From NCBI GenBank assembly GCA_934045075.1, contig OW203747.1, positions 7,894,357-7,958,356 on the forward strand: DNA of 64,000 nt. Reading direction: 5' to 3'. The notes under the pieces were generated by a model. That model had not been told where the DNA came from and ran no database searches. It saw only the letters and a list, made by a program, of their open reading frames with translations. Position 1 is the stretch's first letter; every line of letters starts with the position of its first letter. This stretch comes from Yponomeuta sedellus. Taxonomy: Eukaryota > Arthropoda > Insecta > Lepidoptera > Yponomeutidae. Below, piece after piece: positions 1 to 64,000 of this stretch. A program made the translations under genes and the position numbers.

Positions 1-1
1 A

Positions 2-199
2 CGGAATCACTTCTTAGTTCCCAGCGAATCTCGTCGCAAATGTGCTTTGGAGATGTGCAAGAGACAGACAAGACTGCAATGCAATAAATGTGACGTAGGG
101 CTCTGTGCATCCTGTTATCAATTCCAATCAATTATCAATTTCACGTCCGCATTTAAAACTAAAAAAGTGTGTATACTAGTACATAAATGCCTTTAACAT
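2..199 (+). CDS. C-terminal Cys-rich tail of a piggyBac-like transposase (partial, runs off left edge)
   Basis: An open frame enters from the window edge and stops at 197-199. It encodes a run of paired cysteines: RRKCALEMCKRQ, then QCNKCDVGLCASC. This resembles the C-terminal cross-brace zinc domain that follows the catalytic domain of piggyBac-family transposases and binds the terminal repeats. The catalytic DDD residues would lie upstream, outside the window. After the last Cys pair the frame runs about 20 residues further than a usual piggyBac end, so the tail may be degenerate. The call rests on motif layout only; another zinc-ribbon protein is possible. Confidence 0.6.
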
Positions 200-339
200 A
201 AATTACTTCAATGCTGTTTTTATTTATTAATTCATACATAAAATCTTCATGATTTTACAAATAGATTATAAAAATAGTTCGCTAGTAAAAAGCTAATATA
301 GGTCTAATAGAGGGATTTTTGCTTACGTATTTGCCGATC

Positions 340-355
340 GGTGCCATATGGCACC
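340..355. repeat. 16-bp perfect palindrome
   Basis: GGTGCCATATGGCACC reads the same on both strands. It lies about 140 bp after the piggyBac-like stop codon, where internal palindromes near element ends are common, but no TTAA-flanked terminus was found next to it. Confidence 0.7.
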
Positions 356-477
356 CATTGTTTTTTCACAAAGTAAAAGATATATAAAATAAATAATTAT
401 TACAAATAGCTAAGGGAGCCGTCAAAAGCAATGTATGTGAAAATTACAATTTTTTATGCCTCTAAAATAATTCAGGT

Positions 478-672
478 CATAATGGGTTAGCATAACATTT
501 ACATATAGGGACATACACTGCTTCTGATCCCACACTCGGATACCCTGTGTCGTGGGAACCAGAAACAACGATATCACAAACATGTAAACATCCAAGACCC
601 TTTTGTATCCAGCCGGGATTCGAACCCGAGACCTTTTGCATTGTCGTCAAGAGGTTTTCGGGGGTCAAATAT
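478..672 (-). mobile_element. SINE-E copy (tRNA-like head, 5' truncated)
   Basis: On the minus strand a tRNA-like B box (GGTTCGAATCC) is followed by CCGGCTGG, a short spacer, and the family body with ATGTTTACATG and a tail ending near GTAAATGTTATGC. Same body occurs at 22826, 32318, 45299 and 51232. The A-box half is missing here. Confidence 0.75.
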
Positions 673-860
673 TAAGCTATATTTTTATAGTTTCATATTT
701 AAAGAGACGTTTTTAAATTAGTTTATTTCGTTATGCTAAAACTAGTTCTTTTACTAGAATGAATTATAACTTTTGATGCCTGATAGTGTTATCGACCTTG
801 GCTTACAATTCAATCTAGTAGCAAGTAAAGAAGAATTGGCACTTAATAGTTTAAATATTT

Positions 861-1158
861 CTATGCATTAGCATAATAAAATTATGGTAATGATTTTAAA
901 TGTTGTTTTGTAGATGACACTTATCACAAACTACTTTGACCAAATAAATAACAAAGATGTATCATGTTAGTGGTGGTCTTATAAATTATAATACAGGGTT
1001 GTGCCCTCAGATTCTATGCATTAGCATAATAAAATAATGGTAATGATTTTAAATGTTGTTTTGTAGATGACACTTATAACAAACTACTTTGACCAAATAA
1101 ATAACAAAAATGTATCATGTTGGTGGTGGTCTTATAATACAGAGTTGTGCCCTCAGAT
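861..1158. repeat. Tandem duplication, two units of about 150 bp
   Basis: Unit 1 (861-1013) and unit 2 (1014-1158) both start CTATGCATTAGCATAATAAA and end GTTGTGCCCTCAGAT. They differ by a handful of substitutions and a 7-8 bp indel near 983. No coding signal; the 78-residue open frame crossing it is unrecognised. Confidence 0.9.
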
Positions 1159-2204
1159 CATAGAGGTTGTGCCCAAATTAGAATTTTCTCATTGGCATAT
1201 AATAGTGTTACCATATAGGTACTACCTATTTTCGATTTGTACCCAACTGTACAGAATGATACGTGTAAAGGTCGACATGCAGTGTGGATTTAATGACTAT
1301 TAATGTACTGTGGATTGTACCTACCTACGTACCTTGCTTGTTGCAGGTAATTAATGAGTATAATGTTGGTGACTTAAAAAAATAATTTGAATACATAATC
1401 AATTCGTTTTATTTAATAAATGTACAAACTACATTTTCTATTGTTTATTTACATGAAAAATATTTATTTCAAATTTAAATCAATCAATTTAAATAAATCT
1501 TCCAGATATTTCGTGTAAAAATATGTGGCATTTCTAAAGTAACAGTAACTTAATAAATATTTTTAAAATTCACCGTCTAGATTAATGGAGTATGGTCTAA
1601 AATACCATTTTGATTAAAAACAATGCTTCGTTATTTTTATATATCTCGAGATGATGCACAATCTGCATTTCTTTTTGTAATTCTCGATTATTAAAATCTA
1701 GGGAATGGTGGGGACCATTCCTTGGGGGTCATCAAGAACTGTTACATGCTATGCATTGCTTTTTAGTTTAATTCTTCTACCGAGGGCTGGAGTATCCTCA
1801 ACCAGAGTTGTCATTATCTATGCTCTCTCGGAGTATAGCGTGAGTCACCTAGAAAATACAGATTTAATTCAAAAGTAGTACAATAAAAGTATAGGCTGTT
1901 AAAATATCTAAATTGCAATAGATTTAGCTAATTGTTTACCCAGTGAGGCCTCGCTCTTTCCAGAGCTCAGCACATTGATGAGATGGTGCCTTAAAGGGTT
2001 TTTGCTAAACACATGGCTGTCATGTGAGACATCTCTCAATGAAGTAGCAATCCTTGAAATATTTCAGTCGGCATCAGGAGTCTGGAAAAGATTTATGGAT
2101 GATAAGATAACTACCATTTATTTATTGCGCAAAATGTGTTTACCAATATAACATCAAGGACTCATCATTAAAATAAAAACATTTGTAGAACAATCTAAAA
2201 ACAA
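1159..2204. other. AT-rich interval, no recognisable feature
   Basis: No repeat family or coding signal that I recognise. Only short, low-complexity open frames. Confidence 0.5.
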
Positions 2205-2282
2205 TTTGGCACGCATAGCCAGAGGTCGCGGGTTCGAATCCCGGCATGGGTGCAATTTTTAGCCTCTAAATAGGTTTTTAAA
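2205..2282 (+). mobile_element. SINE-A fragment
   Basis: Begins inside the tRNA-like core (GCCAGAGGTCGCGGGTTCG) and runs through the B box into TTTTTAGCCTCTAAATAGG. 5' half and the terminal tail are missing. Confidence 0.8.
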
Positions 2283-3339
2283 CTCTAAGAATGTTATTAC
2301 TTTAACATCAATAGGAAACTAGTATTTCTACTAGTTTCATCTTGATTGCAAGATGTCATTTTGATGGCAGGGCCAAGAATTAATGTACCAAATCACGTTT
2401 GCTGAGGCGAGGTTCTTCGTTACTACGAGTACTAACCTTATGGTTTTTTTTTTAAATATCCCTTCTGTTTCTTTCATAAAAGGTTTCAAAATCTTGGCCA
2501 AAGTTTTTGATTTCGTCCTTAGGTAGACGAATATTGGTCTGGGATTCGTGATCTCCAGAGAGGTGTCCAAATAAAGAAACAACCGTTGCAGATTTTGTGG
2601 TTTTCTCAGATCCCCTTTATGTAGATCGTGTAAAATTAATGTAGAACTAACCATGCCATATTGTCCCAAATACATTTACGCACATATCTCAATAGCGATC
2701 ATTACTTCTGATGGAGCACCTGAGTATGTTGGTGTCAGGAGCCTTCAAATAGCTGATTGAGCTTCAAACTGGAATAAAATTTCGTGATTTTTTTAAGCAG
2801 GGAAGGTTATATGACACGCAATGTAAAATTTGTTACAACGTATTTCAAGCATTTTGTACTACCTACACAATTGATTAATCATCCATATGTGTGATTTTAA
2901 GCCAATGTCTTGGTAAATATTTAAAATACATTTTTGCGGTTACCTTTGTTTATTTGTAGAAGAAGAAAGCTTCGCCGGTGGATACTCTTAGGTGAACAAT
3001 ATAAGATATTTTTTCCACTCTTACATAAGACGTAAACTCGAAATAGCTTAGACTTTATAAAAATGAAGCAGAACGATTTATTTTTAAGAAATATTTTGGG
3101 AGCGTTTAGCTAATTAAGCTGAACAAAATAATAATGTGACATGTGACTTTTCGACTGACAAACATTGGTGTTCCATCCCTAATAGGTATCCCATGGCAAC
3201 ATCACTTGTGGGTATTTTGCTTCTGAATACGAATTAAACGTCACGCACAAGTGAGTGTGATGTGAATGGTGATGTGAGCTCACGATCGAATTAACCCTTT
3301 CATGGGTACACGAACTTCTTGCCAATGCCAATATGGTAA
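2283..3339. other. Unique-looking interval with one unrecognised open frame
   Basis: A 112-codon open frame lies on the minus strand at 2337-2675. Its protein is rich in K, L and T with no motif I recognise, and no Kozak-like or splice context stands out. I do not call it a gene. The rest is AT-rich and featureless. Confidence 0.4.
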
Positions 3340-3500
3340 ATTAGCTGATGCCCGCGACTTCGTCTGCGCGGAATTAGTTCAGACCGCGTTGGCGGGATAT
3401 CAAGTAGCCTTTGTCTCAATTCAGAACTTTGTCTATCTGTACAAGATTCATGTAATTCCATTCAGCCATTATTGTCTAATTGAGTACTAACAGTCATCTA
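3340..3500 (-). mobile_element. Dispersed repeat with CCCGCGACTTCGTCTGCG motif
   Basis: GCTGATGCCCGCGACTTCG at 3343 is the hallmark end of a repeat I associate with lepidopteran genomes, probably the 3' end of an RTE-type LINE or its SINE. Downstream text (TTTGTCTATCTGT, TTCATGTAATTC) recurs at 29060-29185. Opposite orientation relative to the copy at 62045. Confidence 0.6.
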
Positions 3501-3904
3501 AACTACTTGAAAAACATTGACATGTATGCAATATTATATAGAAATTGACAGATTATTCTTTATCCCATGATCACCAAGAATTACATAAGAGACTTAAATA
3601 ATAACATAGTCCACTACAATTGGCGGCCTTATTATAGTAGTATTATCAATGCTTAATATTGTTAATATTTTCGCCTTTACCGATAGTATGGGGTTAATAT
3701 CCCCAAATAATAACTTGCATAAGCTGAAAATGCAAAATTAGATAAATCGACTTCAAAAAAAGACTAACGAAGAAGGAGGAATAGTGAAAGTCAGTAAAAT
3801 TTTTCGATTGAATTTGCATAAATCCTAGAGTTTGCGAGCGGTGCTGAGAGCGAAAATTAAAGCACTCTAACTACCTGTTAATTTACAAATATTCTTGAAA
3901 AAAA
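3501..3904. other. Mostly featureless; LINE-beta scrap near 3605-3635
   Basis: ACAATTGGCGGCCTTATT at 3616-3633 matches the LINE-beta 3' end. Nothing else recognised. Confidence 0.4.
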
Positions 3905-4100
3905 GATCATATTTTAATCAAAACTGTTGTTATACGGATTTTACACGTTTATTACATTTTTCCGACGTTTTGGCACTTTTCCAGGTGCCGTGGTCTCGGA
4001 TGACTGAGGTGACAGGCTCTTTTTGAAAGCATTTACTACCCTCGGCAAAAAATATTTTAGTAATTATTTTGCCGTTGTCCGCGAAAGGGTTATTTGACAG
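3905..4100 (-). mobile_element. Penelope-like terminal repeat fragment
   Basis: Shares, in order, CCGACGTTTTGGCACTTTT, CCAGGTGCCGTGGTCTCGG and ATGACTGAGGTGACAGG with 38010-38290, which lies directly downstream of a Penelope GIY-YIG reading frame. Orientation is inferred from that linked copy. No coding part is kept here. Confidence 0.55.
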
Positions 4101-4420
4101 ATGTAATAAAGTCGAGATTCGAACTCCCTTTGTTTAAAACGTAACTTCATAGAAATAAGGGTCAATATCCCACCTGCACAACTAGTTCACTTCACCGCCG
4201 TAGCGCTGGGGTAGCTTATATTACTGAATGCGAATTCGATCGAACTCACTAGCGAACGGGGCTAGTGAATAGCACTGCAGGTCGTTGGTCGACCTTGGGT
4301 CGCGCTGTGGAATTAAGAAAGAGATTAGAGAGACGCAATAAAAATTTAAATAAAAGCTACGTACAGAACCGGTTCTGACCGGAATTACCTTGGAAAGTTT
4401 TGAATAATTGAAAAATATTG

Positions 4421-5412
4421 ATTACACTATTTTTATTTTTAATGCACTAACCCGTGCTAAGGAACAAATTTAAAAACCTATTTAGAGGCTAAAAATTTCA
4501 CCCATGCCGGGATTCGAACCCGCAACCTCTGGCTATCCGTACCAGCGCTCTACCAATTGAGCCAATGGGCGACTCACGGCATCAGTGAAATTTCGAACCT
4601 CTTTACAATATTCTCTGTATTACGTACAGGCAGCGACATCTGACTTCGGGGCTGTAAGTAATGCAATTTGCTTAAGTCAGATGTCGCTGCCTGTACGGGA
4701 CGGTACAATTACGTTAAGCTTGGAATACCATGAGGTTATGGTCTGCAGCAGGCGTCAACGGCTGATGATTGCAAGGATGATGATGAAGGGTAAAGGACTA
4801 CAACGTGAGGGAATGAGAGTGTGTGTTGCATTCGCATACTGTAGCTCTTGAAATCCCCAATCTATGGTGAGCACGTCGTTAAGGGAGAGAGAACTAAAAA
4901 TCATCCTATCTCTCTCTGAGATGATCTGTGCACTGCAGAAGGACTATTACGGTTGATTATATCACTCTATATTTAGTCCCTGGTCTTTGCCTACCCCTCT
5001 GGGATACAGGCGTGAGGTTATGTATGTATAAATGAGCACCTTACAGCCTTACACATCAATGGCTATTGAAAAATAAATGATTTATTATTTGTTGAATCAA
5101 TACATACAAATGTAAGTCAGTTTCTAATGATAAACAAATAAACAAAACTAAAAACTTTTTTTTTTATTTTGGCTGTAGTCTTTTCTCAAATGTTTTATTT
5201 GGGTCGTAAATAATAAACTTTATACTTAATGCAATAGTTTTGCCAAGAAAATAACATCTGCGTAAATACAGAGAATATTGTAAAGAGGTTCGAAATTTCA
5301 CTGATGCCGTGAGTCGCCCATTGGCTCAATTGGTAGAGCGCTGGTACGGATAGCCAGAGGTTGCGGGTTCGAATCCCGGCATGGGTGAAATTTTTAGCCT
5401 CTAAATAGGTTT
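4421..5412 (-). mobile_element. SINE-A insertion with inverted second arm, 13-bp target duplication
   Basis: Left arm (4421-4698) is SINE-A on the minus strand, A-rich tail outermost. Right arm (5262-5412) is SINE-A on the plus strand and stops abruptly at AAATAGGTTTTT without a tail. TTGAAAAATATTG is present at both 4408-4420 and 5413-5425, so both arms belong to one insertion. 4628-4698 folds back on itself with 23-bp arms (GTACAGGCAGCGACATCTG...). The interior (4700-5260) carries other repeat scraps, including a reversed CCTCACGCC/GGGGTAGGCAGAG end, a known companion of (TACA)n tracts. Confidence 0.8.
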
Positions 5413-6388
5413 TTGAAAAATATTGGTCAGTAGTTTTTAATGACTCGCATTGGTCTTACATAGTTAAACATAAAACGGTTCTAATAACGATTATTGATAC
5501 TGGATGAAATGTAATTATGTTAAATTCCCGTCTACCCGTGAGACCACCGTCTCGTAATGAGGCGTTTTCAAAAAAAAAAACTAGTTCCACAACACTTACT
5601 AGATGGCGTGAAAGTCACAAAAATTTATGTGTCAAATCAATCCGACAAAACATTTTTTGTAAAAAGGATGCCAAGACACAAGCTCATGATATGATATTAT
5701 TATGCGTACAGTTTAAAAAGTTATCAGAACTCATGATGAGCCAAGCCCCCAGTTCTACAAGGCACGCATTCATACAAGCCCTAACTCTATCAATGTTACA
5801 TAATTTTATTATAATTTTAATACCTTAGCATAATAATATGACTTGGCCCTTACGCGGCCGTCGCACAGACTCTCCTATGGTCTTAATTAAGGAAAGAAAT
5901 TGGGTATTGTAAAACGGCCATGTCCTATTTTTTACCATGATTAGTAAAACTAGGGCTTGTCTTGTCATCCTTTACATTAAATGTTTTTTTTTGGATTTTT
6001 TTTGTAGGATGGTTGGTTTATTCGGGCTGTGTAAAATCCCATACAAAAATGTTCGTCGACTTCTGATTTTTTCTAGTAATCTGACTTAATTTGGCCCCAT
6101 ACACTTTCTATCCCAATCAACAGCAAAATTAGATGGCATGATGTAGGATTGGTAATACGAAACACTTCAAGAAGACGTAGGTCATCTAAACAACTACATG
6201 GTCGCAATAAAGTTATGAATTATTAGTTAGTGCCATACTCATCTTCTGAGCGTCTTGGCGAGCACTCCCGTGCCCTTAGAAGAGTGCACAGACTAAGTAG
6301 GAGTAGGAGATACTGTGTTTGTATTAGCAAGTTTTTACTTTGGTTTCGATACTTGTAAATTAGGAAGTTTCTTTTTAGGAGTATAAAA
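5413..6388. other. Penelope-type scrap, then featureless DNA
   Basis: 5430-5545 weakly resembles the Penelope terminal repeat at 33684-34100 (TTTTTAATGACTCGC, AACGATTATTGAT). A 103-codon open frame at 5517-5828 is a chance read through this and was not accepted. Nothing else is recognised before the THAP exon. Confidence 0.4.
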
Positions 6389-6627
6389 ATGCGTACCTGT
6401 GCCGTTGTGACGTGCAAAAATACAGGAGTTCATACATTCCCCAGTACCAATGAAACCCTGAAGCGACACTGGATCAAAGCAACCAGAGTAGATGTAAATC
6501 GTAAAATTGGATGGAACATGCGTAAACATTCATGTATTTGTTCGGATCATTTCACCCCAAACGATTATTGGACACGTAAGTACGAATTTCTTCGTTAAGT
6601 TCGGTAAAATAAAAGTCACTTTTTCAG
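6389..6627 (+). CDS. THAP zinc-finger exon with splice donor
   Basis: The 62-codon exon encodes a C2CH THAP domain: C4-x4-C9, then C51-x2-H54 (CSDHF), with F17-P18 and W28 at the usual places. THAP domains bind DNA and occur in host regulators and in P-element-type transposases. The frame runs to CGT, and the C at 6575 is followed by a textbook donor GTAAGT at 6576. A pyrimidine-rich acceptor (CACTTTTTCAG) ends at 6627, giving a 52-bp intron, but the frame then stops within eight codons. The usual AVPTIF segment that closes a THAP domain was not found nearby. Either a more distant acceptor is used or this is a decayed transposase or gene. ATG is at 6389, directly after a TATAAAA-like string that is too close to act as its TATA box. 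Confidence 0.7.
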
Positions 6628-7590
6628 TATCAAGAGCAGAAAGGAAATGAAAAATCACAAAATGCAAACAGAACGGTCGACCAAAACAACACCTGCGTCA
6701 ATTTAAATACTCTTTGGCGTCAAGAAGCGTGCGGTCACAACCACAAATTAAATAAAAAATGCTACGTTGATGACAGAACTATTTTCGCCAACTAAAGCGC
6801 CATCTATTGAGTTTTTGTGTTATTAACTTTTTTTTTCTTCTGAAAACGGCTCATTGCAACGTTTCCAAACATCACACACACATAACACTTGTAAAATAGC
6901 AATAACTTTTTAAGTACACAAGATAAGACTTTCGAAATAAAAAGGATTCGAAAATACTTTAATTTTATTATTATCAATACGCTTATTGCACATAAGTATT
7001 AAAATACAATGGCAATGGGGCGGACTTAATGCTATAAGCATTTTCTACCAGTCAACCACAGGTGGTGCAAGAAATTAAATGGTAGGCATTCGAAACGAAC
7101 GGAAGAAGAAATATTAGTTAAAATTAGATTAGGACTAAAAGATTAGGACAAAACTCAATAAGTACATGTAAGGAAATAAATATACTTCATTTATACTTAT
7201 AATTTTGTGTAATAACTTTTCATAACTTCTTTTAGGACATGGCTAAAAAATAAAACCATTTTTTTTTTGAGTATTTTATTATGTCAACAAAATTAAATCT
7301 GTGGTGCTTAGTTTTGCAGGTCAGTGTATTAAAAATCGTGGACCAGCTTCTTCTTCTTCAATTGCCTCTTTATTCATATATAGTAAATAATTACTCACTA
7401 AAATGGACGAAGGTCTTTAAGTAAACTTACTGCAGAAATGCAAAAGGGACTACCCTTTCTTAATCCTATCCAAATATTGTAAAGATTAAATCTTCCACGG
7501 TACACACCTAATACTTAGGGCACACTTAGTAAACGTACAGAAGAGTATCTTTAGTTAGGTCGGTAATTTAAATAATGAAAATAATTAAGC
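6628..7590. other. AT-rich interval with a LINE-beta-like scrap
   Basis: 6960-7070 resembles a decayed LINE-beta 3' end on the minus strand (GGCGGACTTAATGCTATAAGC). Otherwise no recognised feature. Confidence 0.4.
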
Positions 7591-7882
7591 AAGCGCTGGT
7601 GGCCTAGTGGAACCGAGTGATTGAAATCCATCACTTTGATTAGTCAAGTGCTGGTTGGGTGACCATCCCGTAACTACTGCTAGTGGCATTTTTCCGAGTA
7701 GTTCCGTGCTTCGCATGGCACTAGCCGTTGGTGCCGACCATGTAATGGCCTTATGGGCGGCTTGATAACTTCTGACAGTAAGACCCGCCACTGTCTTCCA
7801 ATCCTCCACCAACCCGGACTTGGTCCCATGGTGGAGTATGGCCTAACTTTGCAGGAAGAGACCCGTGCCCCAAGTGTTGATT
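7591..7882 (+). mobile_element. SINE-B (5S rRNA-derived), decayed
   Basis: Starts AAGCGCTGGTGGCCTAG, keeps the box-C-like GGTTGGGTGACCATC, the central GGGCGGCTTGATAACTTC and the 3' part with GGTGGAGTATGGCC. Several short deletions; the final GGGGACATACAAGGG is lost. Confidence 0.85.
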
Positions 7883-7952
7883 CATATCATATCACAATAA
7901 TTTATTAAAATCAGTTTGCATGGCATGCATGGTCATCTGACAGAAATGCCAT

Positions 7953-8288
7953 GAAATGATTGGAATCAATCACTTGGTTAAGTTACAACAGGCGCGGTCA
8001 GGTACAGGATGGGTGAGCGTCCCGTGACTACCGCTAGTGGCATTTTTCCGAGCGCTTCCGTGCTTCGCAAAGCACGTTAAGCCGTTGGTGCCGGCTGTGA
8101 TATAATGGCAGTCATTAAGTCATGTCAGGACCTTATGGGCGGCTTGATAACTTCTGACAGTAAGGCCCGCCACTAGTTTTACAATCCTCCACCAATCCGG
8201 ACTCGGCCCCCGTGGTCGAGTATGTGTTATACCTTCCTTAGGGCTGAGACCCGCCTCTGTGGGAACATAATTGATTATGACGATGACT
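7953..8288 (+). mobile_element. SINE-B (5S rRNA-derived)
   Basis: 5S-like segment CAACAGGCGCGGTCAGGTAC followed by GGATGGGTGAGCGTC, then the standard body. 3' end decayed (GGGAACATAATTGATTATGA). Lies about 70 bp after the previous copy in the same orientation. Confidence 0.9.
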
Positions 8289-8498
8289 ATGAAGTTGTAT
8301 GCACAAAATAAAGTTTACAAATTTACAACAGAAAGATTTAGAAATTGTTACGAATACATTGATAACTTGTTGTGTGTTGGGGGGAAAGTTGATAGAGGTA
8401 CAGTAGAACATAAGTTTTTTCAAACGTGCACTGTAATCAATTAGGTTAAGAGTTACTTTGCAACAAAAGTGCGTAACGGTCTAACTGTTTTTGATATT

Positions 8499-8500
<2 letters not shown>

Positions 8501-8530
<30 letters not shown>

Positions 8531-8738
8531 CATACATACATACATACATACATACATACATACATACATACATACATACATACATACATACATACATACA
8601 TACATACATACATACATACATACATACATACATACATACATACATACATACATACATACATACATACATACATACATACATACATACATACATACATACA
8701 TACATACATACATACATACATACATACATACATACATA
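8501..8738. repeat. (TACA)n microsatellite, about 240 bp
   Basis: Near-perfect tetranucleotide array. Every reading frame through it is open, which produces spurious YVCM/TYIH proteins on both strands. Confidence 0.99.
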
Positions 8739-9059
8739 ATACTTACGCGCATACAAAGTTCCCGCACAACAGATTGAATTAACCTATGCATGGTTATTAT
8801 CAGATTAAATTTATATGAAGTAGTCTTTCTGTTACCTTGCGAGACATGAAGCGAACGCTTAGTAAGCTTGTTAAGCAAGTATTTAAGTGATTATGATGTA
8901 AACTTTGTCTATTCAAATCGTTGGACCCTTGGAGTCTTGACTGGGTGAAAGTTTCAGGATAAGCTTGCGCTTTAGGTGTATTTTTGTGAAGTTTTGAAAG
9001 GTTATACTTGTTGTTCAGAGATTCAAAGTTCGATTTGAGTCTTTTAAACCCTCAAATTT

Positions 9060-9300
9060 CCGGAAGTGGCATCGGCAGTAGATCAGTGGGTAGAAGAATG
9101 GACTCCAAAGCAAGAGACCTAGATAAGATAAGAATATTCTTTATTGTATACAGGAAAAACAACAAATACAAAACAATTGCAAATATACATAGTACAATTG
9201 GCGGCCTTATTGCTAAAAGCAATTTCTTCCAGACAACCTAGGTTAGATTCCCAGTGTGGGCATGTACCAAATGCTTTGTTTTCTAAGTTATGTACATAGC
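9060..9300 (+). mobile_element. SINE-D head interrupted by a LINE-beta insertion
   Basis: A-box-like TAGATCAGTGGGTAGAAG at 9079 and B-box-like GGTTAGATTCCCAGTGTG at 9240 belong to one tRNA-like head split by 9121-9239. Downstream TTTGTTTTCTAAGTTATGTAC is the usual SINE-D continuation. Truncated soon after. Confidence 0.7.
9121..9239 (-). mobile_element. LINE-beta 3' end inserted in SINE-D
   Basis: Begins GATAAGATAAGAATATTC and contains AATTGGCGGCCTTATTGC and TTTCTTCCAGACAACC, the family signature, with the tail on the left. The short repeat CCTA on both sides may be the target duplication. Confidence 0.75.
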
Positions 9301-9386
9301 AATAAGGCCGCCAATTGTACTTTGTATCTTTACATGTTTTATAATATGTGCTCTGGTGTACAATAAAGAATATTTTTATCTTATCT
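9298..9386 (+). mobile_element. LINE-beta 3' end
   Basis: AGCAATAAGGCCGCCAATTG through CAATAAAGAATATT to a TATCTTATCTTA tail. Opposite orientation to the copy 60 bp upstream. AATAAA lies just before the tail. Confidence 0.8.
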
Positions 9387-9426
9387 TACATTTGTGATAT
9401 TCAGTAAAAAAAATATGTTTCACTAT

Positions 9427-9609
9427 GTGTATGTATGTATGTATGTATGTATGTATGTATGTATGTATGTATGTATGTATGTATGTATGTATGTATGTAT
9501 GTATGTATGTATGTATGTATGTATGTATGTATGTATGTATGTATGTATGTATGTATGTATGTATGTATGTATGTATGTATGTATGTATGTACGTATGTAT
9601 GTATGTATG
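9427..9609. repeat. (GTAT)n microsatellite, about 180 bp
   Basis: Tetranucleotide array with one ACGT interruption near 9591; complementary in sense to the array at 8501, about 900 bp away. Confidence 0.98.
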
Positions 9610-10129
9610 AATGTTGACCCAATCGTCCTCTAAAAAAACGGTGAATCCAATCGAACCCTTTATTTGGGAGTAGCATTAGTTGCCATCTTAAATGGAACCT
9701 GATTACTTTGAATTAAGCTCCAAAACTAATGAATACCGTACATTAGTTTCGTTGGTTAGGGAGCAAAGGAACTATGTTGATTTAAAAAATAGTCACCTTC
9801 CTTTTATACGACCATTTTTTCCTCTCGCTGTTGTCAGAAGTGGGACGGGCAAATGCATCATTCCGTTAGATAAACTTTGAATAAACAGTTAAGGCTCTGT
9901 TTTGGGCCTCCGAGGCACACCCGAAATTACATATGCATTGGCAGATAAGTATCGGACAAAACGCTGACTTTGCCAGTCATTAGTTACTATGATTACAAAA
10001 GCCTATTCCGTTATAGGGATGGGATCTCATATCGGAACTGCACTGTCGAGAAATCGGAAGTTGAAAGTAAAATTAGAAATATATTTATTAAAATTGCCAT
10101 GATTTTTGCCAAGTGATATTAAAAAAAAC
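9610..10129. other. No recognised feature
   Basis: Moderately AT-rich. A 62-codon open frame at 9692-9880 has no motif I recognise. Confidence 0.4.
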
Positions 10130-10375
10130 CTGTTTAGGGGGTAAAAATTCCACCCATGCCGGGTCTCGAACCCGCGAGCTCTGGCTAACCGTGCCAGCGC
10201 TCTCCCAACTGAGCTAATGGGCGAATCACCGGCAATACTCTCTGTATTACGTACAGGCAGCAACATTTGGCTGAATTTATTTGCATCACTTGCAGCCCCG
10301 AGTACCTTACTTTGCAGTTAGGTTTTACATCGGAATGATATCGCTGTACCCACATGATTATATTCTTTTTTCTAA
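10130..10375 (-). mobile_element. SINE-A, near full length without tail
   Basis: Minus strand carries the 5' leader (TGTGGGTACAGCGATATCAT, GATGTAAAACC), then the tRNA-like core with A box TTAGCTCAGTTGGGAGAGC and B box GGTTCGAGACC, then a decayed AAACAGGTTTTTTTT end. The tRNA-like part sits about 150 bp inside the element rather than at its 5' end. Confidence 0.85.
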
Positions 10376-10559
10376 GTACGAACATACTTTGAAGTACGGC
10401 AAGTGCCAAAAATACACGGAGTGGGGCAAATTCAAATTGTCTCCGGCTCAGCGTGTGCTGGAGGGTTAGAGAACCTCCAGCGCCGGTATTATGACCTTCC
10501 ACTTCTTTCTACCTTCAGCCATCTTTGAGAGATCACGTCTTCTGACTGCTAATTAACAC

Positions 10560-10815
10560 GCTCGTGAATCCGTTGGGGTGAAAACTTTCTGACCTGGAGA
10601 CGACGGCGAACTAATAGCCGATGGGGCGAAAAGTTCTGACCTGGAGACCAAGGACCGGATGATGCAGCGTGAGCTGACCCTCCGCCAGATACTCTGACGA
10701 CCTGGTTACGGTGACGGGGAGTCGCGGAAAGTGGAAGGCACAGGACCGGGAAGCTTTGAAAACTATGAACAAGGCCAATTTCTTGCAGTGGGCGTCAAAT
10801 TGATTCGTTGATTAA
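10560..10815 (+). mobile_element. LINE-gamma 3' end (RTE-like reverse transcriptase C-terminus)
   Basis: From 10681 the frame encodes 40 residues ending at a stop at 10801: ARYSDDLVTVTG, KAQDREAL and FLQWASN. This W/Y-x-D-D-L ... Q-D-R ... Q-W pattern closes the ORF of RTE-like LINEs. An upstream segment (GTTCTGACCTGGAGAC) is duplicated at 10580 and 10630. Related remnant at 21960-22255. Confidence 0.65.
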
Positions 10816-11050
10816 AGACGTTGATTCAAACAAAATTGCAAAAAAATACAAAAGTTGGTTTCTGCCAAACTGCATAACAATATGTTGATGCTCCTGGTTT
10901 TACAAATTAAAGTTTTCTTATATGCTAGGTACATACATATACAGAAAAAGACATTTGAAGACTCCCTACACACTACCCTTTTGCTCGCCCTACGCCTAAG
11001 GCTTGGATTCGGTTATTTTTTATTTTATTTATTTAGGATTACTAACAACT

Positions 11051-11701
11051 TATACAGGGTGTCTCATTCAAATCGGTCAGTATGGGAAAGTCTGAAACTA
11101 TAAGACATACGAAGATCTGTTTTGAGGAACCATATCGTTGATTTTAATAACAAGAAAAACTGCATTCATACATTTTGAAAAACATCTGTACTCCGTTCGA
11201 GAATCGAACCCGGTTGTTTTGAAAAAAAAATCTACATTATTTCTATTCAGATATCGATTGTGTAGGTCTTAGGCAGTAAATGTCTGCATAAAACATGATA
11301 TCTAAAATGAATAAAATGCATAGTTTTCATACAAAGTGCAATCGTAAGATCGTTACCTAAACGTTTTGAATATTGTATTGAAAAAGTCGGAGGTCACTTC
11401 GGGCACCTACTAAAGTAAATTAAAGTAACAATGCATTTTATTCATTTTAGACATCCTGTTTCATACAAACATTTACTGCTTAAGACCTACACAATCGATA
11501 TCTAAATATAAATAGTGTAGAGTTTTTTTTCATAACAACTGGGTTCGATTCCCGAAAAGAGTACAGATGTTTTTTAAAACGTATGAATGCAGTTTTTCTT
11601 GTTATCAAAATCGATGACATGGTTCTTCAGAACAGATCTTCGTATGTCTCATAGTTTCAGACTTTCCCATACTGACCGATTTGAATGAGACACCCTGTAT
11701 A
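11051..11701. mobile_element. Foldback element / MITE with long inverted arms, TA duplication
   Basis: Left end TATACAGGGTGTCTCATTC and right end GAATGAGACACCCTGTATA are exact reverse complements. The arms continue for about 280 bp each with moderate divergence (shared CATACGAAGATCTGTTTTGA, CAATCGATATCTGAA-like blocks). A unique centre lies near 11335-11400. TA flanks both ends, as for Tc1/mariner-type transposition. A tRNA B-box-like string sits in each arm near 11190 and 11545. No transposase. Confidence 0.85.
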
Positions 11702-12043
11702 CCAACACGTTCACAAAATACTTAAGTAAAATGAACTTAAATATAAGTATACAAGCCAATAACAAGTAATCACGGCTCGCAAAATTATACAGGTTCATAC
11801 TAAAGGTATAAGGTACGGTAAGTTAAGGTATTATATAGGTACACAGTTTGCTGGAAGAAATCTCTTATAGAGATAAGCTCGCCTTTGTACATGCTATTTC
11901 TTATGTTATGTCCTATTCAATGTTTCGTGTGCACTCAAGTATAAGAAAGGTTTATTTTAGTCACATGATATTGCCATGAACATGAGGTCAGTGTGCCAGG
12001 CAGAATCAAAACTAGCCAACTAACTACATACACATCGTTATCG
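11702..12043. other. LINE-beta-like scrap, otherwise featureless
   Basis: GCTGGAAGAAATCTCTTATAG ... TAAGCTCGCCTTTGTACATG at 11850-11915 is a decayed 3' end of a related LINE; same text at 49230. Confidence 0.45.
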
Positions 12044-12405
12044 TTATCAACCCTAGTGTGTCCCCACTGCTGGGGCACGGGTCTCTACCTGCATCGCAGG
12101 AAGGTTAGGCCATACTCTACCACGGTGGCCAAGTCCGGGTTGGTGGAGGATTGTAAGACAGTGGCGGGCCTTACTGTCAGAAGTTATCAAGCCGCCCATA
12201 AGGCCTCTGACATGGCTTAACGACTGCCAGTATATGACAGCCGGCACCAACGGCTTAAAGTGCCTTTCGAAGCACGGAAGCGCTCGGAAAAATGCCACTA
12301 GCGGTAGTCACAGGACGCTCACCCATCCTGTACCTGACCGCGCCTGTTGTTGCTTAACCAAGTGATTGATTCCAATCACTCGGTTCGCCTAGGCCACGAG
12401 CGCTT
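12044..12405 (-). mobile_element. SINE-B (5S rRNA-derived), full length
   Basis: Minus-strand copy from AAGCGCTCGTGGCCTAGGC through GTTAAGCAACAACAGGCGCG, the GGATGGGTGAGCGTCC box-C region and the body to GGGGACACACTAGGGTTGAT. A second partial 5' end (GCGCACGTGGTCTAGG) follows at 12406-12425. Confidence 0.92.
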
Positions 12406-12539
12406 CTCCTAGACCACGTGCGCTTGGAGACAAGAAGCGTCCATGTCTTGCCTGGTAACCTGTGGTCACCATCCCAGTGTATCCTAGTTTGAGAACGGGA
12501 CAAATGATTGTATTTTTCTACGCTGCATTCAGTGGCAAT

Positions 12540-12780
12540 CGAAGAAAAAATCCCAAAAAAACATATTGTATGAAATCAGGCGTTACTTTGCGGAAATCCA
12601 TAAGAGCAAGTGTTAGAGGCGAAACGCGTCGCATATTTTCTCTCACAAGTATTGGTGTCGGTGGGTGCTGTGTTCGTATCTTGCTTCTGCTTGAAAAAGT
12701 TAGAGGGAGGGCGGTACATTAATCGCATGGTGCTTGTGGGATTTTTGGCGGAATATAGCAAAGTGATTTTCACATTTTAA
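12540..12780 (+). repeat. Copy of the Penelope-type repeat also seen at 29750
   Basis: Shares TGTTAGAGGCGAAACGCGTC, TTTTCTCTCACAAGTATTGG, the GCTTCTGCTTGAAAAAG block and GGTGCTTGTGGGATTTTTGG with 29750-29965 in reversed order and orientation. GAGGCGAAAC is typical of Penelope terminal repeats. Confidence 0.55.
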
Positions 12781-12799
12781 TCCCAAAAATAGAATAACC

Positions 12800-13475
12800 T
12801 CACCACCTGCTTAGAGATCCCGGAATGCCGTTTTAGCATCCCTACAGTTGAGCGTCATAAATCGTGGGAAATCATCCCTTGTTTATTTCTATGCAAATTT
12901 CAGCTTTGTTATCTTCGTCGGACAACGACTCTCTGCGCTGCAAACATAAATCAACTCTATTACGCAAATTGCATGGTTGAAATTTCATTGCACGCCGCGT
13001 GGCTCGGTATTAAACTATTTGGCCTGAGAATTGGAAATGGGCTTTGCTGCGCTGAAGTAAAGGTAGAGTTTGCAATGTAAGCTGTAATTTATTCTGTCAT
13101 GAATGGAAGCGAATGTAGCATCACGTTTGAAAGACTTTTGGATTTCTTTAATTTCATCCTGGTAATTAACTTTATCGTGCTGTCAGATTCTCTGTTGCTT
13201 GAATAATGGAGGAAATAAATTTAAAAACTTTATCTTCTTACCTTTATTACCATTTTCATCCCTCAGTTGTATCCAAGCTAAGGCTGTCTGAAAGATATCG
13301 CTTTTAGGGATAAGATCGCCAATCGTATAAGCCGTTACTAAGATATGTTAAGCATTTTAATGTATTTTATTGTCTGTAGTGTACAATACAAAGAGTTTTA
13401 AAGTAATCTAATCTACAAAAATCGCGGTAGAAAGCAATACCTTTTCAGTACTTTAATATTGTCTGTTTCATTTGA
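12800..13475. other. Featureless except a LINE-beta-like end at 13290-13400
   Basis: GATCGCCAATCGTATAAGCC ... GTACAATACAAAGAGTTTTA with a TAATCTAATCTA tail looks like an old LINE 3' end, plus strand. Nothing else recognised. Confidence 0.4.
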
Positions 13476-13527
13476 TTTGTAGTATTGCTTAAAACATTTG
13501 ATGCTATGTTTTAAGCAATACTACAAA
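13476..13527. repeat. 21-bp perfect hairpin, 10-nt loop
   Basis: TTTGTAGTATTGCTTAAAACA and its exact reverse complement flank TTTGATGCTA. No flanking duplication seen; could be a snap-back or a small RNA hairpin. Confidence 0.85.
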
Positions 13528-13909
13528 CCAAAGCACAGGCTTTCTCTCCGCGCCAGCGGGAGCACTAGCTCCCGCTTTCTTTCACTAGAAAGCGAGTATT
13601 AGCTACCCAACTGACCATTAGAAGCCAGACCACCAGCCGCACAAATAGTCGGACTTCTTCACGATGTTTTCATTCATGGTGATGCTGCTATAAACTTACT
13701 TACTTCCTTACTCTTCTTTCCTTACTTTTAATAAATGTTTTCTTTCGTTTTTACTCCGCTGGCTCAGCAACCCTAAATAGATCTTGGCTCCAACACAAAA
13801 AGTTGCCACTTTTCTCTGTCGCGGTCTGTTGCCAGTTAACTTACGTACTGGGAAAACCGAGTCATTAATGTATACTCCTAGTATTTAACCATCTCTACCT
13901 ATGTAATTT
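13528..13909. other. No recognised feature
   Basis: Locally GC-richer near 13540-13600 (two AGCGGGAG/CTCCCGCT halves form a small stem); nothing further. Confidence 0.4.
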
Positions 13910-14056
13910 CGATATCAACCCTTGTATGTCCCCACTGCTGTTGCACGGGTCTCTTCCTGCATTGCAGGAAGGCTAGGTCATGCTCCGCCATAGGGCCCAA
14001 GTCCTGGTTGGTGGAGGATTGTAAGATAGTGGCGGGCCTTACTGTCCGGAAGTTAT

Positions 14057-14249
14057 TGTTGGAGTATAGAGTTGCGCAGACGATGTGGAAGCTATTAGCT
14101 GAAGGATTAAACGTTTATTTCGAATTAAACAGACTTTTATTTGCAACAACAATATTAAGTTACTATTTTATAACAGATTCGTTTTGACATAAAGAGTAAG
14201 TAAGATCTGTTTCCCCCCTACTTTTTTTGTGTATAGACAGGGATCTGCG
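14057..14249 (-). repeat. Inverted LTR end fused to inverted pol fragment
   Basis: 14057-14193 matches the reverse complement of 16877-17013; 14186-14249 matches the reverse complement of 15757-15819. The two sources share GACATAAA at the junction (14186-14193), an 8-bp microhomology typical of template switching. The second junction, at 14249/14250, shows no extra bases. Confidence 0.93.
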
Positions 14250-14272
14250 CTAGTTTCCAATCGTTCGACAAG

Positions 14273-15787
14273 ATGCACACCGTCCTTACAGCCAATGGTA
14301 ACGCATTACAAGCCAAAGGAAAAGGGAATATCGTCATCAAATCGGAAGTACGAGGAAAAGAATACGAGATCACCCTGATTGACGTATGGTACGTGCCACA
14401 GATCACGAAGAACCTGTTTTCTGTCCTAGCTGCTCATGATAACAACTCAATAAGCAAGTTTGAGTCGACACCAACGAGCTGCACCATGTCAACACGTGGT
14501 GAGGTAAAGCTGACAGGTGTACGCAGCCTGAGCGGAGGCTTATACAAGCTGAATGTCAAAAGCGTCATTCCCAAAATAAGTTTGGAAGTGAATTTAACTC
14601 TTTCGAAGACTCAGCTGTACCACGAGCGACTTGTACATCAGAATACACGTCATGTACGAACATTTGTGAAACGAGAGTTGGGAGTAGAACTTCCTCAAGA
14701 TGAATATATCTGTGAAAGCTGTATATTTGGTAAGTCACATCGTTTGAAGTTTGGTACCCGACCTAGAGCTTCAAAACCTGGCGAACTTGTACACAGCGAT
14801 GTATGCGGACCGTTTCCTAACTCATTTACAAATTTACGCTATTTCCTGCTGTTTAAAGATGACTTCACCGGCTATCGTTTTGTTTACTTTCTGAAAGCCA
14901 AGTCAGAAGTGAAACAGAAAATGCAAGAATTCATCGCCGAAGCACGAAATACAGGTCATCTTATCGAAACACTCCTAAGTGACAATGAAGGCGAGTTTGA
15001 CAACAAGGAAGTGCGTGAGATCCTCGCCGCACTTGGAATCAAACAAAGGCTGACAATGCCGTATACTCCCGAGCAAAACGGCTCCAGCGAGAGAGAAAAT
15101 AGGACCTTGGTAGAAGCTGTAAGGATTATTATGCTCAGCGGAAGTTTCGATCAAAAGCTTTGGGCCGAGTTAGTTAATGCGGCTGCCTACGTTCTCAACA
15201 GAACCGGTCCGAACCGAAAAGAAGAAGCTGAACCCACTACGTTCAAGGAAGCTATGAAGAGCCCACATAAAGACGAGTGGATAAAAGTTATGTTGAAGGA
15301 GTTAGATTCTTTGAAAGAGAATAACACGTGGTCTCTTCAAGAACTACCTCAAGATAGAAAAGCCATTCCGTGCAAATGGGTTTTTAAGATAAAGAGAAAT
15401 CCTGATGGCTCTATCGACAAATATAAAGCGAGATTGGTTGCGAAAGGTTTCAAACAACGCAAAGGAATCGACTACAAGGAAACATACAGTCCAGTAGCCA
15501 GATTTGCAACCATACAATCACTGTTAAGTGTTGCTGCAAGTGAAAGGATGTACCTCACACAGTTCGACGTGACTACAGCCTTTCTCCACGGTGAACTCGA
15601 GGAAGAGTTGTATATGCAGCAACCCGAAGGTTTTCACGACGGCTCTACCCGCGTATGTCGTCTGAACCGAAGCCTATACGGTCTGAAGCAAGCGCCCCGC
15701 TGTTGGAATCATAGTGTCCACAAAGTACTAGTTGAACTCGGATTCACACAAAGTACCGCAGATCCCTGTCTATACACAAAAAAGTAG
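14273..15787 (+). pseudogene. pol: Copia pol, part 1: protease end, integrase, first half of reverse transcriptase
   Basis: The frame is open from about 14252. It starts just after the protease active site (LTANGN...AKGKGNI region), then shows the integrase zinc finger (YHERLVHQ ... CESC), and the integrase DDE residues in HSDVCGP, LLSDNEGEF and EQNGSSEREN. Right after YVLNRTGP the sequence jumps to TTFKEAMKSPHKDEW, so the roughly 150-250 residues usually found between integrase core and reverse transcriptase are missing, in frame. The RT fingers follow (KWVFKIKRN, ARLVAKGF, FDVTTAFLHGEL, SLYGLKQAPRCW). The frame ends at 15787 because an A run has six bases where the inverted copy at 14222-14228 has seven; the catalytic YVDD box lies just beyond, in another frame. 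Confidence 0.93.
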
Positions 15788-15831
15788 GGGGGAAACAGAT
15801 CTTACTTACTCTTTATGTCGACGACGGATTA

Positions 15832-16041
15832 GTGGCTGCTTCAGATAAACAGCTGGCTGATGAATTTTTAGAGAGCCTTAAAAGAAAATTTAATATAACG
15901 ACGAGGCCCGCTTCCTATTACTTAGGAATAGAAATCATCCAGTGCGAAGATGGCACGATTGTTATACACCAGGAAGCTTATACCAAGAAGGTGCTTGAAC
16001 GTTTTAACATGGCCAACAGTAATCCTATTTCACACCAATAG
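15832..16041 (+). pseudogene. pol: Copia pol, part 2: reverse transcriptase thumb
   Basis: Continues the polyprotein in the next frame after the one-base loss at 15778-15783. The YVDD codons sit just upstream at 15813-15824 in this frame. Residues ADEFLESLKRKF and YYLGIEI are standard Copia text after the active site. The frame ends after SNPIS at 16039, where a second single-base loss shifts it again. Confidence 0.9.
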
Positions 16042-16079
16042 ACGCTGCAGAAAAATCGTCTGCAACACAATCGGATGTA

Positions 16080-16769
16080 GTGTTCGATACTGGGAAGATT
16101 ATTTTTCCCTATCGTGAAGCCGTTGGAGCGTTAGCATACCTTATGGTCGCAACCCGCCCTGATATCGCCTACGCAGTCGAGATAGTATCACGTAACTTGG
16201 AGAAGCCCAACAGAAGTGACTGGAATCGAGTCAAACGTATACTTCGGTATCTAAAGGGAACTACGTCTCTTGGAATACATTATAAATGTAAGACTCATGA
16301 AAAGCCAGATCTGGAAGGCTACAGCGATGCCGATTATGGTGGTGATATTACCGCCGGAAGATCAACCACCGGAATCGTATGCCGATATGCAGGAGGTCCA
16401 ATATCGTGGACAAGTAGAAGACAAACTTCAGTAGCACTGTCTACTACTGAAGCTGAACTTGTGGCTGCTAGTGAAGGAGCCAGAGAGTTAGTTTGGCTGA
16501 CGAGAATCTTTGAAGATTTAACGAGGAATAAGAGTATTCCCAATCTTCACGTTGATAACGAAACAGCAGTTCGATTGGCACACAACTCTGAGTTCCACAA
16601 ACGAACGAAGCACATACGCATTCGACATTTCTACGTACGAGAACTTGTAACATACGGAGCTATCTTCGTTAAGAGAATTGGAACCAGAGATCAAGTCGCA
16701 GACATCATGACCAAAGGTCTGCCGAAGCCTACCTTTGAGAAGATGAGGTCTGCACTAGCCTTGTTTTAG
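16080..16769 (+). pseudogene. pol: Copia pol, part 3: connection and RNase H
   Basis: Third frame of the same polyprotein. It contains YREAVGALAYLMVATRPDI, then the RNase H domain with its acidic residues in GYSDADYGGD, STTEAELVAAS and HVDNETAV, and the usual Copia end (THIRIRHFYVRELV, ADIMTKGLPK). The stop at 16767-16769 is followed by a short GAGGGCG purine tract and then the LTR. Intact apart from the upstream frameshifts. Confidence 0.93.
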
Positions 16770-16775
16770 AGGGCG

Positions 16776-17013
16776 TGTTGAAGGAGGCTGCAAACCAAGG
16801 CAGTACGACCTGCATGGATGTTGACCATAAAGTGTCATCATGTCTATGTGTTGCTTAGCAACATTGTTTGAAAATGTTTATGTCAAAACGAATCTGTTTT
16901 AGAATAGTAACTTAATATTGTTGTTGCAAATAAAAGTCTGTTTAATTCGAAATAAACGTTTAATCCTTCAGCTAATAGCTTCCACATCGTCTGCGCAACT
17001 CTATACTCCAACA
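16776..17013 (+). repeat. Copia 3' LTR, 238 bp
   Basis: TGTTGAAGGAGGC ... TACTCCAACA with TG/CA ends and a 5-bp inverted terminus TGTTG/CAACA. AATAAA at 16928 lies inside the LTR and could serve as poly(A) signal. Confidence 0.92.
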
Positions 17014-17235
17014 GTTATCAAGCCGCCCATAAGGCCTCTGACATGGCTGAACGATTGCCATTACATGACAGCCGGCACCTACGGCTTAACATGCCTTGCA
17101 AAGCACGGAAGCGTTCGAAAAAATGCCACTAGCGGTAGTCACGGGACGGTCACCCACCGCGCCTGCTGTTGCCTAAATCAAGTGATTGATTCCAATCACT
17201 CGGTTCAACTAGGCCACGAGCGCCTCCTAATTTAT

Positions 17236-17492
17236 CCTTCTTCTTCAGGCTATATTAGTCCACTGCTGGACATAGCCCTCCCCTAATGAGTGCAAGGTTG
17301 TGCCATCATTGAGGGGTAATGCCCATAATCCCCACGCTGGGCATGCGGGTTGGGGATCGCAGTTTGGTGGAATTGTACTGCAGGGGGCGCTGCAGCCCAC
17401 CACCCGGTTTGTATCCCTTAGTCGCCTTTAACGACACCCGCGGGAAGAAATTGGTTTGGTGCTATTCTCTAGGCCGACACCACACAGCCTTA
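17236..17492 (-). mobile_element. SINE-C copy 1
   Basis: Tail CTTCTTCTTCAGGCTATATT on the left, then CCCACGCTGGGCATGCGGG, the GGGGGCGCTGC block, ACGACACCCGCGGGAAGAA, ending GGCCGACACCACAC. The tail half is shared with LINE-alpha. No clear A/B boxes. Confidence 0.9.
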
Positions 17493-17844
17493 TTCCTAAT
17501 TTACGAATTCAAAATAAAATTTCATCGAAGATACTAAAGATATCCCTTGCGGACCACAAGCAAAGACAGCCCCTATAATATCAATAGGATGGGTAATTCG
17601 AAAGCAAAATGAAATTCCCGCTTGGCATTCCACGAAAAGTCCCCAATTGAACATCGGAAAAAGCCCCAAAACATCGCGTTGCTCCTAAACAAATTAAAAA
17701 GTCAAAGGGTGGGCTGTGACAGACGCCTAATTAGGAGGAATTTGTTGAACGACGCGGGTTGAACATGCCTTTAGGATGTTCGGCCGCGTTTACTTTCATT
17801 CTGAGGCCTCGTTTTTATTAAAATTTTATGTGGCAATATACAAA
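17493..17844. other. No recognised feature
   Basis: Plain intergenic-looking DNA. Confidence 0.4.
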
Positions 17845-18192
17845 GCAGCGCTCGTTCCCTTATCGAACCGAGTTATTGAATAACAGGCGCGGTCAGATAC
17901 TGGATAGGTGCCATCCCGAGACTATCGCTAGTGACCTCTTTTCCAAGCGCTTCCGTGCTTTGCAAGGCACGTCATGCCCAAGGCCCTTGGTACCAGCTGT
18001 CATGTAATGGCAGTCGTTAAGCCATGTCAGAGGCCTTATGGGCGGCTTCATAACTTTCGATAACCGCCACTGCCTTACACTCGTCCACCGACCCGGGCTT
18101 GACCCCCGTGGTGGAGTATGGCCAAACTTTCCTGCGATGGAGGAAAAGACCCGTGCCCTAGTAGTGGGGACATACAAGGGTTGATATCGATA
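17845..18192 (+). mobile_element. SINE-B (5S rRNA-derived)
   Basis: 5' end decayed (CAGCGCTCGTTCCCTTATCG) with part of the 5S region deleted; central and 3' parts intact to GGGGACATACAAGGGTTGAT. Confidence 0.9.
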
Positions 18193-18216
18193 CAAAGCAG
18201 TTAACATTCACAGTTG

Positions 18217-18645
18217 GTATACAATAAAGCCCTTGGTGGGCCGATGACATTATGAAAGTGGCTGGGAAACATTGGACGAAATTAGCAAAGGACCGGTTGG
18301 GTTGGCGTGAAAGAGAAGATGCCTATCCCAATGGTGGGCTCTTTTAGATAGATATGTGGATAACTTATGGATTGCAAGTTTGCTGAAAGCCGGTCTCAGT
18401 ATGATACGAAAAATAGGGCTACGGCATTGATTTTCTTAGTGAACCAAAGGAGACAAAGTAGTCTTTTTCCAGAAAAAAAAAATAAGCCATTCAAATTTTA
18501 CTTTATCAAATAATATTTTTCTGACATTAATCGCCTATGTGCAAATTTAGGCCTTAAAGAATTTAAAAAATAATAATAATTAATGTTACAAAATGTTTTG
18601 GGAAACATTGTAGCGATAAATAAAAGTATTTTATCTTCTTCTGAA
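18217..18645 (+). mobile_element. LINE 3' end, RTE-like
   Basis: From 18237 the frame reads WADDIMKVAGKHW, then LAKDRLGWRERED, stopping at 18345: the C-terminal DRxxW motif of RTE-like LINE proteins. A 3' UTR follows to GCGATAAATAAAAGTATTTT with a TTCTTCT tail. Similar tails lie at 19272 and 20086. Confidence 0.7.
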
Positions 18646-18647
18646 GA

Positions 18648-19015
18648 AGCGGTGGTAGCTCAGTGGGTAGAACCATAGACTAGCAAGCGAGAGCCCCAGG
18701 TTCGATCCCGAGTGCGGGCATCAATGACTTTGTTTAATTTCAAAGTTACGTACATTTGCGAATTTGTAGACGCAATACCACACGCTAACTGTGAAGGACA
18801 ACATCGTGAGGAAACCCGCGGCTTGGTTGGCTCCGCAAGTATTGACTAGTCTTTCCTGTGGGCTAGGCCGACTAAGCTGTCAGGGTGGTATAGGTGCTGG
18901 GCAAGCCTACACCATCTATAAAACCTTGTCCCAGGCAACTACAGCGTCGGAGTGGTCCCTTCACCCATCTAGTGTGAGTGAAGATACCACTGCACGCTGT
19001 ATAAATCATATAATT
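18648..19015 (+). mobile_element. SINE-D, full length with tail type a
   Basis: tRNA-like head with A box TAGCTCAGTGGGTAGAA and B box GGTTCGATCCC, then ATCAATGACTTTG, CGTACATTTGCGAA and ATCGTGAGGAAACC. The 3' end (tail a) has GACTAGTCTTTCCTGTGGGC and a stem built from two copies of GTGGT/CCACT-type arms ending near TATAAATCATA. Confidence 0.85.
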
Positions 19016-19522
19016 AAGTAGATGCAAAAAGGCCAATATATTATCTTCTGAGTCAGATGCGCTTTGTGGCAACATTGACACACTACACGATGTACTATGA
19101 GTTTGCCATGTCCTATCTCGTATTTATGTGTTTTTTTCTTGTTTTCTATGTATGTTCATTTCTTTTTTACGTGTTAATTTATTCCAATAAATGTCTTTGT
19201 TTATTTCTTCTTTAGTATAAAAACTTTTTAAAATATTTACCAAAAAAATTACGTAAATTTAATGTATGTGGCGATAAAAGTATTTCTTCTTCTTAAGTAG
19301 ACAAAATTGTTACTTACCTGTACACTTCAGTAGCAACGCGAGTGATGTGAATCTAGCAAAAAATCGTAAGGGGAAATTAATTCATTCGTTTTCAAAGCCT
19401 CTCCGGGCACTGAAAGGTTTGCTGGGTCGTTCCAGAGCGGTTACTGTTAATGACAACTTTTATCGTGAGACATTTTATATACTTTTATACACATATTTTC
19501 AGCCGACGTGTATGATGCTGAA
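19016..19522. other. LINE tail scraps, otherwise featureless
   Basis: AATAAATGTCTTTG near 19188 and GCGATAAAAGTATTTCTTC at 19272 look like decayed LINE 3' ends with TTC tails. Nothing else recognised. Confidence 0.4.
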
Positions 19523-19888
19523 AAGCGCTCGTGTCCTAGTTGAACCGAGTGATTGGATTCAATCACTTGAGTTAAGCAACAACAGGCGCGCCCAGGTGCA
19601 GGATGGGTGACCGTCCCGTGACTACCGCTAGTAGCATTTTTCAAGCGCTTCCGTGCATTGCAAAGTACGTTAAGCTGTTGGTGCCGTCTGTCATGTAATG
19701 GCAGTCGTTAGGCCATGTCAGAGTCCTTATGGGCCGCTTGATAACTTCTGATAATAAGGCCCGCCACTGTTTTGCAATCCTCCATTCAACCCGGACTTGG
19801 CCCCAGTGGAGGAGTATGGCCTAACCTTTCTGCGATGCAGGTAGAGACCCGTGCCCCAGCAGTGGGGACACACAAGGGTTGTTATCAA
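19523..19888 (+). mobile_element. SINE-B (5S rRNA-derived), full length
   Basis: AAGCGCTCGTGTCCTAG, GTTAAGCAACAACAGGCGCG, GGATGGGTGACCGTC, body, then GGGGACACACAAGGGTTG. Well preserved. Confidence 0.93.
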
Positions 19889-20172
19889 GGGTGCAAGTTT
19901 GAGGTTTCTCAACCTTTAAATTTAGCAGAACACTACAGTAGATAACTTATACTTTTTTGCAGACATAAAAATCGCACAGAGAGCACAAAATTATAAATTA
20001 AGATAAAAGTGTACATGGCAAGCTTATTCCATTAGAAATATCTTTCAGCCAACCCTTGTTGTGAGGTAACGGTGTGTAGAAATTTTGCTATAAATAAATG
20101 TATTTCTTCTTGTTATGAAGACGCTTTTTTGAACCTGACACACAAATCAAACCATAAGATAAGAATATTCTT

Positions 20173-20369
20173 CATCTAAAAACCTATTTAGAGGCTAAAA
20201 ATTTCACCCATGCCGGGATTCGAAACCGCAACCTCTGGCTATCCGTGCCTGGCACGTATAGCCAGAGGTTGCAGGTTCGAATCCCGGCATGGGTGAAATT
20301 TTTAGCCTCTAAATAGGTTTTTAAATTTGTCCTTAGCACGGGTTAGTGCATTAAAAATAAAAATAATAT
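20173..20369 (+). mobile_element. SINE-A insertion with inverted 5' arm, target duplication AATATTCTT
   Basis: 20178-20322 is a near-perfect hairpin of about 70-bp arms: SINE-A from AAATAGGTTTTT to its tRNA-like core on the minus strand, then the same stretch on the plus strand, followed by the normal tail (CCTTAGCACGGGTTAGTG, A-rich). AATATTCTT occurs at 20164-20172 and 20370-20378. The target was an older LINE-beta end. Confidence 0.85.
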
Positions 20370-20706
20370 AATATTCTTTATTGTATACCGGAAAAATAGT
20401 TACAGAAACGCCATGGTGACAGAACTATACGTTTTTTGGAATAAATATGAAGTTTTCAGGCGTGGTTTGAGTCGACGGGAACACACCACATATCCCTTTA
20501 CATTTTTGAGATCTTTATCTAATGAGGGTCAAGCAGATATGAGAACCCGCGCCTTTTGATACTTCATTTCGGACGAAAGTAACTCTGTGATCATGCTGAT
20601 TTACTTAACATTATGCCACAATGCATTATTTTGTTCAGAGTTGGTATGAGAAATTGCTCCAAGCAATAAGGCCGCCAATTGTACTGTATCTTTATAATTA
20701 TTATTG
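20370..20706. mobile_element. LINE-beta remnants around a featureless core
   Basis: 20370-20400 (TATTCTTTATTGTATACCGG) continues the interrupted minus-strand LINE-beta. 20652-20690 (CCAAGCAATAAGGCCGCC) is another piece, plus strand. Between them nothing recognised. Confidence 0.55.
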
Positions 20707-20862
20707 TAAGAGTATTCTAAAGAGATTCGAAATTTCGCTGATGCCGAAACTTGCCCAGTAGCTCAGTTGTGAGAGCGCTGGCACGGTTAGCCAGAGGTCG
20801 CGGGTTTGAGTTCCGGCATGAGTGGAATTTTTAGTCTCTAAATAGATTTTCTAAAACGTTAT
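20707..20862 (+). mobile_element. SINE-A, 5' truncated, decayed
   Basis: AGAGTATTCTAAAGAG, then A box GTAGCTCAGTTGTGAGAGC, B-box GGTTTGAGTTCC, and TTTTTAGTCTCTAAATAG. Confidence 0.82.
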
Positions 20863-21242
20863 TTAAGGCAAGGGCCAAACTTAATATTACAGTTAAAGAG
20901 CCTTCCTTCTAATAAAATATAAGGACGGCTCTTTATACCTCCGTCTATTTTGCAATCGGGTAAAAACTCAGTAGCCAAAGTTTTGAGCTTAAAGAGCTAA
21001 TAAAGAAGAACTGCAAAGACTTTAATGCGAAAAAACTATTACTGCCCCTCATCGCCTTAAACGCAATAGTTACCCAGTCTCATTCTGCTAAAAACGTTGT
21101 ACCGTCGAGATAATTAAGTAACAAAAGCTAAGTAATTATGCAAGGAACGAAACAGTGGCCTAGACACCCCGGCCTCTAGGTTTGATCCCAGAGAGTACTC
21201 TACCTCCGACCCTATTTCCATTTGATGCAATGGCTATTTATT
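20863..21242. other. No recognised repeat; one imperfect hairpin
   Basis: AAAGAGCCTTCCTT (20898) pairs imperfectly with AAGGACGGCTCTTT (20922). Otherwise featureless. Confidence 0.4.
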
Positions 21243-21505
21243 CTTCTTCTTCTTTAGGCTATATTAGTCCACTGCTGGACAAAGCCCTCCCCTAATGAGC
21301 GCCATAGCGCAGGATTGTGCCATCATTGGGGGATAATGCCCATAATCCCCACGCTGGGCATGCGGGTTGGGGATCGCAGTTTGGTGAAATTGTACTGCAG
21401 AGGGCGCTGCTGCCCAACCCCCGGTTTGTGTCCCTTAATCGCCTTTTACGACACCCTCAGGAAGAATTTGGGTTGGTGCTATTCTCAAGGCCGACACGAC
21501 ACAGC
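21243..21505 (-). mobile_element. SINE-C copy 2
   Basis: CTTCTTCTTCTTTAGGC tail on the left through GGCCGACACGACACAG. Same order of blocks as copy 1. Confidence 0.9.
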
Positions 21506-21529
21506 ATTAGCCACTGTATCTATATGATG

Positions 21530-21889
21530 AGATGATTTATACAGAGTCCATCTTCACTAACCACTCGGATAATGCAGTGCTTTGGACATGGTTTTTAGAT
21601 GGTGTAGAATTGCCCAGCACATATACCATCCTGACAGCTTAGTCGGCCTATCCCACAGGAAAGACTAGTCAATTCGTGCGGAGACAACCAAGCCACGTGT
21701 TTCCTCACGATGTTTTTCTTCACCGTTAGCGTGTGGTATTGCCACTACAAATTCGCAAATGTACGTAACTTTGAAATTAAACAAAGCCATTGGTTCATGC
21801 CCGCACTGGGGATTGAATCTGGCTCTCTTGCTTGCGAGTCCATTGTTCTACCCACTGAGCTACCACCGCTGTTTTCAGGTGCAAAACTG
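21530..21889 (-). mobile_element. SINE-D, full length with tail type a
   Basis: Minus strand: tRNA-like head with A box TAGCTCAGTGGGTAGAA, B box in GATTCAATCCCC, GCGGGCATGAACC, then the body and the GACTAGTCTTTCCTGTGGG tail type a, as at 18648. Confidence 0.85.
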
Positions 21890-21959
21890 CAGGCTACAGG
21901 AATCCCAGGAATGAGGGGATCTGCAAAAAACCCAAGTAACTCATATAGCTCGAAGAACT

Positions 21960-22222
21960 GCTACGTTGAAGTGGCACTGGGCGGGGCACATAGCTCGAAG
22001 AATTGACAGCCGTTGGAGTGGAAAAGTTCTGTCCTGGCGATCGCGGACCGGATGACACACCAGCCAGACGGTCTGACTACCTAGTCATGGCCCACCATGA
22101 CTAGGTAGTCAGACCATCTGGCGGGTCTGGCGGGGGCAGTCGCTGGATGCGGCTGGCACAAAACTGGGAAGCTCGGAAAACCGAATTACCTGTGTAATTT
22201 CCTTTTTTATGTACAATAAAGT

Positions 22223-22254
<32 letters not shown>

Positions 22255-22255
22255 A
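21960..22255 (+). mobile_element. LINE-gamma 3' end with internal snap-back and (CT)n tail
   Basis: From 21966 the frame reads LKWHWAGHIARRID and SRWSGKVLSWR, the usual C-terminal block of RTE-like proteins. At 22070-22115 a 21-bp arm, 4-nt loop (CCCA) and exact reverse complement interrupt the frame. The 3' UTR ends ATGTACAATAAAGTGTTC and runs straight into (CT)n at 22226-22252. Confidence 0.75.
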
Positions 22256-22420
22256 AACCGTGAGGAGGGCCTATATCCTGCTGTGGGCGTCAAATGACCG
22301 ATGATGATATAAGCCCCAATGTCGGGCATAGGCCTTGAGATAGAGATTGTATGGGGTTAACCAGCATGTGTCCCATCGCGGATAGCCATTTTCAAGAGCT
22401 GAGGTTTGTGAGTAAGGGTT

Positions 22421-22628
22421 ACCGTTGGAGTAAGCATGTTCTTGAGTGGAGACCGTGACTCGGCAATCGTAGTGTAGGACGCCCTCCGACCGGGTGGAAT
22501 GACGAACTGCGAAAAACTGCAGGCAGATGCTGGATGCGGCAAGCTGAAGACAGGGCGCTATGGCGCTCATTAGAGGAGGGCTATGTCCAGCAGTGGACTA
22601 TATAATATAGTCTGAAGAAGAAGAAGAG
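22421..22628 (+). mobile_element. LINE-alpha 3' end
   Basis: Coding remnant (R-W-S-K-x-V-L-E-W-R, D-D-L-x-K-T-x-G-R-C-W-M-R-Q-A-E-D-R) up to the stop after QQWT, then ATAGTCTGAAGAAGAAG. The last 60 bp equal the SINE-C tail. Confidence 0.8.
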
Positions 22629-22639
22629 GTTTGTGGACA

Positions 22640-22790
22640 CCTCAGGCACTCAGTATTCTCACGACGTTTATCTTCAGGGCTAGCGAGTGGTGTTGCCACT
22701 CGAAATTCAATAAGGTACGGAAATTAAAAAAAAAGTGATCCGTGAGTGCCAAAGTTCGAGCTCACGTCACTGTGCTTGTAGGCGTGAAGC
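22640..22790 (-). mobile_element. SINE-D fragment
   Basis: GACACCTCAGGCACTCAG and TCTCACGACGTTTATCTTC, GCGAGTGGTGTTGCCACT are the reversed SINE-D middle and tail type b. Head decayed. Confidence 0.6.
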
Positions 22791-22825
22791 AAGTGGACTA
22801 CCTACCGCAATATCACCGTTTGTGG

Positions 22826-23010
22826 CGACCTCTGTGGCGCAGCCGTAGCGCATCTTCCTACCATACAAGAGGACCCCAGCTGGTTACAAAAAAAACTCAG
22901 ACTCTTGGATATTTACATGTTTCTGATGTCGCTATGTCTGGTTCCCACGACACAAGGGTATCCTAGTATGGGGACAGAAGCAATGTATGTGCCTGTGTGT
23001 AATTAAATGT
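22826..23010 (+). mobile_element. SINE-E, full length
   Basis: tRNA-like head with A box GTGGCGCAGCCGTAGCGC, decayed B box (CAGCTGGTTACAAAA), then ATTTACATGTTTCTGATG, GGTTCCCACGACACAAGGG and a tail ending AATTAAATGTTATTTTATG. Confidence 0.8.
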
Positions 23011-23210
23011 TATTTTATGTTAACCTCAAGCCTTTCGTGACACAAAGTAAGGATTTAGGACGAGGGCGTGTGAAAGAAGACGAAAGAAGCGACGCGTTTA
23101 TAGATTCACGCCCTCGTACTTCGTCCCGACCCATTAGTCGTCGTGGGCACGCGTGGTAATTAAGCACATACTCTCTCTCAGACAGAAGGCCTATGCCCTG
23201 CAGTGGGAGG
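23011..23210. other. SINE-D tail scrap, otherwise featureless
   Basis: GTGGGCACGCGTGGTAATTAAG ... CAGACAGAAGGCC at 23140-23205 is a SINE-D tail type b remnant. Confidence 0.5.
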
Positions 23211-23477
23211 TTTTTGTTGAGTGGTGTCGGCCTAGAGAATAGCACCAACCCAAATTCTTCCCGCGGGTGTCGTAAGTTCGACTAAGGGACACAAACTGTG
23301 GGGTGGGCAGCAGCGCCCCCTGCAGTACAATTCCACCAAACTGCGATCCCCTACCCGCATGCCCAGCGTGGGGATTATGGGCACTACCCCCCAATGATGG
23401 CACAACCTTGCGCTATGGCACTCAATAGGGGAGGGCTATGTCCAGCAGTGGTCTAATATAGCCTGAAGAAGAAGAAA
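23211..23477 (+). mobile_element. SINE-C copy 3
   Basis: GTGGTGTCGGCCTAGAG through GGGGATTATGGGCA to GGGAGGGCTATGTCCAGC and AGCCTGAAGAAGAAG. Plus strand. Confidence 0.9.
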
Positions 23478-23786
23478 GGAGGTTTTGATCGTACATAAAA
23501 AAGCAATTATTGCAGTTGAGGGTCCCAAACGAGGTCCGGACAGGAAGTTCGCTCGTCTCTCTTGCAGCGAACGTCGGCGCGTGGGTTAATTCCATTAAAA
23601 GATTAACAAGCCACCGCACCGTTGTTGAATAACGAGGCGAGCCTTGAGGACCACGTTGAGGGGTTTTCCCGTTTCCGGTATTCCGCTGTCAAACACAAGA
23701 CGTGGTGCAACTTAAGGCGCAGGCACCGGGCGAAGATGGATTTTCGTACAGCTCTTTTCGAATACTTTTAATAGAATGGGTTCAAA
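23478..23786. other. No recognised feature
   Basis: Slightly GC-rich around 23560-23720 without an identifiable frame. Confidence 0.4.
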
Positions 23787-23958
23787 TGTATAATAGTCCA
23801 CTGCTGAGCATAGCCTAATGAGCGCCATAGCGCTCTGTCTTCAGCTTGCCGCATCTGCCTGCAGTTTTTCGCAGATCGTCATCCTATCTGCTCGGAGGGC
23901 GCCCTACACGTTTGCCGAGTCGCGGTCTCCACACAAAAACACGTTTACTCCAACGGTG
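23787..23958 (-). mobile_element. LINE-alpha 3' end, tail truncated
   Basis: Reversed GCGCTATGGCGCTCATTAG, GCGGCAAGCTGAAGACAG and GGAGTAAACGTGTTTTTG. Frame broken by small indels. Confidence 0.75.
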
Positions 23959-23975
23959 GTCGGCAAATGTATAAG

Positions 23976-24034
23976 CCTCTAAATAGGTCTTTAAAATTGT
24001 CCTTAGCACGGGTTAGTGCATTGAAAAGAATATG
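23976..24034 (+). mobile_element. Minimal SINE-A insertion (59 bp) with 11-bp target duplication
   Basis: Only CCTCTAAATAGG to the A-rich tail is present. AAATGTATAAG flanks it at 23965-23975 and 24035-24045. This copy fixes the true 3' end of the family. Confidence 0.88.
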
Positions 24035-24184
24035 AAATGTATAAGGGTTAAGTATAATCAATATTTTTTAAATAACGTATGGATAATTAAAGTGCTTACG
24101 ATATAGGCACTAGGTCTTAGCGAAGCAGAGGAAGTTGGGGACCTATTTTGGTTGACAACCTGATATCTTGCAAAATGAATACAT

Positions 24185-24609
24185 GCACCGGCACCAACGG
24201 CTTAACATGCCTCGCGAAGCACGGAAGCGCTCGGAAAAATGCCACTAGCGGCAGTCACAGGATGATCACCCACCCAGCACCTGACCGCGTCTGTTGTTGC
24301 TTAACCCTAGTGATTGATTCTAATCACTCGGTTCCACTAGGTCGCGATCGCTAGTAGAATTTTTCCGTGCGCTTCCGTGCTTCGCAAGGCACGTTAAGCC
24401 GTTGGTGCCGGCTGTCATGTAATAGCAGTCGTTAAGCCATGTCAGAGGCCTCATGGCGGCTTGATAACTTCTGACAGTAAGGCCCGCCACTGTCTTACAA
24501 TCCTCCACCAACCCGGACTTGGCCCCCGTGGTGGAGTATGGCCTAACCTTCCTGCCATGCAGGAAGAGACCTTTGCCCCAGCAGGGGGACATACAAGGGT
24601 TGCTATCGA
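24185..24609. mobile_element. Two SINE-B halves in inverted order
   Basis: 24185-24351 is a 5' half on the minus strand; 24352-24609 is a 3' half on the plus strand, starting TAGTAGAATTTTTCCG. Both contain the CTTCGC(A)AGGCACG stretch, so the pair folds back. Like a snap-back insertion or two recombined copies. Confidence 0.85.
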
Positions 24610-24779
24610 CCTATCGACTAAGTAGGTTAAGTGCATTAAAGACAATTTCACCTACATACATATTCAGCTATGTTACGGATGAATTTGCAACAAAAATTTA
24701 AAGGTTGACCTGCTCTCAACATGATTTTTTTTTTATGTGATGCTTTATGTGTGTGTGTCTTTAAGCAAAAATAAATGAT

Positions 24780-24813
<34 letters not shown>

Positions 24814-25237
24814 CTCGACTGTACTTACATAGCCGATTAATAGGGCTACGCAATGAACATCGAAGTGTCCGAACAAAACACAATAATAATTATTGTCAGC
24901 GACGCTTTATAACTTAATTCCTTTTTAAAGTGTTAAACTTTATTGTATTAATAATCATTCGACAGTACATATTCAATTAAATTTTACTAACCTACTTCAA
25001 CTGAACTTTACTCAGCGATCTAGAACATGATGGCACGAAACCTTTTTGCGATGACGTCATTATAAAAAAAGAAAGAGAGGCGCCATCTTGGCTTGTTTTT
25101 TTTTTTTTGGTGGGAAGGACATCGTAATTTTGTGAAGTAAATTACTTACGTAATTTTGTGAAGTAGTAATAAATTTGTTATTTTCTGCGTATCATTCGAT
25201 GTATAATTATGGTATAATTAAAGCGCTCATATAATTG
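24610..25237. other. Featureless apart from a LINE tail and (TCTA)n
   Basis: AAATAAATGATT at 24768 runs into a short (TCTA)n array at 24779-24812, as a LINE tail would. No other recognised feature. Confidence 0.5.
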
Positions 25238-25251
25238 AAGCGCTCGTGGCC

Positions 25252-26199
25252 TTTTTTTTTTTTTTTTTTTTTTTATTTTTTTTTTTATTTTTTTTTTTTT
25301 TTTTTTTTTCACCCAGGAGAAACCCCAATTACGGGTACCACCGGCTCGGGGGAGCACAGTGGTTATGTCGGACTCCCCGCCCTGAAAAGGGCGGTATACC
25401 GACTAAAACTCCTGGGGTGTTCCTCCGCACCGCAAAGGACGGGGCCACGGGGACGCTTACGCACACTTCCGCGACCCCGTCTGCGGGCGCCCTTTCGGGC
25501 ACTCCTTCGGCGGCGCCCCTGCCCCATCGCATCGGACCGAACGACGGGGCGAGGGAACGCCGCATCTCTTCGTTGGAGCGCATAGTGGCCAAGTGCGAAC
25601 CCCTTGGCCACCACACGCCCCAACGCGCCGCCCCCTCCATCCCATTGTTGTGTGGTCCAATGGGGTTAGAGGAGGGCGGCGCACCTCCCCGTTGGGGCGC
25701 ATGGGGGCCAATGTCCTGTTGGCCCCCACACGCCCCAAACGCGAGGCCCGTCACGTCGCCCACCAGCACTTCTCTGAAAGCAGAGAAGGCGGTGAGCGAC
25801 CGCGCGGGCCCCCTCCGTGCCAGAAGGCACCCTCGGAACACGCAAGGGCGCCTTCCGGCCCGCCGTGATGGACGCGGAGGGTCCCCCGACCCTCCGCGTC
25901 CCGGCGGCCACTCTGGTCCGACTGGTACGAGGCACGCGCGCTTCCGCGCAGCGGCGCCCCCCCCAGTCGGTCCTTCATTCGGTTGGTCGCCTGGGTCCCG
26001 CTCCACAAAGTGAAACAGGGCCCACGCGACCCCTCCCGCCAGATTATTCGCCGTTAGCCAGTAAGATCCGACAAGAAGAAGTCACTGACTAACGCTCAGG
26101 GTGCACCGACCCCACCACTTGCCCCTCCATCTGGTTCATGGAATCAGATGGAACGGAAAGCGGAGGGGTACACGTGAAGGTTATCTGGCATCGCACCCC
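25252..26199 (-). mobile_element. GC-rich poly(A) retroposon with 14-bp target duplication
   Basis: On the minus strand it begins GGGGTGCGATGCCAGATAAC and ends GTTTCTCCTGGGTG followed by about 55 A (with T interruptions). AAGCGCTCGTGGCC is duplicated at 25238-25251 and 26200-26213. Much of 25330-26040 is very GC-rich against an AT-rich background. It contains two tandem units of roughly 115 bp (25508-25625 and 25630-25748), each with a GGGGGCCAA/TTGGCCCCC-type stem. Long open frames on both strands reflect GC content and show no known domain. Probably a non-autonomous LINE or the UTR part of one; family not identified. Confidence 0.8.
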
Positions 26200-26553
26200 A
26201 AGCGCTCGTGGCCTAGGCGAACCGAGTGATTGGAATCAATCACCGCAACAACAGGCGCGGTCAGGTACGGGATGGGTGAGCGTCCCGTGACTACCGCTAG
26301 TGGCATTTTTCCGAGCGCTTCCGTGCTTCGCAAGGCACGTTAAGCCGTTGGTGCCGGCTGTCATATAATGGCAGTCGTTAAGCCATGTCAGAGGCCTTAT
26401 GAGCGTCTTGATAACTTCTGACAGTAAGGCCCGCCAGTGTCTTACAATCCTCCACCAACCCGGACTTGGCCGCCGTGTTGGAGTATGGCCTAACCTTCCT
26501 GCGATGCAGGAAGAGACCCGTGCCCCAGCAGTGGGGACATACAAGGGTTGATA
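26200..26553 (+). mobile_element. SINE-B (5S rRNA-derived), full length
   Basis: AAGCGCTCGTGGCCTAGGC to GGGGACATACAAGGGTTGAT. Its first 14 bp were the target of the GC-rich retroposon, which left a copy of them at 25238. Confidence 0.95.
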
Positions 26554-27004
26554 ATGACGGTAATTATGGTAAGTAATTGACATTGATAAGTTTAATATAA
26601 ATGTGTGTATCTCTTTGAGTGTGTTATTTTAACTAGGGACTTTTGCTGGTCAAACACGAGAAAATAAGGCTATCACTGTTGCACAGTTTGTCATAAAATG
26701 TTTACGGAACTTAATGGAAATCTTCTGACTGGAATCGAGTCTTCACTTTACTCAGTTTCACTCACTTAAGGAAATCAAAGAAAAGGCAGAAAACGGCGCA
26801 AGTTGATACCTTCCTATCGGAAAGGATTACCTTGAAACATAATAATCATCTGATTTTCTCCGACAGAATTTTGTCCCGCAGGTAGGAAGATCCAGTTGAT
26901 TGGTTGTGGATGAGGCAAGCGGTTTTTGCATTGAAGCTGTTTTTACCCAACTGCGGCGAAGCCCAAAAGAAGGGTAATGTGTTTAGCTCGTATATTTATG
27001 TTTG
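26554..27004. other. No recognised feature
   Basis: AT-rich, short frames only. Confidence 0.4.
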
Positions 27005-27270
27005 CATCATGTGGGTACAGCGATATCATTCCGATGTAAAACCTTACTGCAAAGCAAGGTAGGTACTCGGACTTGCTAGCGATGAAAATTACGTCAGCCA
27101 GATATCGCTGCCTGTACGTACAAAGAGTGTTGTAAGAGGTTCGAAATTCCACTGATGCCGTTAGTCGCCCATTGGCTCAGTTGGAAGAGCGCTGGCACGG
27201 TTAGCTAGAGGTCGCGGGTTCGAGTCCCGGCATGGGTGGTATCTTTAGCCTCTAAATAGTTTTTTAAATA
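27005..27270 (+). mobile_element. SINE-A, near full length
   Basis: 5' leader CATGTGGGTACAGCGATATC, centre ATATCGCTGCCTGTACGTAC, then A box TTGGCTCAGTTGGAAGAGC and B box GGTTCGAGTCC, ending TTTAGCCTCTAAATAG without the distal tail. Confidence 0.88.
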
Positions 27271-27716
27271 GAGCACTTATAAAAATATGACTCCAAAACC
27301 CTCTTAAATACGCTACGGGATCTGTGACTACGTTTTTTAGCAACCACAGATCAAACAACACATCAAGTAACGAATTGCGCGCTATTGGTGTATTACATCC
27401 AAACTTTTATTTATAGGCTCTAGAATAAATTGCCTTATCCAACCGAGCACACCGAGCCGATTCCTTAACGCCTATCGCCTCCCGAGAAAAAGAAAAATAT
27501 TGCCTCGCCTTCGAGATGCTGACATCTGGCAACTTTCCGATCGTCGTTTGTCACTGTCCCGCTAAGAAGTGAGGTGTTATTAGCAAGAACAAATGGATGG
27601 CGATCGCTTATCATCCCGCCTTTTGGGAGTCTATTGGGCCCTTAGTTTTTTATTTGTTTCTCATCGGGACTGAGATTCTCTGTACTCTAGAGATACGATA
27701 AGATGCGACCTGTATC
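27271..27716. other. No recognised feature
   Basis: No repeat or coding signal recognised. Confidence 0.4.
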
Positions 27717-27964
27717 TTCTTTTTCAGGCTATATGAGTCCACTGCTGGACATAGCCCTCCCCTAATGAGCGCAAGGATGTGCCATCATGAGGGGGGTAGT
27801 GCCCATAATCCCCACGCTGGGCATGCGGGTTGGGGATCACAGTTTGGTGGATTGTACTGCAGGGGGCGTTGCTGCCCACCCCCCGGTTTGTGTTCCTTAG
27901 TCGCCTTTTACGACACCCGCGGGAAGAATTTGGGTTGGTGCTATTCTCTAGGCCGACACCACAC
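27717..27964 (-). mobile_element. SINE-C copy 4
   Basis: Tail CTTCTTTTTCAGGC on the left; 5' end GGCCGACACCACAC at 27951-27964 abuts the (TCTA)n array directly. Confidence 0.9.
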
Positions 27965-28564
<600 letters not shown>

Positions 28565-28845
28565 GACTATGAGCCCACATCAACCCACTGCTGGGCATAG
28601 GCCTCCTTTTTACTGCGCCATTCCTCACGGTCCTCTGCTAATGATCCATTTCTGACCCGCAACCCTCACGATGTCGTCCGACCATAGTGTCGGTTGTCTG
28701 CCTACCAACCCCTTTCCGTCTCTTAGCCACCACTCTGATACTGCCCCGGGTCCACCGGCTGTCTTCCCTTCTAGCCAAGTGTCCCGCCCATCTCCACTTT
28801 AACTTTGTGATCCGCTTACCAACGCCTTCGACCGATGATGCGATA
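28565..28845 (-). mobile_element. LINE 3' end, RTE-like
   Basis: Minus strand reads KLKWRWAGHLARRED and SRWTRG near 28790-28740, the block preceding the C-terminal end in RTE-like proteins, and ends ATGCCCAGCAGTGGG, the typical 3' coding end. A different subfamily from LINE-alpha. Confidence 0.7.
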
Positions 28846-28850
28846 AGATA

Positions 28851-28962
28851 AGAATATTGTTTATTGTACACCAGAGCACATATATTAAATTATGTAAAGA
28901 TACAGAGTATACGGAGTACACAGAGGCCTTATTGCTGAAAGCAATTTCTTCTAAACAACCTT
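28851..28962 (-). mobile_element. LINE-beta 3' end
   Basis: GATAAGATAAGAATATTG, TACACCAGAGCACATAT and GGCCTTATTGCTGAAAGC. Tail on the left. Confidence 0.8.
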
Positions 28963-29059
28963 GATATGAAACGAGACGAGACGTGGGAAACGATGTAAAG
29001 CGATACTTAGATTTGGCTTACGGTAACAATAACTTTTATTCCACGGATTTTGGTTGCGG

Positions 29060-29185
29060 CAATTTTATTTTTAGCCCACAGGGATATAAATTATCCCCTG
29101 TCTCAATTCATACCTTTGTCTATCTGTAGGCCAAGTTTCATGTAATTCTATTCAGCTGTTATTGCGCACTTGAGTAAAAACATGC
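29060..29185 (-). mobile_element. Dispersed repeat related to the one at 3340
   Basis: TTTGTCTATCTGTAGG and TTTCATGTAATTCTATTCAG match 3420-3475. End motif missing. Confidence 0.5.
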
Positions 29186-29222
29186 AAACATCTTCACAAA
29201 ATCACATTCATAATTATATTAT

Positions 29223-29352
29223 TTTTAATGCACTAACCCGTGCTAAGGACATATAAAAAAAACCTATTTAGAAGCTAAAAATTCCACCCATGCCGGAACT
29301 CGAACCCGCAACCTCTGGCTAACCGTGCCAGCGCTCTCCCAACTAAGCTATA
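29223..29352 (-). mobile_element. SINE-A, 5' truncated
   Basis: A-rich tail and GCACTAACCCGTGCTAAGG on the left, then the reversed core down to the A box at 29340. Confidence 0.85.
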
Positions 29353-29363
29353 ATATTAATAGT

Positions 29364-29411
29364 TTGAAAAACTTTATGGAATACAATCCCATATTCCATG
29401 AAGTTTTTCAA
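29364..29411. repeat. Hairpin, about 20-bp arms
   Basis: TTGAAAAACTTTATGGAATA and TATTCCATGAAGTTTTTCAA pair with one mismatch around an 8-nt loop. Confidence 0.8.
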
Positions 29412-29749
29412 GCTGTACAAACAATAATCAAGAAGCCACGATTGTTTTAAGAACCGATCGCTAGTCATCAAATTTCCATGCTACGTATTAAAGTTCAGAA
29501 ATATCGAATAACAAAGTAGGTGACCCAGCGAAGAAAACCACAAAATGGAAGTAAAAGTAAGGGAACGCCATTACAATCCCTAGTGTCAGAAGAACACTAA
29601 AATATTTAAGCAACCACCCACAAAGGCAGGTACCTAACTACGGAATCTTTTCTAAGCCAATTTGAACGCTTTTCGTCTGTTCCTCGTCCCGGTCGGTACT
29701 AATAAGTATACCCTTTTTCATAACATTAAAAAGTTAAAATTACTTTGCT
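29412..29749. other. No recognised feature
   Basis: No repeat or coding signal recognised. Confidence 0.4.
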
Positions 29750-29965
29750 AAATTCCGCCAAAAATCCCACAAGCACCATGCGGTTAGTTAATGCACCGCC
29801 CTCCCTCCCACTTTTTCAAGCAGAAGCAAGACACGAACACACCACCACCAACACCAATAATTGTGAGAGAAAACACGCGACGAGGCATCCTCAGGCTCCC
29901 AAATGACTTGCATTTGGGAGCCTGAGGATGCCTCGTGTTAGAGGCGAAACGCGTCGCGTGTTTTC
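29750..29965. repeat. Penelope-type repeat with perfect 26-bp hairpin and hammerhead-like core
   Basis: Arms 29880-29905 and 29911-29936 are exact reverse complements around ACTTG. Outside them the pairing resumes (ACACGCGACG with CGTCGCGTGT) except that the right arm carries 18 extra nt including GAGGCGAAACGCGT. On the plus strand CCTGAGGATGCCTC then GAGGCGAAAC resembles the CUGANGA / stem II / GAAA layout of hammerhead motifs in Penelope terminal repeats. Flanks match 12540-12780. Confidence 0.6.
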
Positions 29966-30078
29966 TCACACAAGTATTATGTCCATTATGGACGTCCTAC
30001 AATGCCTTTAACACAAGAACATCCTTGCTTTACCAGTTTGTGGTCTCCACTCGACAAATTTATAATATGGGTGTAAAG

Positions 30079-30444
30079 TCGATATCAACCCTTGTATGTC
30101 CCCACTGCTGGGGCACGGGTCTCTTCTTGCATCGCAGGTAGGTTAGTCCGTACTCCACCACTGTGGCCAAGTCCGGGTTGGTGGAGGATTGTAAGACAGT
30201 GGCGGGCCTTACTGTCTAAAGTTATCAAGCCGCCCATACGGCCTCTGACATGCTTAACGACTGTCATCAATATATGACACAATTACATTACTTAACGTGC
30301 CTTGCAAAGCACGGAAGCGCTCGGAAAAATGCCACTAGCGGTAGTCACGGGACGGTCATCCATCCTGCACCTGACCGCGCCTGTTGTTGCTTAACTCGAG
30401 TGATTGATTCCAATCACTCGGTTCGACTAGGCTACGAGCGCTTC
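30079..30444 (-). mobile_element. SINE-B (5S rRNA-derived), full length
   Basis: CGATATCAACCCTTGTATGT on the left to GGCTACGAGCGCTTC on the right; small deletion near 30245-30295. Confidence 0.93.
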
Positions 30445-30799
30445 TCTTCCATATAACCTTACAGGTGGTCAAATACCAGTACCAGTCTGGAACAAGCCGT
30501 TCTTTTCCTGGGCATCGGCGATTTCTCCAGGGACCGGCAACCTCGCGAATTGTGCCCAAATCGCTTGAATTCTTTATAGAGAAATAAAAATAACTTTCTT
30601 TACTCTCCTTCTTACTTCTCCTGCGGGCTTACGTAATGAGTACCGAGGCCAGTGCGTTGACCTTTACATGCGTTTTATTTTTAATAATAAATAAATAACT
30701 TACGCACAACACAATCACTTGACCTGGCCCTACATAGTTATTCAATAGAATGATTATTAATGACTGACCACCAATTATGTAAAATAATTACCTATGACT
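30445..30799. other. No recognised feature
   Basis: No repeat or coding signal recognised. Confidence 0.4.
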
Positions 30800-30955
30800 A
30801 CCGACGACGAGGCAGACCAAGGCGGAGATGGTGTGACGACCTGACCAAATATTTACCTGGGTGGGAAGCATTGGCCTTCAGCAAAGAGGAGTGAAAATCT
30901 GAAGGGGAGGCCTTTACCCAGCAGTGGGACACAGCCATGGCTAATTTAAAAAAAA
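30800..30955 (+). mobile_element. LINE 3' end, RTE-like
   Basis: From 30802 the frame reads RRRGRPRRRWCDDLTKYLPG, one stop, then GEAFTQQWDTAMANL: the common RTE-like C-terminus in a third subfamily, with an A-rich end. Confidence 0.75.
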
Positions 30956-31161
30956 ATACCTATGATACACAAATAAATTAATTTGGTTTTGATACCTATT
31001 GTACGAGACAATACAGCAAGAAAGTGCATGATACATACTAAAAAGGTTAATTTTCTTTTTATTTTAAATAGTTGTGTTCTGTTATTTGTCACAATGCATC
31101 TTCACCTAGAACTGTTAAGATGTGTAAGTAAATTTTATATTATTATTATTAATACAGTCCA
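30956..31161. other. AT-rich spacer
   Basis: Short AT-rich stretch; no feature. Confidence 0.4.
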
Positions 31162-31369
31162 TTAACTTCCTAAGCCCTGGCGTCCTAGAAAGAGGACGTC
31201 ATGAATAACTTTCTTAATATACACCCAATGGAAGTCCGGAAAATTTAGTGTTCAAGGTCCAATATTTTCCTCATAATTTTTTGGCCAACAAGAAGAAACA
31301 GATCTTCAAAATCTACGCAGTTTTAGAAGACTTGAAGTAACTGTTACCTCTCAGGGCTTAGGAGGTTAA
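31162..31369. mobile_element. piggyBac-type MITE, 200 bp, TTAA duplication
   Basis: TTAA at 31162-31165 and 31366-31369 bound inverted ends CTTCCTAAGCCCTGG and CAGGGCTTAGGAGG. A subterminal stem (GCGTCCT ... AGGACGT) follows the left end, as is common in this group. No coding capacity. Confidence 0.85.
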
Positions 31370-31619
31370 TATCTATAAACTTAAGTTTGATTGCGACCCA
31401 AACACCTATGAGCACGACAGTGGTTGTTATTTACCTTAATTTGGTAGTTCATAAGGCAATAGCAGTGCAATGTCATTACAGGGGTATAACCCACGCAAAT
31501 GAAATAGGCATCTCTTGCAAAAAAGTTATTAGCACGGGTTTTACTATTGCAATGCGATTGAGTACTAGACTACCGATAATGTGAATGAAGCTACCATTAC
31601 CGGACTAATGGTAATTTAA
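31370..31619. other. No recognised feature
   Basis: No repeat or coding signal recognised. Confidence 0.4.
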
Positions 31620-31875
31620 TTTGACTAATTTCCATTTTTATGTACAACAAAGTGTTCTCCACCTCCACCTCCGCCTCCGCCTCCGCCTCCGCCTCCGCCT
31701 CCGCCTCCGCCTCCGCCTCCGCCTCCGCCTCCGCCTCCGCCTCCGCCTCCGCCTCCGCCTCCGCCTCCGCCTCCGCCTCCGCCTCCGCCTCCGCCTCCGC
31801 CTCCGCCTCCGCCTCCGCCTCCGCCTCCGCCTCCGCCTCCGCCTCCGCCTCCGCCTCCGCCTCCACCTCCACCCT
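31620..31875 (+). repeat. LINE tail running into (CCTCCG)n microsatellite
   Basis: TTTCCATTTTTATGTACAAC and AAAGTGTTCTCC match the LINE end at 22190-22225, where the tail is (CT)n. Here it becomes about 210 bp of CCTCCG units from 31662. AEAEAE/LRLRLR open frames through it are artefacts. Confidence 0.9.
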
Positions 31876-31960
31876 ATTCGCCAGGCTCCGTCAGTCGGCG
31901 TCTTTAAGAGTAGAGTCCAGGAGCACTATCTACATATTCAGATTCATTCGTAAGTATGTA
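31876..31960 (+). mobile_element. LINE C-terminal coding scrap
   Basis: One frame reads GVFKSRVQEHYLHI; F-K-x-R-V is the closing motif of R1/Jockey-type LINE ORF2 ends. No further context. Confidence 0.45.
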
Positions 31961-32099
31961 AAAATATATTATGAAGTCTATTTATATGTATATAAAGTCT
32001 ATCTATTCATCTTTATATAAATGTGCTTAATTATTATATTTGTATATGTTTATGTTTATAATTATTGTACATATTAATACATAGACGTCACACACATAA

Positions 32100-32317
32100 A
32101 AATACACTGAGGCCATTTGCACAAATGTGCGGCGGCCCTCAGAAGGAATTGAACCCTGGACTTCTGTCTTGGTAGTAAGGTCCTTAATGGCTAGACCGAG
32201 CAGTTTACGTCATCGAGGCACAGGCCTCGCCTTTAGCCCTTCACTCCCGCCGTTTCCTGTCACTGCCGCAAGGTTCTTGGGGTCATACCGCCATCTCCGC
32301 CTTGGTCGGTCAAATTA
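32100..32317. other. Decayed tRNA-like repeat
   Basis: Minus strand has CGGTCTAGCCATTAAGGACC and a B-box-like GGTTCAATTCC (32141-32151), spaced like a tRNA-derived SINE head. Family not seen elsewhere in the window. Confidence 0.35.
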
Positions 32318-32530
32318 CATAACATAGCATTTACGTACAGGCACATACATTGCTTCTGGCCCCACACTAGGATACCCTTTGTGGTGGAAATCAGAAACAG
32401 CGACTTTACCAACATGTAAACATCCAAGACCGGGGGGTTTTTTGTCCCCAGCCGGGGTTCGAACCCAGGATATCTCGCTTGGGAGGCAGGCAGTAGGCAG
32501 CGCTACCCTGTGCCACAGAGTCGTCGATTT
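32318..32530 (-). mobile_element. SINE-E, nearly full length
   Basis: Minus strand: TGGCACAGGGTAGCGC head, B box GGTTCGAACCC at 32457, GGCTGGGGACAAAAAAC, GGATGTTTACATGTTGG, tail ending AAATGCTATGTTATG. Confidence 0.85.
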
Positions 32531-32627
32531 GCTATGTCCGTCGCATGTTCAGTATAAAATGTATGTTCCTGAAGAAACTGCTTAAAAGATCTGAGTTATT
32601 TCGTTAGTTTGCTGTGCTGCACTGACT

Positions 32628-32857
32628 AACAGTCTGTTAACTTTTAAAATATACCTCGGGCTCTAGAGTAGGCTTCGGTTTTCGCTGAAAGCACACGAAT
32701 GTATTACTACTTCCTGCTCTGTATAAAACTTTTCTTGACTACTTTGAAAAGTTATGTGAAAGAAAGTGTCATTTTAGTTCCGATATTTCCATCACACGAA
32801 TATATCCGATTCAATCCGATAGTAGCCGAGGTATATTCTAAAAGCTAACAGACTGTA
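32628..32857. mobile_element. MITE with CAGTCTGTTA ends, about 228 bp
   Basis: CAGTCTGTTAACTTTTAAAA on the left is the inverse of TTCTAAAAGCTAACAGACTG on the right. Consensus of copies suggests TACAGTCTG...CAGACTGTA, i.e. a TA target. Relatives at 39690, 54520 and 58140. Confidence 0.8.
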
Positions 32858-32929
32858 GTTAGTTAGACCTGAGATTTCCGCACTTCGCCTCATAGTTGCG
32901 CTATTGTACATAGCAAGCGCTGAGGTACG

Positions 32930-33110
32930 TTAACACTTCAGATACTAGGGTTTTCTTAAGATGTTTTCCTTCACGGTCAGCTAGTAGTATTGCTACTATA
33001 ATTTCACAAATGCACATAACTTAGAAAAAAAAAGATTGGTACATTGGGGTTCAACAACCGGGGTTCGAATCCTCGACTTCCCGATCGAGAAGTTGGCTTT
33101 GGTAAAAATA
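32930..33110 (-). mobile_element. SINE-D fragment
   Basis: AAGATGTTTTCCTTCACGG, TAGTATTGCTACTA, CACAAATGCACATAACTTAG and a tRNA-like end with GGTTCGAATCC in the plus sense, so the head looks rearranged. Confidence 0.6.
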
Positions 33111-33120
33111 GTTTTAATTA

Positions 33121-33268
33121 ATTCTTCTTCTTCTTCTTCAGGCTATATTAGTCCACTGCTGGACATAGTCCTCCCCTAATGAGCGTCATAGCGCAAGGTT
33201 GTGCCATCATTGGGAGGTAATGCCCATAATCCCCAAACTGGGCATGCGGATTGGGGATCGCAGTTTAA
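33121..33268 (-). mobile_element. SINE-C copy 5, 5' truncated
   Basis: TTCTTCTTCTTCTTCAGGC to GGGGATCGCAGTTT; stops midway. Confidence 0.88.
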
Positions 33269-33683
33269 TTAATTATTTTATGCGAATGCAAGACATTTAA
33301 ACCCGCTTATTAACGGAATCAATCGACGACTGATTTTGTCGAGCAGTCGTCCATCACTACAGCACACCCTCCTCTCGTTAAATTAGAAACCGAATCCCCA
33401 AAACAAGTGGCAATCAAATAAAAATCCAATGAAATAAAGCCTCTCCAGACAAATACAGTCCCCCGACTCAGCGCCATTCCAAAAAGGCTAACGCAAACTC
33501 CGCTCTGTAATTTAGAAAATATTACTCCCTAGGGGTGGGCAGGGGTACAAGTGTGTAATTTTCAAATAGCCAGGCTGCAGACAGCTCTCAGTGCGAGTAT
33601 TAATCCTAATTTGTTAACTAGCTATCCTTTGAAGGCTCAGAGGCTCAGCGGGTGGGCAATATACCGACAATACTGTGTTCGTG
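33269..33683. other. No recognised feature
   Basis: No repeat or coding signal recognised. Confidence 0.4.
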
Positions 33684-34130
33684 GTATTTTTTAATGATTC
33701 GCGATACTCATACACAGTTATATATTAAACGGGTCAAATCGCGATTATTAATTAGGTAAAACGTAATTACCTTAAACACAAGAATTTCAACAGAGAGGAT
33801 GGTTTCAAGCGGTCAAGTACGTGGAATCCAGTGCTAAGTAATTACAAGTCACGCGCCTTATCACCGGACCGGTCCGTTGACGTGTGAGTGTTGTGTGTCG
33901 GCCAGCTGCGAAAAAGTAATAGTGACTACCCACAATTCTTGATTGTACTCGCCACTTCAGTCTACCCGAGACCACGGCAATAGTAACGCTGCTGAAACGT
34001 CGAAAAATAAAGTAATTACATTTTACCTTATAAATAATCGCGATTTGACCCGTTTAATATATAACTATGTATAAGTATCGCGAATCATTAATAAATACTC
34101 ATACACAGTTATATATTATTAAACGGTTAC
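33684..34130 (+). mobile_element. Penelope-like terminal repeat with inverted end
   Basis: 33790-34100 matches the element at 63614-63909 on the other strand (GTACGTGGAATCCAGTGC, CACCGGACCGGTCCGTTGAC, GAGACCACGGCAA). 33684-33785 is an inverted copy of its right end (AACGGGTCAAATCGCGATTA). A third short piece of that end follows at 34097-34126. CTGAAACGTCGAAAA is the usual Penelope terminal text. Confidence 0.65.
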
Positions 34131-34151
34131 ATAAGTTTCTATACAAAGTCT

Positions 34152-34508
34152 TCGATATCAACCTTGTATGTAGCCACTTGATTGACTGGAACCAAGTGAT
34201 GGAAATCAATCACTAAAGTTAAGCAACGACGGGCGCGTTCAGGTGCTGGATGGGTGACCATCCCGTGACTAACAATAGTGATTTTTTTTCCGAGCGCTTC
34301 CACGCTTCGCAAGGCCGTTGGTGCCGGCTATCATGTAATGATGTCAGAGGCCTTTAGGGCGGCTTGATAACTTCTGACAGTGAGGCCCGCCGCTGTCTTA
34401 CAGTCCTCCATCCACCCGGACTTGATCCCCGTGGTGGAGTATGGTCTTACTTTCCTGATGCAGGAAGAGATCCGTATCCCAGTAGCGAGGACATACAAAA
34501 GGTTGATA
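34152..34508 (+). mobile_element. SINE-B with a reversed scrap of its own 3' end in front
   Basis: 34152-34178 (CGATATCAACCTTGTATGTA) is a 3' end on the minus strand. A plus-strand copy follows from 34180 with GTTAAGCAACGACGGGCGCG and GGATGGGTGACCATCC to 34508. Confidence 0.88.
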
Positions 34509-35070
34509 CCAAGTACATCACTTTAGCGGTCACTTTACCCACAAAATGGGGTTTAAAATCTCTTAGTTACCATCTGTATAGAGAAAAGTAAAGGCCTGTT
34601 TGGGGAGTGCATTTGGGAGATAGACTTCACGCAGATAAGACTGCGATGTGGAGCTCAAAGAAGCCAGTCTACACTTTACAGAAATTGCCTTTGCGAATGT
34701 CTGTGCGGCTTTGGAGTACGAAGCAACTGCCTGGAGACGGCGCAAATGAAAGTAAAAAAAATGGAACTGGCAGCCTTTGCATATCATTAAACACAAGATC
34801 ATTTCATATCTAGTTCAACCTCATTTGTGGATTTTTTTCTACATATTACCGCGCCTTGGCGTTGTCTCTGGCACACACACACTGCCAACCGTCAATTTCG
34901 ACGACACATGTTCGCCCAATGAGGAGATCACAGGCAACATAAACGGCAACAATACTGTTTCAGAATACCTTCTTTGTATTGTATTAGTCCTTCTTATATG
35001 CAATTCAGAGATCTGAATTCAGAGCGTGTCCTTAATTTTTAAAATGTATGTATTTTATTTTTCTATTGAA
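34509..35070. other. No recognised feature
   Basis: Open frames of 68-79 codons on both strands near 34563-35016 show no motif I recognise and overlap each other. Confidence 0.4.
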
Positions 35071-35397
35071 GATGAACCGAGTGATTGGAATCAATCACTA
35101 GTGTTAAGCAACAACAGGCGCGGTCGGTCGGTCGGATGGGTGACAATTAGATGACTACGGCGCTTCCGTGCCTTGCAAGGCATCCAGAGCCGTCGGTGCT
35201 GTCCGTTATGTAATGAATGACAGTCGATAAGCCATGTCAGAGGCTTATGGGCGGCTTGATAACTTCTGACAGTAAGGCCCGCCACTATCATACAATCCTC
35301 CACCCACCCGGACTTGGCCCCCGCGGTGGAGTATGGCTTAACCTACCTGCGATGCAGGAAGAGACCCGTGCCCAGCAGTGGGGACATACCAAGGGAT
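35071..35397 (+). mobile_element. SINE-B (5S rRNA-derived)
   Basis: Starts at ATGAACCGAGTGATTGG, GTTAAGCAACAACAGGCGCG, a (GGTC)n-like expansion at 35122-35137, then the normal body. Confidence 0.92.
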
Positions 35398-35554
35398 ATA
35401 TTATCATATTTCATTAAATGATTATTGTCTAGTGTCTTATTTTTTCCTATTATTTTGGTAAAATACCTAACTGAATTCTATCTCTTTTTCTCTTCTATAG
35501 GACGTATATAGGCTACATAAAAAACGTAACCAAACATGAACAAGAAGAGATTTT

Positions 35555-35775
35555 ATTCTTTTTCTTCATAGTAGCAACCCAGTTGTACAATGCCGCATCC
35601 AACCAGACCTTTCTTACCGCCTCCACGGCAAATGCACTACCTTTTTCCGCTTTGTGCATTATTGTTTCACGAGGCAAATCTGTTTCTTTGTACCGCTGGG
35701 ATCTTCTTCGGCCTAATCCGTATCTACATTTGGGAACCGGTGGACACCTAAGCTGTATTAAGAACCCCTGATAAG
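35555..35775 (-). CDS. Unidentified coding-like segment
   Basis: Minus strand is open from about 35790 to a stop near 35515 and reads RYGLGRRRSQRYKE, then MHKAEKGSAFAVEAVRKVW, LDAALYNWVATMKKKN. Its balanced, charged composition is unlike the random frames around it. A CAG at 35758-35760 (minus) could be a splice acceptor. No domain recognised; it may be a transposase or LINE piece. Confidence 0.25.
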
Positions 35776-35852
35776 AGGTAATAGGTTTCCGTATTTACCA
35801 CCCGTTTCTCGTATACTAAATCCTATTGGCCTCTGCATCTATCTAATGTGAC

Positions 35853-36012
35853 GATTTATACAGCGTCCAGTGGCATCTTCACCCACACTAGATGGTTGAA
35901 GATACCACTGGAACGCTGCAGTGCCTAGGTCATTGTTTTGTTGTGTAGACTTGCCCAGCACCTAAACCATCCTGACAGCTTAGATGGCCTAGCCCACAGG
36001 GAAGACTAGTCA
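35853..36012 (-). mobile_element. SINE-D tail type a, 5' truncated
   Basis: ACAGCGTCCAGTGGCATC, GAAGATACCACTGGAACG, CCATCCTGACAGCTTAG and CAGGGAAGACTAGTC match the ends of 18648 and 21530. The first two blocks form a stem. Confidence 0.75.
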
Positions 36013-36087
36013 AGTCAAGTTATTTGAATTTTTAAGTACCTAAATAAATGGACTATAAATTTGCAATCAATAATAGTGTAATATAAT

Positions 36088-36388
36088 AGTGTAATCATGT
36101 GGGTACAGTGATATCGTTCCGATGTTAAACCTAACTGCAAAGTAGGTAGTCGGGGCTGTAAGTAATGCAATTTGCTTAAGTCAGATGTCGCTGCCTGTAC
36201 GTAATACAGAGAATATTGTAAAGAGGTTCGAAATTTCACTGATGCCGTGAGTCGCCCATTGGCTCAATTGGTAGAGCGCTGGTACGGATAGCCAGAGGTT
36301 CCGGGTTCGAATCCCGGCATGGGTGAAATTTTTAGCCTCTAAATAGGTTTTTAAATTTGTTCCTTAGCACGGGTTAGTGCATTAAAAA
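36088..36388 (+). mobile_element. SINE-A, most complete simple copy
   Basis: Leader TGTGGGTACAGTGATATCG, GTCGGGGCTGTAAGTAATGC, TCAGATGTCGCTGCCTGTAC, GAATATTGTAAAGAGG, A box TTGGCTCAATTGGTAGAGC, B box GGTTCGAATCC, TTTTTAGCCTCTAAATAGG, CCTTAGCACGGGTTAGTGC and A-rich end. The reference copy for the family. Confidence 0.93.
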
Positions 36389-36699
36389 GAATTTAATCAC
36401 TTCCATTTTACATCTAAATTATAGGTATATATTAAACCTGATTTCGGAATATTCGTCACAGCATTCCTGATGGCGCATTTCAAGACATATCGCAAAACTC
36501 GTAACCACGCCAGAAAGTCCACGAAAATACTCTAAAAGTCCAGATGTACTTAGTAAAACCTTATTTTTCAACAAAGCCACTCGGTGATACATAAATAAAA
36601 GCAAAAGTTTTCTTCACATCTGACGACACGACAACGATAAGGTAATAATACATTCAATGTAGAATTATAGTAGCCAGAGTCGCTCAGCGACCTATGTAT
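36389..36699. other. No recognised feature
   Basis: No repeat or coding signal recognised. Confidence 0.4.
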
Positions 36700-37036
36700 G
36701 CTCGGAGTTTCTCTGAAGGATAGGATTCTTTACGAATGCATCCTGCAGAGAACCAAGGTTATCGACATAGATCAGAGAATTAGCGAGCTGAAGTGGCAGT
36801 GGGCTGGCCATATCTCCCGATGAGCCGGCAACCGTTGGAGTAAACGTGTTCTTGCGTGGAGACCGCAACTCGGCAAACGTAGTGTAGGACGCCCTCCGAC
36901 CAAGTGGGATGACGATCTGCGAAAAATTACCGGCAGATGCTGGATGCGGCAAGCTGATGACAGGGTGCTACGGCGCTCATTAGGGGAGGGGTATGTCCAG
37001 CAGTGGACTACATAATATAGCCTGAAGAAGAAGAAG
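36700..37036 (+). mobile_element. LINE-alpha 3' end, longest copy
   Basis: Coding remnant includes ISELKWQWAGHISR, then one stop, NRWSKRVLAWRPQLGKRSVG, PPTKWDDDLRKI, RCWMRQADDR and YVQQW. Then TATAGCCTGAAGAAGAAG. This is the C-terminus of an RTE-like reverse transcriptase protein. Confidence 0.85.
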
Positions 37037-37059
37037 GAGTCGCCAGATATGGTATGCTG

Positions 37060-37600
37060 GCCTCACACTCCGGAGATCGTGAGCTCGAATCCCGTCATAT
37101 ATCCATGACTTTGTTTTCTAAGTTACGAGTAAATAGTCATTATATTCTATCTCATTCTCACTACTTTTGATCCCCCCTCGTACGTACATTAATTTGTGAA
37201 GTGGCCGTAGCAATGCCATGTTAACAGTGAAAGAAAAGGTCGTCCTGAGAAATCCTGGGTGTCAAATGTGTTCACATACCTCAGTGTTAAAAATTGACAA
37301 ACCGCAGTAATAAAGCCTATACTCTCTCTCTCTGCAAGAGATGACCTGCAGTGAGAGTGAAATAAAATATAATATATTTATTTAGCCTAAACGTTCCACT
37401 GGAGGGCATAGGCCTTGTCTTAGTGTGATAGTATGGGCTTGATCACCACGAGTGCCGGTGGATTGGCAATTTCAAGCGCTGAGGTATTTGAACATCTCAG
37501 CAGCCAGGTTTCCTCACAGTCAAGCGAGTAGTATTGTTGCTATGAGTTTCCTAAAATGTACATAACTTAGAAAACAATGTCACTGGTACATGCTCACTGG
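37060..37600. mobile_element. Two SINE-D pieces in opposite orientation
   Basis: 37060-37340 is plus strand (ATGACTTTGTTTTCTAAG, AAAGGTCGTCCTGAG, ACCTCAGTG), with a 45-bp unrelated block at 37135-37180. 37385-37600 is minus strand with tail type b first (GGCATAGGCCTTGTC, GATTGGCAATTTCAAGCG). Confidence 0.65.
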
Positions 37601-37940
37601 TACTGGGAATAAAAAAAAATATCTGTGTCGAGTCGTCAATTGTAAATATACCCCGTGGAACTTACCACTTTCCTTCTATTGTATTTACTTTTATAAGTTC
37701 CGTCCTCACTCGAGGACTTCCCTAACTCGATAAAAGCAGGTGGAGTGGACAATAAATACCTCAATACGGGTTGGTCCGGAGAACCCTAGCATTTTTACAA
37801 GGCTCCCCAAACAAATTGCAAAGAAATCCAATAAATATTGCTACAAGCAGCCTATAATATGTTATAGGGATTCTAACAACACTACTCATTGCTAAATAGG
37901 CTTAAGCAATTCAAAGTTATTGCAGGATAAATAACAAAAT
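37601..37940. other. No recognised feature
   Basis: No repeat or coding signal recognised. Confidence 0.4.
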
Positions 37941-38008
37941 TGCTCGTAGCTCCGGCTGCCTGAGTGATCTTAAAACCATCACAATGGTTATGCAATATAA
38001 GGCGCAAT
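37941..38008 (+). mobile_element. SINE-B type II head fragment
   Basis: GCTCGTAGCTCCGGCTGCC and TGAGTGATCTTAAAA match the start of 52420 and 60331; ends where Penelope sequence begins. Confidence 0.7.
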
Positions 38009-38009
38009 T

Positions 38010-38291
38010 AAAACTGTGTTTAAACGGATTTATGCTAGTTTATTACATTTTTTCAATTTTCCGACGTTTCGGCACTTTTTCAGGTGCCGTGGTCCCGGAT
38101 GACTGAGGTGACAGGCGTCTTTTAGAAAGCAATAACGGTTAGTTTACTACCCTCGGCAAAAATTACAAAAGTTAATTATGAAGTTATTTTCCAAAATAGG
38201 CAAACCAATTATTTTTTATATAAAGTCAACAATATCGATTATTAGTAATTGAAGTAAAATTAAATTTATAAACTAATTACTTTACATGAAC
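38010..38291 (-). mobile_element. Penelope-like 3' region and terminal repeat
   Basis: Minus strand, after the GIY-YIG stop: an AT-rich UTR, then CCTGTCACCTCAGTCATCC, CACGGCACCTGAAAAAGTG, CCGAAACGTCGG. The last part has a CUGAAAA / stem / CGAAAC arrangement, one base off the hammerhead CUGANGA core. Same text at 3905-4100. Confidence 0.7.
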
Positions 38292-38670
38292 TTATAAATA
38301 CTGATTATTTAATTGAATTTTTTTTTTTTGATGCCGGCGGATCTCTATTGCCTCGCGTATCATTCTAGGGAAGAAACGGTCTTCTCGGGCTAGAACTTTA
38401 ACTTTATCAAAATGTATAAAGTGGTTGGTACCGCTAAGGGTATGTTCGCTGACTGCAGATCTACCAGAGCACTTATTTTCCACATCCGCGATATGTTCCT
38501 TCACCCGCTCAGCTATGGTACGCTTGGTTTGAACAATGTACGAGGAACCACATTCACAGTCAAGCTTGTATGCTCCTGCCTCTTGTAAGGGAATCCTGTG
38601 CTTGACACTTCGCATGAATTGGTGTATCTTGGCGGCTAGTAGATGGTTCTGATTGAGGCGCGTTTCAAAA
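38292..38670 (-). pseudogene. Penelope-like retroelement, GIY-YIG endonuclease domain
   Basis: The frame is open from about 38670 (minus) and reads RLNQNHLLAAKIHQFMRSV before the first ATG at 38615. The domain follows: AYKLDCECGSSYI, then TKRTIAERVKEHIADV with the conserved Arg, and the H-x(n)-N-H segment SEHTLSGTNHFIHF. This nuclease cuts the target for reverse transcription. Two signature positions are off: the first Tyr is in GAYK rather than GVY/GIY, and the second motif is YIV rather than YIG. The reverse transcriptase upstream is lost, replaced by an unrelated LINE at 38685, and the C-terminus is short. A dead 5'-truncated copy. Confidence 0.85.
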
Positions 38671-38684
38671 TACTCCCAATTTTG

Positions 38685-38945
38685 TCAGTCACTCCTCTCA
38701 CGAAAGGCAGGTAGGCTGGAACTCGCTCGACTGTGCTCGGCACTGGCGGACAAGAGAACCAGGAGGCAACAAATCCGAAATGACCCAACTCCGGACCTTC
38801 TCTTTATATGTCCTACATGCGGCAGGGGCTGCCGCTCTCGAATTGGACTTTCCAGTCACTCAAAAAAGTGTCAAGTCCTGTATCCTTAGGCACTGTTTGA
38901 ATCGACCGTGATGGACGCAAAGGCCTATGATGATAATGATGATGA
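38685..38945 (+). mobile_element. LINE 3' end with C-terminal zinc finger
   Basis: Frame to 38889 reads CPTCGRGCRSRIGLSSHSKK; C-x2-C ... SRIGL-x-SH-x4-C closes the reverse-transcriptase ORF of several animal LINEs. A short UTR ends in GATGATAATGATGATG. Head-to-head with the truncated Penelope frame. Confidence 0.75.
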
Positions 38946-39065
38946 ATAATAGAATTACATGTCAATATTTCATTATAAAATTATTTATAATTAAAATATG
39001 ATAAAATTAAATTAAATTACATTGTCAGTTATTAATTAACTGGAAAAAAAAAGACTAACTCTGGA

Positions 39066-39295
39066 GGCACTTTTCCGAGCGGTTCCGAGCTTCGCAAGGC
39101 ACGTTAAGCAGTTGGTGTGCCGCCTGCCGTCGATAGATGGCAGTCGTTAAGCTAAGTCAGAGGCCTAAGGGCGGCTTGAAAACTTCTGACAGTAAGACCA
39201 GCCATAATCTTACAAGCCTTCACAAAACCGCACTTGGATCATGGTGGAGTATGGCCTATACCTTCCTTAGGTATAGGGGACATAATGGGTTTATG
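39066..39295 (+). mobile_element. SINE-B type II, 5' truncated
   Basis: CACTTTTCCGAGCGGTTCC, AAGGGCGGCTTGAAAACTTC and GACATAATGGGTTTATGAAG. AAAACTTC and the GTCGATAG block distinguish type II. Confidence 0.85.
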
Positions 39296-39377
39296 AAGAA
39301 GAAGAAATAACAGCCGTCTCTCTCTGCCCACAAAAAAAAAATTTTTAAGTGTTGGTAAGTTGGACTTGTAAGTTGGA

Positions 39378-39632
39378 CTGCTGTGTGATGTCGGCCTACA
39401 GAATAGCACTAACCCAATTCTTCCCGCGGGTGTCGTAAAAGGCGACTAAGGGACACAAACCGGGGGTGGGCAGCAGCGCCGCTGCAGTACAATTCCACCG
39501 AACTGCGATCCCCAACCCGCATGCCCAGCGTGGGGATTATGGGCATTACCCCCTATGATAGCACAACGTGGCGCTTTTTAGGGGAGGGCTATATCCAGCA
39601 GTGGACTAGTATAGCCTGACGACGACGACGAA
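39378..39632 (+). mobile_element. SINE-C copy 6, GAC-type tail
   Basis: GTGTGATGTCGGCCTACAG to TATAGCCTGACGACGACG. Tail repeats are GAC, not GAA. Confidence 0.9.
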
Positions 39633-39689
39633 GTTGGACTAACTTGCCAACACTTAAAGTATTTTTGTAGTTTTGGCAGCGGCGTAATA

Positions 39690-39910
39690 ATGTTTTTAGA
39701 ACCTTTGTTAGCTTTTAGAATATTCGTTGGGCTCTAAAGTAGGCTTCGTTTTTTGCCGAAAGCACACGAGTGTAATACTACTTCCTGCTCTGTATAAAAG
39801 TTATTTTATTAAGTGTCATATTAGTTCCGATATTTCTAAGACACGATAATATCGGATTCTATCCAATAGTAGCCGAGGTATATTCTAATAGCAAATAAGC
39901 TGTATGTACG
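39690..39910. mobile_element. MITE of the CAGTCTG family, decayed ends
   Basis: GGGCTCTAAAGTAGGCTTCG, AAAGCACACGAGTGTAATAC, CTTCCTGCTCTGTATAAAAG and ATAGTAGCCGAGGTATATTC match 32628-32857. Confidence 0.75.
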
Positions 39911-39953
39911 AGTATGTGAAAATTTTAAAGCAGTTTCACTTCAATCGACTTAA

Positions 39954-40096
39954 GAATATACTATTTTTATTTTTAATGCACTAACCCGTGCTAAGGACAA
40001 ATTTAAAAACCTATTTAGAGACTAAAATGTTCACCCATGCCGGGATTCGAACCCGCAACCTCTGGCTATCCCCGTATCACTCATCACTTACAGCCC
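39954..40096 (-). mobile_element. SINE-A, internally deleted, with target duplication
   Basis: Tail on the left; core to CTGGCTATCC, then a jump to the leader (CACTTACAGCCCCGAC). CGACTTAA occurs at 39946-39953 and 40097-40104, although the right repeat overlaps element text. Confidence 0.8.
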
Positions 40097-40104
40097 CGAC
40101 TTAA

Positions 40105-40914
40105 TATTTTTTTTATTGTATTAACCGTTTGTCATCTTGCGTATGCTCTACTCTGCCCAGTTGTATGTTTTATTTATGTGAGTACGAGTAACTTTTTCCT
40201 TATTTATGACAATGTATGTTATGCCTTTTCCTTCCTCGTTATCTGTCTTTCTTTCATTCTTCTCTCATTTCTTTACTTCGGTTCTGGATAACATAGGGTA
40301 ACTAAATTGATAAAACTTGAATTATTACCAGGCTGATTTTTTACATGAAAAATAACAGACAATTTTCTTGCAATTATGAGCCTGAGGTAGTTGAACACCT
40401 CAGAGTCTCAGGTTTCCTCAGGATTATTTCCTTCACCCCATTGCAACTTCCTCAGCGCTTGATTGGCAATCTGCGGTGGGCACGCGTGGTTACGAAGCCC
40501 ATACTCCCTCTGTCTGAAAGAAAGTGCGTAAGAAAGCTACTTAAAAAATGATAAGTATTTTTTGCATAGTGGGCATAACACCCTGTATAAGTTACATAAA
40601 AAAATTTAATATATCACATCTATCTTTACCAGTATCATTTTTATTTCAGGAACGTCCACGCTGCAAATAATTGCTTGGGACAGCTGGAGCCAGCGACATA
40701 GCGGATGTAATTAGCTGGAAAGTAACTGGGGTGCTACTCTGAATCTCTCCGCCACACTTTTATGTATTTTTTTTATATGCAGACACAACCATAAAAGGCA
40801 CAAGCTTATCTCTCTGAGAGAGATTTTGCCAAGGGACGTTATGTAAAAAAACTAAATTGTGCATATTATTTCTTGTTATTGAGAAATTATAATAATCTAA
40901 ACAAAAAGTATAAG
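40105..40914. other. SINE-D scrap in otherwise featureless DNA
   Basis: 40378-40540 contains CCTGAGGTAGTTGAACACCTC and GTGGGCACGCGTGGTTACG, out of normal order, so recombined. CACCCTGTATAAG at 40581 resembles one terminus of the foldback at 11051. Confidence 0.45.
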
Positions 40915-41247
40915 AACCTATTTAGAGGCTAAAAATTCCACCCATGCCGGGACTCGAACCCACGACCTCTGGCTAACTGTGCCAGCGCTCTCCCAACTGA
41001 GCTGATGGGCGACTTACCGGCATCAGTGAAATTTTGAACCTCTTTACAATAATACTCTCTGTATTACGTACATGCTGAAGTAATTTGCATCACTTGCAGT
41101 CCCGAGTACCTACTTTGCAGTTAGGTTTTATATCGGAATGATATCACTGTACCTACATGACTATATTCATGGGTGGAATTTTTAGCTCTAAATAGGTTTT
41201 TTAAATTGTCCTTAACACGGGTTGGTGCATTAAAAAGAATATAAAAT
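40915..41247. mobile_element. SINE-A insertion with inverted long arm, target duplication GTATAAG
   Basis: 40915-41170 is a nearly complete SINE-A on the minus strand, starting at AACCTATTTAGAGG. At 41171 it switches to plus strand (GGGTGGAATTTTTAGC) and runs to the normal A-rich tail. GTATAAG flanks at 40908-40914 and 41248-41254. Confidence 0.85.
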
Positions 41248-41351
41248 GTATAAGGTAAAAACATATTTATTGCACCATTAAAAAGTGTGCAGATGGCGGA
41301 CTCAGTACTGAATAGTATTTTACTCTTAGCCTAAATAGTATTTTACTGCTT

Positions 41352-41456
41352 TACGGTAGCCACTGAATGGCTACCCATCCAACCCCTGACCGCGCCTGTT
41401 GTTGCTTAGCCCAAGTGATTGATATAAATTCGGTTCTACTGGACTACAAGCGCTTC
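41352..41456 (-). mobile_element. SINE-B 5' fragment
   Basis: Reversed GTTGTTGCTTAGCCC and the CTACAAGCGCTTC 5' end; only the 5S-like part is kept. Confidence 0.8.
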
Positions 41457-41944
41457 GGAAGGGAAGTCCCTTGCCAGGCCTTAGTTGTAATTATATTTTT
41501 TATTGTTATAAGCAGTTATACGAGTCTGATAACTTACAACCACATTCGTTCGATAAATTTGTTTTAGCAGTCTTTCTTCCTTTATCCTTATTAATAATGC
41601 TTAATGGAGGTGTTCAATGTACTTGCTTTTGTTCCTTTAAACAATATTTGTGCTATTTTTATGTGTTCGATGCCAGAGTAGACGCTTAGGATGAAAAAAT
41701 ATATATTTTATTTTTCTTTACTTTTTGAATTACGAACAAAAGACTTTTTTTTTCAATGGAGACTAAAAGTTTGGTGTAAACAATTTTAATAAGCTGTAAA
41801 AGTGAGAATTTATAAGAAGCGTGTTTAGACAGCCTATGACATGGAAAAAACCAAAAAAAAAACACAAATAACTTTAGATAGGTACTGATAGACTTGAAGA
41901 TTCACTTGTTAAGAGCATTCATCAGGTAAGTAATCTAGCCTATA
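41457..41944. other. No recognised feature
   Basis: AT-rich with short frames. Confidence 0.4.
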
Positions 41945-42085
41945 ACAGTAGCAAGTTGAACTGACAGGCTGGTCACATCAGGAGGTAGAACCGATTGTGG
42001 ATGAGATGCAAAGGTTCTCAAGTGGAGATCACGAACTGGCAAACGCGTCGTAGGACTCCTAACAGCTTGTAGCAGCAGGCGCTCT
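41945..42085 (+). mobile_element. Decayed LINE coding scrap
   Basis: GCTGGTCACATCAGGAGG and GTGGAGATCACGAACTGG resemble the AGHI-x-R and VLEWR region of LINE-alpha, with frameshifts. Confidence 0.5.
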
Positions 42086-42344
42086 TCTTCCCCAGCTATC
42101 TATAAAACCAAGGTTTATGATTTGTATCTATCACTCTAATTCTTTTTTATTTGATTTTGTTATTGTTTTTCTTAATATAGGTATGTCTTTCTTTTCATAC
42201 TCTTGTAGAACTTTATTGTAAATATAATGTATCTTTGTTTATGTTTATAATAAATTGCTATATGCATTACATATTATGGTTTATGTAAGTATGTATATTA
42301 TTTTTAAGTATAAGTATGTATATCTGCACCTATTCACATTTGCA
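42086..42344. other. AT-rich, no recognised feature
   Basis: TATATG/TAAGTATGTA-rich stretch only. Confidence 0.4.
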
Positions 42345-42636
42345 CCATCAACCCATTATGTCCCCGCCGCCGGCCTATACCTTCCCTGAGGCAGGTATAG
42401 GCCATACTCCACCACGGGGGCCAAGTCCGGATTGGTGGAGGCTTACAAGACTAGTGGCTGGTCTTACTGTCAGAAGCAAGACAGCCTCTGACTTGGCTTA
42501 ACTACTGCCATGTATCAACGGCAGCTGGCACCAACTGCTTAGCGTGCTTTGCGAAGCACGGAACCGCTCGGAAAAATGTCGCTAGCGTTAGTCAGAGACG
42601 GTTTACAAATCCATGCACTGAACTGTGCACTGAACA
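42345..42636 (-). mobile_element. SINE-B type II
   Basis: ATCAACCCATTATGTCCCC, ATACCTTCCCTGAGGCAGG and AAGCAAGACAGCC; 5' head decayed. Adjoins a type I copy in opposite orientation. Confidence 0.85.
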
Positions 42637-42637
42637 G

Positions 42638-42998
42638 AAGCGCTCGTGGCCTAGGCGAACCGAGTGATTGGAATCAATCACTTGGTTAAGCAACAACAGG
42701 CGCGGTCAGGTACGGGATGGGTAAGCGACCCGTGACTACCGCTAGTGGCATTTTTCCGAGCGCTTCCGTGCTTCGCAAGGCACGTTAAGCCGTTGGTGCC
42801 AGCTGTCATATAATGGCAGTCGTCAAGCCATGTCAGAGGCATTATGGGCGGCTTGATAACTTCTGACAGTGAGGCCCGCCACTGTCTTGCACTCCTCCAC
42901 CAACCCGGACTTGGCCCCCGTGGTGGATGTATGGCCTAACCTTCCTGAAATGCAGGAAGAGACCCGTGCCCCAGCAGTGGGGACATACTAGGGTTGAT
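42638..42998 (+). mobile_element. SINE-B type I, full length
   Basis: AAGCGCTCGTGGCCTAGGC, GTTAAGCAACAACAGGCGCG, GGATGGGTAAGCGACC and the complete body to GGGGACATACTAGGGTTGAT. One of the best preserved copies. Confidence 0.95.
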
Positions 42999-43025
42999 AA
43001 AGAACTGTGTTGCTTCGTGATCATT

Positions 43026-43058
43026 TAAGATCACTCAGGCAGCCCGGGCTACGAGCAA
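43026..43058 (-). mobile_element. SINE-B type II head scrap
   Basis: AAGATCACTCAGGCAGCCC and GGGCTACGAGCAATT. Confidence 0.65.
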
Positions 43059-43724
43059 TTCAGTATTGATTGGTTTTATTTCTCTCATCATTCATCCACG
43101 TCTTTACGTCCAAGTCCAACAAAGATAGTATTTCTAAATATTCAATATAAAATTCAGTTTATTGATGACATGAAGGTTGAAACTTTGTAAAATGTTCTAA
43201 GATATCCGCCTACACCCTGGGTTCATTCCGTGCAAATTTGATACGGTATGGAAGGTTTATATACGGATTTTGTGAATTGTATTCCTGTGTGGCAACTTTG
43301 AATAGGATCCTGATTTGTGAGTGATCGCTGAGAAGTTTTATATCTGCCTGAGCTCGTAAGCCGTAATTTAACGAGCTTTTCACGCTTCTATTAGTATTAT
43401 TGCGTACTAAGGCACCAGTTTTATTTAACGTAAATCGCTTTCGGCCCCCGTTTTTATTCTGTTTGTTTTGTTGCTTAACTTTTAACTGCAGAGAAGTTCG
43501 AGTTGAATTACGCCGAATCGTGGAGTCTCGTTTACATTTCGATTCAAATCGAATTCTTAATTTAAAAAGTACGTCGATTTATGTCAAAGTGTTTATTTAC
43601 ATCGGACTGTGACGTAGTTTTGTAGTACAATCGTCACATAACATTTACACGCGTGTACTCTAATTGTTTACGTTAAGGGCAATAATGTTTATTTGTTTTC
43701 GACTGGACTGTAGGTACTTACATT
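43059..43724. other. No recognised feature
   Basis: A 70-codon open frame at 43400-43612 has no recognised motif. Confidence 0.4.
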
Positions 43725-43985
43725 TGGAGAGGATGAAGGAAGAAAGAATGACGACACAAATATATTATATTGCGAATGTGAGTGGAAGAGCGAGTAAGGG
43801 ACGTCCCAGGCGGACATGCATCAATCAAATAGGGGATGTATAAGCAAAAGGGAAGATAAAAAGTACCCGGAACCGGCTTGCGTGCATGCAACGACTTATG
43901 AACGTGGATGAAGCGACAGTGATCTGTCAGGATCGTGGCAAGTGGCAGTTCCTGGTTGCAGTTGAAATTATAATTATGCTAGTCG
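43725..43985 (+). mobile_element. LINE 3' coding end, degenerate
   Basis: Frame remnants: SGRASKGRPRRTCINQIGDV, then a stop, then RLACMQRLMNVDEATVICQD, RGKWQF. The GRPRR ... M-x-V-x-E-A ... D-R-x-x-W pattern is a common LINE C-terminus of a fourth subfamily. Confidence 0.7.
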
Positions 43986-44130
43986 TAAGAAAAATATCGT
44001 GAGGAAACCTGAATATTTGAGATGTTCACATACTTCTGCGGTGGGCATCCGTAGTAATTAAGTTCTCCCTCTCTCTCTCTCTCTGTCTCTCTGAGAGAAG
44101 GTCTGTACTGTGCAGTTGGACGTGTATTAT
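43986..44130 (+). mobile_element. SINE-D tail type b with (CT)n
   Basis: ATATCGTGAGGAAACCTGA, GAGATGTTCACATACTTC, GTGGGCATCCGTAGTAATTA, a (CT)n run and GAGAGAAGGTCTGTACTG. Confidence 0.7.
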
Positions 44131-44392
44131 ACCTACATTTTTTATGTCCGTATCTAAAAACTTTTTACTGAAAAACAAAACAATGTGTTGTTAGCAAACA
44201 CTGACCGCCATTGTAGGAACCTACGTGGGAGTCGGTATTTCCAAATCAAAATTAAAAATAAAAGGTTTTATTTTTATCCTAACCTCTATGGTAAGAACCT
44301 CCATAGAAGTCACTACTTTCAAACGAAATGAGCCATTTTCGCTTATAAGCGTGCGCATGCAAGGACAGAGACACGTTTGTCAAATTTTCGCT

Positions 44393-44530
44393 TTCTTCTT
44401 CTTCAGGCTATATTATGTAGTCCACTGCTGGACATAGCCCTCCCTTAATGAGCGCCATAGCGCCCTATTTTCAGCTTGCCGCATCCAGCATCTGCCAGCG
44501 GTTTTTCGCATTTTGCTTTAGCGCAGATTA
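44393..44530 (-). mobile_element. LINE-alpha 3' end, 5' truncated
   Basis: TTCTTCTTCTTCAGGCTATA, TTATGTAGTCCACTGCTGG and CAGCTTGCCGCATCCAGC. Retains the coding part missing from SINE-C. Confidence 0.82.
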
Positions 44531-45234
44531 ATTTGAACAGCCGTATTCCTGTTCTTCTATGGCCTCGCCGGTAAAAACAAAAAAAAAATTGTTCATGGAC
44601 ATATTACACAGGATCTCGTTAGCCCTATACTAAGTACAACTAAATGACTTGTATTATAGGTGCTTGACAATAAATTTAACACAAAAAATACATAGATAAC
44701 ATCCAAGACCCGAGACAAACTAGAAACTAGTTTGAACCGGCCGGGACGCCAAGTGAGCGCCATAATTATATGAATTGCTTTGTGAATTTGTGCTGAAAAC
44801 GGCTCATTGAAAAAAAAACCGTTTTAAATCCCCAGCCTACAGCACCAAAGAGGTCTAAAACTACTTTCACTTCAAATAAAGTTTCGACACCTAATTCGAA
44901 AACGCAATAAAACTGGCACAAAAGAAAATAACACAAGCGAAGGGCATAGAAACACCACGTTTAAAAAGTTATCCATCTTTATCAATCGAAAAGTTTTCAC
45001 ATGAAATAAGTGCCACCCGCCCTACCCTTTTCCTCGGAACTTTCCCAGCTTTAGGGAGGCCGATTGCCGAGGGGATTACCAGTTTTCTTTTTGTTAAGTT
45101 TAACTCGTTAAGAATCCCTCCTTTGAGTTCGCGTTTGTCTTCTGAAAGGGAAATATTTGAGTCGGGAGCTCTTTGTCACAGCCCGTAAATGCACCTAGGC
45201 ATCGGCGGCCTGAATATTTTTTTATTTTTTTATG
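44531..45234. other. No recognised feature
   Basis: No repeat or coding signal recognised. Confidence 0.4.
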
Positions 45235-45298
45235 CTGCCTATAGACGTCCCACTGCAAGGCACATGCTTTCTCTCAGAGAGAGAGGACGGGCTTAATT

Positions 45299-45720
45299 AA
45301 CATTAACACAACATTTACATACTGGCACATACATACTGCTGTGTGGTGTCGGCCTAGAGAATAGCACCAGCCCAATTCTTCCCGCGGGTGTCGTAAAAGG
45401 CGACTTAGGGACAGAAACCTGGGGGTGGGCAGCAGCGCCCCCTGCAGTACAATTCCACCGAACTGCGATCCCCAACCCGCATGTCCAGCGTGGGGATTAT
45501 GGGCATTACCCCTTTTGATAGCACAACGTGGCGCTCTTTAGGGCAGGGCTATGTCCAGCAGTGGACTAGTATATAGCCTGACGACGACGACGACCTTCTG
45601 TCCCCAAACTAGGATACCCTGTGTCGTGGGACTCAGAAACAGCGACATCACAAACATGTAAACATCTCAGGACCCTCCGTCATACGGGACCTTTCGCAGA
45701 TGCTGCGCTACAGGTCGTTG
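45299..45720 (-). mobile_element. SINE-E copy split by SINE-C (middle layer)
   Basis: 45299-45335 has CATTTACATACTGGCACATA. After SINE-C it resumes at 45594 with CCTTCTGTCCCCAAACTAGG and ACAAACATGTAAACATC, then a decayed head. Confidence 0.78.
45336..45593 (+). mobile_element. SINE-C copy 7, GAC-type tail (inner layer)
   Basis: GTGTGGTGTCGGCCTAGAG to TATAGCCTGACGACGACG, inserted inside SINE-E. Confidence 0.92.
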
Positions 45721-45801
45721 AATTAGCACGCGTGCCCAACGCGGATTGGCAATTTTAAGCGCTGAGGTGTTTAAACACTTTAGTTAGACACTCAGGAAAG
45801 G

Positions 45802-46142
45802 GAAGCGCTCGTGGCCTAACGGAACCGATTGGAATCAATCACTCGGGTTAAGCAACAACAGGCACGGTCATGTACTGGATGGGTGACCATCTCGTGACTA
45901 CCGCTAGTGGCATTTTTTTCGAGCGCTTCCGTGCTCCGCAAGGCACGTTAAGCCGTTGGTGCCGGCTGTCATGTAATGGCAGTCGTTAAGGCATGTCAGA
46001 GGCCTTACGGGCGGCTTGATAACTTCTGACAGTAAGGCCCGCCACTGTCTTACAATCCTTCACCAACCCGGACTAGGCCCCCGTGGTGGAGTATGGCCTA
46101 ACCTTCCTACCATTCAGGAAGAGACCCGTCCCGGGTCAACCT
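45802..46142 (+). mobile_element. SINE-B (5S rRNA-derived)
   Basis: AAGCGCTCGTGGCCTAACG, GTTAAGCAACAACAGGCACG, GGATGGGTGACCATC, body, truncated after GAGACCCGTCCCGGG. Confidence 0.93.
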
Positions 46143-46157
46143 TTATATCCTTTGTAT

Positions 46158-46247
46158 CAAGATAAGATAAGAATATTCTTTACCGTACACCAGGAAAAGA
46201 CAAACAAAACATAATTACAAAGATACAGTACAATTGGCGGCCTTATC
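46158..46247 (-). mobile_element. LINE-beta 3' end
   Basis: AGATAAGATAAGAATATTC to ACAATTGGCGGCCTTATC. CCTTTGTATCA on both sides (46150-46160, 46250-46260) looks like an 11-bp target duplication. Confidence 0.8.
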
Positions 46248-46256
46248 AACCTTTGT

Positions 46257-46301
46257 ATCAACCCTTTATAAGTCCCCAGTGGGGACTTATAAAGGGTTGA
46301 T
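46257..46301. repeat. 45-bp perfect palindrome built from SINE-B 3' ends
   Basis: Two 22-bp arms (ATCAACCCTTTATAAGTC...) around a single G. The right arm reads as the usual SINE-B end GTGGGGACTTATAAAGGG, the left as its reverse. Confidence 0.9.
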
Positions 46302-46564
46302 ATCGATAGAAACTATAACTTGTCAAATCTTACTAAAATCTAATGTATCTTCGCACTTATCGAATTCTCTTCATAATCATCAGCATCATTAAACATTTGA
46401 CACGCAATTATCTCTTTCTCGTTTCTTTATAAATCCTTCTCTCTTACTCTTTCTGTATCAAAAACTAGCAGTCTTTTCATAAGCTTATTAATATTATATG
46501 TTATAATAAGCTTGCCAGAAAAGTGTTTCCAAAATGTATAAAGTACATTTTGTACAACATTACA

Positions 46565-46682
46565 GATAGATAGATTTTATTGTACATAAAAAAGGAAATT
46601 ACATAGATATATATCTTAACCTAATAGTACAGACGGCGGCCTTGTAACTAAAAGTGATCTCTTCCAGACAACCTTTGGATGG
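46565..46682 (-). mobile_element. LINE-beta-related 3' end
   Basis: GATAGATAGATTTTATTG tail, GACGGCGGCCTTGTAAC and CTTCCAGACAACC; a divergent subfamily with GATA repeats. Confidence 0.7.
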
Positions 46683-47110
46683 ACTGCAGCAATACATTAC
46701 ATAAGGAATTAGATGTACAAACAAATCAACTTATTTTAATTTTTTTCTCAAATTTATTTAGAGTTTGAACGGACCACCTATTTGAAGTTTATAAAGGCTC
46801 AGTTTTTGTGCTACTTTGAATAAAAGTTTTTTAATAAAAAAAAAAAAGATCTTTAAGCTGTTCCAGTGCAAAAACAATTCCACTTTCTTCAATCACAGTT
46901 ATTCTAGGATGAAACTAACCTTAAGATAAGAGGTCACTTCCCTTACATAATTGGAATCCTATTTTAAAATTCAAATTTCGAAGGCGGTGTCAGTCTTTTG
47001 GTGCATTTACACCAGAAGAGGTCTGATTGTTATAGGTGATTTCAGATCTAAAAAAAACATTTGGTTTTTACCTTTAAAGCCAAAATTTTAACAATTACAT
47101 CTACTATATA
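46683..47110. other. No recognised feature
   Basis: No repeat or coding signal recognised. Confidence 0.4.
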
Positions 47111-47111
47111 C

Positions 47112-47208
47112 TGAGATAATTGCCGGCAGATGCTGGATGGAGAAAGCTGAAGACAGGGCGCTATGGCGCTCATTAGGAGAGGGCTACATAATATAGCCTG
47201 AAGAAGAA
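47112..47208 (+). mobile_element. LINE-alpha 3' end, short
   Basis: ATTGCCGGCAGATGCTGG, GAAAGCTGAAGACAGGG and ATAGCCTGAAGAAGAATG, with a 20-bp deletion in the tail. Confidence 0.8.
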
Positions 47209-47227
47209 TGACATAATTTGTTTTTAG

Positions 47228-47312
47228 CAATAAGGCCGCCAATTGTTCTTTGTATCTTTACATGTTTTATAATATGTGCTCTGGTGTACAATAAAGAATA
47301 TTCTTATCTTAT
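47228..47312 (+). mobile_element. LINE-beta 3' end
   Basis: AGCAATAAGGCCGCCAATTG to AATAAAGAATATTCTTATC. Almost identical to 9298-9386. Confidence 0.82.
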
Positions 47313-47319
47313 AATTTAT

Positions 47320-47680
47320 AATATAGCGTCCAGTCGCACCTTGACTCACTCTAGATGGGTAAAGGGATCACTCGGACGCTACAGTGCCTAGGACATTATT
47401 TTTTAGGTAGAGAGCTCGCCCAGCACGGGATGATTTAGTCCCGACAGATAAAAAGCTAATTAAAATAATTCAAACTAATTCAACCAATCGAATTCGACAA
47501 ATTCAAATCCATGTGCCGATGACTTTGTTTTCTAATTAACGTACATTTGTGAAGTGATTGTAGCAATACCACTCGCTAACGACTAAGGAGAACATTGTGA
47601 GGAAACCTGAATTTTTGACGTGTTCGCATACCTCAGCGCTTGAAACGGGCAATCCGCGGTAGTAATTAATAAGCAATAAT
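47320..47680. mobile_element. Two SINE-D pieces
   Basis: 47325-47460 is tail type a on the minus strand (AGCGTCCAGTCGCACC, CCCAGCACGGGATG). 47510-47680 is plus strand body with tail type b (GATGACTTTGTTTTC, GTGAGGAAACCTGAATTT, CCTCAGCGC). Confidence 0.65.
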
Positions 47681-47954
47681 AGTGATAAAAAAATATTAAT
47701 ATTTTTAATAGAACATTCGTTCGCTTTGTCTGAAAGTCAATTTTCAGTGGCAGTTTTAATTATATGCTTTTCAAACAGATGGCGTTTAAGAATAAATTAA
47801 ATCCAAGCATATTATTTTAAATCATCATCTTCTGAATCACTGTAATGCAAATATACACATAGTTTTTGCAAAACGCAATCTCCCAAAGAGAGAAGCATGC
47901 CCACAGCTGTTTAGCAATATCAAGTATTGATATAGAGTTCTAATTTTGTTATGT
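47681..47954. other. AT-rich, no recognised feature
   Basis: No repeat or coding signal recognised. Confidence 0.4.
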
Positions 47955-47958
47955 AGCT

Positions 47959-48225
47959 TGGAAAGATGTATATCATTTATAAATTTTAAGAACTGGAACG
48001 ACTTCAGGTGTGGTTTTATTTGTAGATTAGTAGTATAATATTATAACAAAACAGAAAACTGGATAAAAACGGATAAGCAGGTAAAATTGTCAGATCTGGT
48101 CGAAGGGTAAAGTAGTAGCGATGAAAAATGAGGGAAATCGAATAATGTGTGACGTAATTTAAATATTTGAAAATGATAGATAGAAAAAGAAATAAAAATG
48201 GTGTGAAGAGGTTTGCACCGTTACA
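47959..48225 (-). repeat. LTR (3' LTR on minus strand), 267 bp
   Basis: TGGAAAGATGTATATCATTT ... GGTTTGCACCGTTACA in plus sense. Uninterrupted copy; use this for the family length. Confidence 0.85.
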
Positions 48226-48447
48226 CTACCCGGGGGCAACCTAACCTATCCTGCCGCAGATCCTGTGAGCAGCCTGTGGGTGTGTAACTGTCTGATAATG
48301 TGTGTAGAAGTTATTGATTGTGTACTGTTAGTGTATACTAACTGTGGTATGTTTCGGTTAGGTGGCGTGCAGATATATAGAATAAGAACTTTATTAGGGC
48401 CGAAAAATTTGCTACTATGGGTGAATCTACTTAGTGAAGAATGGGTT

Positions 48448-48592
48448 ATGGGCCAGTTTCCGAATTGGGAATTTCGCTAAGTAAATACTTAACTCTAGTG
48501 CAGTCTGTCTCTTTGAGTTTCTCAGCAAAGAGCGAGACAGATCGTTACTTAAGTATTTACTTAGTGAAATTCTCAATTCAGAAACCGGCCCT
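48448..48592. mobile_element. MITE nested in the LTR element, about 145 bp
   Basis: GGGCCAGTTTCCGAATTGGG and, reversed, GAGAATTTCACTAAGTAAATA lead long inverted arms of about 55 bp meeting near GAGTTTCTCAGC. Ends GGGCC/GGCCC flanked by TAT-like sequence. Confidence 0.8.
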
Positions 48593-48925
48593 ATGAGTAG
48601 TTATTAGGAATTACCTTTTGGTCCAGAAGTCAAGTCGCACTTTTAACTGAATTTAATATTTTATTTATAAAACGTGAAAACACCAAAAAAAAATCTTGCA
48701 GGTCTTGAGAATCGGAAGAAGTCCAACGGAATCCTTAAGCAAGGCTGGGGAGCTTCTGGAGATGCGCGTGTGATGAATGGGGTCGTGGGTATAAAGCAGT
48801 AGCAGCAGCTCGACGATTGTGTCGTCGCAGTAATGACAATCGCACTCGCACTCGCAGCGTGGTCGCGGTGGGTAGTGCCGTCTCGGCGTATCAAGCCGTG
48901 GGGTGTTGTTGGGCTTCGTTATTAT

Positions 48926-48937
48926 CGTTGGGCGCCA
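48926..48937 (-). promoter_or_regulatory. Primer-binding site, tRNA-Lys type
   Basis: Minus strand TGGCGCCCAACG starts one base after the LTR end. It is complementary to the 3' end of a lysine tRNA (CGTTGGGCGCCA), which would prime first-strand synthesis. Confidence 0.8.
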
Positions 48938-48938
48938 G

Positions 48939-49539
48939 TGGAACGATGTATATCATTTATAAATAAATAATATGAACTGGAACGACTTCAGGTGTGGTTT
49001 TATTTGTAGATTAGTAGTAGATTAATAGTAGATCAGTATATATGTATAAATATATATATTAATATCATTATAATGTGTATTCTAAGTATTCATGTTATTC
49101 ATTCGGTATTTTCTTAATAAGTTTTTTTTTGTTTCAACTTATACGATGCGATTTTATTAAATTATGATAATTTATTTACTAGGTATAACTCTCTTCGGGC
49201 ACTACCCGCACTAATATCCACATAACCCAAGGTTAGCTGGAAGAAAATACTCATTAGTATTAAGCTCGCCTTTGTACAAATATGCTTATTGTGCAACAAA
49301 GAATTTTCTAATCTAATCTAATCTAGTAGGTATGATATTTTAATAAAACAGAAAACTGGATAAGCAGGTACAATAGTCAGATCTGGTCGAAGGGTAAAGT
49401 AGGGAAATCGAATAATGTGTAAAGCATAAGGGTAATCACAGAAAAATTAGGGAAATCGAATAATGTGTGACGTAATTTAAATATTTGAAAATGATAGAAA
49501 AAGAAATAAAAATGGTGTGAAGAGGTTTGCACCGTTACA
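48939..49539 (-). repeat. LTR (5' LTR on minus strand) enlarged by a LINE insertion
   Basis: Matches 47959-48225 at both ends. 49022-49330 is an inserted LINE 3' end (TAAGCTCGCCTTTGTACAAA, tail CTAATCTAATCTAATCTA), with TAGTAG on each side. A 45-bp internal duplication (AGGGAAATCGAATAATGTG) follows. Confidence 0.82.
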
Positions 49540-49544
49540 AGCTT

Positions 49545-49705
49545 AACATTCCACTGCTGGTCACAGGCCTTCGCTCAGAAGGAGAGAGTGTGGGCTTAAT
49601 TATCACACATGACCAATGCGGATTGGCAATTGTGAGCGCTGAGGCAGTTGAACTCCTCCGATACTCAGTTTTTTCACGATGTTTTCCATCGTGATAAAAC
49701 TGACC
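49545..49705 (-). mobile_element. SINE-D tail type b
   Basis: CATTCCACTGCTGGTCACAG, GGAGAGAGTGTGGGCTTAAT, GCGGATTGGCAATTGTGAGC and CACGATGTTTTCC; adjoins the LTR element target site. Confidence 0.72.
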
Positions 49706-49805
49706 ATCATAGCCTTATATTATGTAGTTAATAATATTTTAATTTTGTTATAATAACTTTTTAGGTAAGTATAAACTTTTTAAATAATATACATTTCGTG
49801 TCACT

Positions 49806-49947
49806 GGAACGGAACGGACGGAACGAAACGGAACGAAACGGAACGGAACGGAACGGAATGGAACGGAACGGAACGGAACGGAACGGAACGGAACGGAACG
49901 GAACGGAACGGAACGGAACGAAACGGAACGGAACGGAACGGAACGGA
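49806..49947. repeat. (GGAAC)n pentanucleotide array, about 140 bp
   Basis: GGAAC units with a few A-for-G variants. SVPFR/RNGTE open frames are artefacts. Confidence 0.97.
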
Positions 49948-49965
49948 TTTTTTTGTGTATCGTCT

Positions 49966-50172
49966 TCGATATCAACCCTTTGTAAGTCCGCACTGCTAGG
50001 GCAGTGGCAGTCTCCTGCGATGCAGGAAACTTAGGCCATACTCGACCAGGGGGGCCAAGTCCGGGTTGCTGGAGGATTGTAAGACAGTGGCGAGCCTTAC
50101 TGTCACAAGTTATCAAGCCGCTTATAAGGCAACTGACATGGTCTAACGACTGCCATTACATGACAGCCGGCA
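49966..50172 (-). mobile_element. SINE-B 3' half
   Basis: CGATATCAACCCTTTGTAAG to TGACAGCCGGC; 5' half absent. Confidence 0.88.
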
Positions 50173-50694
50173 AAAACTTTGTATAGTCGTAGAAATAGTC
50201 TATTGGCCAAAGAGTGACAAACAGTCGACAGAACATCAACATTAACATTCCATACGTAAACTATTATCAGTTATGTTAAGGACGTTTTTGCAATTAAACG
50301 CAAAGGTGAGCCCAAATGTACCTTACTTTGACGTGAAAACTAAAGCCCTTGATATTTTTTCGACATTGTATACTTAAATGTTTAATTAGGAAGGATTGTA
50401 CCTAATTGCAGTTCAATTTTCTATCACTATATTGAACGCACACGTTAAGCCGCTTTGCTCTCCAACGAGCATTTATTAAATTAACTATTCAAGTTAAAAT
50501 TAAACGTAAATAAATAAGTTAAATTGGTTCAAGAAAAAGATAAGAAAAAACTGAAACAAAAAAAACTAGCAACCCGACAGAATACGGTAGGTATTAACTA
50601 CTACGCAGGCGGGATCAACATAGGTACTTCGCAGTGAGACAATGTTGAATTTTGGTCCCATCTGCTCAGTTAATGCTCAGCAGACGGATTGTAT
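50173..50694. other. No recognised feature
   Basis: No repeat or coding signal recognised. Confidence 0.4.
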
Positions 50695-50825
50695 TCTGAA
50701 ATAGACGTGTTCGAATACCTCAGCGCTTAAAATGGCCCACCCACGGTGGGCACGCGTAGCAATTGAGCCCAAACTCGCTCTCTGTCTGAGAAGACCTTTG
50801 CCCTGCAGTGGGTGAACCTCTTTAG
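50695..50825 (+). mobile_element. SINE-D tail type b
   Basis: GACGTGTTCGAATACCTCAG, GTGGGCACGCGTAGCAATT and GAAGACCTTTGCCCTGCAG. Confidence 0.7.
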
Positions 50826-51091
50826 ATGCGTGAGGGCCTTTTCTAGGCGAACTCGGTAAATATTACACCTCATCTACACCCTCTGGCTAGCTAGTGGTCA
50901 AGAGTAAGCTCATTCCTTTAAAGAAAAGTTGTTTGTTTCTGTTTTATTTTTGTATAATTAGTCTACCGGTATTTTATGCACAAAGGCCTCCTTATGTCGG
51001 CTTTTAGCCGTTGACGTAGCCTTTTGAGGTCGTTTAGCCGTTTTAGCGTGATTGAGTTACGGACATCCGAACATATTGTTTACAGTGTCAC
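50826..51091. other. No recognised feature
   Basis: No repeat or coding signal recognised. Confidence 0.4.
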
Positions 51092-51103
51092 ATTTATAAC
51101 ATA

Positions 51104-51224
51104 TTGTAAAAAACCTATTTAGAGGCTAAAAGTTCCAACCATGCTGGGACTCGAACCCGCGAAATCTGGCTAACCGTGCCAGAAGATTGTTCTTAGCACC
51201 GGTTAGTGCAATAAAAATAATATA
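51104..51224 (+). mobile_element. SINE-A insertion with inverted arm, 12-bp target duplication
   Basis: 51110-51182 is SINE-A core on the minus strand, beginning AAAAACCTATTTAGAGG; then plus-strand TTGTTCTTAGCACCGGTTAG and an A-rich tail. ATTTATAACATA flanks at 51092-51103 and 51225-51236. Confidence 0.88.
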
Positions 51225-51231
51225 ATTTATA

Positions 51232-51436
51232 ACATAACATTTACATACAGGCACATGCATTGCTTCTGGGCCCACACTAGGATACCTTGTGTCATGTGAA
51301 CCAGAAACAGCGCCATCACAAACACGTAAACATCCAAGATTGGATTGGATTGTTTTTTGTTGTCACCAGGTTGGGTACGAACCCGGGATCTCTCGCATGG
51401 TAGGCAGATGCGCTGCTGCTGCGTCACAGAGGTCGT
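51232..51436 (-). mobile_element. SINE-E, nearly full length
   Basis: Tail ATAACATTTACATACAGG on the left, AACACGTAAACATCCAAG, B box region GGGTACGAACCCGGG, head CTCTGTGACGCAGCAGC on the minus strand. Confidence 0.85.
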
Positions 51437-51552
51437 CAAATTTTATCAAAATGTTATATAGCAGTAGGCTTAATGATGATTCTACGTCGTGCAATGAGTA
51501 ACAGTCTACCTACTTGAAAATCTCACTAACACATGATGGTGATTTATCTCAA

Positions 51553-51730
51553 AACCTATTTAAAGGGTAAAAACTCCACCCATGCCGGGACTCGAACCCG
51601 CGACCTCTTGCTAACCGTGCCAGCGCTCTCCCAACTGATTCGCTTAGTTGGGAGAGCGCTCGCGACTCACCGGCATCAGCGAAATTTCGAAACTCTTTCC
51701 AATACTCTCTGTATTACTTACAGGCAGCGA
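51553..51730 (-). mobile_element. SINE-A with a 15-bp local hairpin in the A box
   Basis: Reversed core CCCATGCCGGGACTCGAACC. At 51622-51660 AGCGCTCTCCCAACT, a 9-nt loop and its exact complement replace the A-box region. Confidence 0.85.
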
Positions 51731-52419
51731 TGATGCTGGATGATTTGTCTGTTCCTACTGCTTCTGCACGAACTTTTTCCTGCATCGCTAGGTTCTCCCT
51801 CCACCACGGGGGCCAAGTCCTGGTTGGTGGACTAAACATAATATCACATTAATCACATTATAGTATTGAAGAACAACAATCCATTTTGGGGTCTCACCAG
51901 CTGGTCGCTCAATAATCGCGTGTCAACTTGCCGTGTTCATGGCCCAAAACCTCTTCCTATACGGCTCCAAAGAGCGACTCATTCCAATATGCTAATACAC
52001 CTAACTGGGTTCACTCGAGGCGGCAAGGTTTGATGGAATATAAATTCGATTTCCAGCCTTTAGTGACAATGGGAGGTTTTCAAGTTAAGTGGAAATTCTT
52101 AAGCCTGACGAAATCGAATGGAAATATTGGACGGCGAAGTGTGTGGGGGGCTAATGTATCCTCGAGTGGACATTTTAAGTAGATTTTGGAGTTCGACGGA
52201 TTGTGTTTGCTTTTGAACCGTGTGTGTTCCCTTATTGGTCTGGTCTGGTGAAGAATGCTCCATACCAAACAAATTCACATTTTGAGCGCCGCGTAGGTAA
52301 ATCAATAGACGAGGTTGACTATCAAAACAGAGGTCATAATTGCACTGGAAGTCACCTTACTTGATTTGTGCAGACGGTCTCAGTCTGGTTTATTTCCGTA
52401 TTTTGCAGAGTTTTTCCTA
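51731..52419. other. SINE-B scrap, otherwise featureless
   Basis: 51765-51833 (GCTAGGTTCTCCCTCCACCA) is a rearranged SINE-B 3' piece. Overlapping short frames at 51928-52305 are unrecognised. Confidence 0.4.
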
Positions 52420-52772
52420 ATCGCTCGTAGCCCCGGCGGCCTGAGTGATCTTAAATCACGAATGTTAAGCAACATAGGATGCATTCAGTGAATGAGTGAC
52501 CATCTATGACTAACCCTAGTGGCTTTTTTCTGAGCAGTTACGTGCTTCGCAAGGCACGCTAAGCAGTTGGTGCCCGCTGCCGTCGATAGTTGGTAGTCGT
52601 TAGGCCAAGTCAGAGGTTAGGGCGGCTTGAAAACTTCTGACAGTAAGAACAGCCACTAGTCTTGCAAGCATCCACCAATCTGGACATGGACTCCGTGGTG
52701 GAGTATGGCCTTTACCTTCCTCAGGGAAGAAACCCGTGCCCCTTGGTGGGGACATAATAAGTTGATGATGAT
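52420..52772 (+). mobile_element. SINE-B type II, full length
   Basis: ATCGCTCGTAGCCCCGGCGG head, TGTTAAGCAACATAGGATGC, AAAACTTCTGACAGTAAG, GTCTTGCAAGCATCCACC, then GACATAATAAGTTGATGATG tail. Confidence 0.9.
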
Positions 52773-53034
52773 CCTAGTTTGGGCCCAGCTCGTGAAGTAG
52801 GACAACTCGAGTCGCGCGTTTTAAATATCAAAAGTGGAGAGTTTCCAGTATATCAAATGTCAAATTCTGACAATTTAGCGCCAAAAAACGCGTGCTTCGC
52901 TCCTTTGTACTACCCAGGCAGGACGTGATTGTGCTGTGTGGAAATTATTATCATTATTAAAATTAAACAAAAATCAAAAAAATCTAGTCCCTGTCTGTGA
53001 AATTCCGGTCCCTGTTTAATTTCTCTTCTTCTTC
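52773..53034. other. No recognised feature
   Basis: No repeat or coding signal recognised. Confidence 0.4.
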
Positions 53035-53290
53035 TTTGTCTTTGCCTAATCCCATGATTTGGGGCCGGCTCTCCTCGTTCTTTTGCTCAAGGATTTTCTG
53101 TCCTGGGTTGTCCACTCAACTGGGCTTGCTCCAAGTCCTTTGCTACCGTGGCCCACCAGGTGGTTTGTGGTGGCTCCTCATAGCATCAGCCATTTGATCC
53201 CCACTGCTTCCAAACTTCCCGGTCTTGTGCCGTCCTCATCAAGCGGCTCCCCGCCACCGTATCCTTCTTATATAATGGGCTGAAATGATT
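53035..53290 (-). mobile_element. Possible LINE coding end
   Basis: Minus strand contains RTAQDREVWKQW before a stop, the D-R-x-x-W motif of LINE C-termini, in a locally GC-richer stretch. Rest of the frame is broken. Confidence 0.4.
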
Positions 53291-53860
53291 TGACCGAATC
53301 TCTACCCGTAACTTCTTGAACTACCAACTTAGCGGCAAATCTTTGGCAATCGGCCCCCACTCGGCGACACTGCTAGGCAAGTAGGAAACTGCTATCACTC
53401 GAACATTTCCTATCATAACAACTTCTGCAAGGTAGAGCTGCACAGAGGGTCGGTTCGACGTGAAGTTGGACCTGTCGACATTTTATCGACAAGGAATTAT
53501 AGTTCTCAAAGATTGCCTAGTTCATAGCAACTTCACGGGTTCTTTTACCTGGTTATGTTTTTATATTAAATTTGCCGACCGCACTCAGGTCGGGAGACGG
53601 AAAACCAACTTATGCAGATGGAGCCTTATTGGTGAGGAGCGAAACCACTGCTGTTGCTGAGTCTCTCTTCAGACTATTATTCCTCACATCTCTAAGTACC
53701 TTGTGTACGTCTACATGAAATGAATTTAATTGTTAAGGTACAATGTAAAATTGAAGCCGCTGCCTGCGAGCCGTAGTATAGAAAAAGGCAGCACGAAAAA
53801 AACTCTCCTTTGACTACACCATCTCTCAAGTAGTAGTAAATGTAATGAATCAGTTGCCGT
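53291..53860. other. No recognised feature
   Basis: No repeat or coding signal recognised. Confidence 0.4.
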
Positions 53861-54072
53861 ACGATGTCTACCCTTGTACGTCCCTACTACTGGGGCACAG
53901 GTCTCTTTCTGCATCAGAGGTCGCGGGTTCGAATCCCGGCATGGGTCAAATTTATAGCCTCTAAATAGGTTTTTAAAATTGTCCTTATCACGGGTTAGTG
54001 CATTAAAAATAAAAATAGTAAAATCAAGTGATTGATTCCAATCACTCGGTTCGGCTAGGCCACGAGCGTTTC
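53861..54072 (-). mobile_element. SINE-B copy interrupted by SINE-A
   Basis: 53861-53915 is the reversed SINE-B 3' end (CCCTTGTACGTCCCTACTAC); 54025-54072 is its 5' end (AAGTGATTGATTCCAATCAC). The middle of the SINE-B is missing, so deletion accompanied the insertion or a later event. Confidence 0.82.
53916..54024 (+). mobile_element. SINE-A, 5' truncated, inside SINE-B
   Basis: AGAGGTCGCGGGTTCGAATC to CACGGGTTAGTGCATTAAAA with A-rich end. Confidence 0.88.
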
Positions 54073-54404
54073 ACCTATACGTGTGATAAGTTTTCATGAT
54101 TGCTATCAATAGCTTTACATGCCAAAACATTAGTGAATTGTCTTACAAAAGTAAGGAATACATAAGGGCCGGATACACGAACAGTACACTCGAAAGGAAT
54201 TGGCGGTCACAGACGCTAGAGTACGCGTGTCCGAGTTCTGAGCCAATAAAATCGAATTGGTTTTATCACCGACACCATACTATTTATAGACGATCAGACG
54301 TGGCACGGTTCAGACAGCGGATTCGGTGCGGTCCACACCATATCAGTTTGTCTGTTGTCTACGGAACACAATTAGTACTACTAAGCGTCTGCTTATAATC
54401 GGCA
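54073..54404. other. No recognised repeat
   Basis: Blocks near 54290-54350 and 54640-54720 look like diverged inverted partners (ACGATCAGACG / CGATCGTCTG), possibly an old MITE. Not firm. Confidence 0.35.
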
Positions 54405-54410
54405 ATATAA

Positions 54411-54455
54411 TCGGTTCTATCTGACTCGGCTACTATCGGATAGAACCGATTATAT
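54411..54455. repeat. Hairpin, 16-bp arms
   Basis: TATAATCGGTTCTATC pairs with GATAGAACCGATTATA around a 13-nt loop. Confidence 0.85.
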
Positions 54456-54519
54456 AGAAATAAGGTAAGGTTTTTTTTGTACTGTTATTTGTAATTTCAC
54501 AAAAGTTTTCAAAATACCG

Positions 54520-54632
54520 AAGAAAAGTTTTATACAGAGCAGGAAATAGTATTACACTCGTATGTTTTCGGCGAAAACCGAAGCCTACTCTAGAGCCCGA
54601 GGTATATGCTAAAAGCAAACAGACTGTATTTC
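54520..54632. mobile_element. MITE of the CAGTCTG family, one end missing
   Basis: TTTTATACAGAGCAGGAAAT, GGCGAAAACCGAAGCC, CCCGAGGTATATGCTAAAAG and CAAACAGACTGTA. Confidence 0.75.
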
Positions 54633-55239
54633 GTGTTCGCTCGGTCTGATGGTACGTCTAATCCGCTGTCCAGTTCGTACCAAGTTCGATCGTCTGTTAG
54701 TACTATAAGAACGGAGCACTGAAACTCCTGTGATCTTCTGTTTATACTCTGTGCCTTCAGCGAGCAAACTCCTAAGTGGGTCTAAGTGATTTCTAAGCAA
54801 ACCTGCTTGAACTTACCTCGTTATCTCGATTGTGGTTTACACTGACTTTCTCGATGTGTGGAAGACTTGTGCCCCGCAAGTTTATACTCAATTAAAGTTG
54901 CTGAAGTTTTTGTCGTCCGGAGCGAGGTTCGCCGTTTTATTTGCATGGAACTATTTGAATTTGAGTGCGCCGCTTTGCGTCCAAGAGTCGGGAATTACAT
55001 GGCGTGTTTCGAGTCTTGACTTTTTGAGATAACTACTCGTGCCTGCTTCAGGGTTTTAAGCCTTTTCTGCGTGGAGAATGCCACGTTTCAAATAATTGAC
55101 AATTGTTCCGTGATGTTCCTTTTTGAGGAAATTCCAAAGTTGACTGACGCATAGGTAAGTACTACAGTAAGTACACATCTACATCCCAAAAAAACTGGAC
55201 AAGTGCAAGTAGTAACAACAAACAACTAGAAACTAAACC
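54633..55239. other. No recognised feature
   Basis: A 66-codon frame at 54832-55032 has no recognised motif. Confidence 0.4.
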
Positions 55240-55247
55240 TTGTACTT

Positions 55248-55469
55248 AATTTTAAAAGACCTATTTAGAGGCTAAAAAGTCCACCCGTCCCGGGATTCGA
55301 ACCCGCGACCTCTGGCTATCCGGGCCAGCGCTCTTTCCAACTGAGCTAATGGGCGACTCACCGGCATCAGTGAAATTTCGAACCTCTTTACAATATTCTC
55401 TGTATTACGTAATAGGTCTTTTAAAATTGCCCTTAGCACGGGTTAGTGCATTTAAAAAAAGAATATAAT
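55248..55469 (+). mobile_element. SINE-A insertion with inverted arm and target duplication
   Basis: 55255-55410 is SINE-A on the minus strand from GACCTATTTAGAGGC to the leader; at 55411 it becomes plus strand (AATAGGTCTTTTAAAATTGC) and ends CACGGGTTAGTGCATTT plus A-rich tail. TTGTACTT lies at 55240-55247 and 55470-55477, with imperfect extension. Confidence 0.82.
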
Positions 55470-55529
55470 TTGTACTTCATTCTTAAGAATTACTTACTCC
55501 TGCAAAATGAAATTAAAAGGTTATATTCA

Positions 55530-55640
55530 AATTAGATTAGATTAGAACTCGTTATTGTACACACCAGAAAACAAAATACATAAAAAGGCTTACACATCTA
55601 AGCTATTGCCGTGTACAATTGGCGTACAATTAGCACAGAA
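55530..55640 (-). mobile_element. LINE-beta-like 3' end
   Basis: TTAGATTAGATTAGAACTCG tail, GTACACACCAGAAAAC and GTGTACAATTGGCG. Confidence 0.6.
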
Positions 55641-56433
55641 ACTGCGGCTTAATGAACGCTACGACTCAAACTAGGTGTCTATTCCTAAATCTAGATCATT
55701 TTGAAGAAAAAATGGACAAATAAACTCCAAACTTAGCCTTGACAAAACTGCAAATATAAGTTCGTGGTTCAGATTCCGATTCATTTATTCGCATAAGCAT
55801 GGTTTAATAGTACAATGGCATGCATGTAGGTGTATGAAAAGAGCCTCCCCAAATGACGTACTCACTGAGCCCTTACGTCTGGCGCACCCTGGGCAACAAT
55901 GAGCGAGTCCCTAACGCTGATTGGCTAATCCTTTCACCACGATGGCTTGCCATCGACACGCGAAGAATGCATGCGTTATATGGTTGTAAATGGTTATATA
56001 ACAATATAACTGTCATGTTAGTTTTGCTTCAAAATGTTTTGCTACAAAATGGCGCGAAAATGCTCATAGGGAGGTTCACCATAACACAATAATTACTAAT
56101 AAGTCACAAAACAAGGCTGTGAATGTATGTCAAGTCAAGTCGGGTTTGTACCCCGGCTGGGGACAAAAACACTGGGGACAAAAAATTCTTTTGAGCTATG
56201 AAACAGAAAAAACCGGTCTTATTAATAGACACACGTTATTTTACAACTATCTTCAAATGTAGTCTAAACGGTGTTGCGTAACGGTAAGGACCAATTTTAA
56301 CTGAATTTGAGGAGTGTTTCAGAGAAAACGTGTTTTATGAATAACTCTTTTAGTTTTTAAGGTGTTTTAGTAAGCCTGTAAGCATATACCAGAGAGCTGA
56401 TTCTCGTTCATGCGAACTGAAAGCGTAGACGCA

Positions 56434-56470
<37 letters not shown>

Positions 56471-57030
56471 ATTAGACATTTGTCTTTTTTTACATTGTCT
56501 CATAAAAATCAAAATCAGTCGTATGCGCGAATTTGCTAATAAATTTCGCTCACTTTGATGTGTCTTAGTGTCGTAATCATAACCATAATTAATTCACTGT
56601 CGTTCGACTTTTTATTCAGAATTCAAGTCTTACGTCCTAGAGTCGTATACGAATTATTTTCTAACGAAGTAAGAATTGCCTGCCACCATTTCAACACCAA
56701 AGTCTTTAATCAGCTGGCTGTCCGCTGCAAACAGCCTTAAGCCCAAAAGTGGCGTATTTTCCTTACACGATTAACCAGCGGATTTCCCGTTCCAGTGGAA
56801 GAGAATAAGGTTGTTTTATTCTGACAAATTTTAGTATTCCGAACTGAGCTGGCCATGTCATGAGGTCAGATAGCTGAATTAAAAATGTACTCTATTGGTC
56901 ACGTAAAATGCATATGCGATGACATCGTAACAGACTAGGCCCCATGAGTTGAGATATTTGGGCCGAAAATTAATTCTATCAGCCCCATAAAATAGATACG
57001 CGATGACGACGTAACAGACGAGGCTCCATG
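55641..57030. other. Mostly unique; SINE-E scrap and (AT)n
   Basis: 56140-56190 (TTTGTACCCCGGCTGGGG) is a SINE-E B-box remnant. 56433-56471 is (AT)n. No coding feature recognised. Confidence 0.45.
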
Positions 57031-57033
57031 AGA

Positions 57034-57272
57034 TGAGATGTACATACATCTTACATACATACATATATACATACATACATACATACATACATACATACAT
57101 ACATACATACATACATACATACATACATACATACATACATACATACATACATACATACATACATACATACATACATACATACATACATACATACATACAT
57201 ACATACATACATACATACATACATACATACATACATACATACATACATACATACATACATACATACATACAT
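57034..57272. repeat. (TACA)n microsatellite, about 230 bp
   Basis: Tetranucleotide array with early imperfections. It joins AACCTCACGCCTTTATCCC at 57273, the companion sequence also seen reversed at 4990-5025. Confidence 0.98.
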
Positions 57273-57411
57273 AACCTCACGCCTTTATCCCAGAGGGGTA
57301 GGCAGAGACCAAGGACTACCACTTGCCACGATCCTGCCAAATCAACTTCGCTTTATCGACTTTCGTAAGTCATTGCAGTGGACTACATAATATAGCCTGA
57401 AGAAGAATAAG
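57273..57411 (+). mobile_element. Microsatellite-associated repeat plus LINE-alpha tail
   Basis: CCTCACGCCTTTATCCCAG, GGGTAGGCAGAGACCAAGG, CTTGCCACGATCCTGCC form a dispersed companion of (TACA)n. 57375-57411 is a LINE-alpha/SINE-C tail (GTGGACTACATAATATAGCC). Confidence 0.65.
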
Positions 57412-57745
57412 ATGACGTCCCTTACCAGCCTTTCCACTCACTTTCTATACACATTCGATACACTGTAAATACAATCAATGGACAATGGAATAAAATCAAG
57501 TAGACAGCCACGACACAGGCTCGGCCTAGTGTGGAAGCCCGAGAGTCCATAGTAGCACTGTTTTGCTCACGCTCGTGACTCACTTGCGTCGATCTGTAAA
57601 CCGGTGCTAACTATTAAGAGCGCTATCTACCCGTCACCCACGACACAGCCTGCGCCTAGTGTGGGAGTCGCAATAGATCATAATTAATGTAATATTTTTT
57701 TTATAAGTATTTTTTTTTTTTATTTTACTTAATTTACATAACTTT
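57412..57745. other. No recognised feature
   Basis: Two copies of CACGACACAG...CCTAGTGTGG(A/G)AG at 57510 and 57640 form a short direct repeat. Confidence 0.4.
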
Positions 57746-58100
57746 CTAAAATAGTGAAGAAACTGTAGACTTGTGCTGTTGTATCGGAAAAGTCCGACCA
57801 GGTTTCGCTCCGATTCGCAGAGCTTGATCATGGTGAGCAGAGACGGAGCTTGCGTCGTCGGTTGCTCGTCTCACACTACGGAAAAGCGCGCGGCGCGCCC
57901 GCGCCGAGATAGGTGGGGCGGGTGCCAACACTGGCTGCGGGGGATTCCCGCTGGCTTGCGCCGCAGCGCCTACTGCTTTCCCGTCGTCAATGTCACTAGG
58001 CATGATGGCACAGACACAGCTCACGACATCTTCGTTCTTGCAGTGTCGATTTCGATATTCACTATCACTGCACTTTCGTAGAACCGGTTTCCAGGCCGGC
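57746..58100 (-). other. Locally GC- and CpG-rich segment, possible coding or promoter piece
   Basis: 57870-57980 is CG-rich (CGCGCGGCGCGCCCGCGCCG). A 92-codon minus frame (57746-58024) reads PSARARRALFRSVRRATDD-like text with no domain I know; a plus frame overlaps. Composition differs sharply from its surroundings. Could be a first exon or a transposed fragment. Confidence 0.3.
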
Positions 58101-58139
58101 GGAAGAGCCCATCCACTGTCTCTATGTGTTGTGCTTACG

Positions 58140-58272
58140 AAAGTTTTAGTTCAAAAATGTGAAGAAACGTTTTATGCAGAGCAGGAAGTTGTATTACACT
58201 CGTGTGCTTTCGGCGAAAACCGAAGCCTACTCTAGAACCCGAGGTATATTCTAAAAGCTAACAGACTGTACC
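58140..58272. mobile_element. MITE of the CAGTCTG family, one end missing
   Basis: TATGCAGAGCAGGAAGTTG, GGCGAAAACCGAAGCC, CCCGAGGTATATTCTAAAAG and CTAACAGACTGTA. Confidence 0.78.
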
Positions 58273-59094
58273 TAGCGAAACCCTCAATCGAGAACGTAGA
58301 ACCTAACGGAATCCCAACGAAAATTTCTACTAGGGCTTCTACGTTTTACGGTTCTACGTTTCCAACGGAAATTTCTAGTAGAGGTCATCCTGAAACTCGC
58401 TCATTGCCGGGTAAAACAGTAAATAACGGACTGAGAGAGGCATCGAACAATATGAACACATGTGGTGCAACATGACACATCGCGTGATAAGCCCTGATGT
58501 GTTAATAACGTTTCTATACGGTATTGTGTCCATGGCAAGTGAGGAACGGAGGACTTAGCTGCAACGTTTGGTCAAGCGTCCAGTTTAGTCAAGCGGCAAG
58601 TTTGGCGAAAGTCGAGTTTGACCAACCGATGCTGAGATTTTAGATTTAGTTGCTCTTTGGGGCATGATATTTTAGTTTGAAAGAGTAATGAAAAATGTGT
58701 TTTGCACAGAATTCTACACTATAGGTAATTAGTCGACGTAGATGAATCGGATAAAGCGTATTGAGTGTATGTTAATGTTAGTGTCACATCTTTGCCTCAA
58801 ATACACAACCTCTTTGTCTTGTAACTCAGTTTGCCTCGGTCTCAGTCTCAGCCTCAGTTTTGGTTGTATTGCCATATTTTTGATTTCCTTGCATGCTTTC
58901 AATAGCACATGGCCATTAATTTTAAAACCAGGACAAGTTATTCTGTTGTGCGAAAGTTATTTGTTTATTTATTTATTAACATCTCTGTTAGTTAGCCAAA
59001 GTACTTACAAGAAAAAACTATTCACATCTGTTAACAGTACATTCATAGATTTTATTAGTGTACGTAAACCAATGGGTAAATCTTGTTTTACTTG
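58273..59094. other. Short direct repeat, otherwise featureless
   Basis: CAACGAAAATTTCTACTAGGG (58314) and CAACGGAAATTTCTAGTAG (58363) repeat nearby. A 127-codon plus frame at 58742-59125 is leucine-rich in part but shows no family signature and runs into LINE-alpha. Confidence 0.4.
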
Positions 59095-59312
59095 CCACGC
59101 GAAGAACCGACAACCGTTGGAGTAAACGTGTTCTCGAGTGGACACTGCGACTCAGCAAACGTAGTGTAGAACGCCCTCCTACCAGGTGGGATGACGATCT
59201 GCGAAAAACTGCCGGCAGATGCTGGATGCGGCAAGCTGAAGACAGGGCGCTATGGCGCTTATTAGAGGAGGGCTTTGTCCAGCAGTGGACTGCATAATAT
59301 AGCCTGAAGAAG
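59095..59312 (+). mobile_element. LINE-alpha 3' end
   Basis: Open to 59297: RRTDNRWSKRVLEWTLRLSK, PPTRWDDDLRKTAGRCWMRQ and QQWTA, then ATAGCCTGAAGAAGAAGAAG. The most intact C-terminus of this family in the window. Confidence 0.88.
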
Positions 59313-59568
59313 AAGAAGAAAAAGCTAAGTCTGCACCGCGCTAAAATACGGCAACCCTCCCGCTTCCCCGCTCACCTTCCCATGATCGTCTTTCCCTTTC
59401 AGTACGGCTAGCATCTTTGCCGTCTCAATAGTTTTCGTCTCCTACTTATTGTTTTATTTAATTTTTGGACTGGTCTTGTTACGTTTTTAAACATAGTAAA
59501 CAACGCGATGTGCAAACTAAGCTTGAAGGGCTATACGTTGTAAATAATATATGACGCTACGATAAGAT

Positions 59569-59922
59569 ACGATAGCAACCCTTGTATGTCCCCACTGCTG
59601 GGTCACGGGTCTCTTCCTGCATCGCAGCAAGGTAAGGCCATACTCCATAATGGGAGCCAAGTCCGGGTTCGTGGAAGATTGTACGGGCTTTACTGTCAGA
59701 AGTTATCAAGCCGCCCATGAGGCCTCTGACATGACTTAACGACTGCCATTACATGACAGCCAGCACCGATGGCTTAGCGTGCCTTGCAAAGCATGGAAAC
59801 GCTCGGAAAAATGCCACTAGCGGTAGCGGGGTCACCCATACTGCACTCGACCGCGCCTGTTGTTGATTAACTCAAGTGATTGATTGCAATCACTCGGTTC
59901 GACTAGGGCACGAGCGCTTCAC
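59569..59922 (-). mobile_element. SINE-B (5S rRNA-derived), full length
   Basis: CGATAGCAACCCTTGTATGT to GGGCACGAGCGCTTC; small deletions in the 5S region. Confidence 0.93.
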
Positions 59923-60330
59923 TACTTGATGATTTGAAACATATTAATCCACGGGAGGAGCTTGAAGGGCTATACGTAGTAAATATTATAAGACATGCTA
60001 AAAATAAAAGCAGGTAAAGCAGGCTTTTCGAAGGCTCTGGAAAAGAATTACCGCTAAGACCCGTTGCGAACACAAAAGGTTGTGGTCACTGTACAAAAGC
60101 AATTCGCAAAAGGATTTCGGCTATCCCACTTTCTTGCGGCTCTGCTCTTATATGTGAAAAGAAATTATTGTGTTACAATCTCTGGATTGTACACAGAAAT
60201 ATACTCACATTTGTACCGTCCACACGGGTATTATCCACAACGAATGACCTATAAGCTGACTGACTGGAATCAATTTAATAATAACATCCACAAAACACTT
60301 TGATTAATTTCATTTAGATATTGTTTGACA
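59923..60330. other. No recognised feature
   Basis: GAAGGGCTATACGT-GTAAATA-TATA at 59526 recurs at 59963, flanking the SINE-B. A 79-codon frame at 60064-60303 is unrecognised. Confidence 0.4.
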
Positions 60331-60693
60331 TCGCTCGTAGCCTCGGCTGTCTGAGTGATTAAACGATCACGAAGGTTAAGCAACACAGGGCGCGATCAGT
60401 GCATGGATAGGTAAATCATCCATGACTAAGGCTAGTGCCATTTTTCCCGGCAATTCCGTGCTTCCCAAGGCACGCTAAGCAGTTGGTTCCGGCTGCAGTC
60501 CTGGCAGTCGTTAAGCCAAGTCAGAGGCCTAAGGGCGGCTTGAAAACTTCTGACAGTAAGACTAGCCACTAGTCTTGCAAGCTTCCAACAATCCGGACTT
60601 GGTCCCCGTGGTCTAGTATGGCCTATACCTTCCTCAGGGAAGAGACCCGTGCCCCTCGGTGGGGACATAGTGGGTTGATGATGACTATGATGA
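60331..60693 (+). mobile_element. SINE-B type II, full length; clearest 5S similarity
   Basis: TCGCTCGTAGCCTCGGCTG, then GATCACGAAGGTTAAGCAAC, AGGGCGCGATCAGTGCATGG and ATAGGTAAATCATCC track the internal control region of insect 5S rRNA. Tail GGGTTGATGATGACTATGATG. Confidence 0.92.
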
Positions 60694-61321
60694 TTGTTTG
60701 ACAGATTTATAGTATTATCACGCGGCTAGATTTTTTATGGATTTAAATTTGTTCTTTCGTCTGACCCTTTTATGCGATAACCACTAAAAGATCACAAAAT
60801 AATGATTTTTTTTCTTTATACCGTATACAAATGACCACTTTGTTTAGATGTTTCTGGTATTTTTTTGCCTCTCATGGATTTTAACGATGGGTAGCCTAAA
60901 TGTTACCCGGAAATTTAATAAACTACAGGATATTGTTAAAATCGTTAGCAATGTTACAAGGATGTAAAATGTTCATTGTAAGAAACAGAAACATTGATGA
61001 TCAAATCAGTAATTTTATACTTATATCTTTAAATATTCGCGATTTTTTACCTTTGGCTCTAAACTGTGAATCCAAATTCGAAGTGGAATGAAGTACCGTA
61101 ATGTTGAAAGCCGTTTTCTGATCTTAATACGGAATGCCATGTAAAGAACGGCAATCAAGCCGTTCAGTTAACGTAAATATAAAGAATAGAATCTTTAGGT
61201 TACTAAGGATAAGCTGAGTTCCTGCACCCGCATGCTCTTTGAGTAATAAAACAGCTTAATATATTATCACACAAAACTGTGTGATAATAATATCAAGCAT
61301 TCATGCATTTTTTCTTTAATA
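60694..61321. other. No recognised feature; one short hairpin
   Basis: ATTATCACACAAAACTGTGTGATAAT at 61264-61289 forms an 11-bp stem. Otherwise featureless. Confidence 0.4.
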
Positions 61322-61524
61322 CCTAGTGGAACCGAGTGATTGTAGTCTTTCATCCATGTCTGAGACATGGGCGGCTTGATAACTTCTGACAGTAAGGTTC
61401 GCCACTGTCTTGCAATCCTCCACCAACCCAGACTTGGCCCCCGGGGTGGAGTATGGCCTAACCTTCCTGCGATTCAAGAAAAGACCCGTGCCCCAGAAGT
61501 GGGTACGTACAAAAGGGTGATATC
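61322..61524 (+). mobile_element. SINE-B with large internal deletion
   Basis: CTAGTGGAACCGAGTGATTG jumps after about 25 bp to GGGCGGCTTGATAACTTC and continues to the 3' end. Confidence 0.85.
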
Positions 61525-61898
61525 AAACCTCAATATCTTTTTTTTTCTTTTGATCAGTACTAAGTCTATTGGCGGGTGGGGACAGAGCTCATACAATTTA
61601 CTGCATGGTCCTTCAATATTGCCCGGGACATAATTAAAAAATCCCACTATTCCCGGGAGCACCGTGGCGCAGTTTGCTCATATAAAATTAAGTTTATAAT
61701 TAATTCATTACTACAGCACACTACAGTACTGGCGAGTACCGGATACACGTAGTGGTCATAGACTAAAGAATTACAGAAAGGGGAGGTGACGGCTGAGAAT
61801 AGACTGGTGTATCCAGCGTCGAAGTGCTGTAGTAGTAAAAAAAAAAAGATAAACAACACTATCTGCTTAACACATTACGTCACCACATCAAAAAACAC
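61525..61898. other. No recognised feature
   Basis: No repeat or coding signal recognised. Confidence 0.4.
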
Positions 61899-61901
61899 TA
61901 A

Positions 61902-62039
61902 CCCCCTTATTCATAATAGTATGTTAACTTTAAGCAATGCTTATTCTCACTCTGTCCTCTTCTATTGACCTAAGTCAGAATGAAAGAGAACACTCTTTAG
62001 CAGCTGTTTTAAGCTAGCGGACTATTATGAATAAGGGGG
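61902..62039. mobile_element. PIF/Harbinger-type MITE, 138 bp, TAA duplication
   Basis: CCCCCTTATTCATAATAGT and its inverse ACTATTATGAATAAGGGGG bound the element. TAA at 61899-61901 and 62040-62042 fits the 3-bp TWA target preference of PIF/Harbinger elements. Confidence 0.85.
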
Positions 62040-62044
62040 TAATA

Positions 62045-62398
62045 TTATAAAGGCAAAAGTTCGTGAGTGTATATGTTTGTTACTTTTTCACGTCTAATCA
62101 TTTGGAGCGATTTAAATAAAATTTAGTATACACTATTTTTATTTTTAATGCACTAACCCGTGCTAAGGAACAAATTTAAAAACCTATTTAGAGGCTAAAC
62201 ATTTCAATTGGTAGAGCGCTGGAACGGATAGCCAGAGGTTGCGGGTTCGAATCCCGGCATGGGTGAAATTTTTAGCCTCTAAATAGGTTTTTAAAATTTA
62301 GTATAGTTAGTTGACACCCTGGATAAACACATAGGCTACGTTTTACTGCGGAAAAATTGATTAACCGCGGGTGACACCGCGGGGCACAGCTAGTAATA
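62045..62398 (+). mobile_element. RTE-type dispersed repeat split by SINE-A
   Basis: TATAAAGGCAAAAGTTCGTG, GTATATGTTTGTTAC at the left; ACACATAGGCTACG and GCGGGGCACAGCTAGTAAT at the right. Interrupted by 62131-62292 plus one copy of the target repeat. Confidence 0.75.
62131..62292 (-). mobile_element. SINE-A insertion with inverted arm, 13-bp target duplication
   Basis: A-rich tail and 3' part on the minus strand (to 62204), then plus-strand core from CAATTGGTAGAGCGCTGG to AAATAGGTTTTT at 62292. AAAATTTAGTATA flanks at 62118-62130 and 62293-62305. The end overlaps the target by the shared TTAAAATTT-like text. Confidence 0.9.
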
Positions 62399-62625
62399 TC
62401 CCAAAAATCTACGAAAACAATTGATCAACACAGAAATATCAGTAAAGTTGACCGTTATCCTTTCATTCCTAAAATTTGCAATCAAATATTTACTGGCTCT
62501 AAGTGTATACAAAGGTTCTGAATTGAGAACAGAGTACATGTAAACTTCGGCACTTCCTCATAACTCTGTTATCTTGTATAGGTCCTGTACGACATTCTTC
62601 AGCAGCCCACAGCCAAAATTTTGGG
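62399..62625. other. No recognised feature
   Basis: No repeat or coding signal recognised. Confidence 0.4.
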
Positions 62626-62800
62626 TAGTCAAATACGCTGCCATCGTCCGTCTTTCCAGAAACATATAAGCTGGGTGTCTTTAAAAGTAGAGTTAACCGG
62701 TATTTATCAGGTAAGCACGTTACATCGTAGACCATTTTTTTTTTTCACTTACCATCAGGCGTGACTAGGGTGAAGTGTAACCTGTCCTACATAAAAAAAA
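62626..62800 (+). mobile_element. R1/Jockey-type LINE C-terminal remnant
   Basis: Frame from 62636 reads NTLPSSVFPETYKLGVFKS then RVNRYLSGKHVTS and a stop. N-x-L-P-x-x-V-F-P ... F-K-x-R-V-N is the closing motif of these LINE proteins. 3' UTR has CTTACCATCAGGCGTGAC. Confidence 0.7.
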
Positions 62801-62850
62801 GTTTAATCCGAAGAGGTCAATAAATTATTAAAACAGCCTAAATTTTAGTG

Positions 62851-63180
62851 AAGCGCTCTTGGCCTAGCGGAACCGAGTGACTGCAATCAATCAATTTAGT
62901 TAAGCAACAACAGGCGCGGTCAGGTGCAGGATGGGTGACCGTCCCGTGACTACCGCTAGTGGCATTTTTTCGAGCGCTTCCATGCTTCGCAAAGCACGTT
63001 AAGCCGTTGTTGCCAGAGGCCTTATGGGCGGCTTGATAACTTCTAACAGTAAGGCCTGCCACTGTCTTACAATCCTCCACCAACCCGGACTTGGCCCTAT
63101 GGTGTAGTATGGCCTAAGCTTTCTGTTATGCAGGAAGGGACCCGTGCCCCAGCAGTGCGGACAGACAAGGGTTGATATCG
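62851..63180 (+). mobile_element. SINE-B (5S rRNA-derived)
   Basis: AAGCGCTCTTGGCCTAGCG, GTTAAGCAACAACAGGCGCG, GGATGGGTGACCGTCC, short deletion near 63015, then to GACAAGGGTTGATATCG. Confidence 0.93.
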
Positions 63181-63519
63181 AAAATTTTAGTAGTCAAACA
63201 CGTCATCCGAAGCGGGCAAAAACTTTAATATTAATTATTAGTAGAGTTGTTGAACGAATAACGAGTGTCATGTCTATTTCTCTATTAATACTATGGAGGC
63301 GGGCAGAAAGGGTTGGTAGGTTGGAAGCCACACCCGTTTTTCATTTGACTCCGCTTTAAATAATTTAAGAAGGGAAAGCAGAACGTGTGCCTTCAAGAAA
63401 CAAATGCGATACATTCAGAACTGTGATTACTCGTTTTCGACTCTCGCTTCTATGCTACAGGAAATAAGAGCTATCCTGCGTCCAGATATAACAAATTTTA
63501 ATATGCATGGCTAATAAGT
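63181..63519. other. No recognised feature
   Basis: No repeat or coding signal recognised. Confidence 0.4.
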
Positions 63520-64000
63520 TAGACCTGAGATTTCCGCTCTTAGCCTCATAGTTGGGCCATTGTACATAGCAAACGCTGAGGTTAACACTTCAGACGCTAG
63601 GTTTCCTTACGATAGTATTTCTTAATGATTTGCGAAACTCATACGTAGTTATATATTAAACGGGTCAAATCGCGATTATTTATTACGTAAAACGTAATTA
63701 CCTTATTTCCCGATGTGTCGGCAGCGTTACTGTTGCCGTGGTCTCGGGCAGACTGAGGTGGCGAGTACAGTCAATTACTGTGGGTAGTCACTATTAATTT
63801 TTCGCAGGTGGCCGACACAACACTCACTACGTCAACGGACCGGTCCGGTGATAAGGCGCGTGACTTGTAATTACTTAGCACTGGATTCCACGTACTTGAA
63901 AGCTTGAAACCTTACGATGTTTTCCTTCACGATTAGCGATTGGCATTGCTACTTTAATTACACAAATGTACATAAATTATAAAACAAAGTCATTGGTACA
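63520..64000 (-). mobile_element. SINE-D copy split by Penelope-like element, runs off right edge
   Basis: 63520-63613 (GACCTGAGATTTCCGC, GCTGAGGTTAACACTTCAG) and 63910-64000 (GATGTTTTCCTTCACG, TTGGCATTGCTACT, AAAGTCATTGGTACA) are halves of one copy. The related sequence at 32870-33030 is unsplit. Confidence 0.78.
63614..63909 (-). mobile_element. Penelope-like terminal repeat, solo, 9-bp target duplication
   Basis: Matches 33790-34100 in opposite orientation. CCTTACGAT flanks at 63605-63613 and 63910-63918. CGATGTGTCGGCAGCG and GCCGTGGTCTCGGGCAG mark the Penelope end text. No coding sequence. Confidence 0.72.

Follow-up and report, generated by a model that had tools for sequence, protein, structure and literature searches.

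A tRNA-containing SINE with recurrently inverted copies in a 64-kb window of Yponomeuta sedellus: inverted arms that start at or near one internal site

Introduction

Retroposon copies with an inverted part are best compared with the products of L1 twin priming, in which a duplication surrounds the whole unit, the tail lies on the noninverted side, the inverted part is internally primed, and little sequence is shared at the inner joint. The breakpoints of L1 inversions are scattered across the L1 3' end, where they form peaks, and the median overlap of the arms is 12 nt (PMC12016303); about 70% of L1 inversions have a microhomology of 2 to 5 bp (PMC2912911). In a cell-culture comparison of three LINEs, twin priming was seen only with human L1 in human cells and in one other insert (PMC4245944), and the available text of PMC12458276 mentions it for LINE-1 only. 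In human Alu, it occurs very rarely (PMC12016303, PMC2912911). 5'-Inverted Alu copies, like those described here, are SINEs with an inverted 5' part: the reported frequencies are 1/5936 in the germline, with a somatic value of 1/130 cited there (PMC12016303), and a single case among 5554 tabulated insertions (PMC2912911), compared with 6/16 for the SINE described here in one 64-kb window. In chimeras of U5, U1, or U2 snRNA with L1, a small structured RNA is likewise copied from the top-strand end, and in four U5 cases the start lies in one and the same single-stranded region (PMC4476161). The lepidopteran tRNA SINEs HaSE1, HaSE2, and PxSE1 to PxSE3 resemble our SINE in their tRNA-related part, target duplications, and 5' truncation, and a LINE-like 3' end is listed as a further likeness for HaSE1 (PMC3272025, PMC8010984); the accessible portions of these two papers make no mention of inverted copies. 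Among the listed open-licence PMC literature matches, no title or abstract start describes a recurrently inverted SINE, and the available parts of PMC13295347 and PMC2718515 contain nothing on one.

Here, we describe six inverted copies of one SINE within a contiguous stretch of 64,000 nt of Y. sedellus DNA (the window). In contrast to L1 twin priming, the element is short, the second start lies at one site in 6/6 copies, the arms of two copies (i1 and i2) have much longer overlaps, and the second start shows weak pairing; in contrast to the snRNA-L1 chimeras, which join a nonretroposon RNA to a different element, each unit here has the same SINE in both of its arms.

Results

The SINE family. 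A BLAST search of the window with one SINE arm as the query (E <= 1e-3) identified 16 usable copies of one tRNA-containing SINE of about 305 nt (Table 1) and a 23-bp fragment at 612-634, which is excluded from every count, with no match beyond these. Exact-pattern scans of viral contigs gave 0 matches, and the sole match in a literature text search with stretches of the sequence was a mantis mitogenome paper, taken from its title to be a chance match. Eleven of the 16 copies are tailed, and the remaining five are tailless, ending at or near a T-run. Six copies are two-armed (6/16 overall; 6/11 of those with a tail), which bears out, for this window, the count of about 6 inverted copies in 16 given in the initial annotation and its remark that inversion at such a rate would be unusually frequent. 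The tRNA-like part exceeded the gathering score of the Rfam tRNA model in 7 places (best, 44.2 bits) and was recognized by ARAGORN in 6; together with the dispersal of short copies, 5' truncation, and target duplications, it marks the family as a tRNA-derived SINE. It does not lie at the SINE 5' end, as the longest copies begin about 160 nt upstream of it, whereas HaSE1 and PxSE1, compared by their descriptions (PMC3272025, PMC8010984, in part), carry it at the 5' end.

Table 1. SINE copies, arms of the inverted copies, and their target duplications in the window (frame, position in the reference copy)
Feature	Position	Strand	Remarks
Reference copy c36184	36092-36398	+	full-length, tailed, noninverted; tRNA-like part 36254-36325
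c23974	23965-24036	+	tailed, noninverted
c29348	29211-29348	-	tailed, noninverted
c40071	39955-40107	-	tailed, noninverted; internal deletion
c53915	53915-54020	+	tailed, noninverted
t2207	2207-2282	+	tailless, end = T-run
t10124	10124-10360	-	tailless, end = T-run
t20709	20709-20855	+	tailless, end = T-run
t27101	27006-27269	+	tailless, end = T-run
t51730	51551-51730	-	tailless, end = T-run; decayed target duplication
i1 duplication, tail side	4410-4420		GAAAAATATTG
i1 sense arm with tail	4421-4646	-	frame 87 to tail end
i1 inverted arm, inner piece	4646-4697	+	frame 59-110
i1 interruption of inverted arm	4698-5260		563 bp of other sequence
i1 inverted arm, outer piece	5261-5414	+	ends in T-run
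i1 duplication, other side	5415-5425		
i2 duplication	20164-20175		AATATTCTTCAT; other copy 20370-20381, one mismatch; then 2 extra nt
i2 inverted arm	20178-20248	-	
i2 sense arm with tail	20249-20371	+	
i3 duplication	40908-40914		GTATAAG; other copy 41248-41254; alternative, 12 bp with one mismatch
i3 inverted arm	40915-41166	-	extends to element 5' end
i3 sense arm with tail	41168-41245	+	from frame 227
i4 duplication	51092-51103		ATTTATAACATA; other copy 51225-51236
i4 inverted arm	51108-51182	-	4 extra nt before it (51104-51107)
i4 sense arm	51183-51224	+	tail region only
i5 duplication	55240-55247		TTGTACTT; other copy 55470-55477; alternative, 12 bp with one mismatch
i5 inverted arm	55248-55411	-	6 nt past T-run (frame 267)
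i5 sense arm with tail	55409-55467	+	from about frame 251
i6 duplication, tail side	62117-62130		TATACTAAATTTTA; other copy 62292-62305
i6 sense arm with tail	62131-62207	-	from frame 233
i6 inverted arm	62204-62292	+	

Arms and junctions. Rechecking of the boundaries showed that the six two-armed structures reported in the initial annotation are present at the positions given for them. Their inner ends vary: the sense arms of i1 to i6 begin at about frame 87, 188, 227, 266, 251, and 233, respectively, and the overlap between arms ranges from none in i4 through 18 to 32 nt in i3, i5, and i6 to 71 nt in i2 and about 175 nt in i1. Over the shared stretches, the two arms are identical at 148/148 (i1), 68/71 (i2), 31/32 (i3), 18/18 (i5), and 31/32 (i6) positions, i4 having no real overlap, and variants are common to both arms of one copy (for example, GGTCTTTTAAAATT in both arms of i5). 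The SINE bodies are of an old type in i3 and i4, intermediate in i5, and of a young type in i1, i2, and i6. Since inner junctions, target duplications, and subfamilies differ, the six represent separate insertions and no copied master.

Target duplications. A duplication lies outside both arms in 6/6 copies, as previously claimed, with a measured span of 7 to 14 bp in place of the 7 to 13 bp first given. That of i1 reads CAATATTTTTC, plus AA common with the arm, and that of i2 reads AATATTCTT(C/T)AT. For the six, P was 0.0017 to 0.01 in an ungapped test, for which 3000 random window pairs served as the background, and 0.006 to 0.027 in a gapped test against 4000 random pairs. When the background of the gapped test was 240 pairs mixed from the flanks of the copies themselves, P was <= 0.0042 for i1, i4, i5, and i6, which are the four strong cases, 0.05 for i2, and 0.075 for i3; the last two are the weaker ones given these higher values and given that the best gapped alignment of i3 differs from its proposed duplication. 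Among the noninverted copies, c23974 (with boundaries moved) and t51730 have duplications with P = 0.0125 each; that of c40071 (P = 0.022, ungapped) was absent in the gapped test with moved boundaries, that of t10124 had P = 0.08 to 0.09, and the only alignment found for c36184 lies away from its ends. The flank tests found no target duplication in c29348, c53915, t2207, t20709, or t27101. A C immediately precedes the duplication in 6/8 tailed copies with a readable duplication when the longer version of i3 is used (P = 0.0015) and in 5/8 with its 7-bp version (P = 0.012); this pattern, read by eye and noticed post hoc, may point to a single endonuclease preference.

Outer ends of the inverted arms. 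Outer ends were read by eye from alignments in the frame of the reference copy, allowing for ambiguity of the duplications, and fall at frame 259-261 (i1), 261-262 (i2), 257-258 (i3), 261-262 (i4), 261-267 (i5), and 260-261 (i6). All six thus lie at frame 257-267, at or within 6 nt of a GGTTTTT run just upstream of the tail. Such tight clustering was reached by 0 of 2,000,000 sets of six uniform draws and had a P of 1.2e-4 with draws limited to 50 A/T-rich positions, and no inverted arm with another start position was found among the 16 copies. This clustering at one site agrees with the recurrent internal start proposed at the outset; the exact motif then named, ending in (T/C)TTT, is present in 5/6 copies and absent in i3, whose inverted arm reads AAATAGGTTCTT. 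The tailless copies (5/5) end at frame 260-265. An equal T5 run 19 nt upstream (frame 238-242) is used by none of the six inverted arms and five tailless copies. If the 8-bp version of its duplication is taken, i5 has an inverted arm that continues past the T-run with 6 nt identical to its sense arm, which argues that the template RNA of i5 ran on toward the tail. The only other reversed piece seen, of about 15 nt, lies inside t51730.

RNA folding and pairing of target ends. The tRNA-like part is enclosed by a predicted stem of as many as 16 pairs, which stops immediately upstream of the linker that holds the start site; c20709 has one compensatory change in this stem. The mean unpaired fraction of the T-run in predicted folds of three sequences was 0.35, 0.40, and 0.63, compared with 0.22, 0.22, and 0.44 for the T5 run that is not used, so that the T-run appears only moderately open in these predictions. 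Pairing of target ends was scored with 3' anchoring over 265 SINE positions. For i1 to i6, sites 256-267 ranked 12, 90, 1, 7, 30, and 1 when the target end was trimmed of bases shared with the arm (two other sites sharing first place in i6) and 6, 29, 5, 7, 14, and 2 when these were kept; depending on the reading of the duplication, the site is therefore the best pairing site for 2/6 targets (one tied) or 0/6. Random A/T-rich ends ranked the site first in 18% of cases, with a median rank of 6, and real target ends thus pair no better than chance. The initial annotation had suggested that A-rich target ends anneal to the T-run and that second-strand ends should be checked for A-richness; the target ends proved to be A/T-rich rather than A-rich. 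With these ranks and the other T5 run unused, we reject such pairing as the full reason for the site.

Inverted-repeat control. Among the 25 of 131 inverted-repeat pairs listed, 24 are one microsatellite pair in different registers, and the longest repeat, 11051-11701, lacks a SINE tail and has ends like those of a DNA transposon. In a second listing of 18 pairs, three are i1, i3, and i6 and three lie between neighboring SINE copies; the remaining pairs include 59585-60669 and 33684-34098.

Discussion

Our results favor, with moderate confidence, the view that the six copies are separate retropositions by a LINE enzyme in the fashion of twin priming, with a second start at a fixed internal site. 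The features that suggested formation of this kind at the outset were confirmed: the duplications lie outside both arms, the tail is always on the noninverted side, and the inverted arm extends from the internal site toward the RNA 5' end. Since the tail always adjoins one duplication, a bottom-strand nick would prime first-strand cDNA at the tail of the SINE RNA. The top strand would then be cut 7 to 14 bp away, and its 3' end would start a second cDNA at one fixed site of the tailed RNA, a short A/U-rich linker (frame ~257-267) that separates the tail hairpin from the base of the stem with the tRNA-like part, and would copy toward the RNA 5' end; the anatomy is observed, and from it we infer the RNA and the enzyme. 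Joining of the two cDNAs with 0 to 3 nt shared (as read by eye) would leave head-to-head arms inside one duplication. What sets the site is probably not pairing with the target end but how the linker is positioned with respect to the upstream stem and the enzyme bound at the tail. Given the arm overlaps of i1 and i2, one RNA copied once would suffice only if strand displacement or a second RNA were also involved. The evidence base consists of six events in one window, chosen because a reader noticed them.

A second RNA is central to the alternative that we regard as somewhat unlikely, in which the top-strand end, hardly paired or not paired at all, starts at the 3' end of another SINE RNA that stopped at the U-run, as at a Pol III terminator, so that the site is an RNA end and not an internal position. 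It would account for the weak pairing, the long overlaps of i1 (~175 nt) and i2 (71 nt), and the extra nucleotides in i2 and i4, and snRNAs have been reported as second templates for L1 (PMC4476161). The ends of the five tailless copies suggest that RNAs ending there may exist, and the duplication of t51730 sits directly at its T-run end. However, Pol III would meet the equal T5 run at frame 238-242 first, where none of the 11 arms and tailless copies ends, and plain Pol III termination is accordingly rejected as the full reason; moreover, the inverted arm of i5 (8-bp duplication version) runs 6 nt past the U-run. An internal tRNA promoter would not transcribe sequence upstream of the tRNA-like part, yet about 160 nt sit there.

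It is very unlikely that the 3' end of the first cDNA folded back and copied itself, the outer end being the stop of copying. The nearly palindromic i2, with almost no loop, would fit such an origin, but the inverted arms of i3, i4, i5, and i6 hold SINE sequence absent from their sense arms, which self-copying cannot make, and this refutes it for 4/6 copies. Insertion of a tailed SINE beside or within an opposite tailless one, for which tailless copies are available, is slightly less probable still and is rejected, since nesting would place a duplication around one arm only and not around the two-armed unit. That an inverted master was copied whole, an objection foreseen in the initial annotation and consistent with the constant outer end, is scarcely credible and is refuted within the window by six different inner junctions and duplications in bodies from old to young type.

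Returning to twin priming from a fixed second start, we suggest tentatively, and as a possibility that we hold with much less confidence, that the SINE RNA may have a built-in second start and that its partner LINE may routinely make two-ended insertions, so that more than one-third of new copies would be born as hairpin-capable inverted repeats, with the geometry of RNA and enzyme, and no base pairing with the target, picking the site.

As seen in one 64-kb window, inversion of this SINE is a variant form of a known process. Little is understood of how LINE machinery completes the second half of an insertion, and a SINE family with frequent twin priming at one site would offer a natural assay of what places the second start. 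The same behavior would steadily supply new inverted repeats and, possibly, hairpin RNA.

Results

Copies of the SINE were collected in a BLAST search of the window that used a single SINE arm as query, and each was mapped onto a full-length non-inverted copy (36092-36398; c36184) whose positions serve as the frame; a 23-bp fragment (612-634) was left out of the counts. The element has, in order, ~160 nt of unassigned 5' sequence, a tRNA-like part (found above threshold by Rfam tRNA at seven places in the window and by ARAGORN at six), a linker (TAAATAGGTTTTTAAATTT), and a tail, which carries a small hairpin (GCAC GGGTTA GTGC) and is A/T-rich at its end. Six of the 16 copies, at the sites named in the initial annotation, combine a tailed sense arm with an inverted second arm (i1 to i6); five are tailed and non-inverted, and five have no recognizable tail. 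These are six events in one window, which was picked since the pattern had been noticed in it, so the apparent inversion rate is inflated.

Inverted SINE copies. Body type was grouped by eye from diagnostic positions; duplications lie outside both arms, with P values tested against mixed flanks of the SINE copies themselves; ranks are those of frame 256-267 in pairing with the target 3' end under a short or long reading of that end.
Copy	Start	Body type	Target duplication	Rank of 265, short reading	Rank, long reading
i1	4421	young	clear	12	6
i2	20173	young	weaker (P 0.05)	90	29
i3	40915	old	weaker (P 0.075)	1	5
i4	51104	old	clear	7	7
i5	55248	intermediate	clear	30	14
i6	62131	young	clear	1 (tied with two other sites)	2

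The inner junctions are different in all six inverted copies, and the target duplications also differ among them, which marks the six as independent insertions. Over 148 nt the two arms of i1 show no difference, so this insertion is recent; excluding an interruption of 563 bp (4698-5260), its inverted arm runs from frame 261 to 59 and has ~175 nt in common with the sense arm. The interrupting sequence is partly repetitive, since 56 bp of it recur at 57263-57318, and no clear duplication was seen at its ends. Among 8 tailed copies whose duplication can be read, 6 have a C directly before it (P 0.0015), or 5 if the 7-bp duplication of i3 is used (P 0.012), a pattern noticed post hoc.

The outer ends of all six inverted arms fall at frame 257-267, at or near the T-run, a GGTTTTT stretch just upstream of the tail. 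Under uniform placement, 0 of 2,000,000 simulated sets matched this tightness, and the clustering persisted with placement limited to the 50 A/T-rich positions (P 1.2e-4). The exact end motif of the initial annotation holds for five arms; i3 differs. Tailless copies end at frame 260-265 in 5/5, and by eye no sequence shared between any of their flanks was seen, so the T-run looks like their real end. The sequence following t51730 and t10124 faintly resembles the tail by eye, and an old tail may therefore have decayed in these two; t51730 is the only tailless copy with a credible target duplication (P 0.0125). No inverted arm (0 of 6) and no tailless copy (0 of 5) ends at a second T5 run, which lies at frame 238-242.

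Other features were seen at SINE edges and elsewhere in the window. The tailless copy at 51551-51730 contains a ~15-nt reversed piece within its tRNA-like part. Tail-like sequence lies just beyond the 5' end of three copies (36070-36095, 10361-10376, and 41155-41168; AATAGTGTAAT, AAAAAAGAATATAAT, and AATATAGT, respectively, in SINE sense), as if RNAs had been read end to end, or as if the element really started further out. Two separate insertions, c23974 (24035-24046) and i3 (41244-41255), are both followed by AAATGTATAAGG, which could be either a longer tail or a common target preference. A fold-back DNA element (11051-11701) has 275-nt arms, 91% complementary, with TATACAGGGTGTCTCA ends. 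A Copia-type polyprotein (14237-16769) lies in two separate frames, the first with RVT_2, rve, Pol_BBD, and gag_pre-integrs and the second with no Pfam match. Long TACA and TGTA tetranucleotide arrays (8501-8746 and 9428-9614) stand in opposite orientation ~700 bp apart, and a BLAST control gave further inverted repeat pairs at 59585-60669, 33684-34098, 17013-18055, and 24180-24421.

Discussion

In twin priming, both broken target strands prime reverse transcription, and the inverted arm comes from the second start. That the T-run is chosen by pairing with the target end, as the initial annotation implied, is not borne out: by a simple score devised for this analysis, its ranks are no better than those for random A/T-rich ends, with which frame 256-267 has a median rank of 6 and is first in 18%. 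The second start site is therefore not picked by target pairing.

This weak pairing also speaks for the main rival, in which the inverted arm was copied from another SINE RNA, as do the long arm overlaps in i1 and i2 and the extra nucleotides in i2 and i4. Against it, the inverted arm of i5 extends 6 nt past the T-run and there matches its own sense arm, which favors the tailed RNA as template if the duplication is 8 bp; the argument is weaker with a 12-bp, one-mismatch duplication. We lean toward the tailed RNA as template.

In predicted folds, the upstream T5 run falls within a stem that encloses the tRNA-like part, and the used run lies immediately beyond this stem; mean unpaired values in c36184, i1, and i2 are 0.22, 0.22, and 0.44 for the former and 0.35, 0.40, and 0.63 for the latter, the i2 arm being without the upstream strand of that stem. 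In 16 hand-chosen pairs across eight rows (two being the arms of i1), there were one compensatory change (c20709), three nonstandard cells, and seven gapped cells, five of these from the shortened c51730 row, so the predicted stem is only modestly supported. What the second target end can reach would be the linker, which joins this stem to the tail hairpin.

Twin-priming rates given for L1 are 18.4% in the germline and 21.9% somatically, with 1/5936 for germline Alu and a cited figure of 1/130 for somatic Alu (PMC12016303); another source puts L1 at 30.9% and SVA at 4/477, and tabulates a single inverted Alu among 5554 (PMC2912911). In a cell-culture comparison of three LINEs, inversions were found only with L1 in human cells, except for one Nimb-2_DR insert (PMC4245944), and passages on lepidopteran SINEs in PMC3272025 and PMC8010984 make no mention of inverted copies. 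Among these reports, U5 snRNA is the closest parallel to a second start that recurs at one place, with four cases described within one single-stranded region (PMC4476161).
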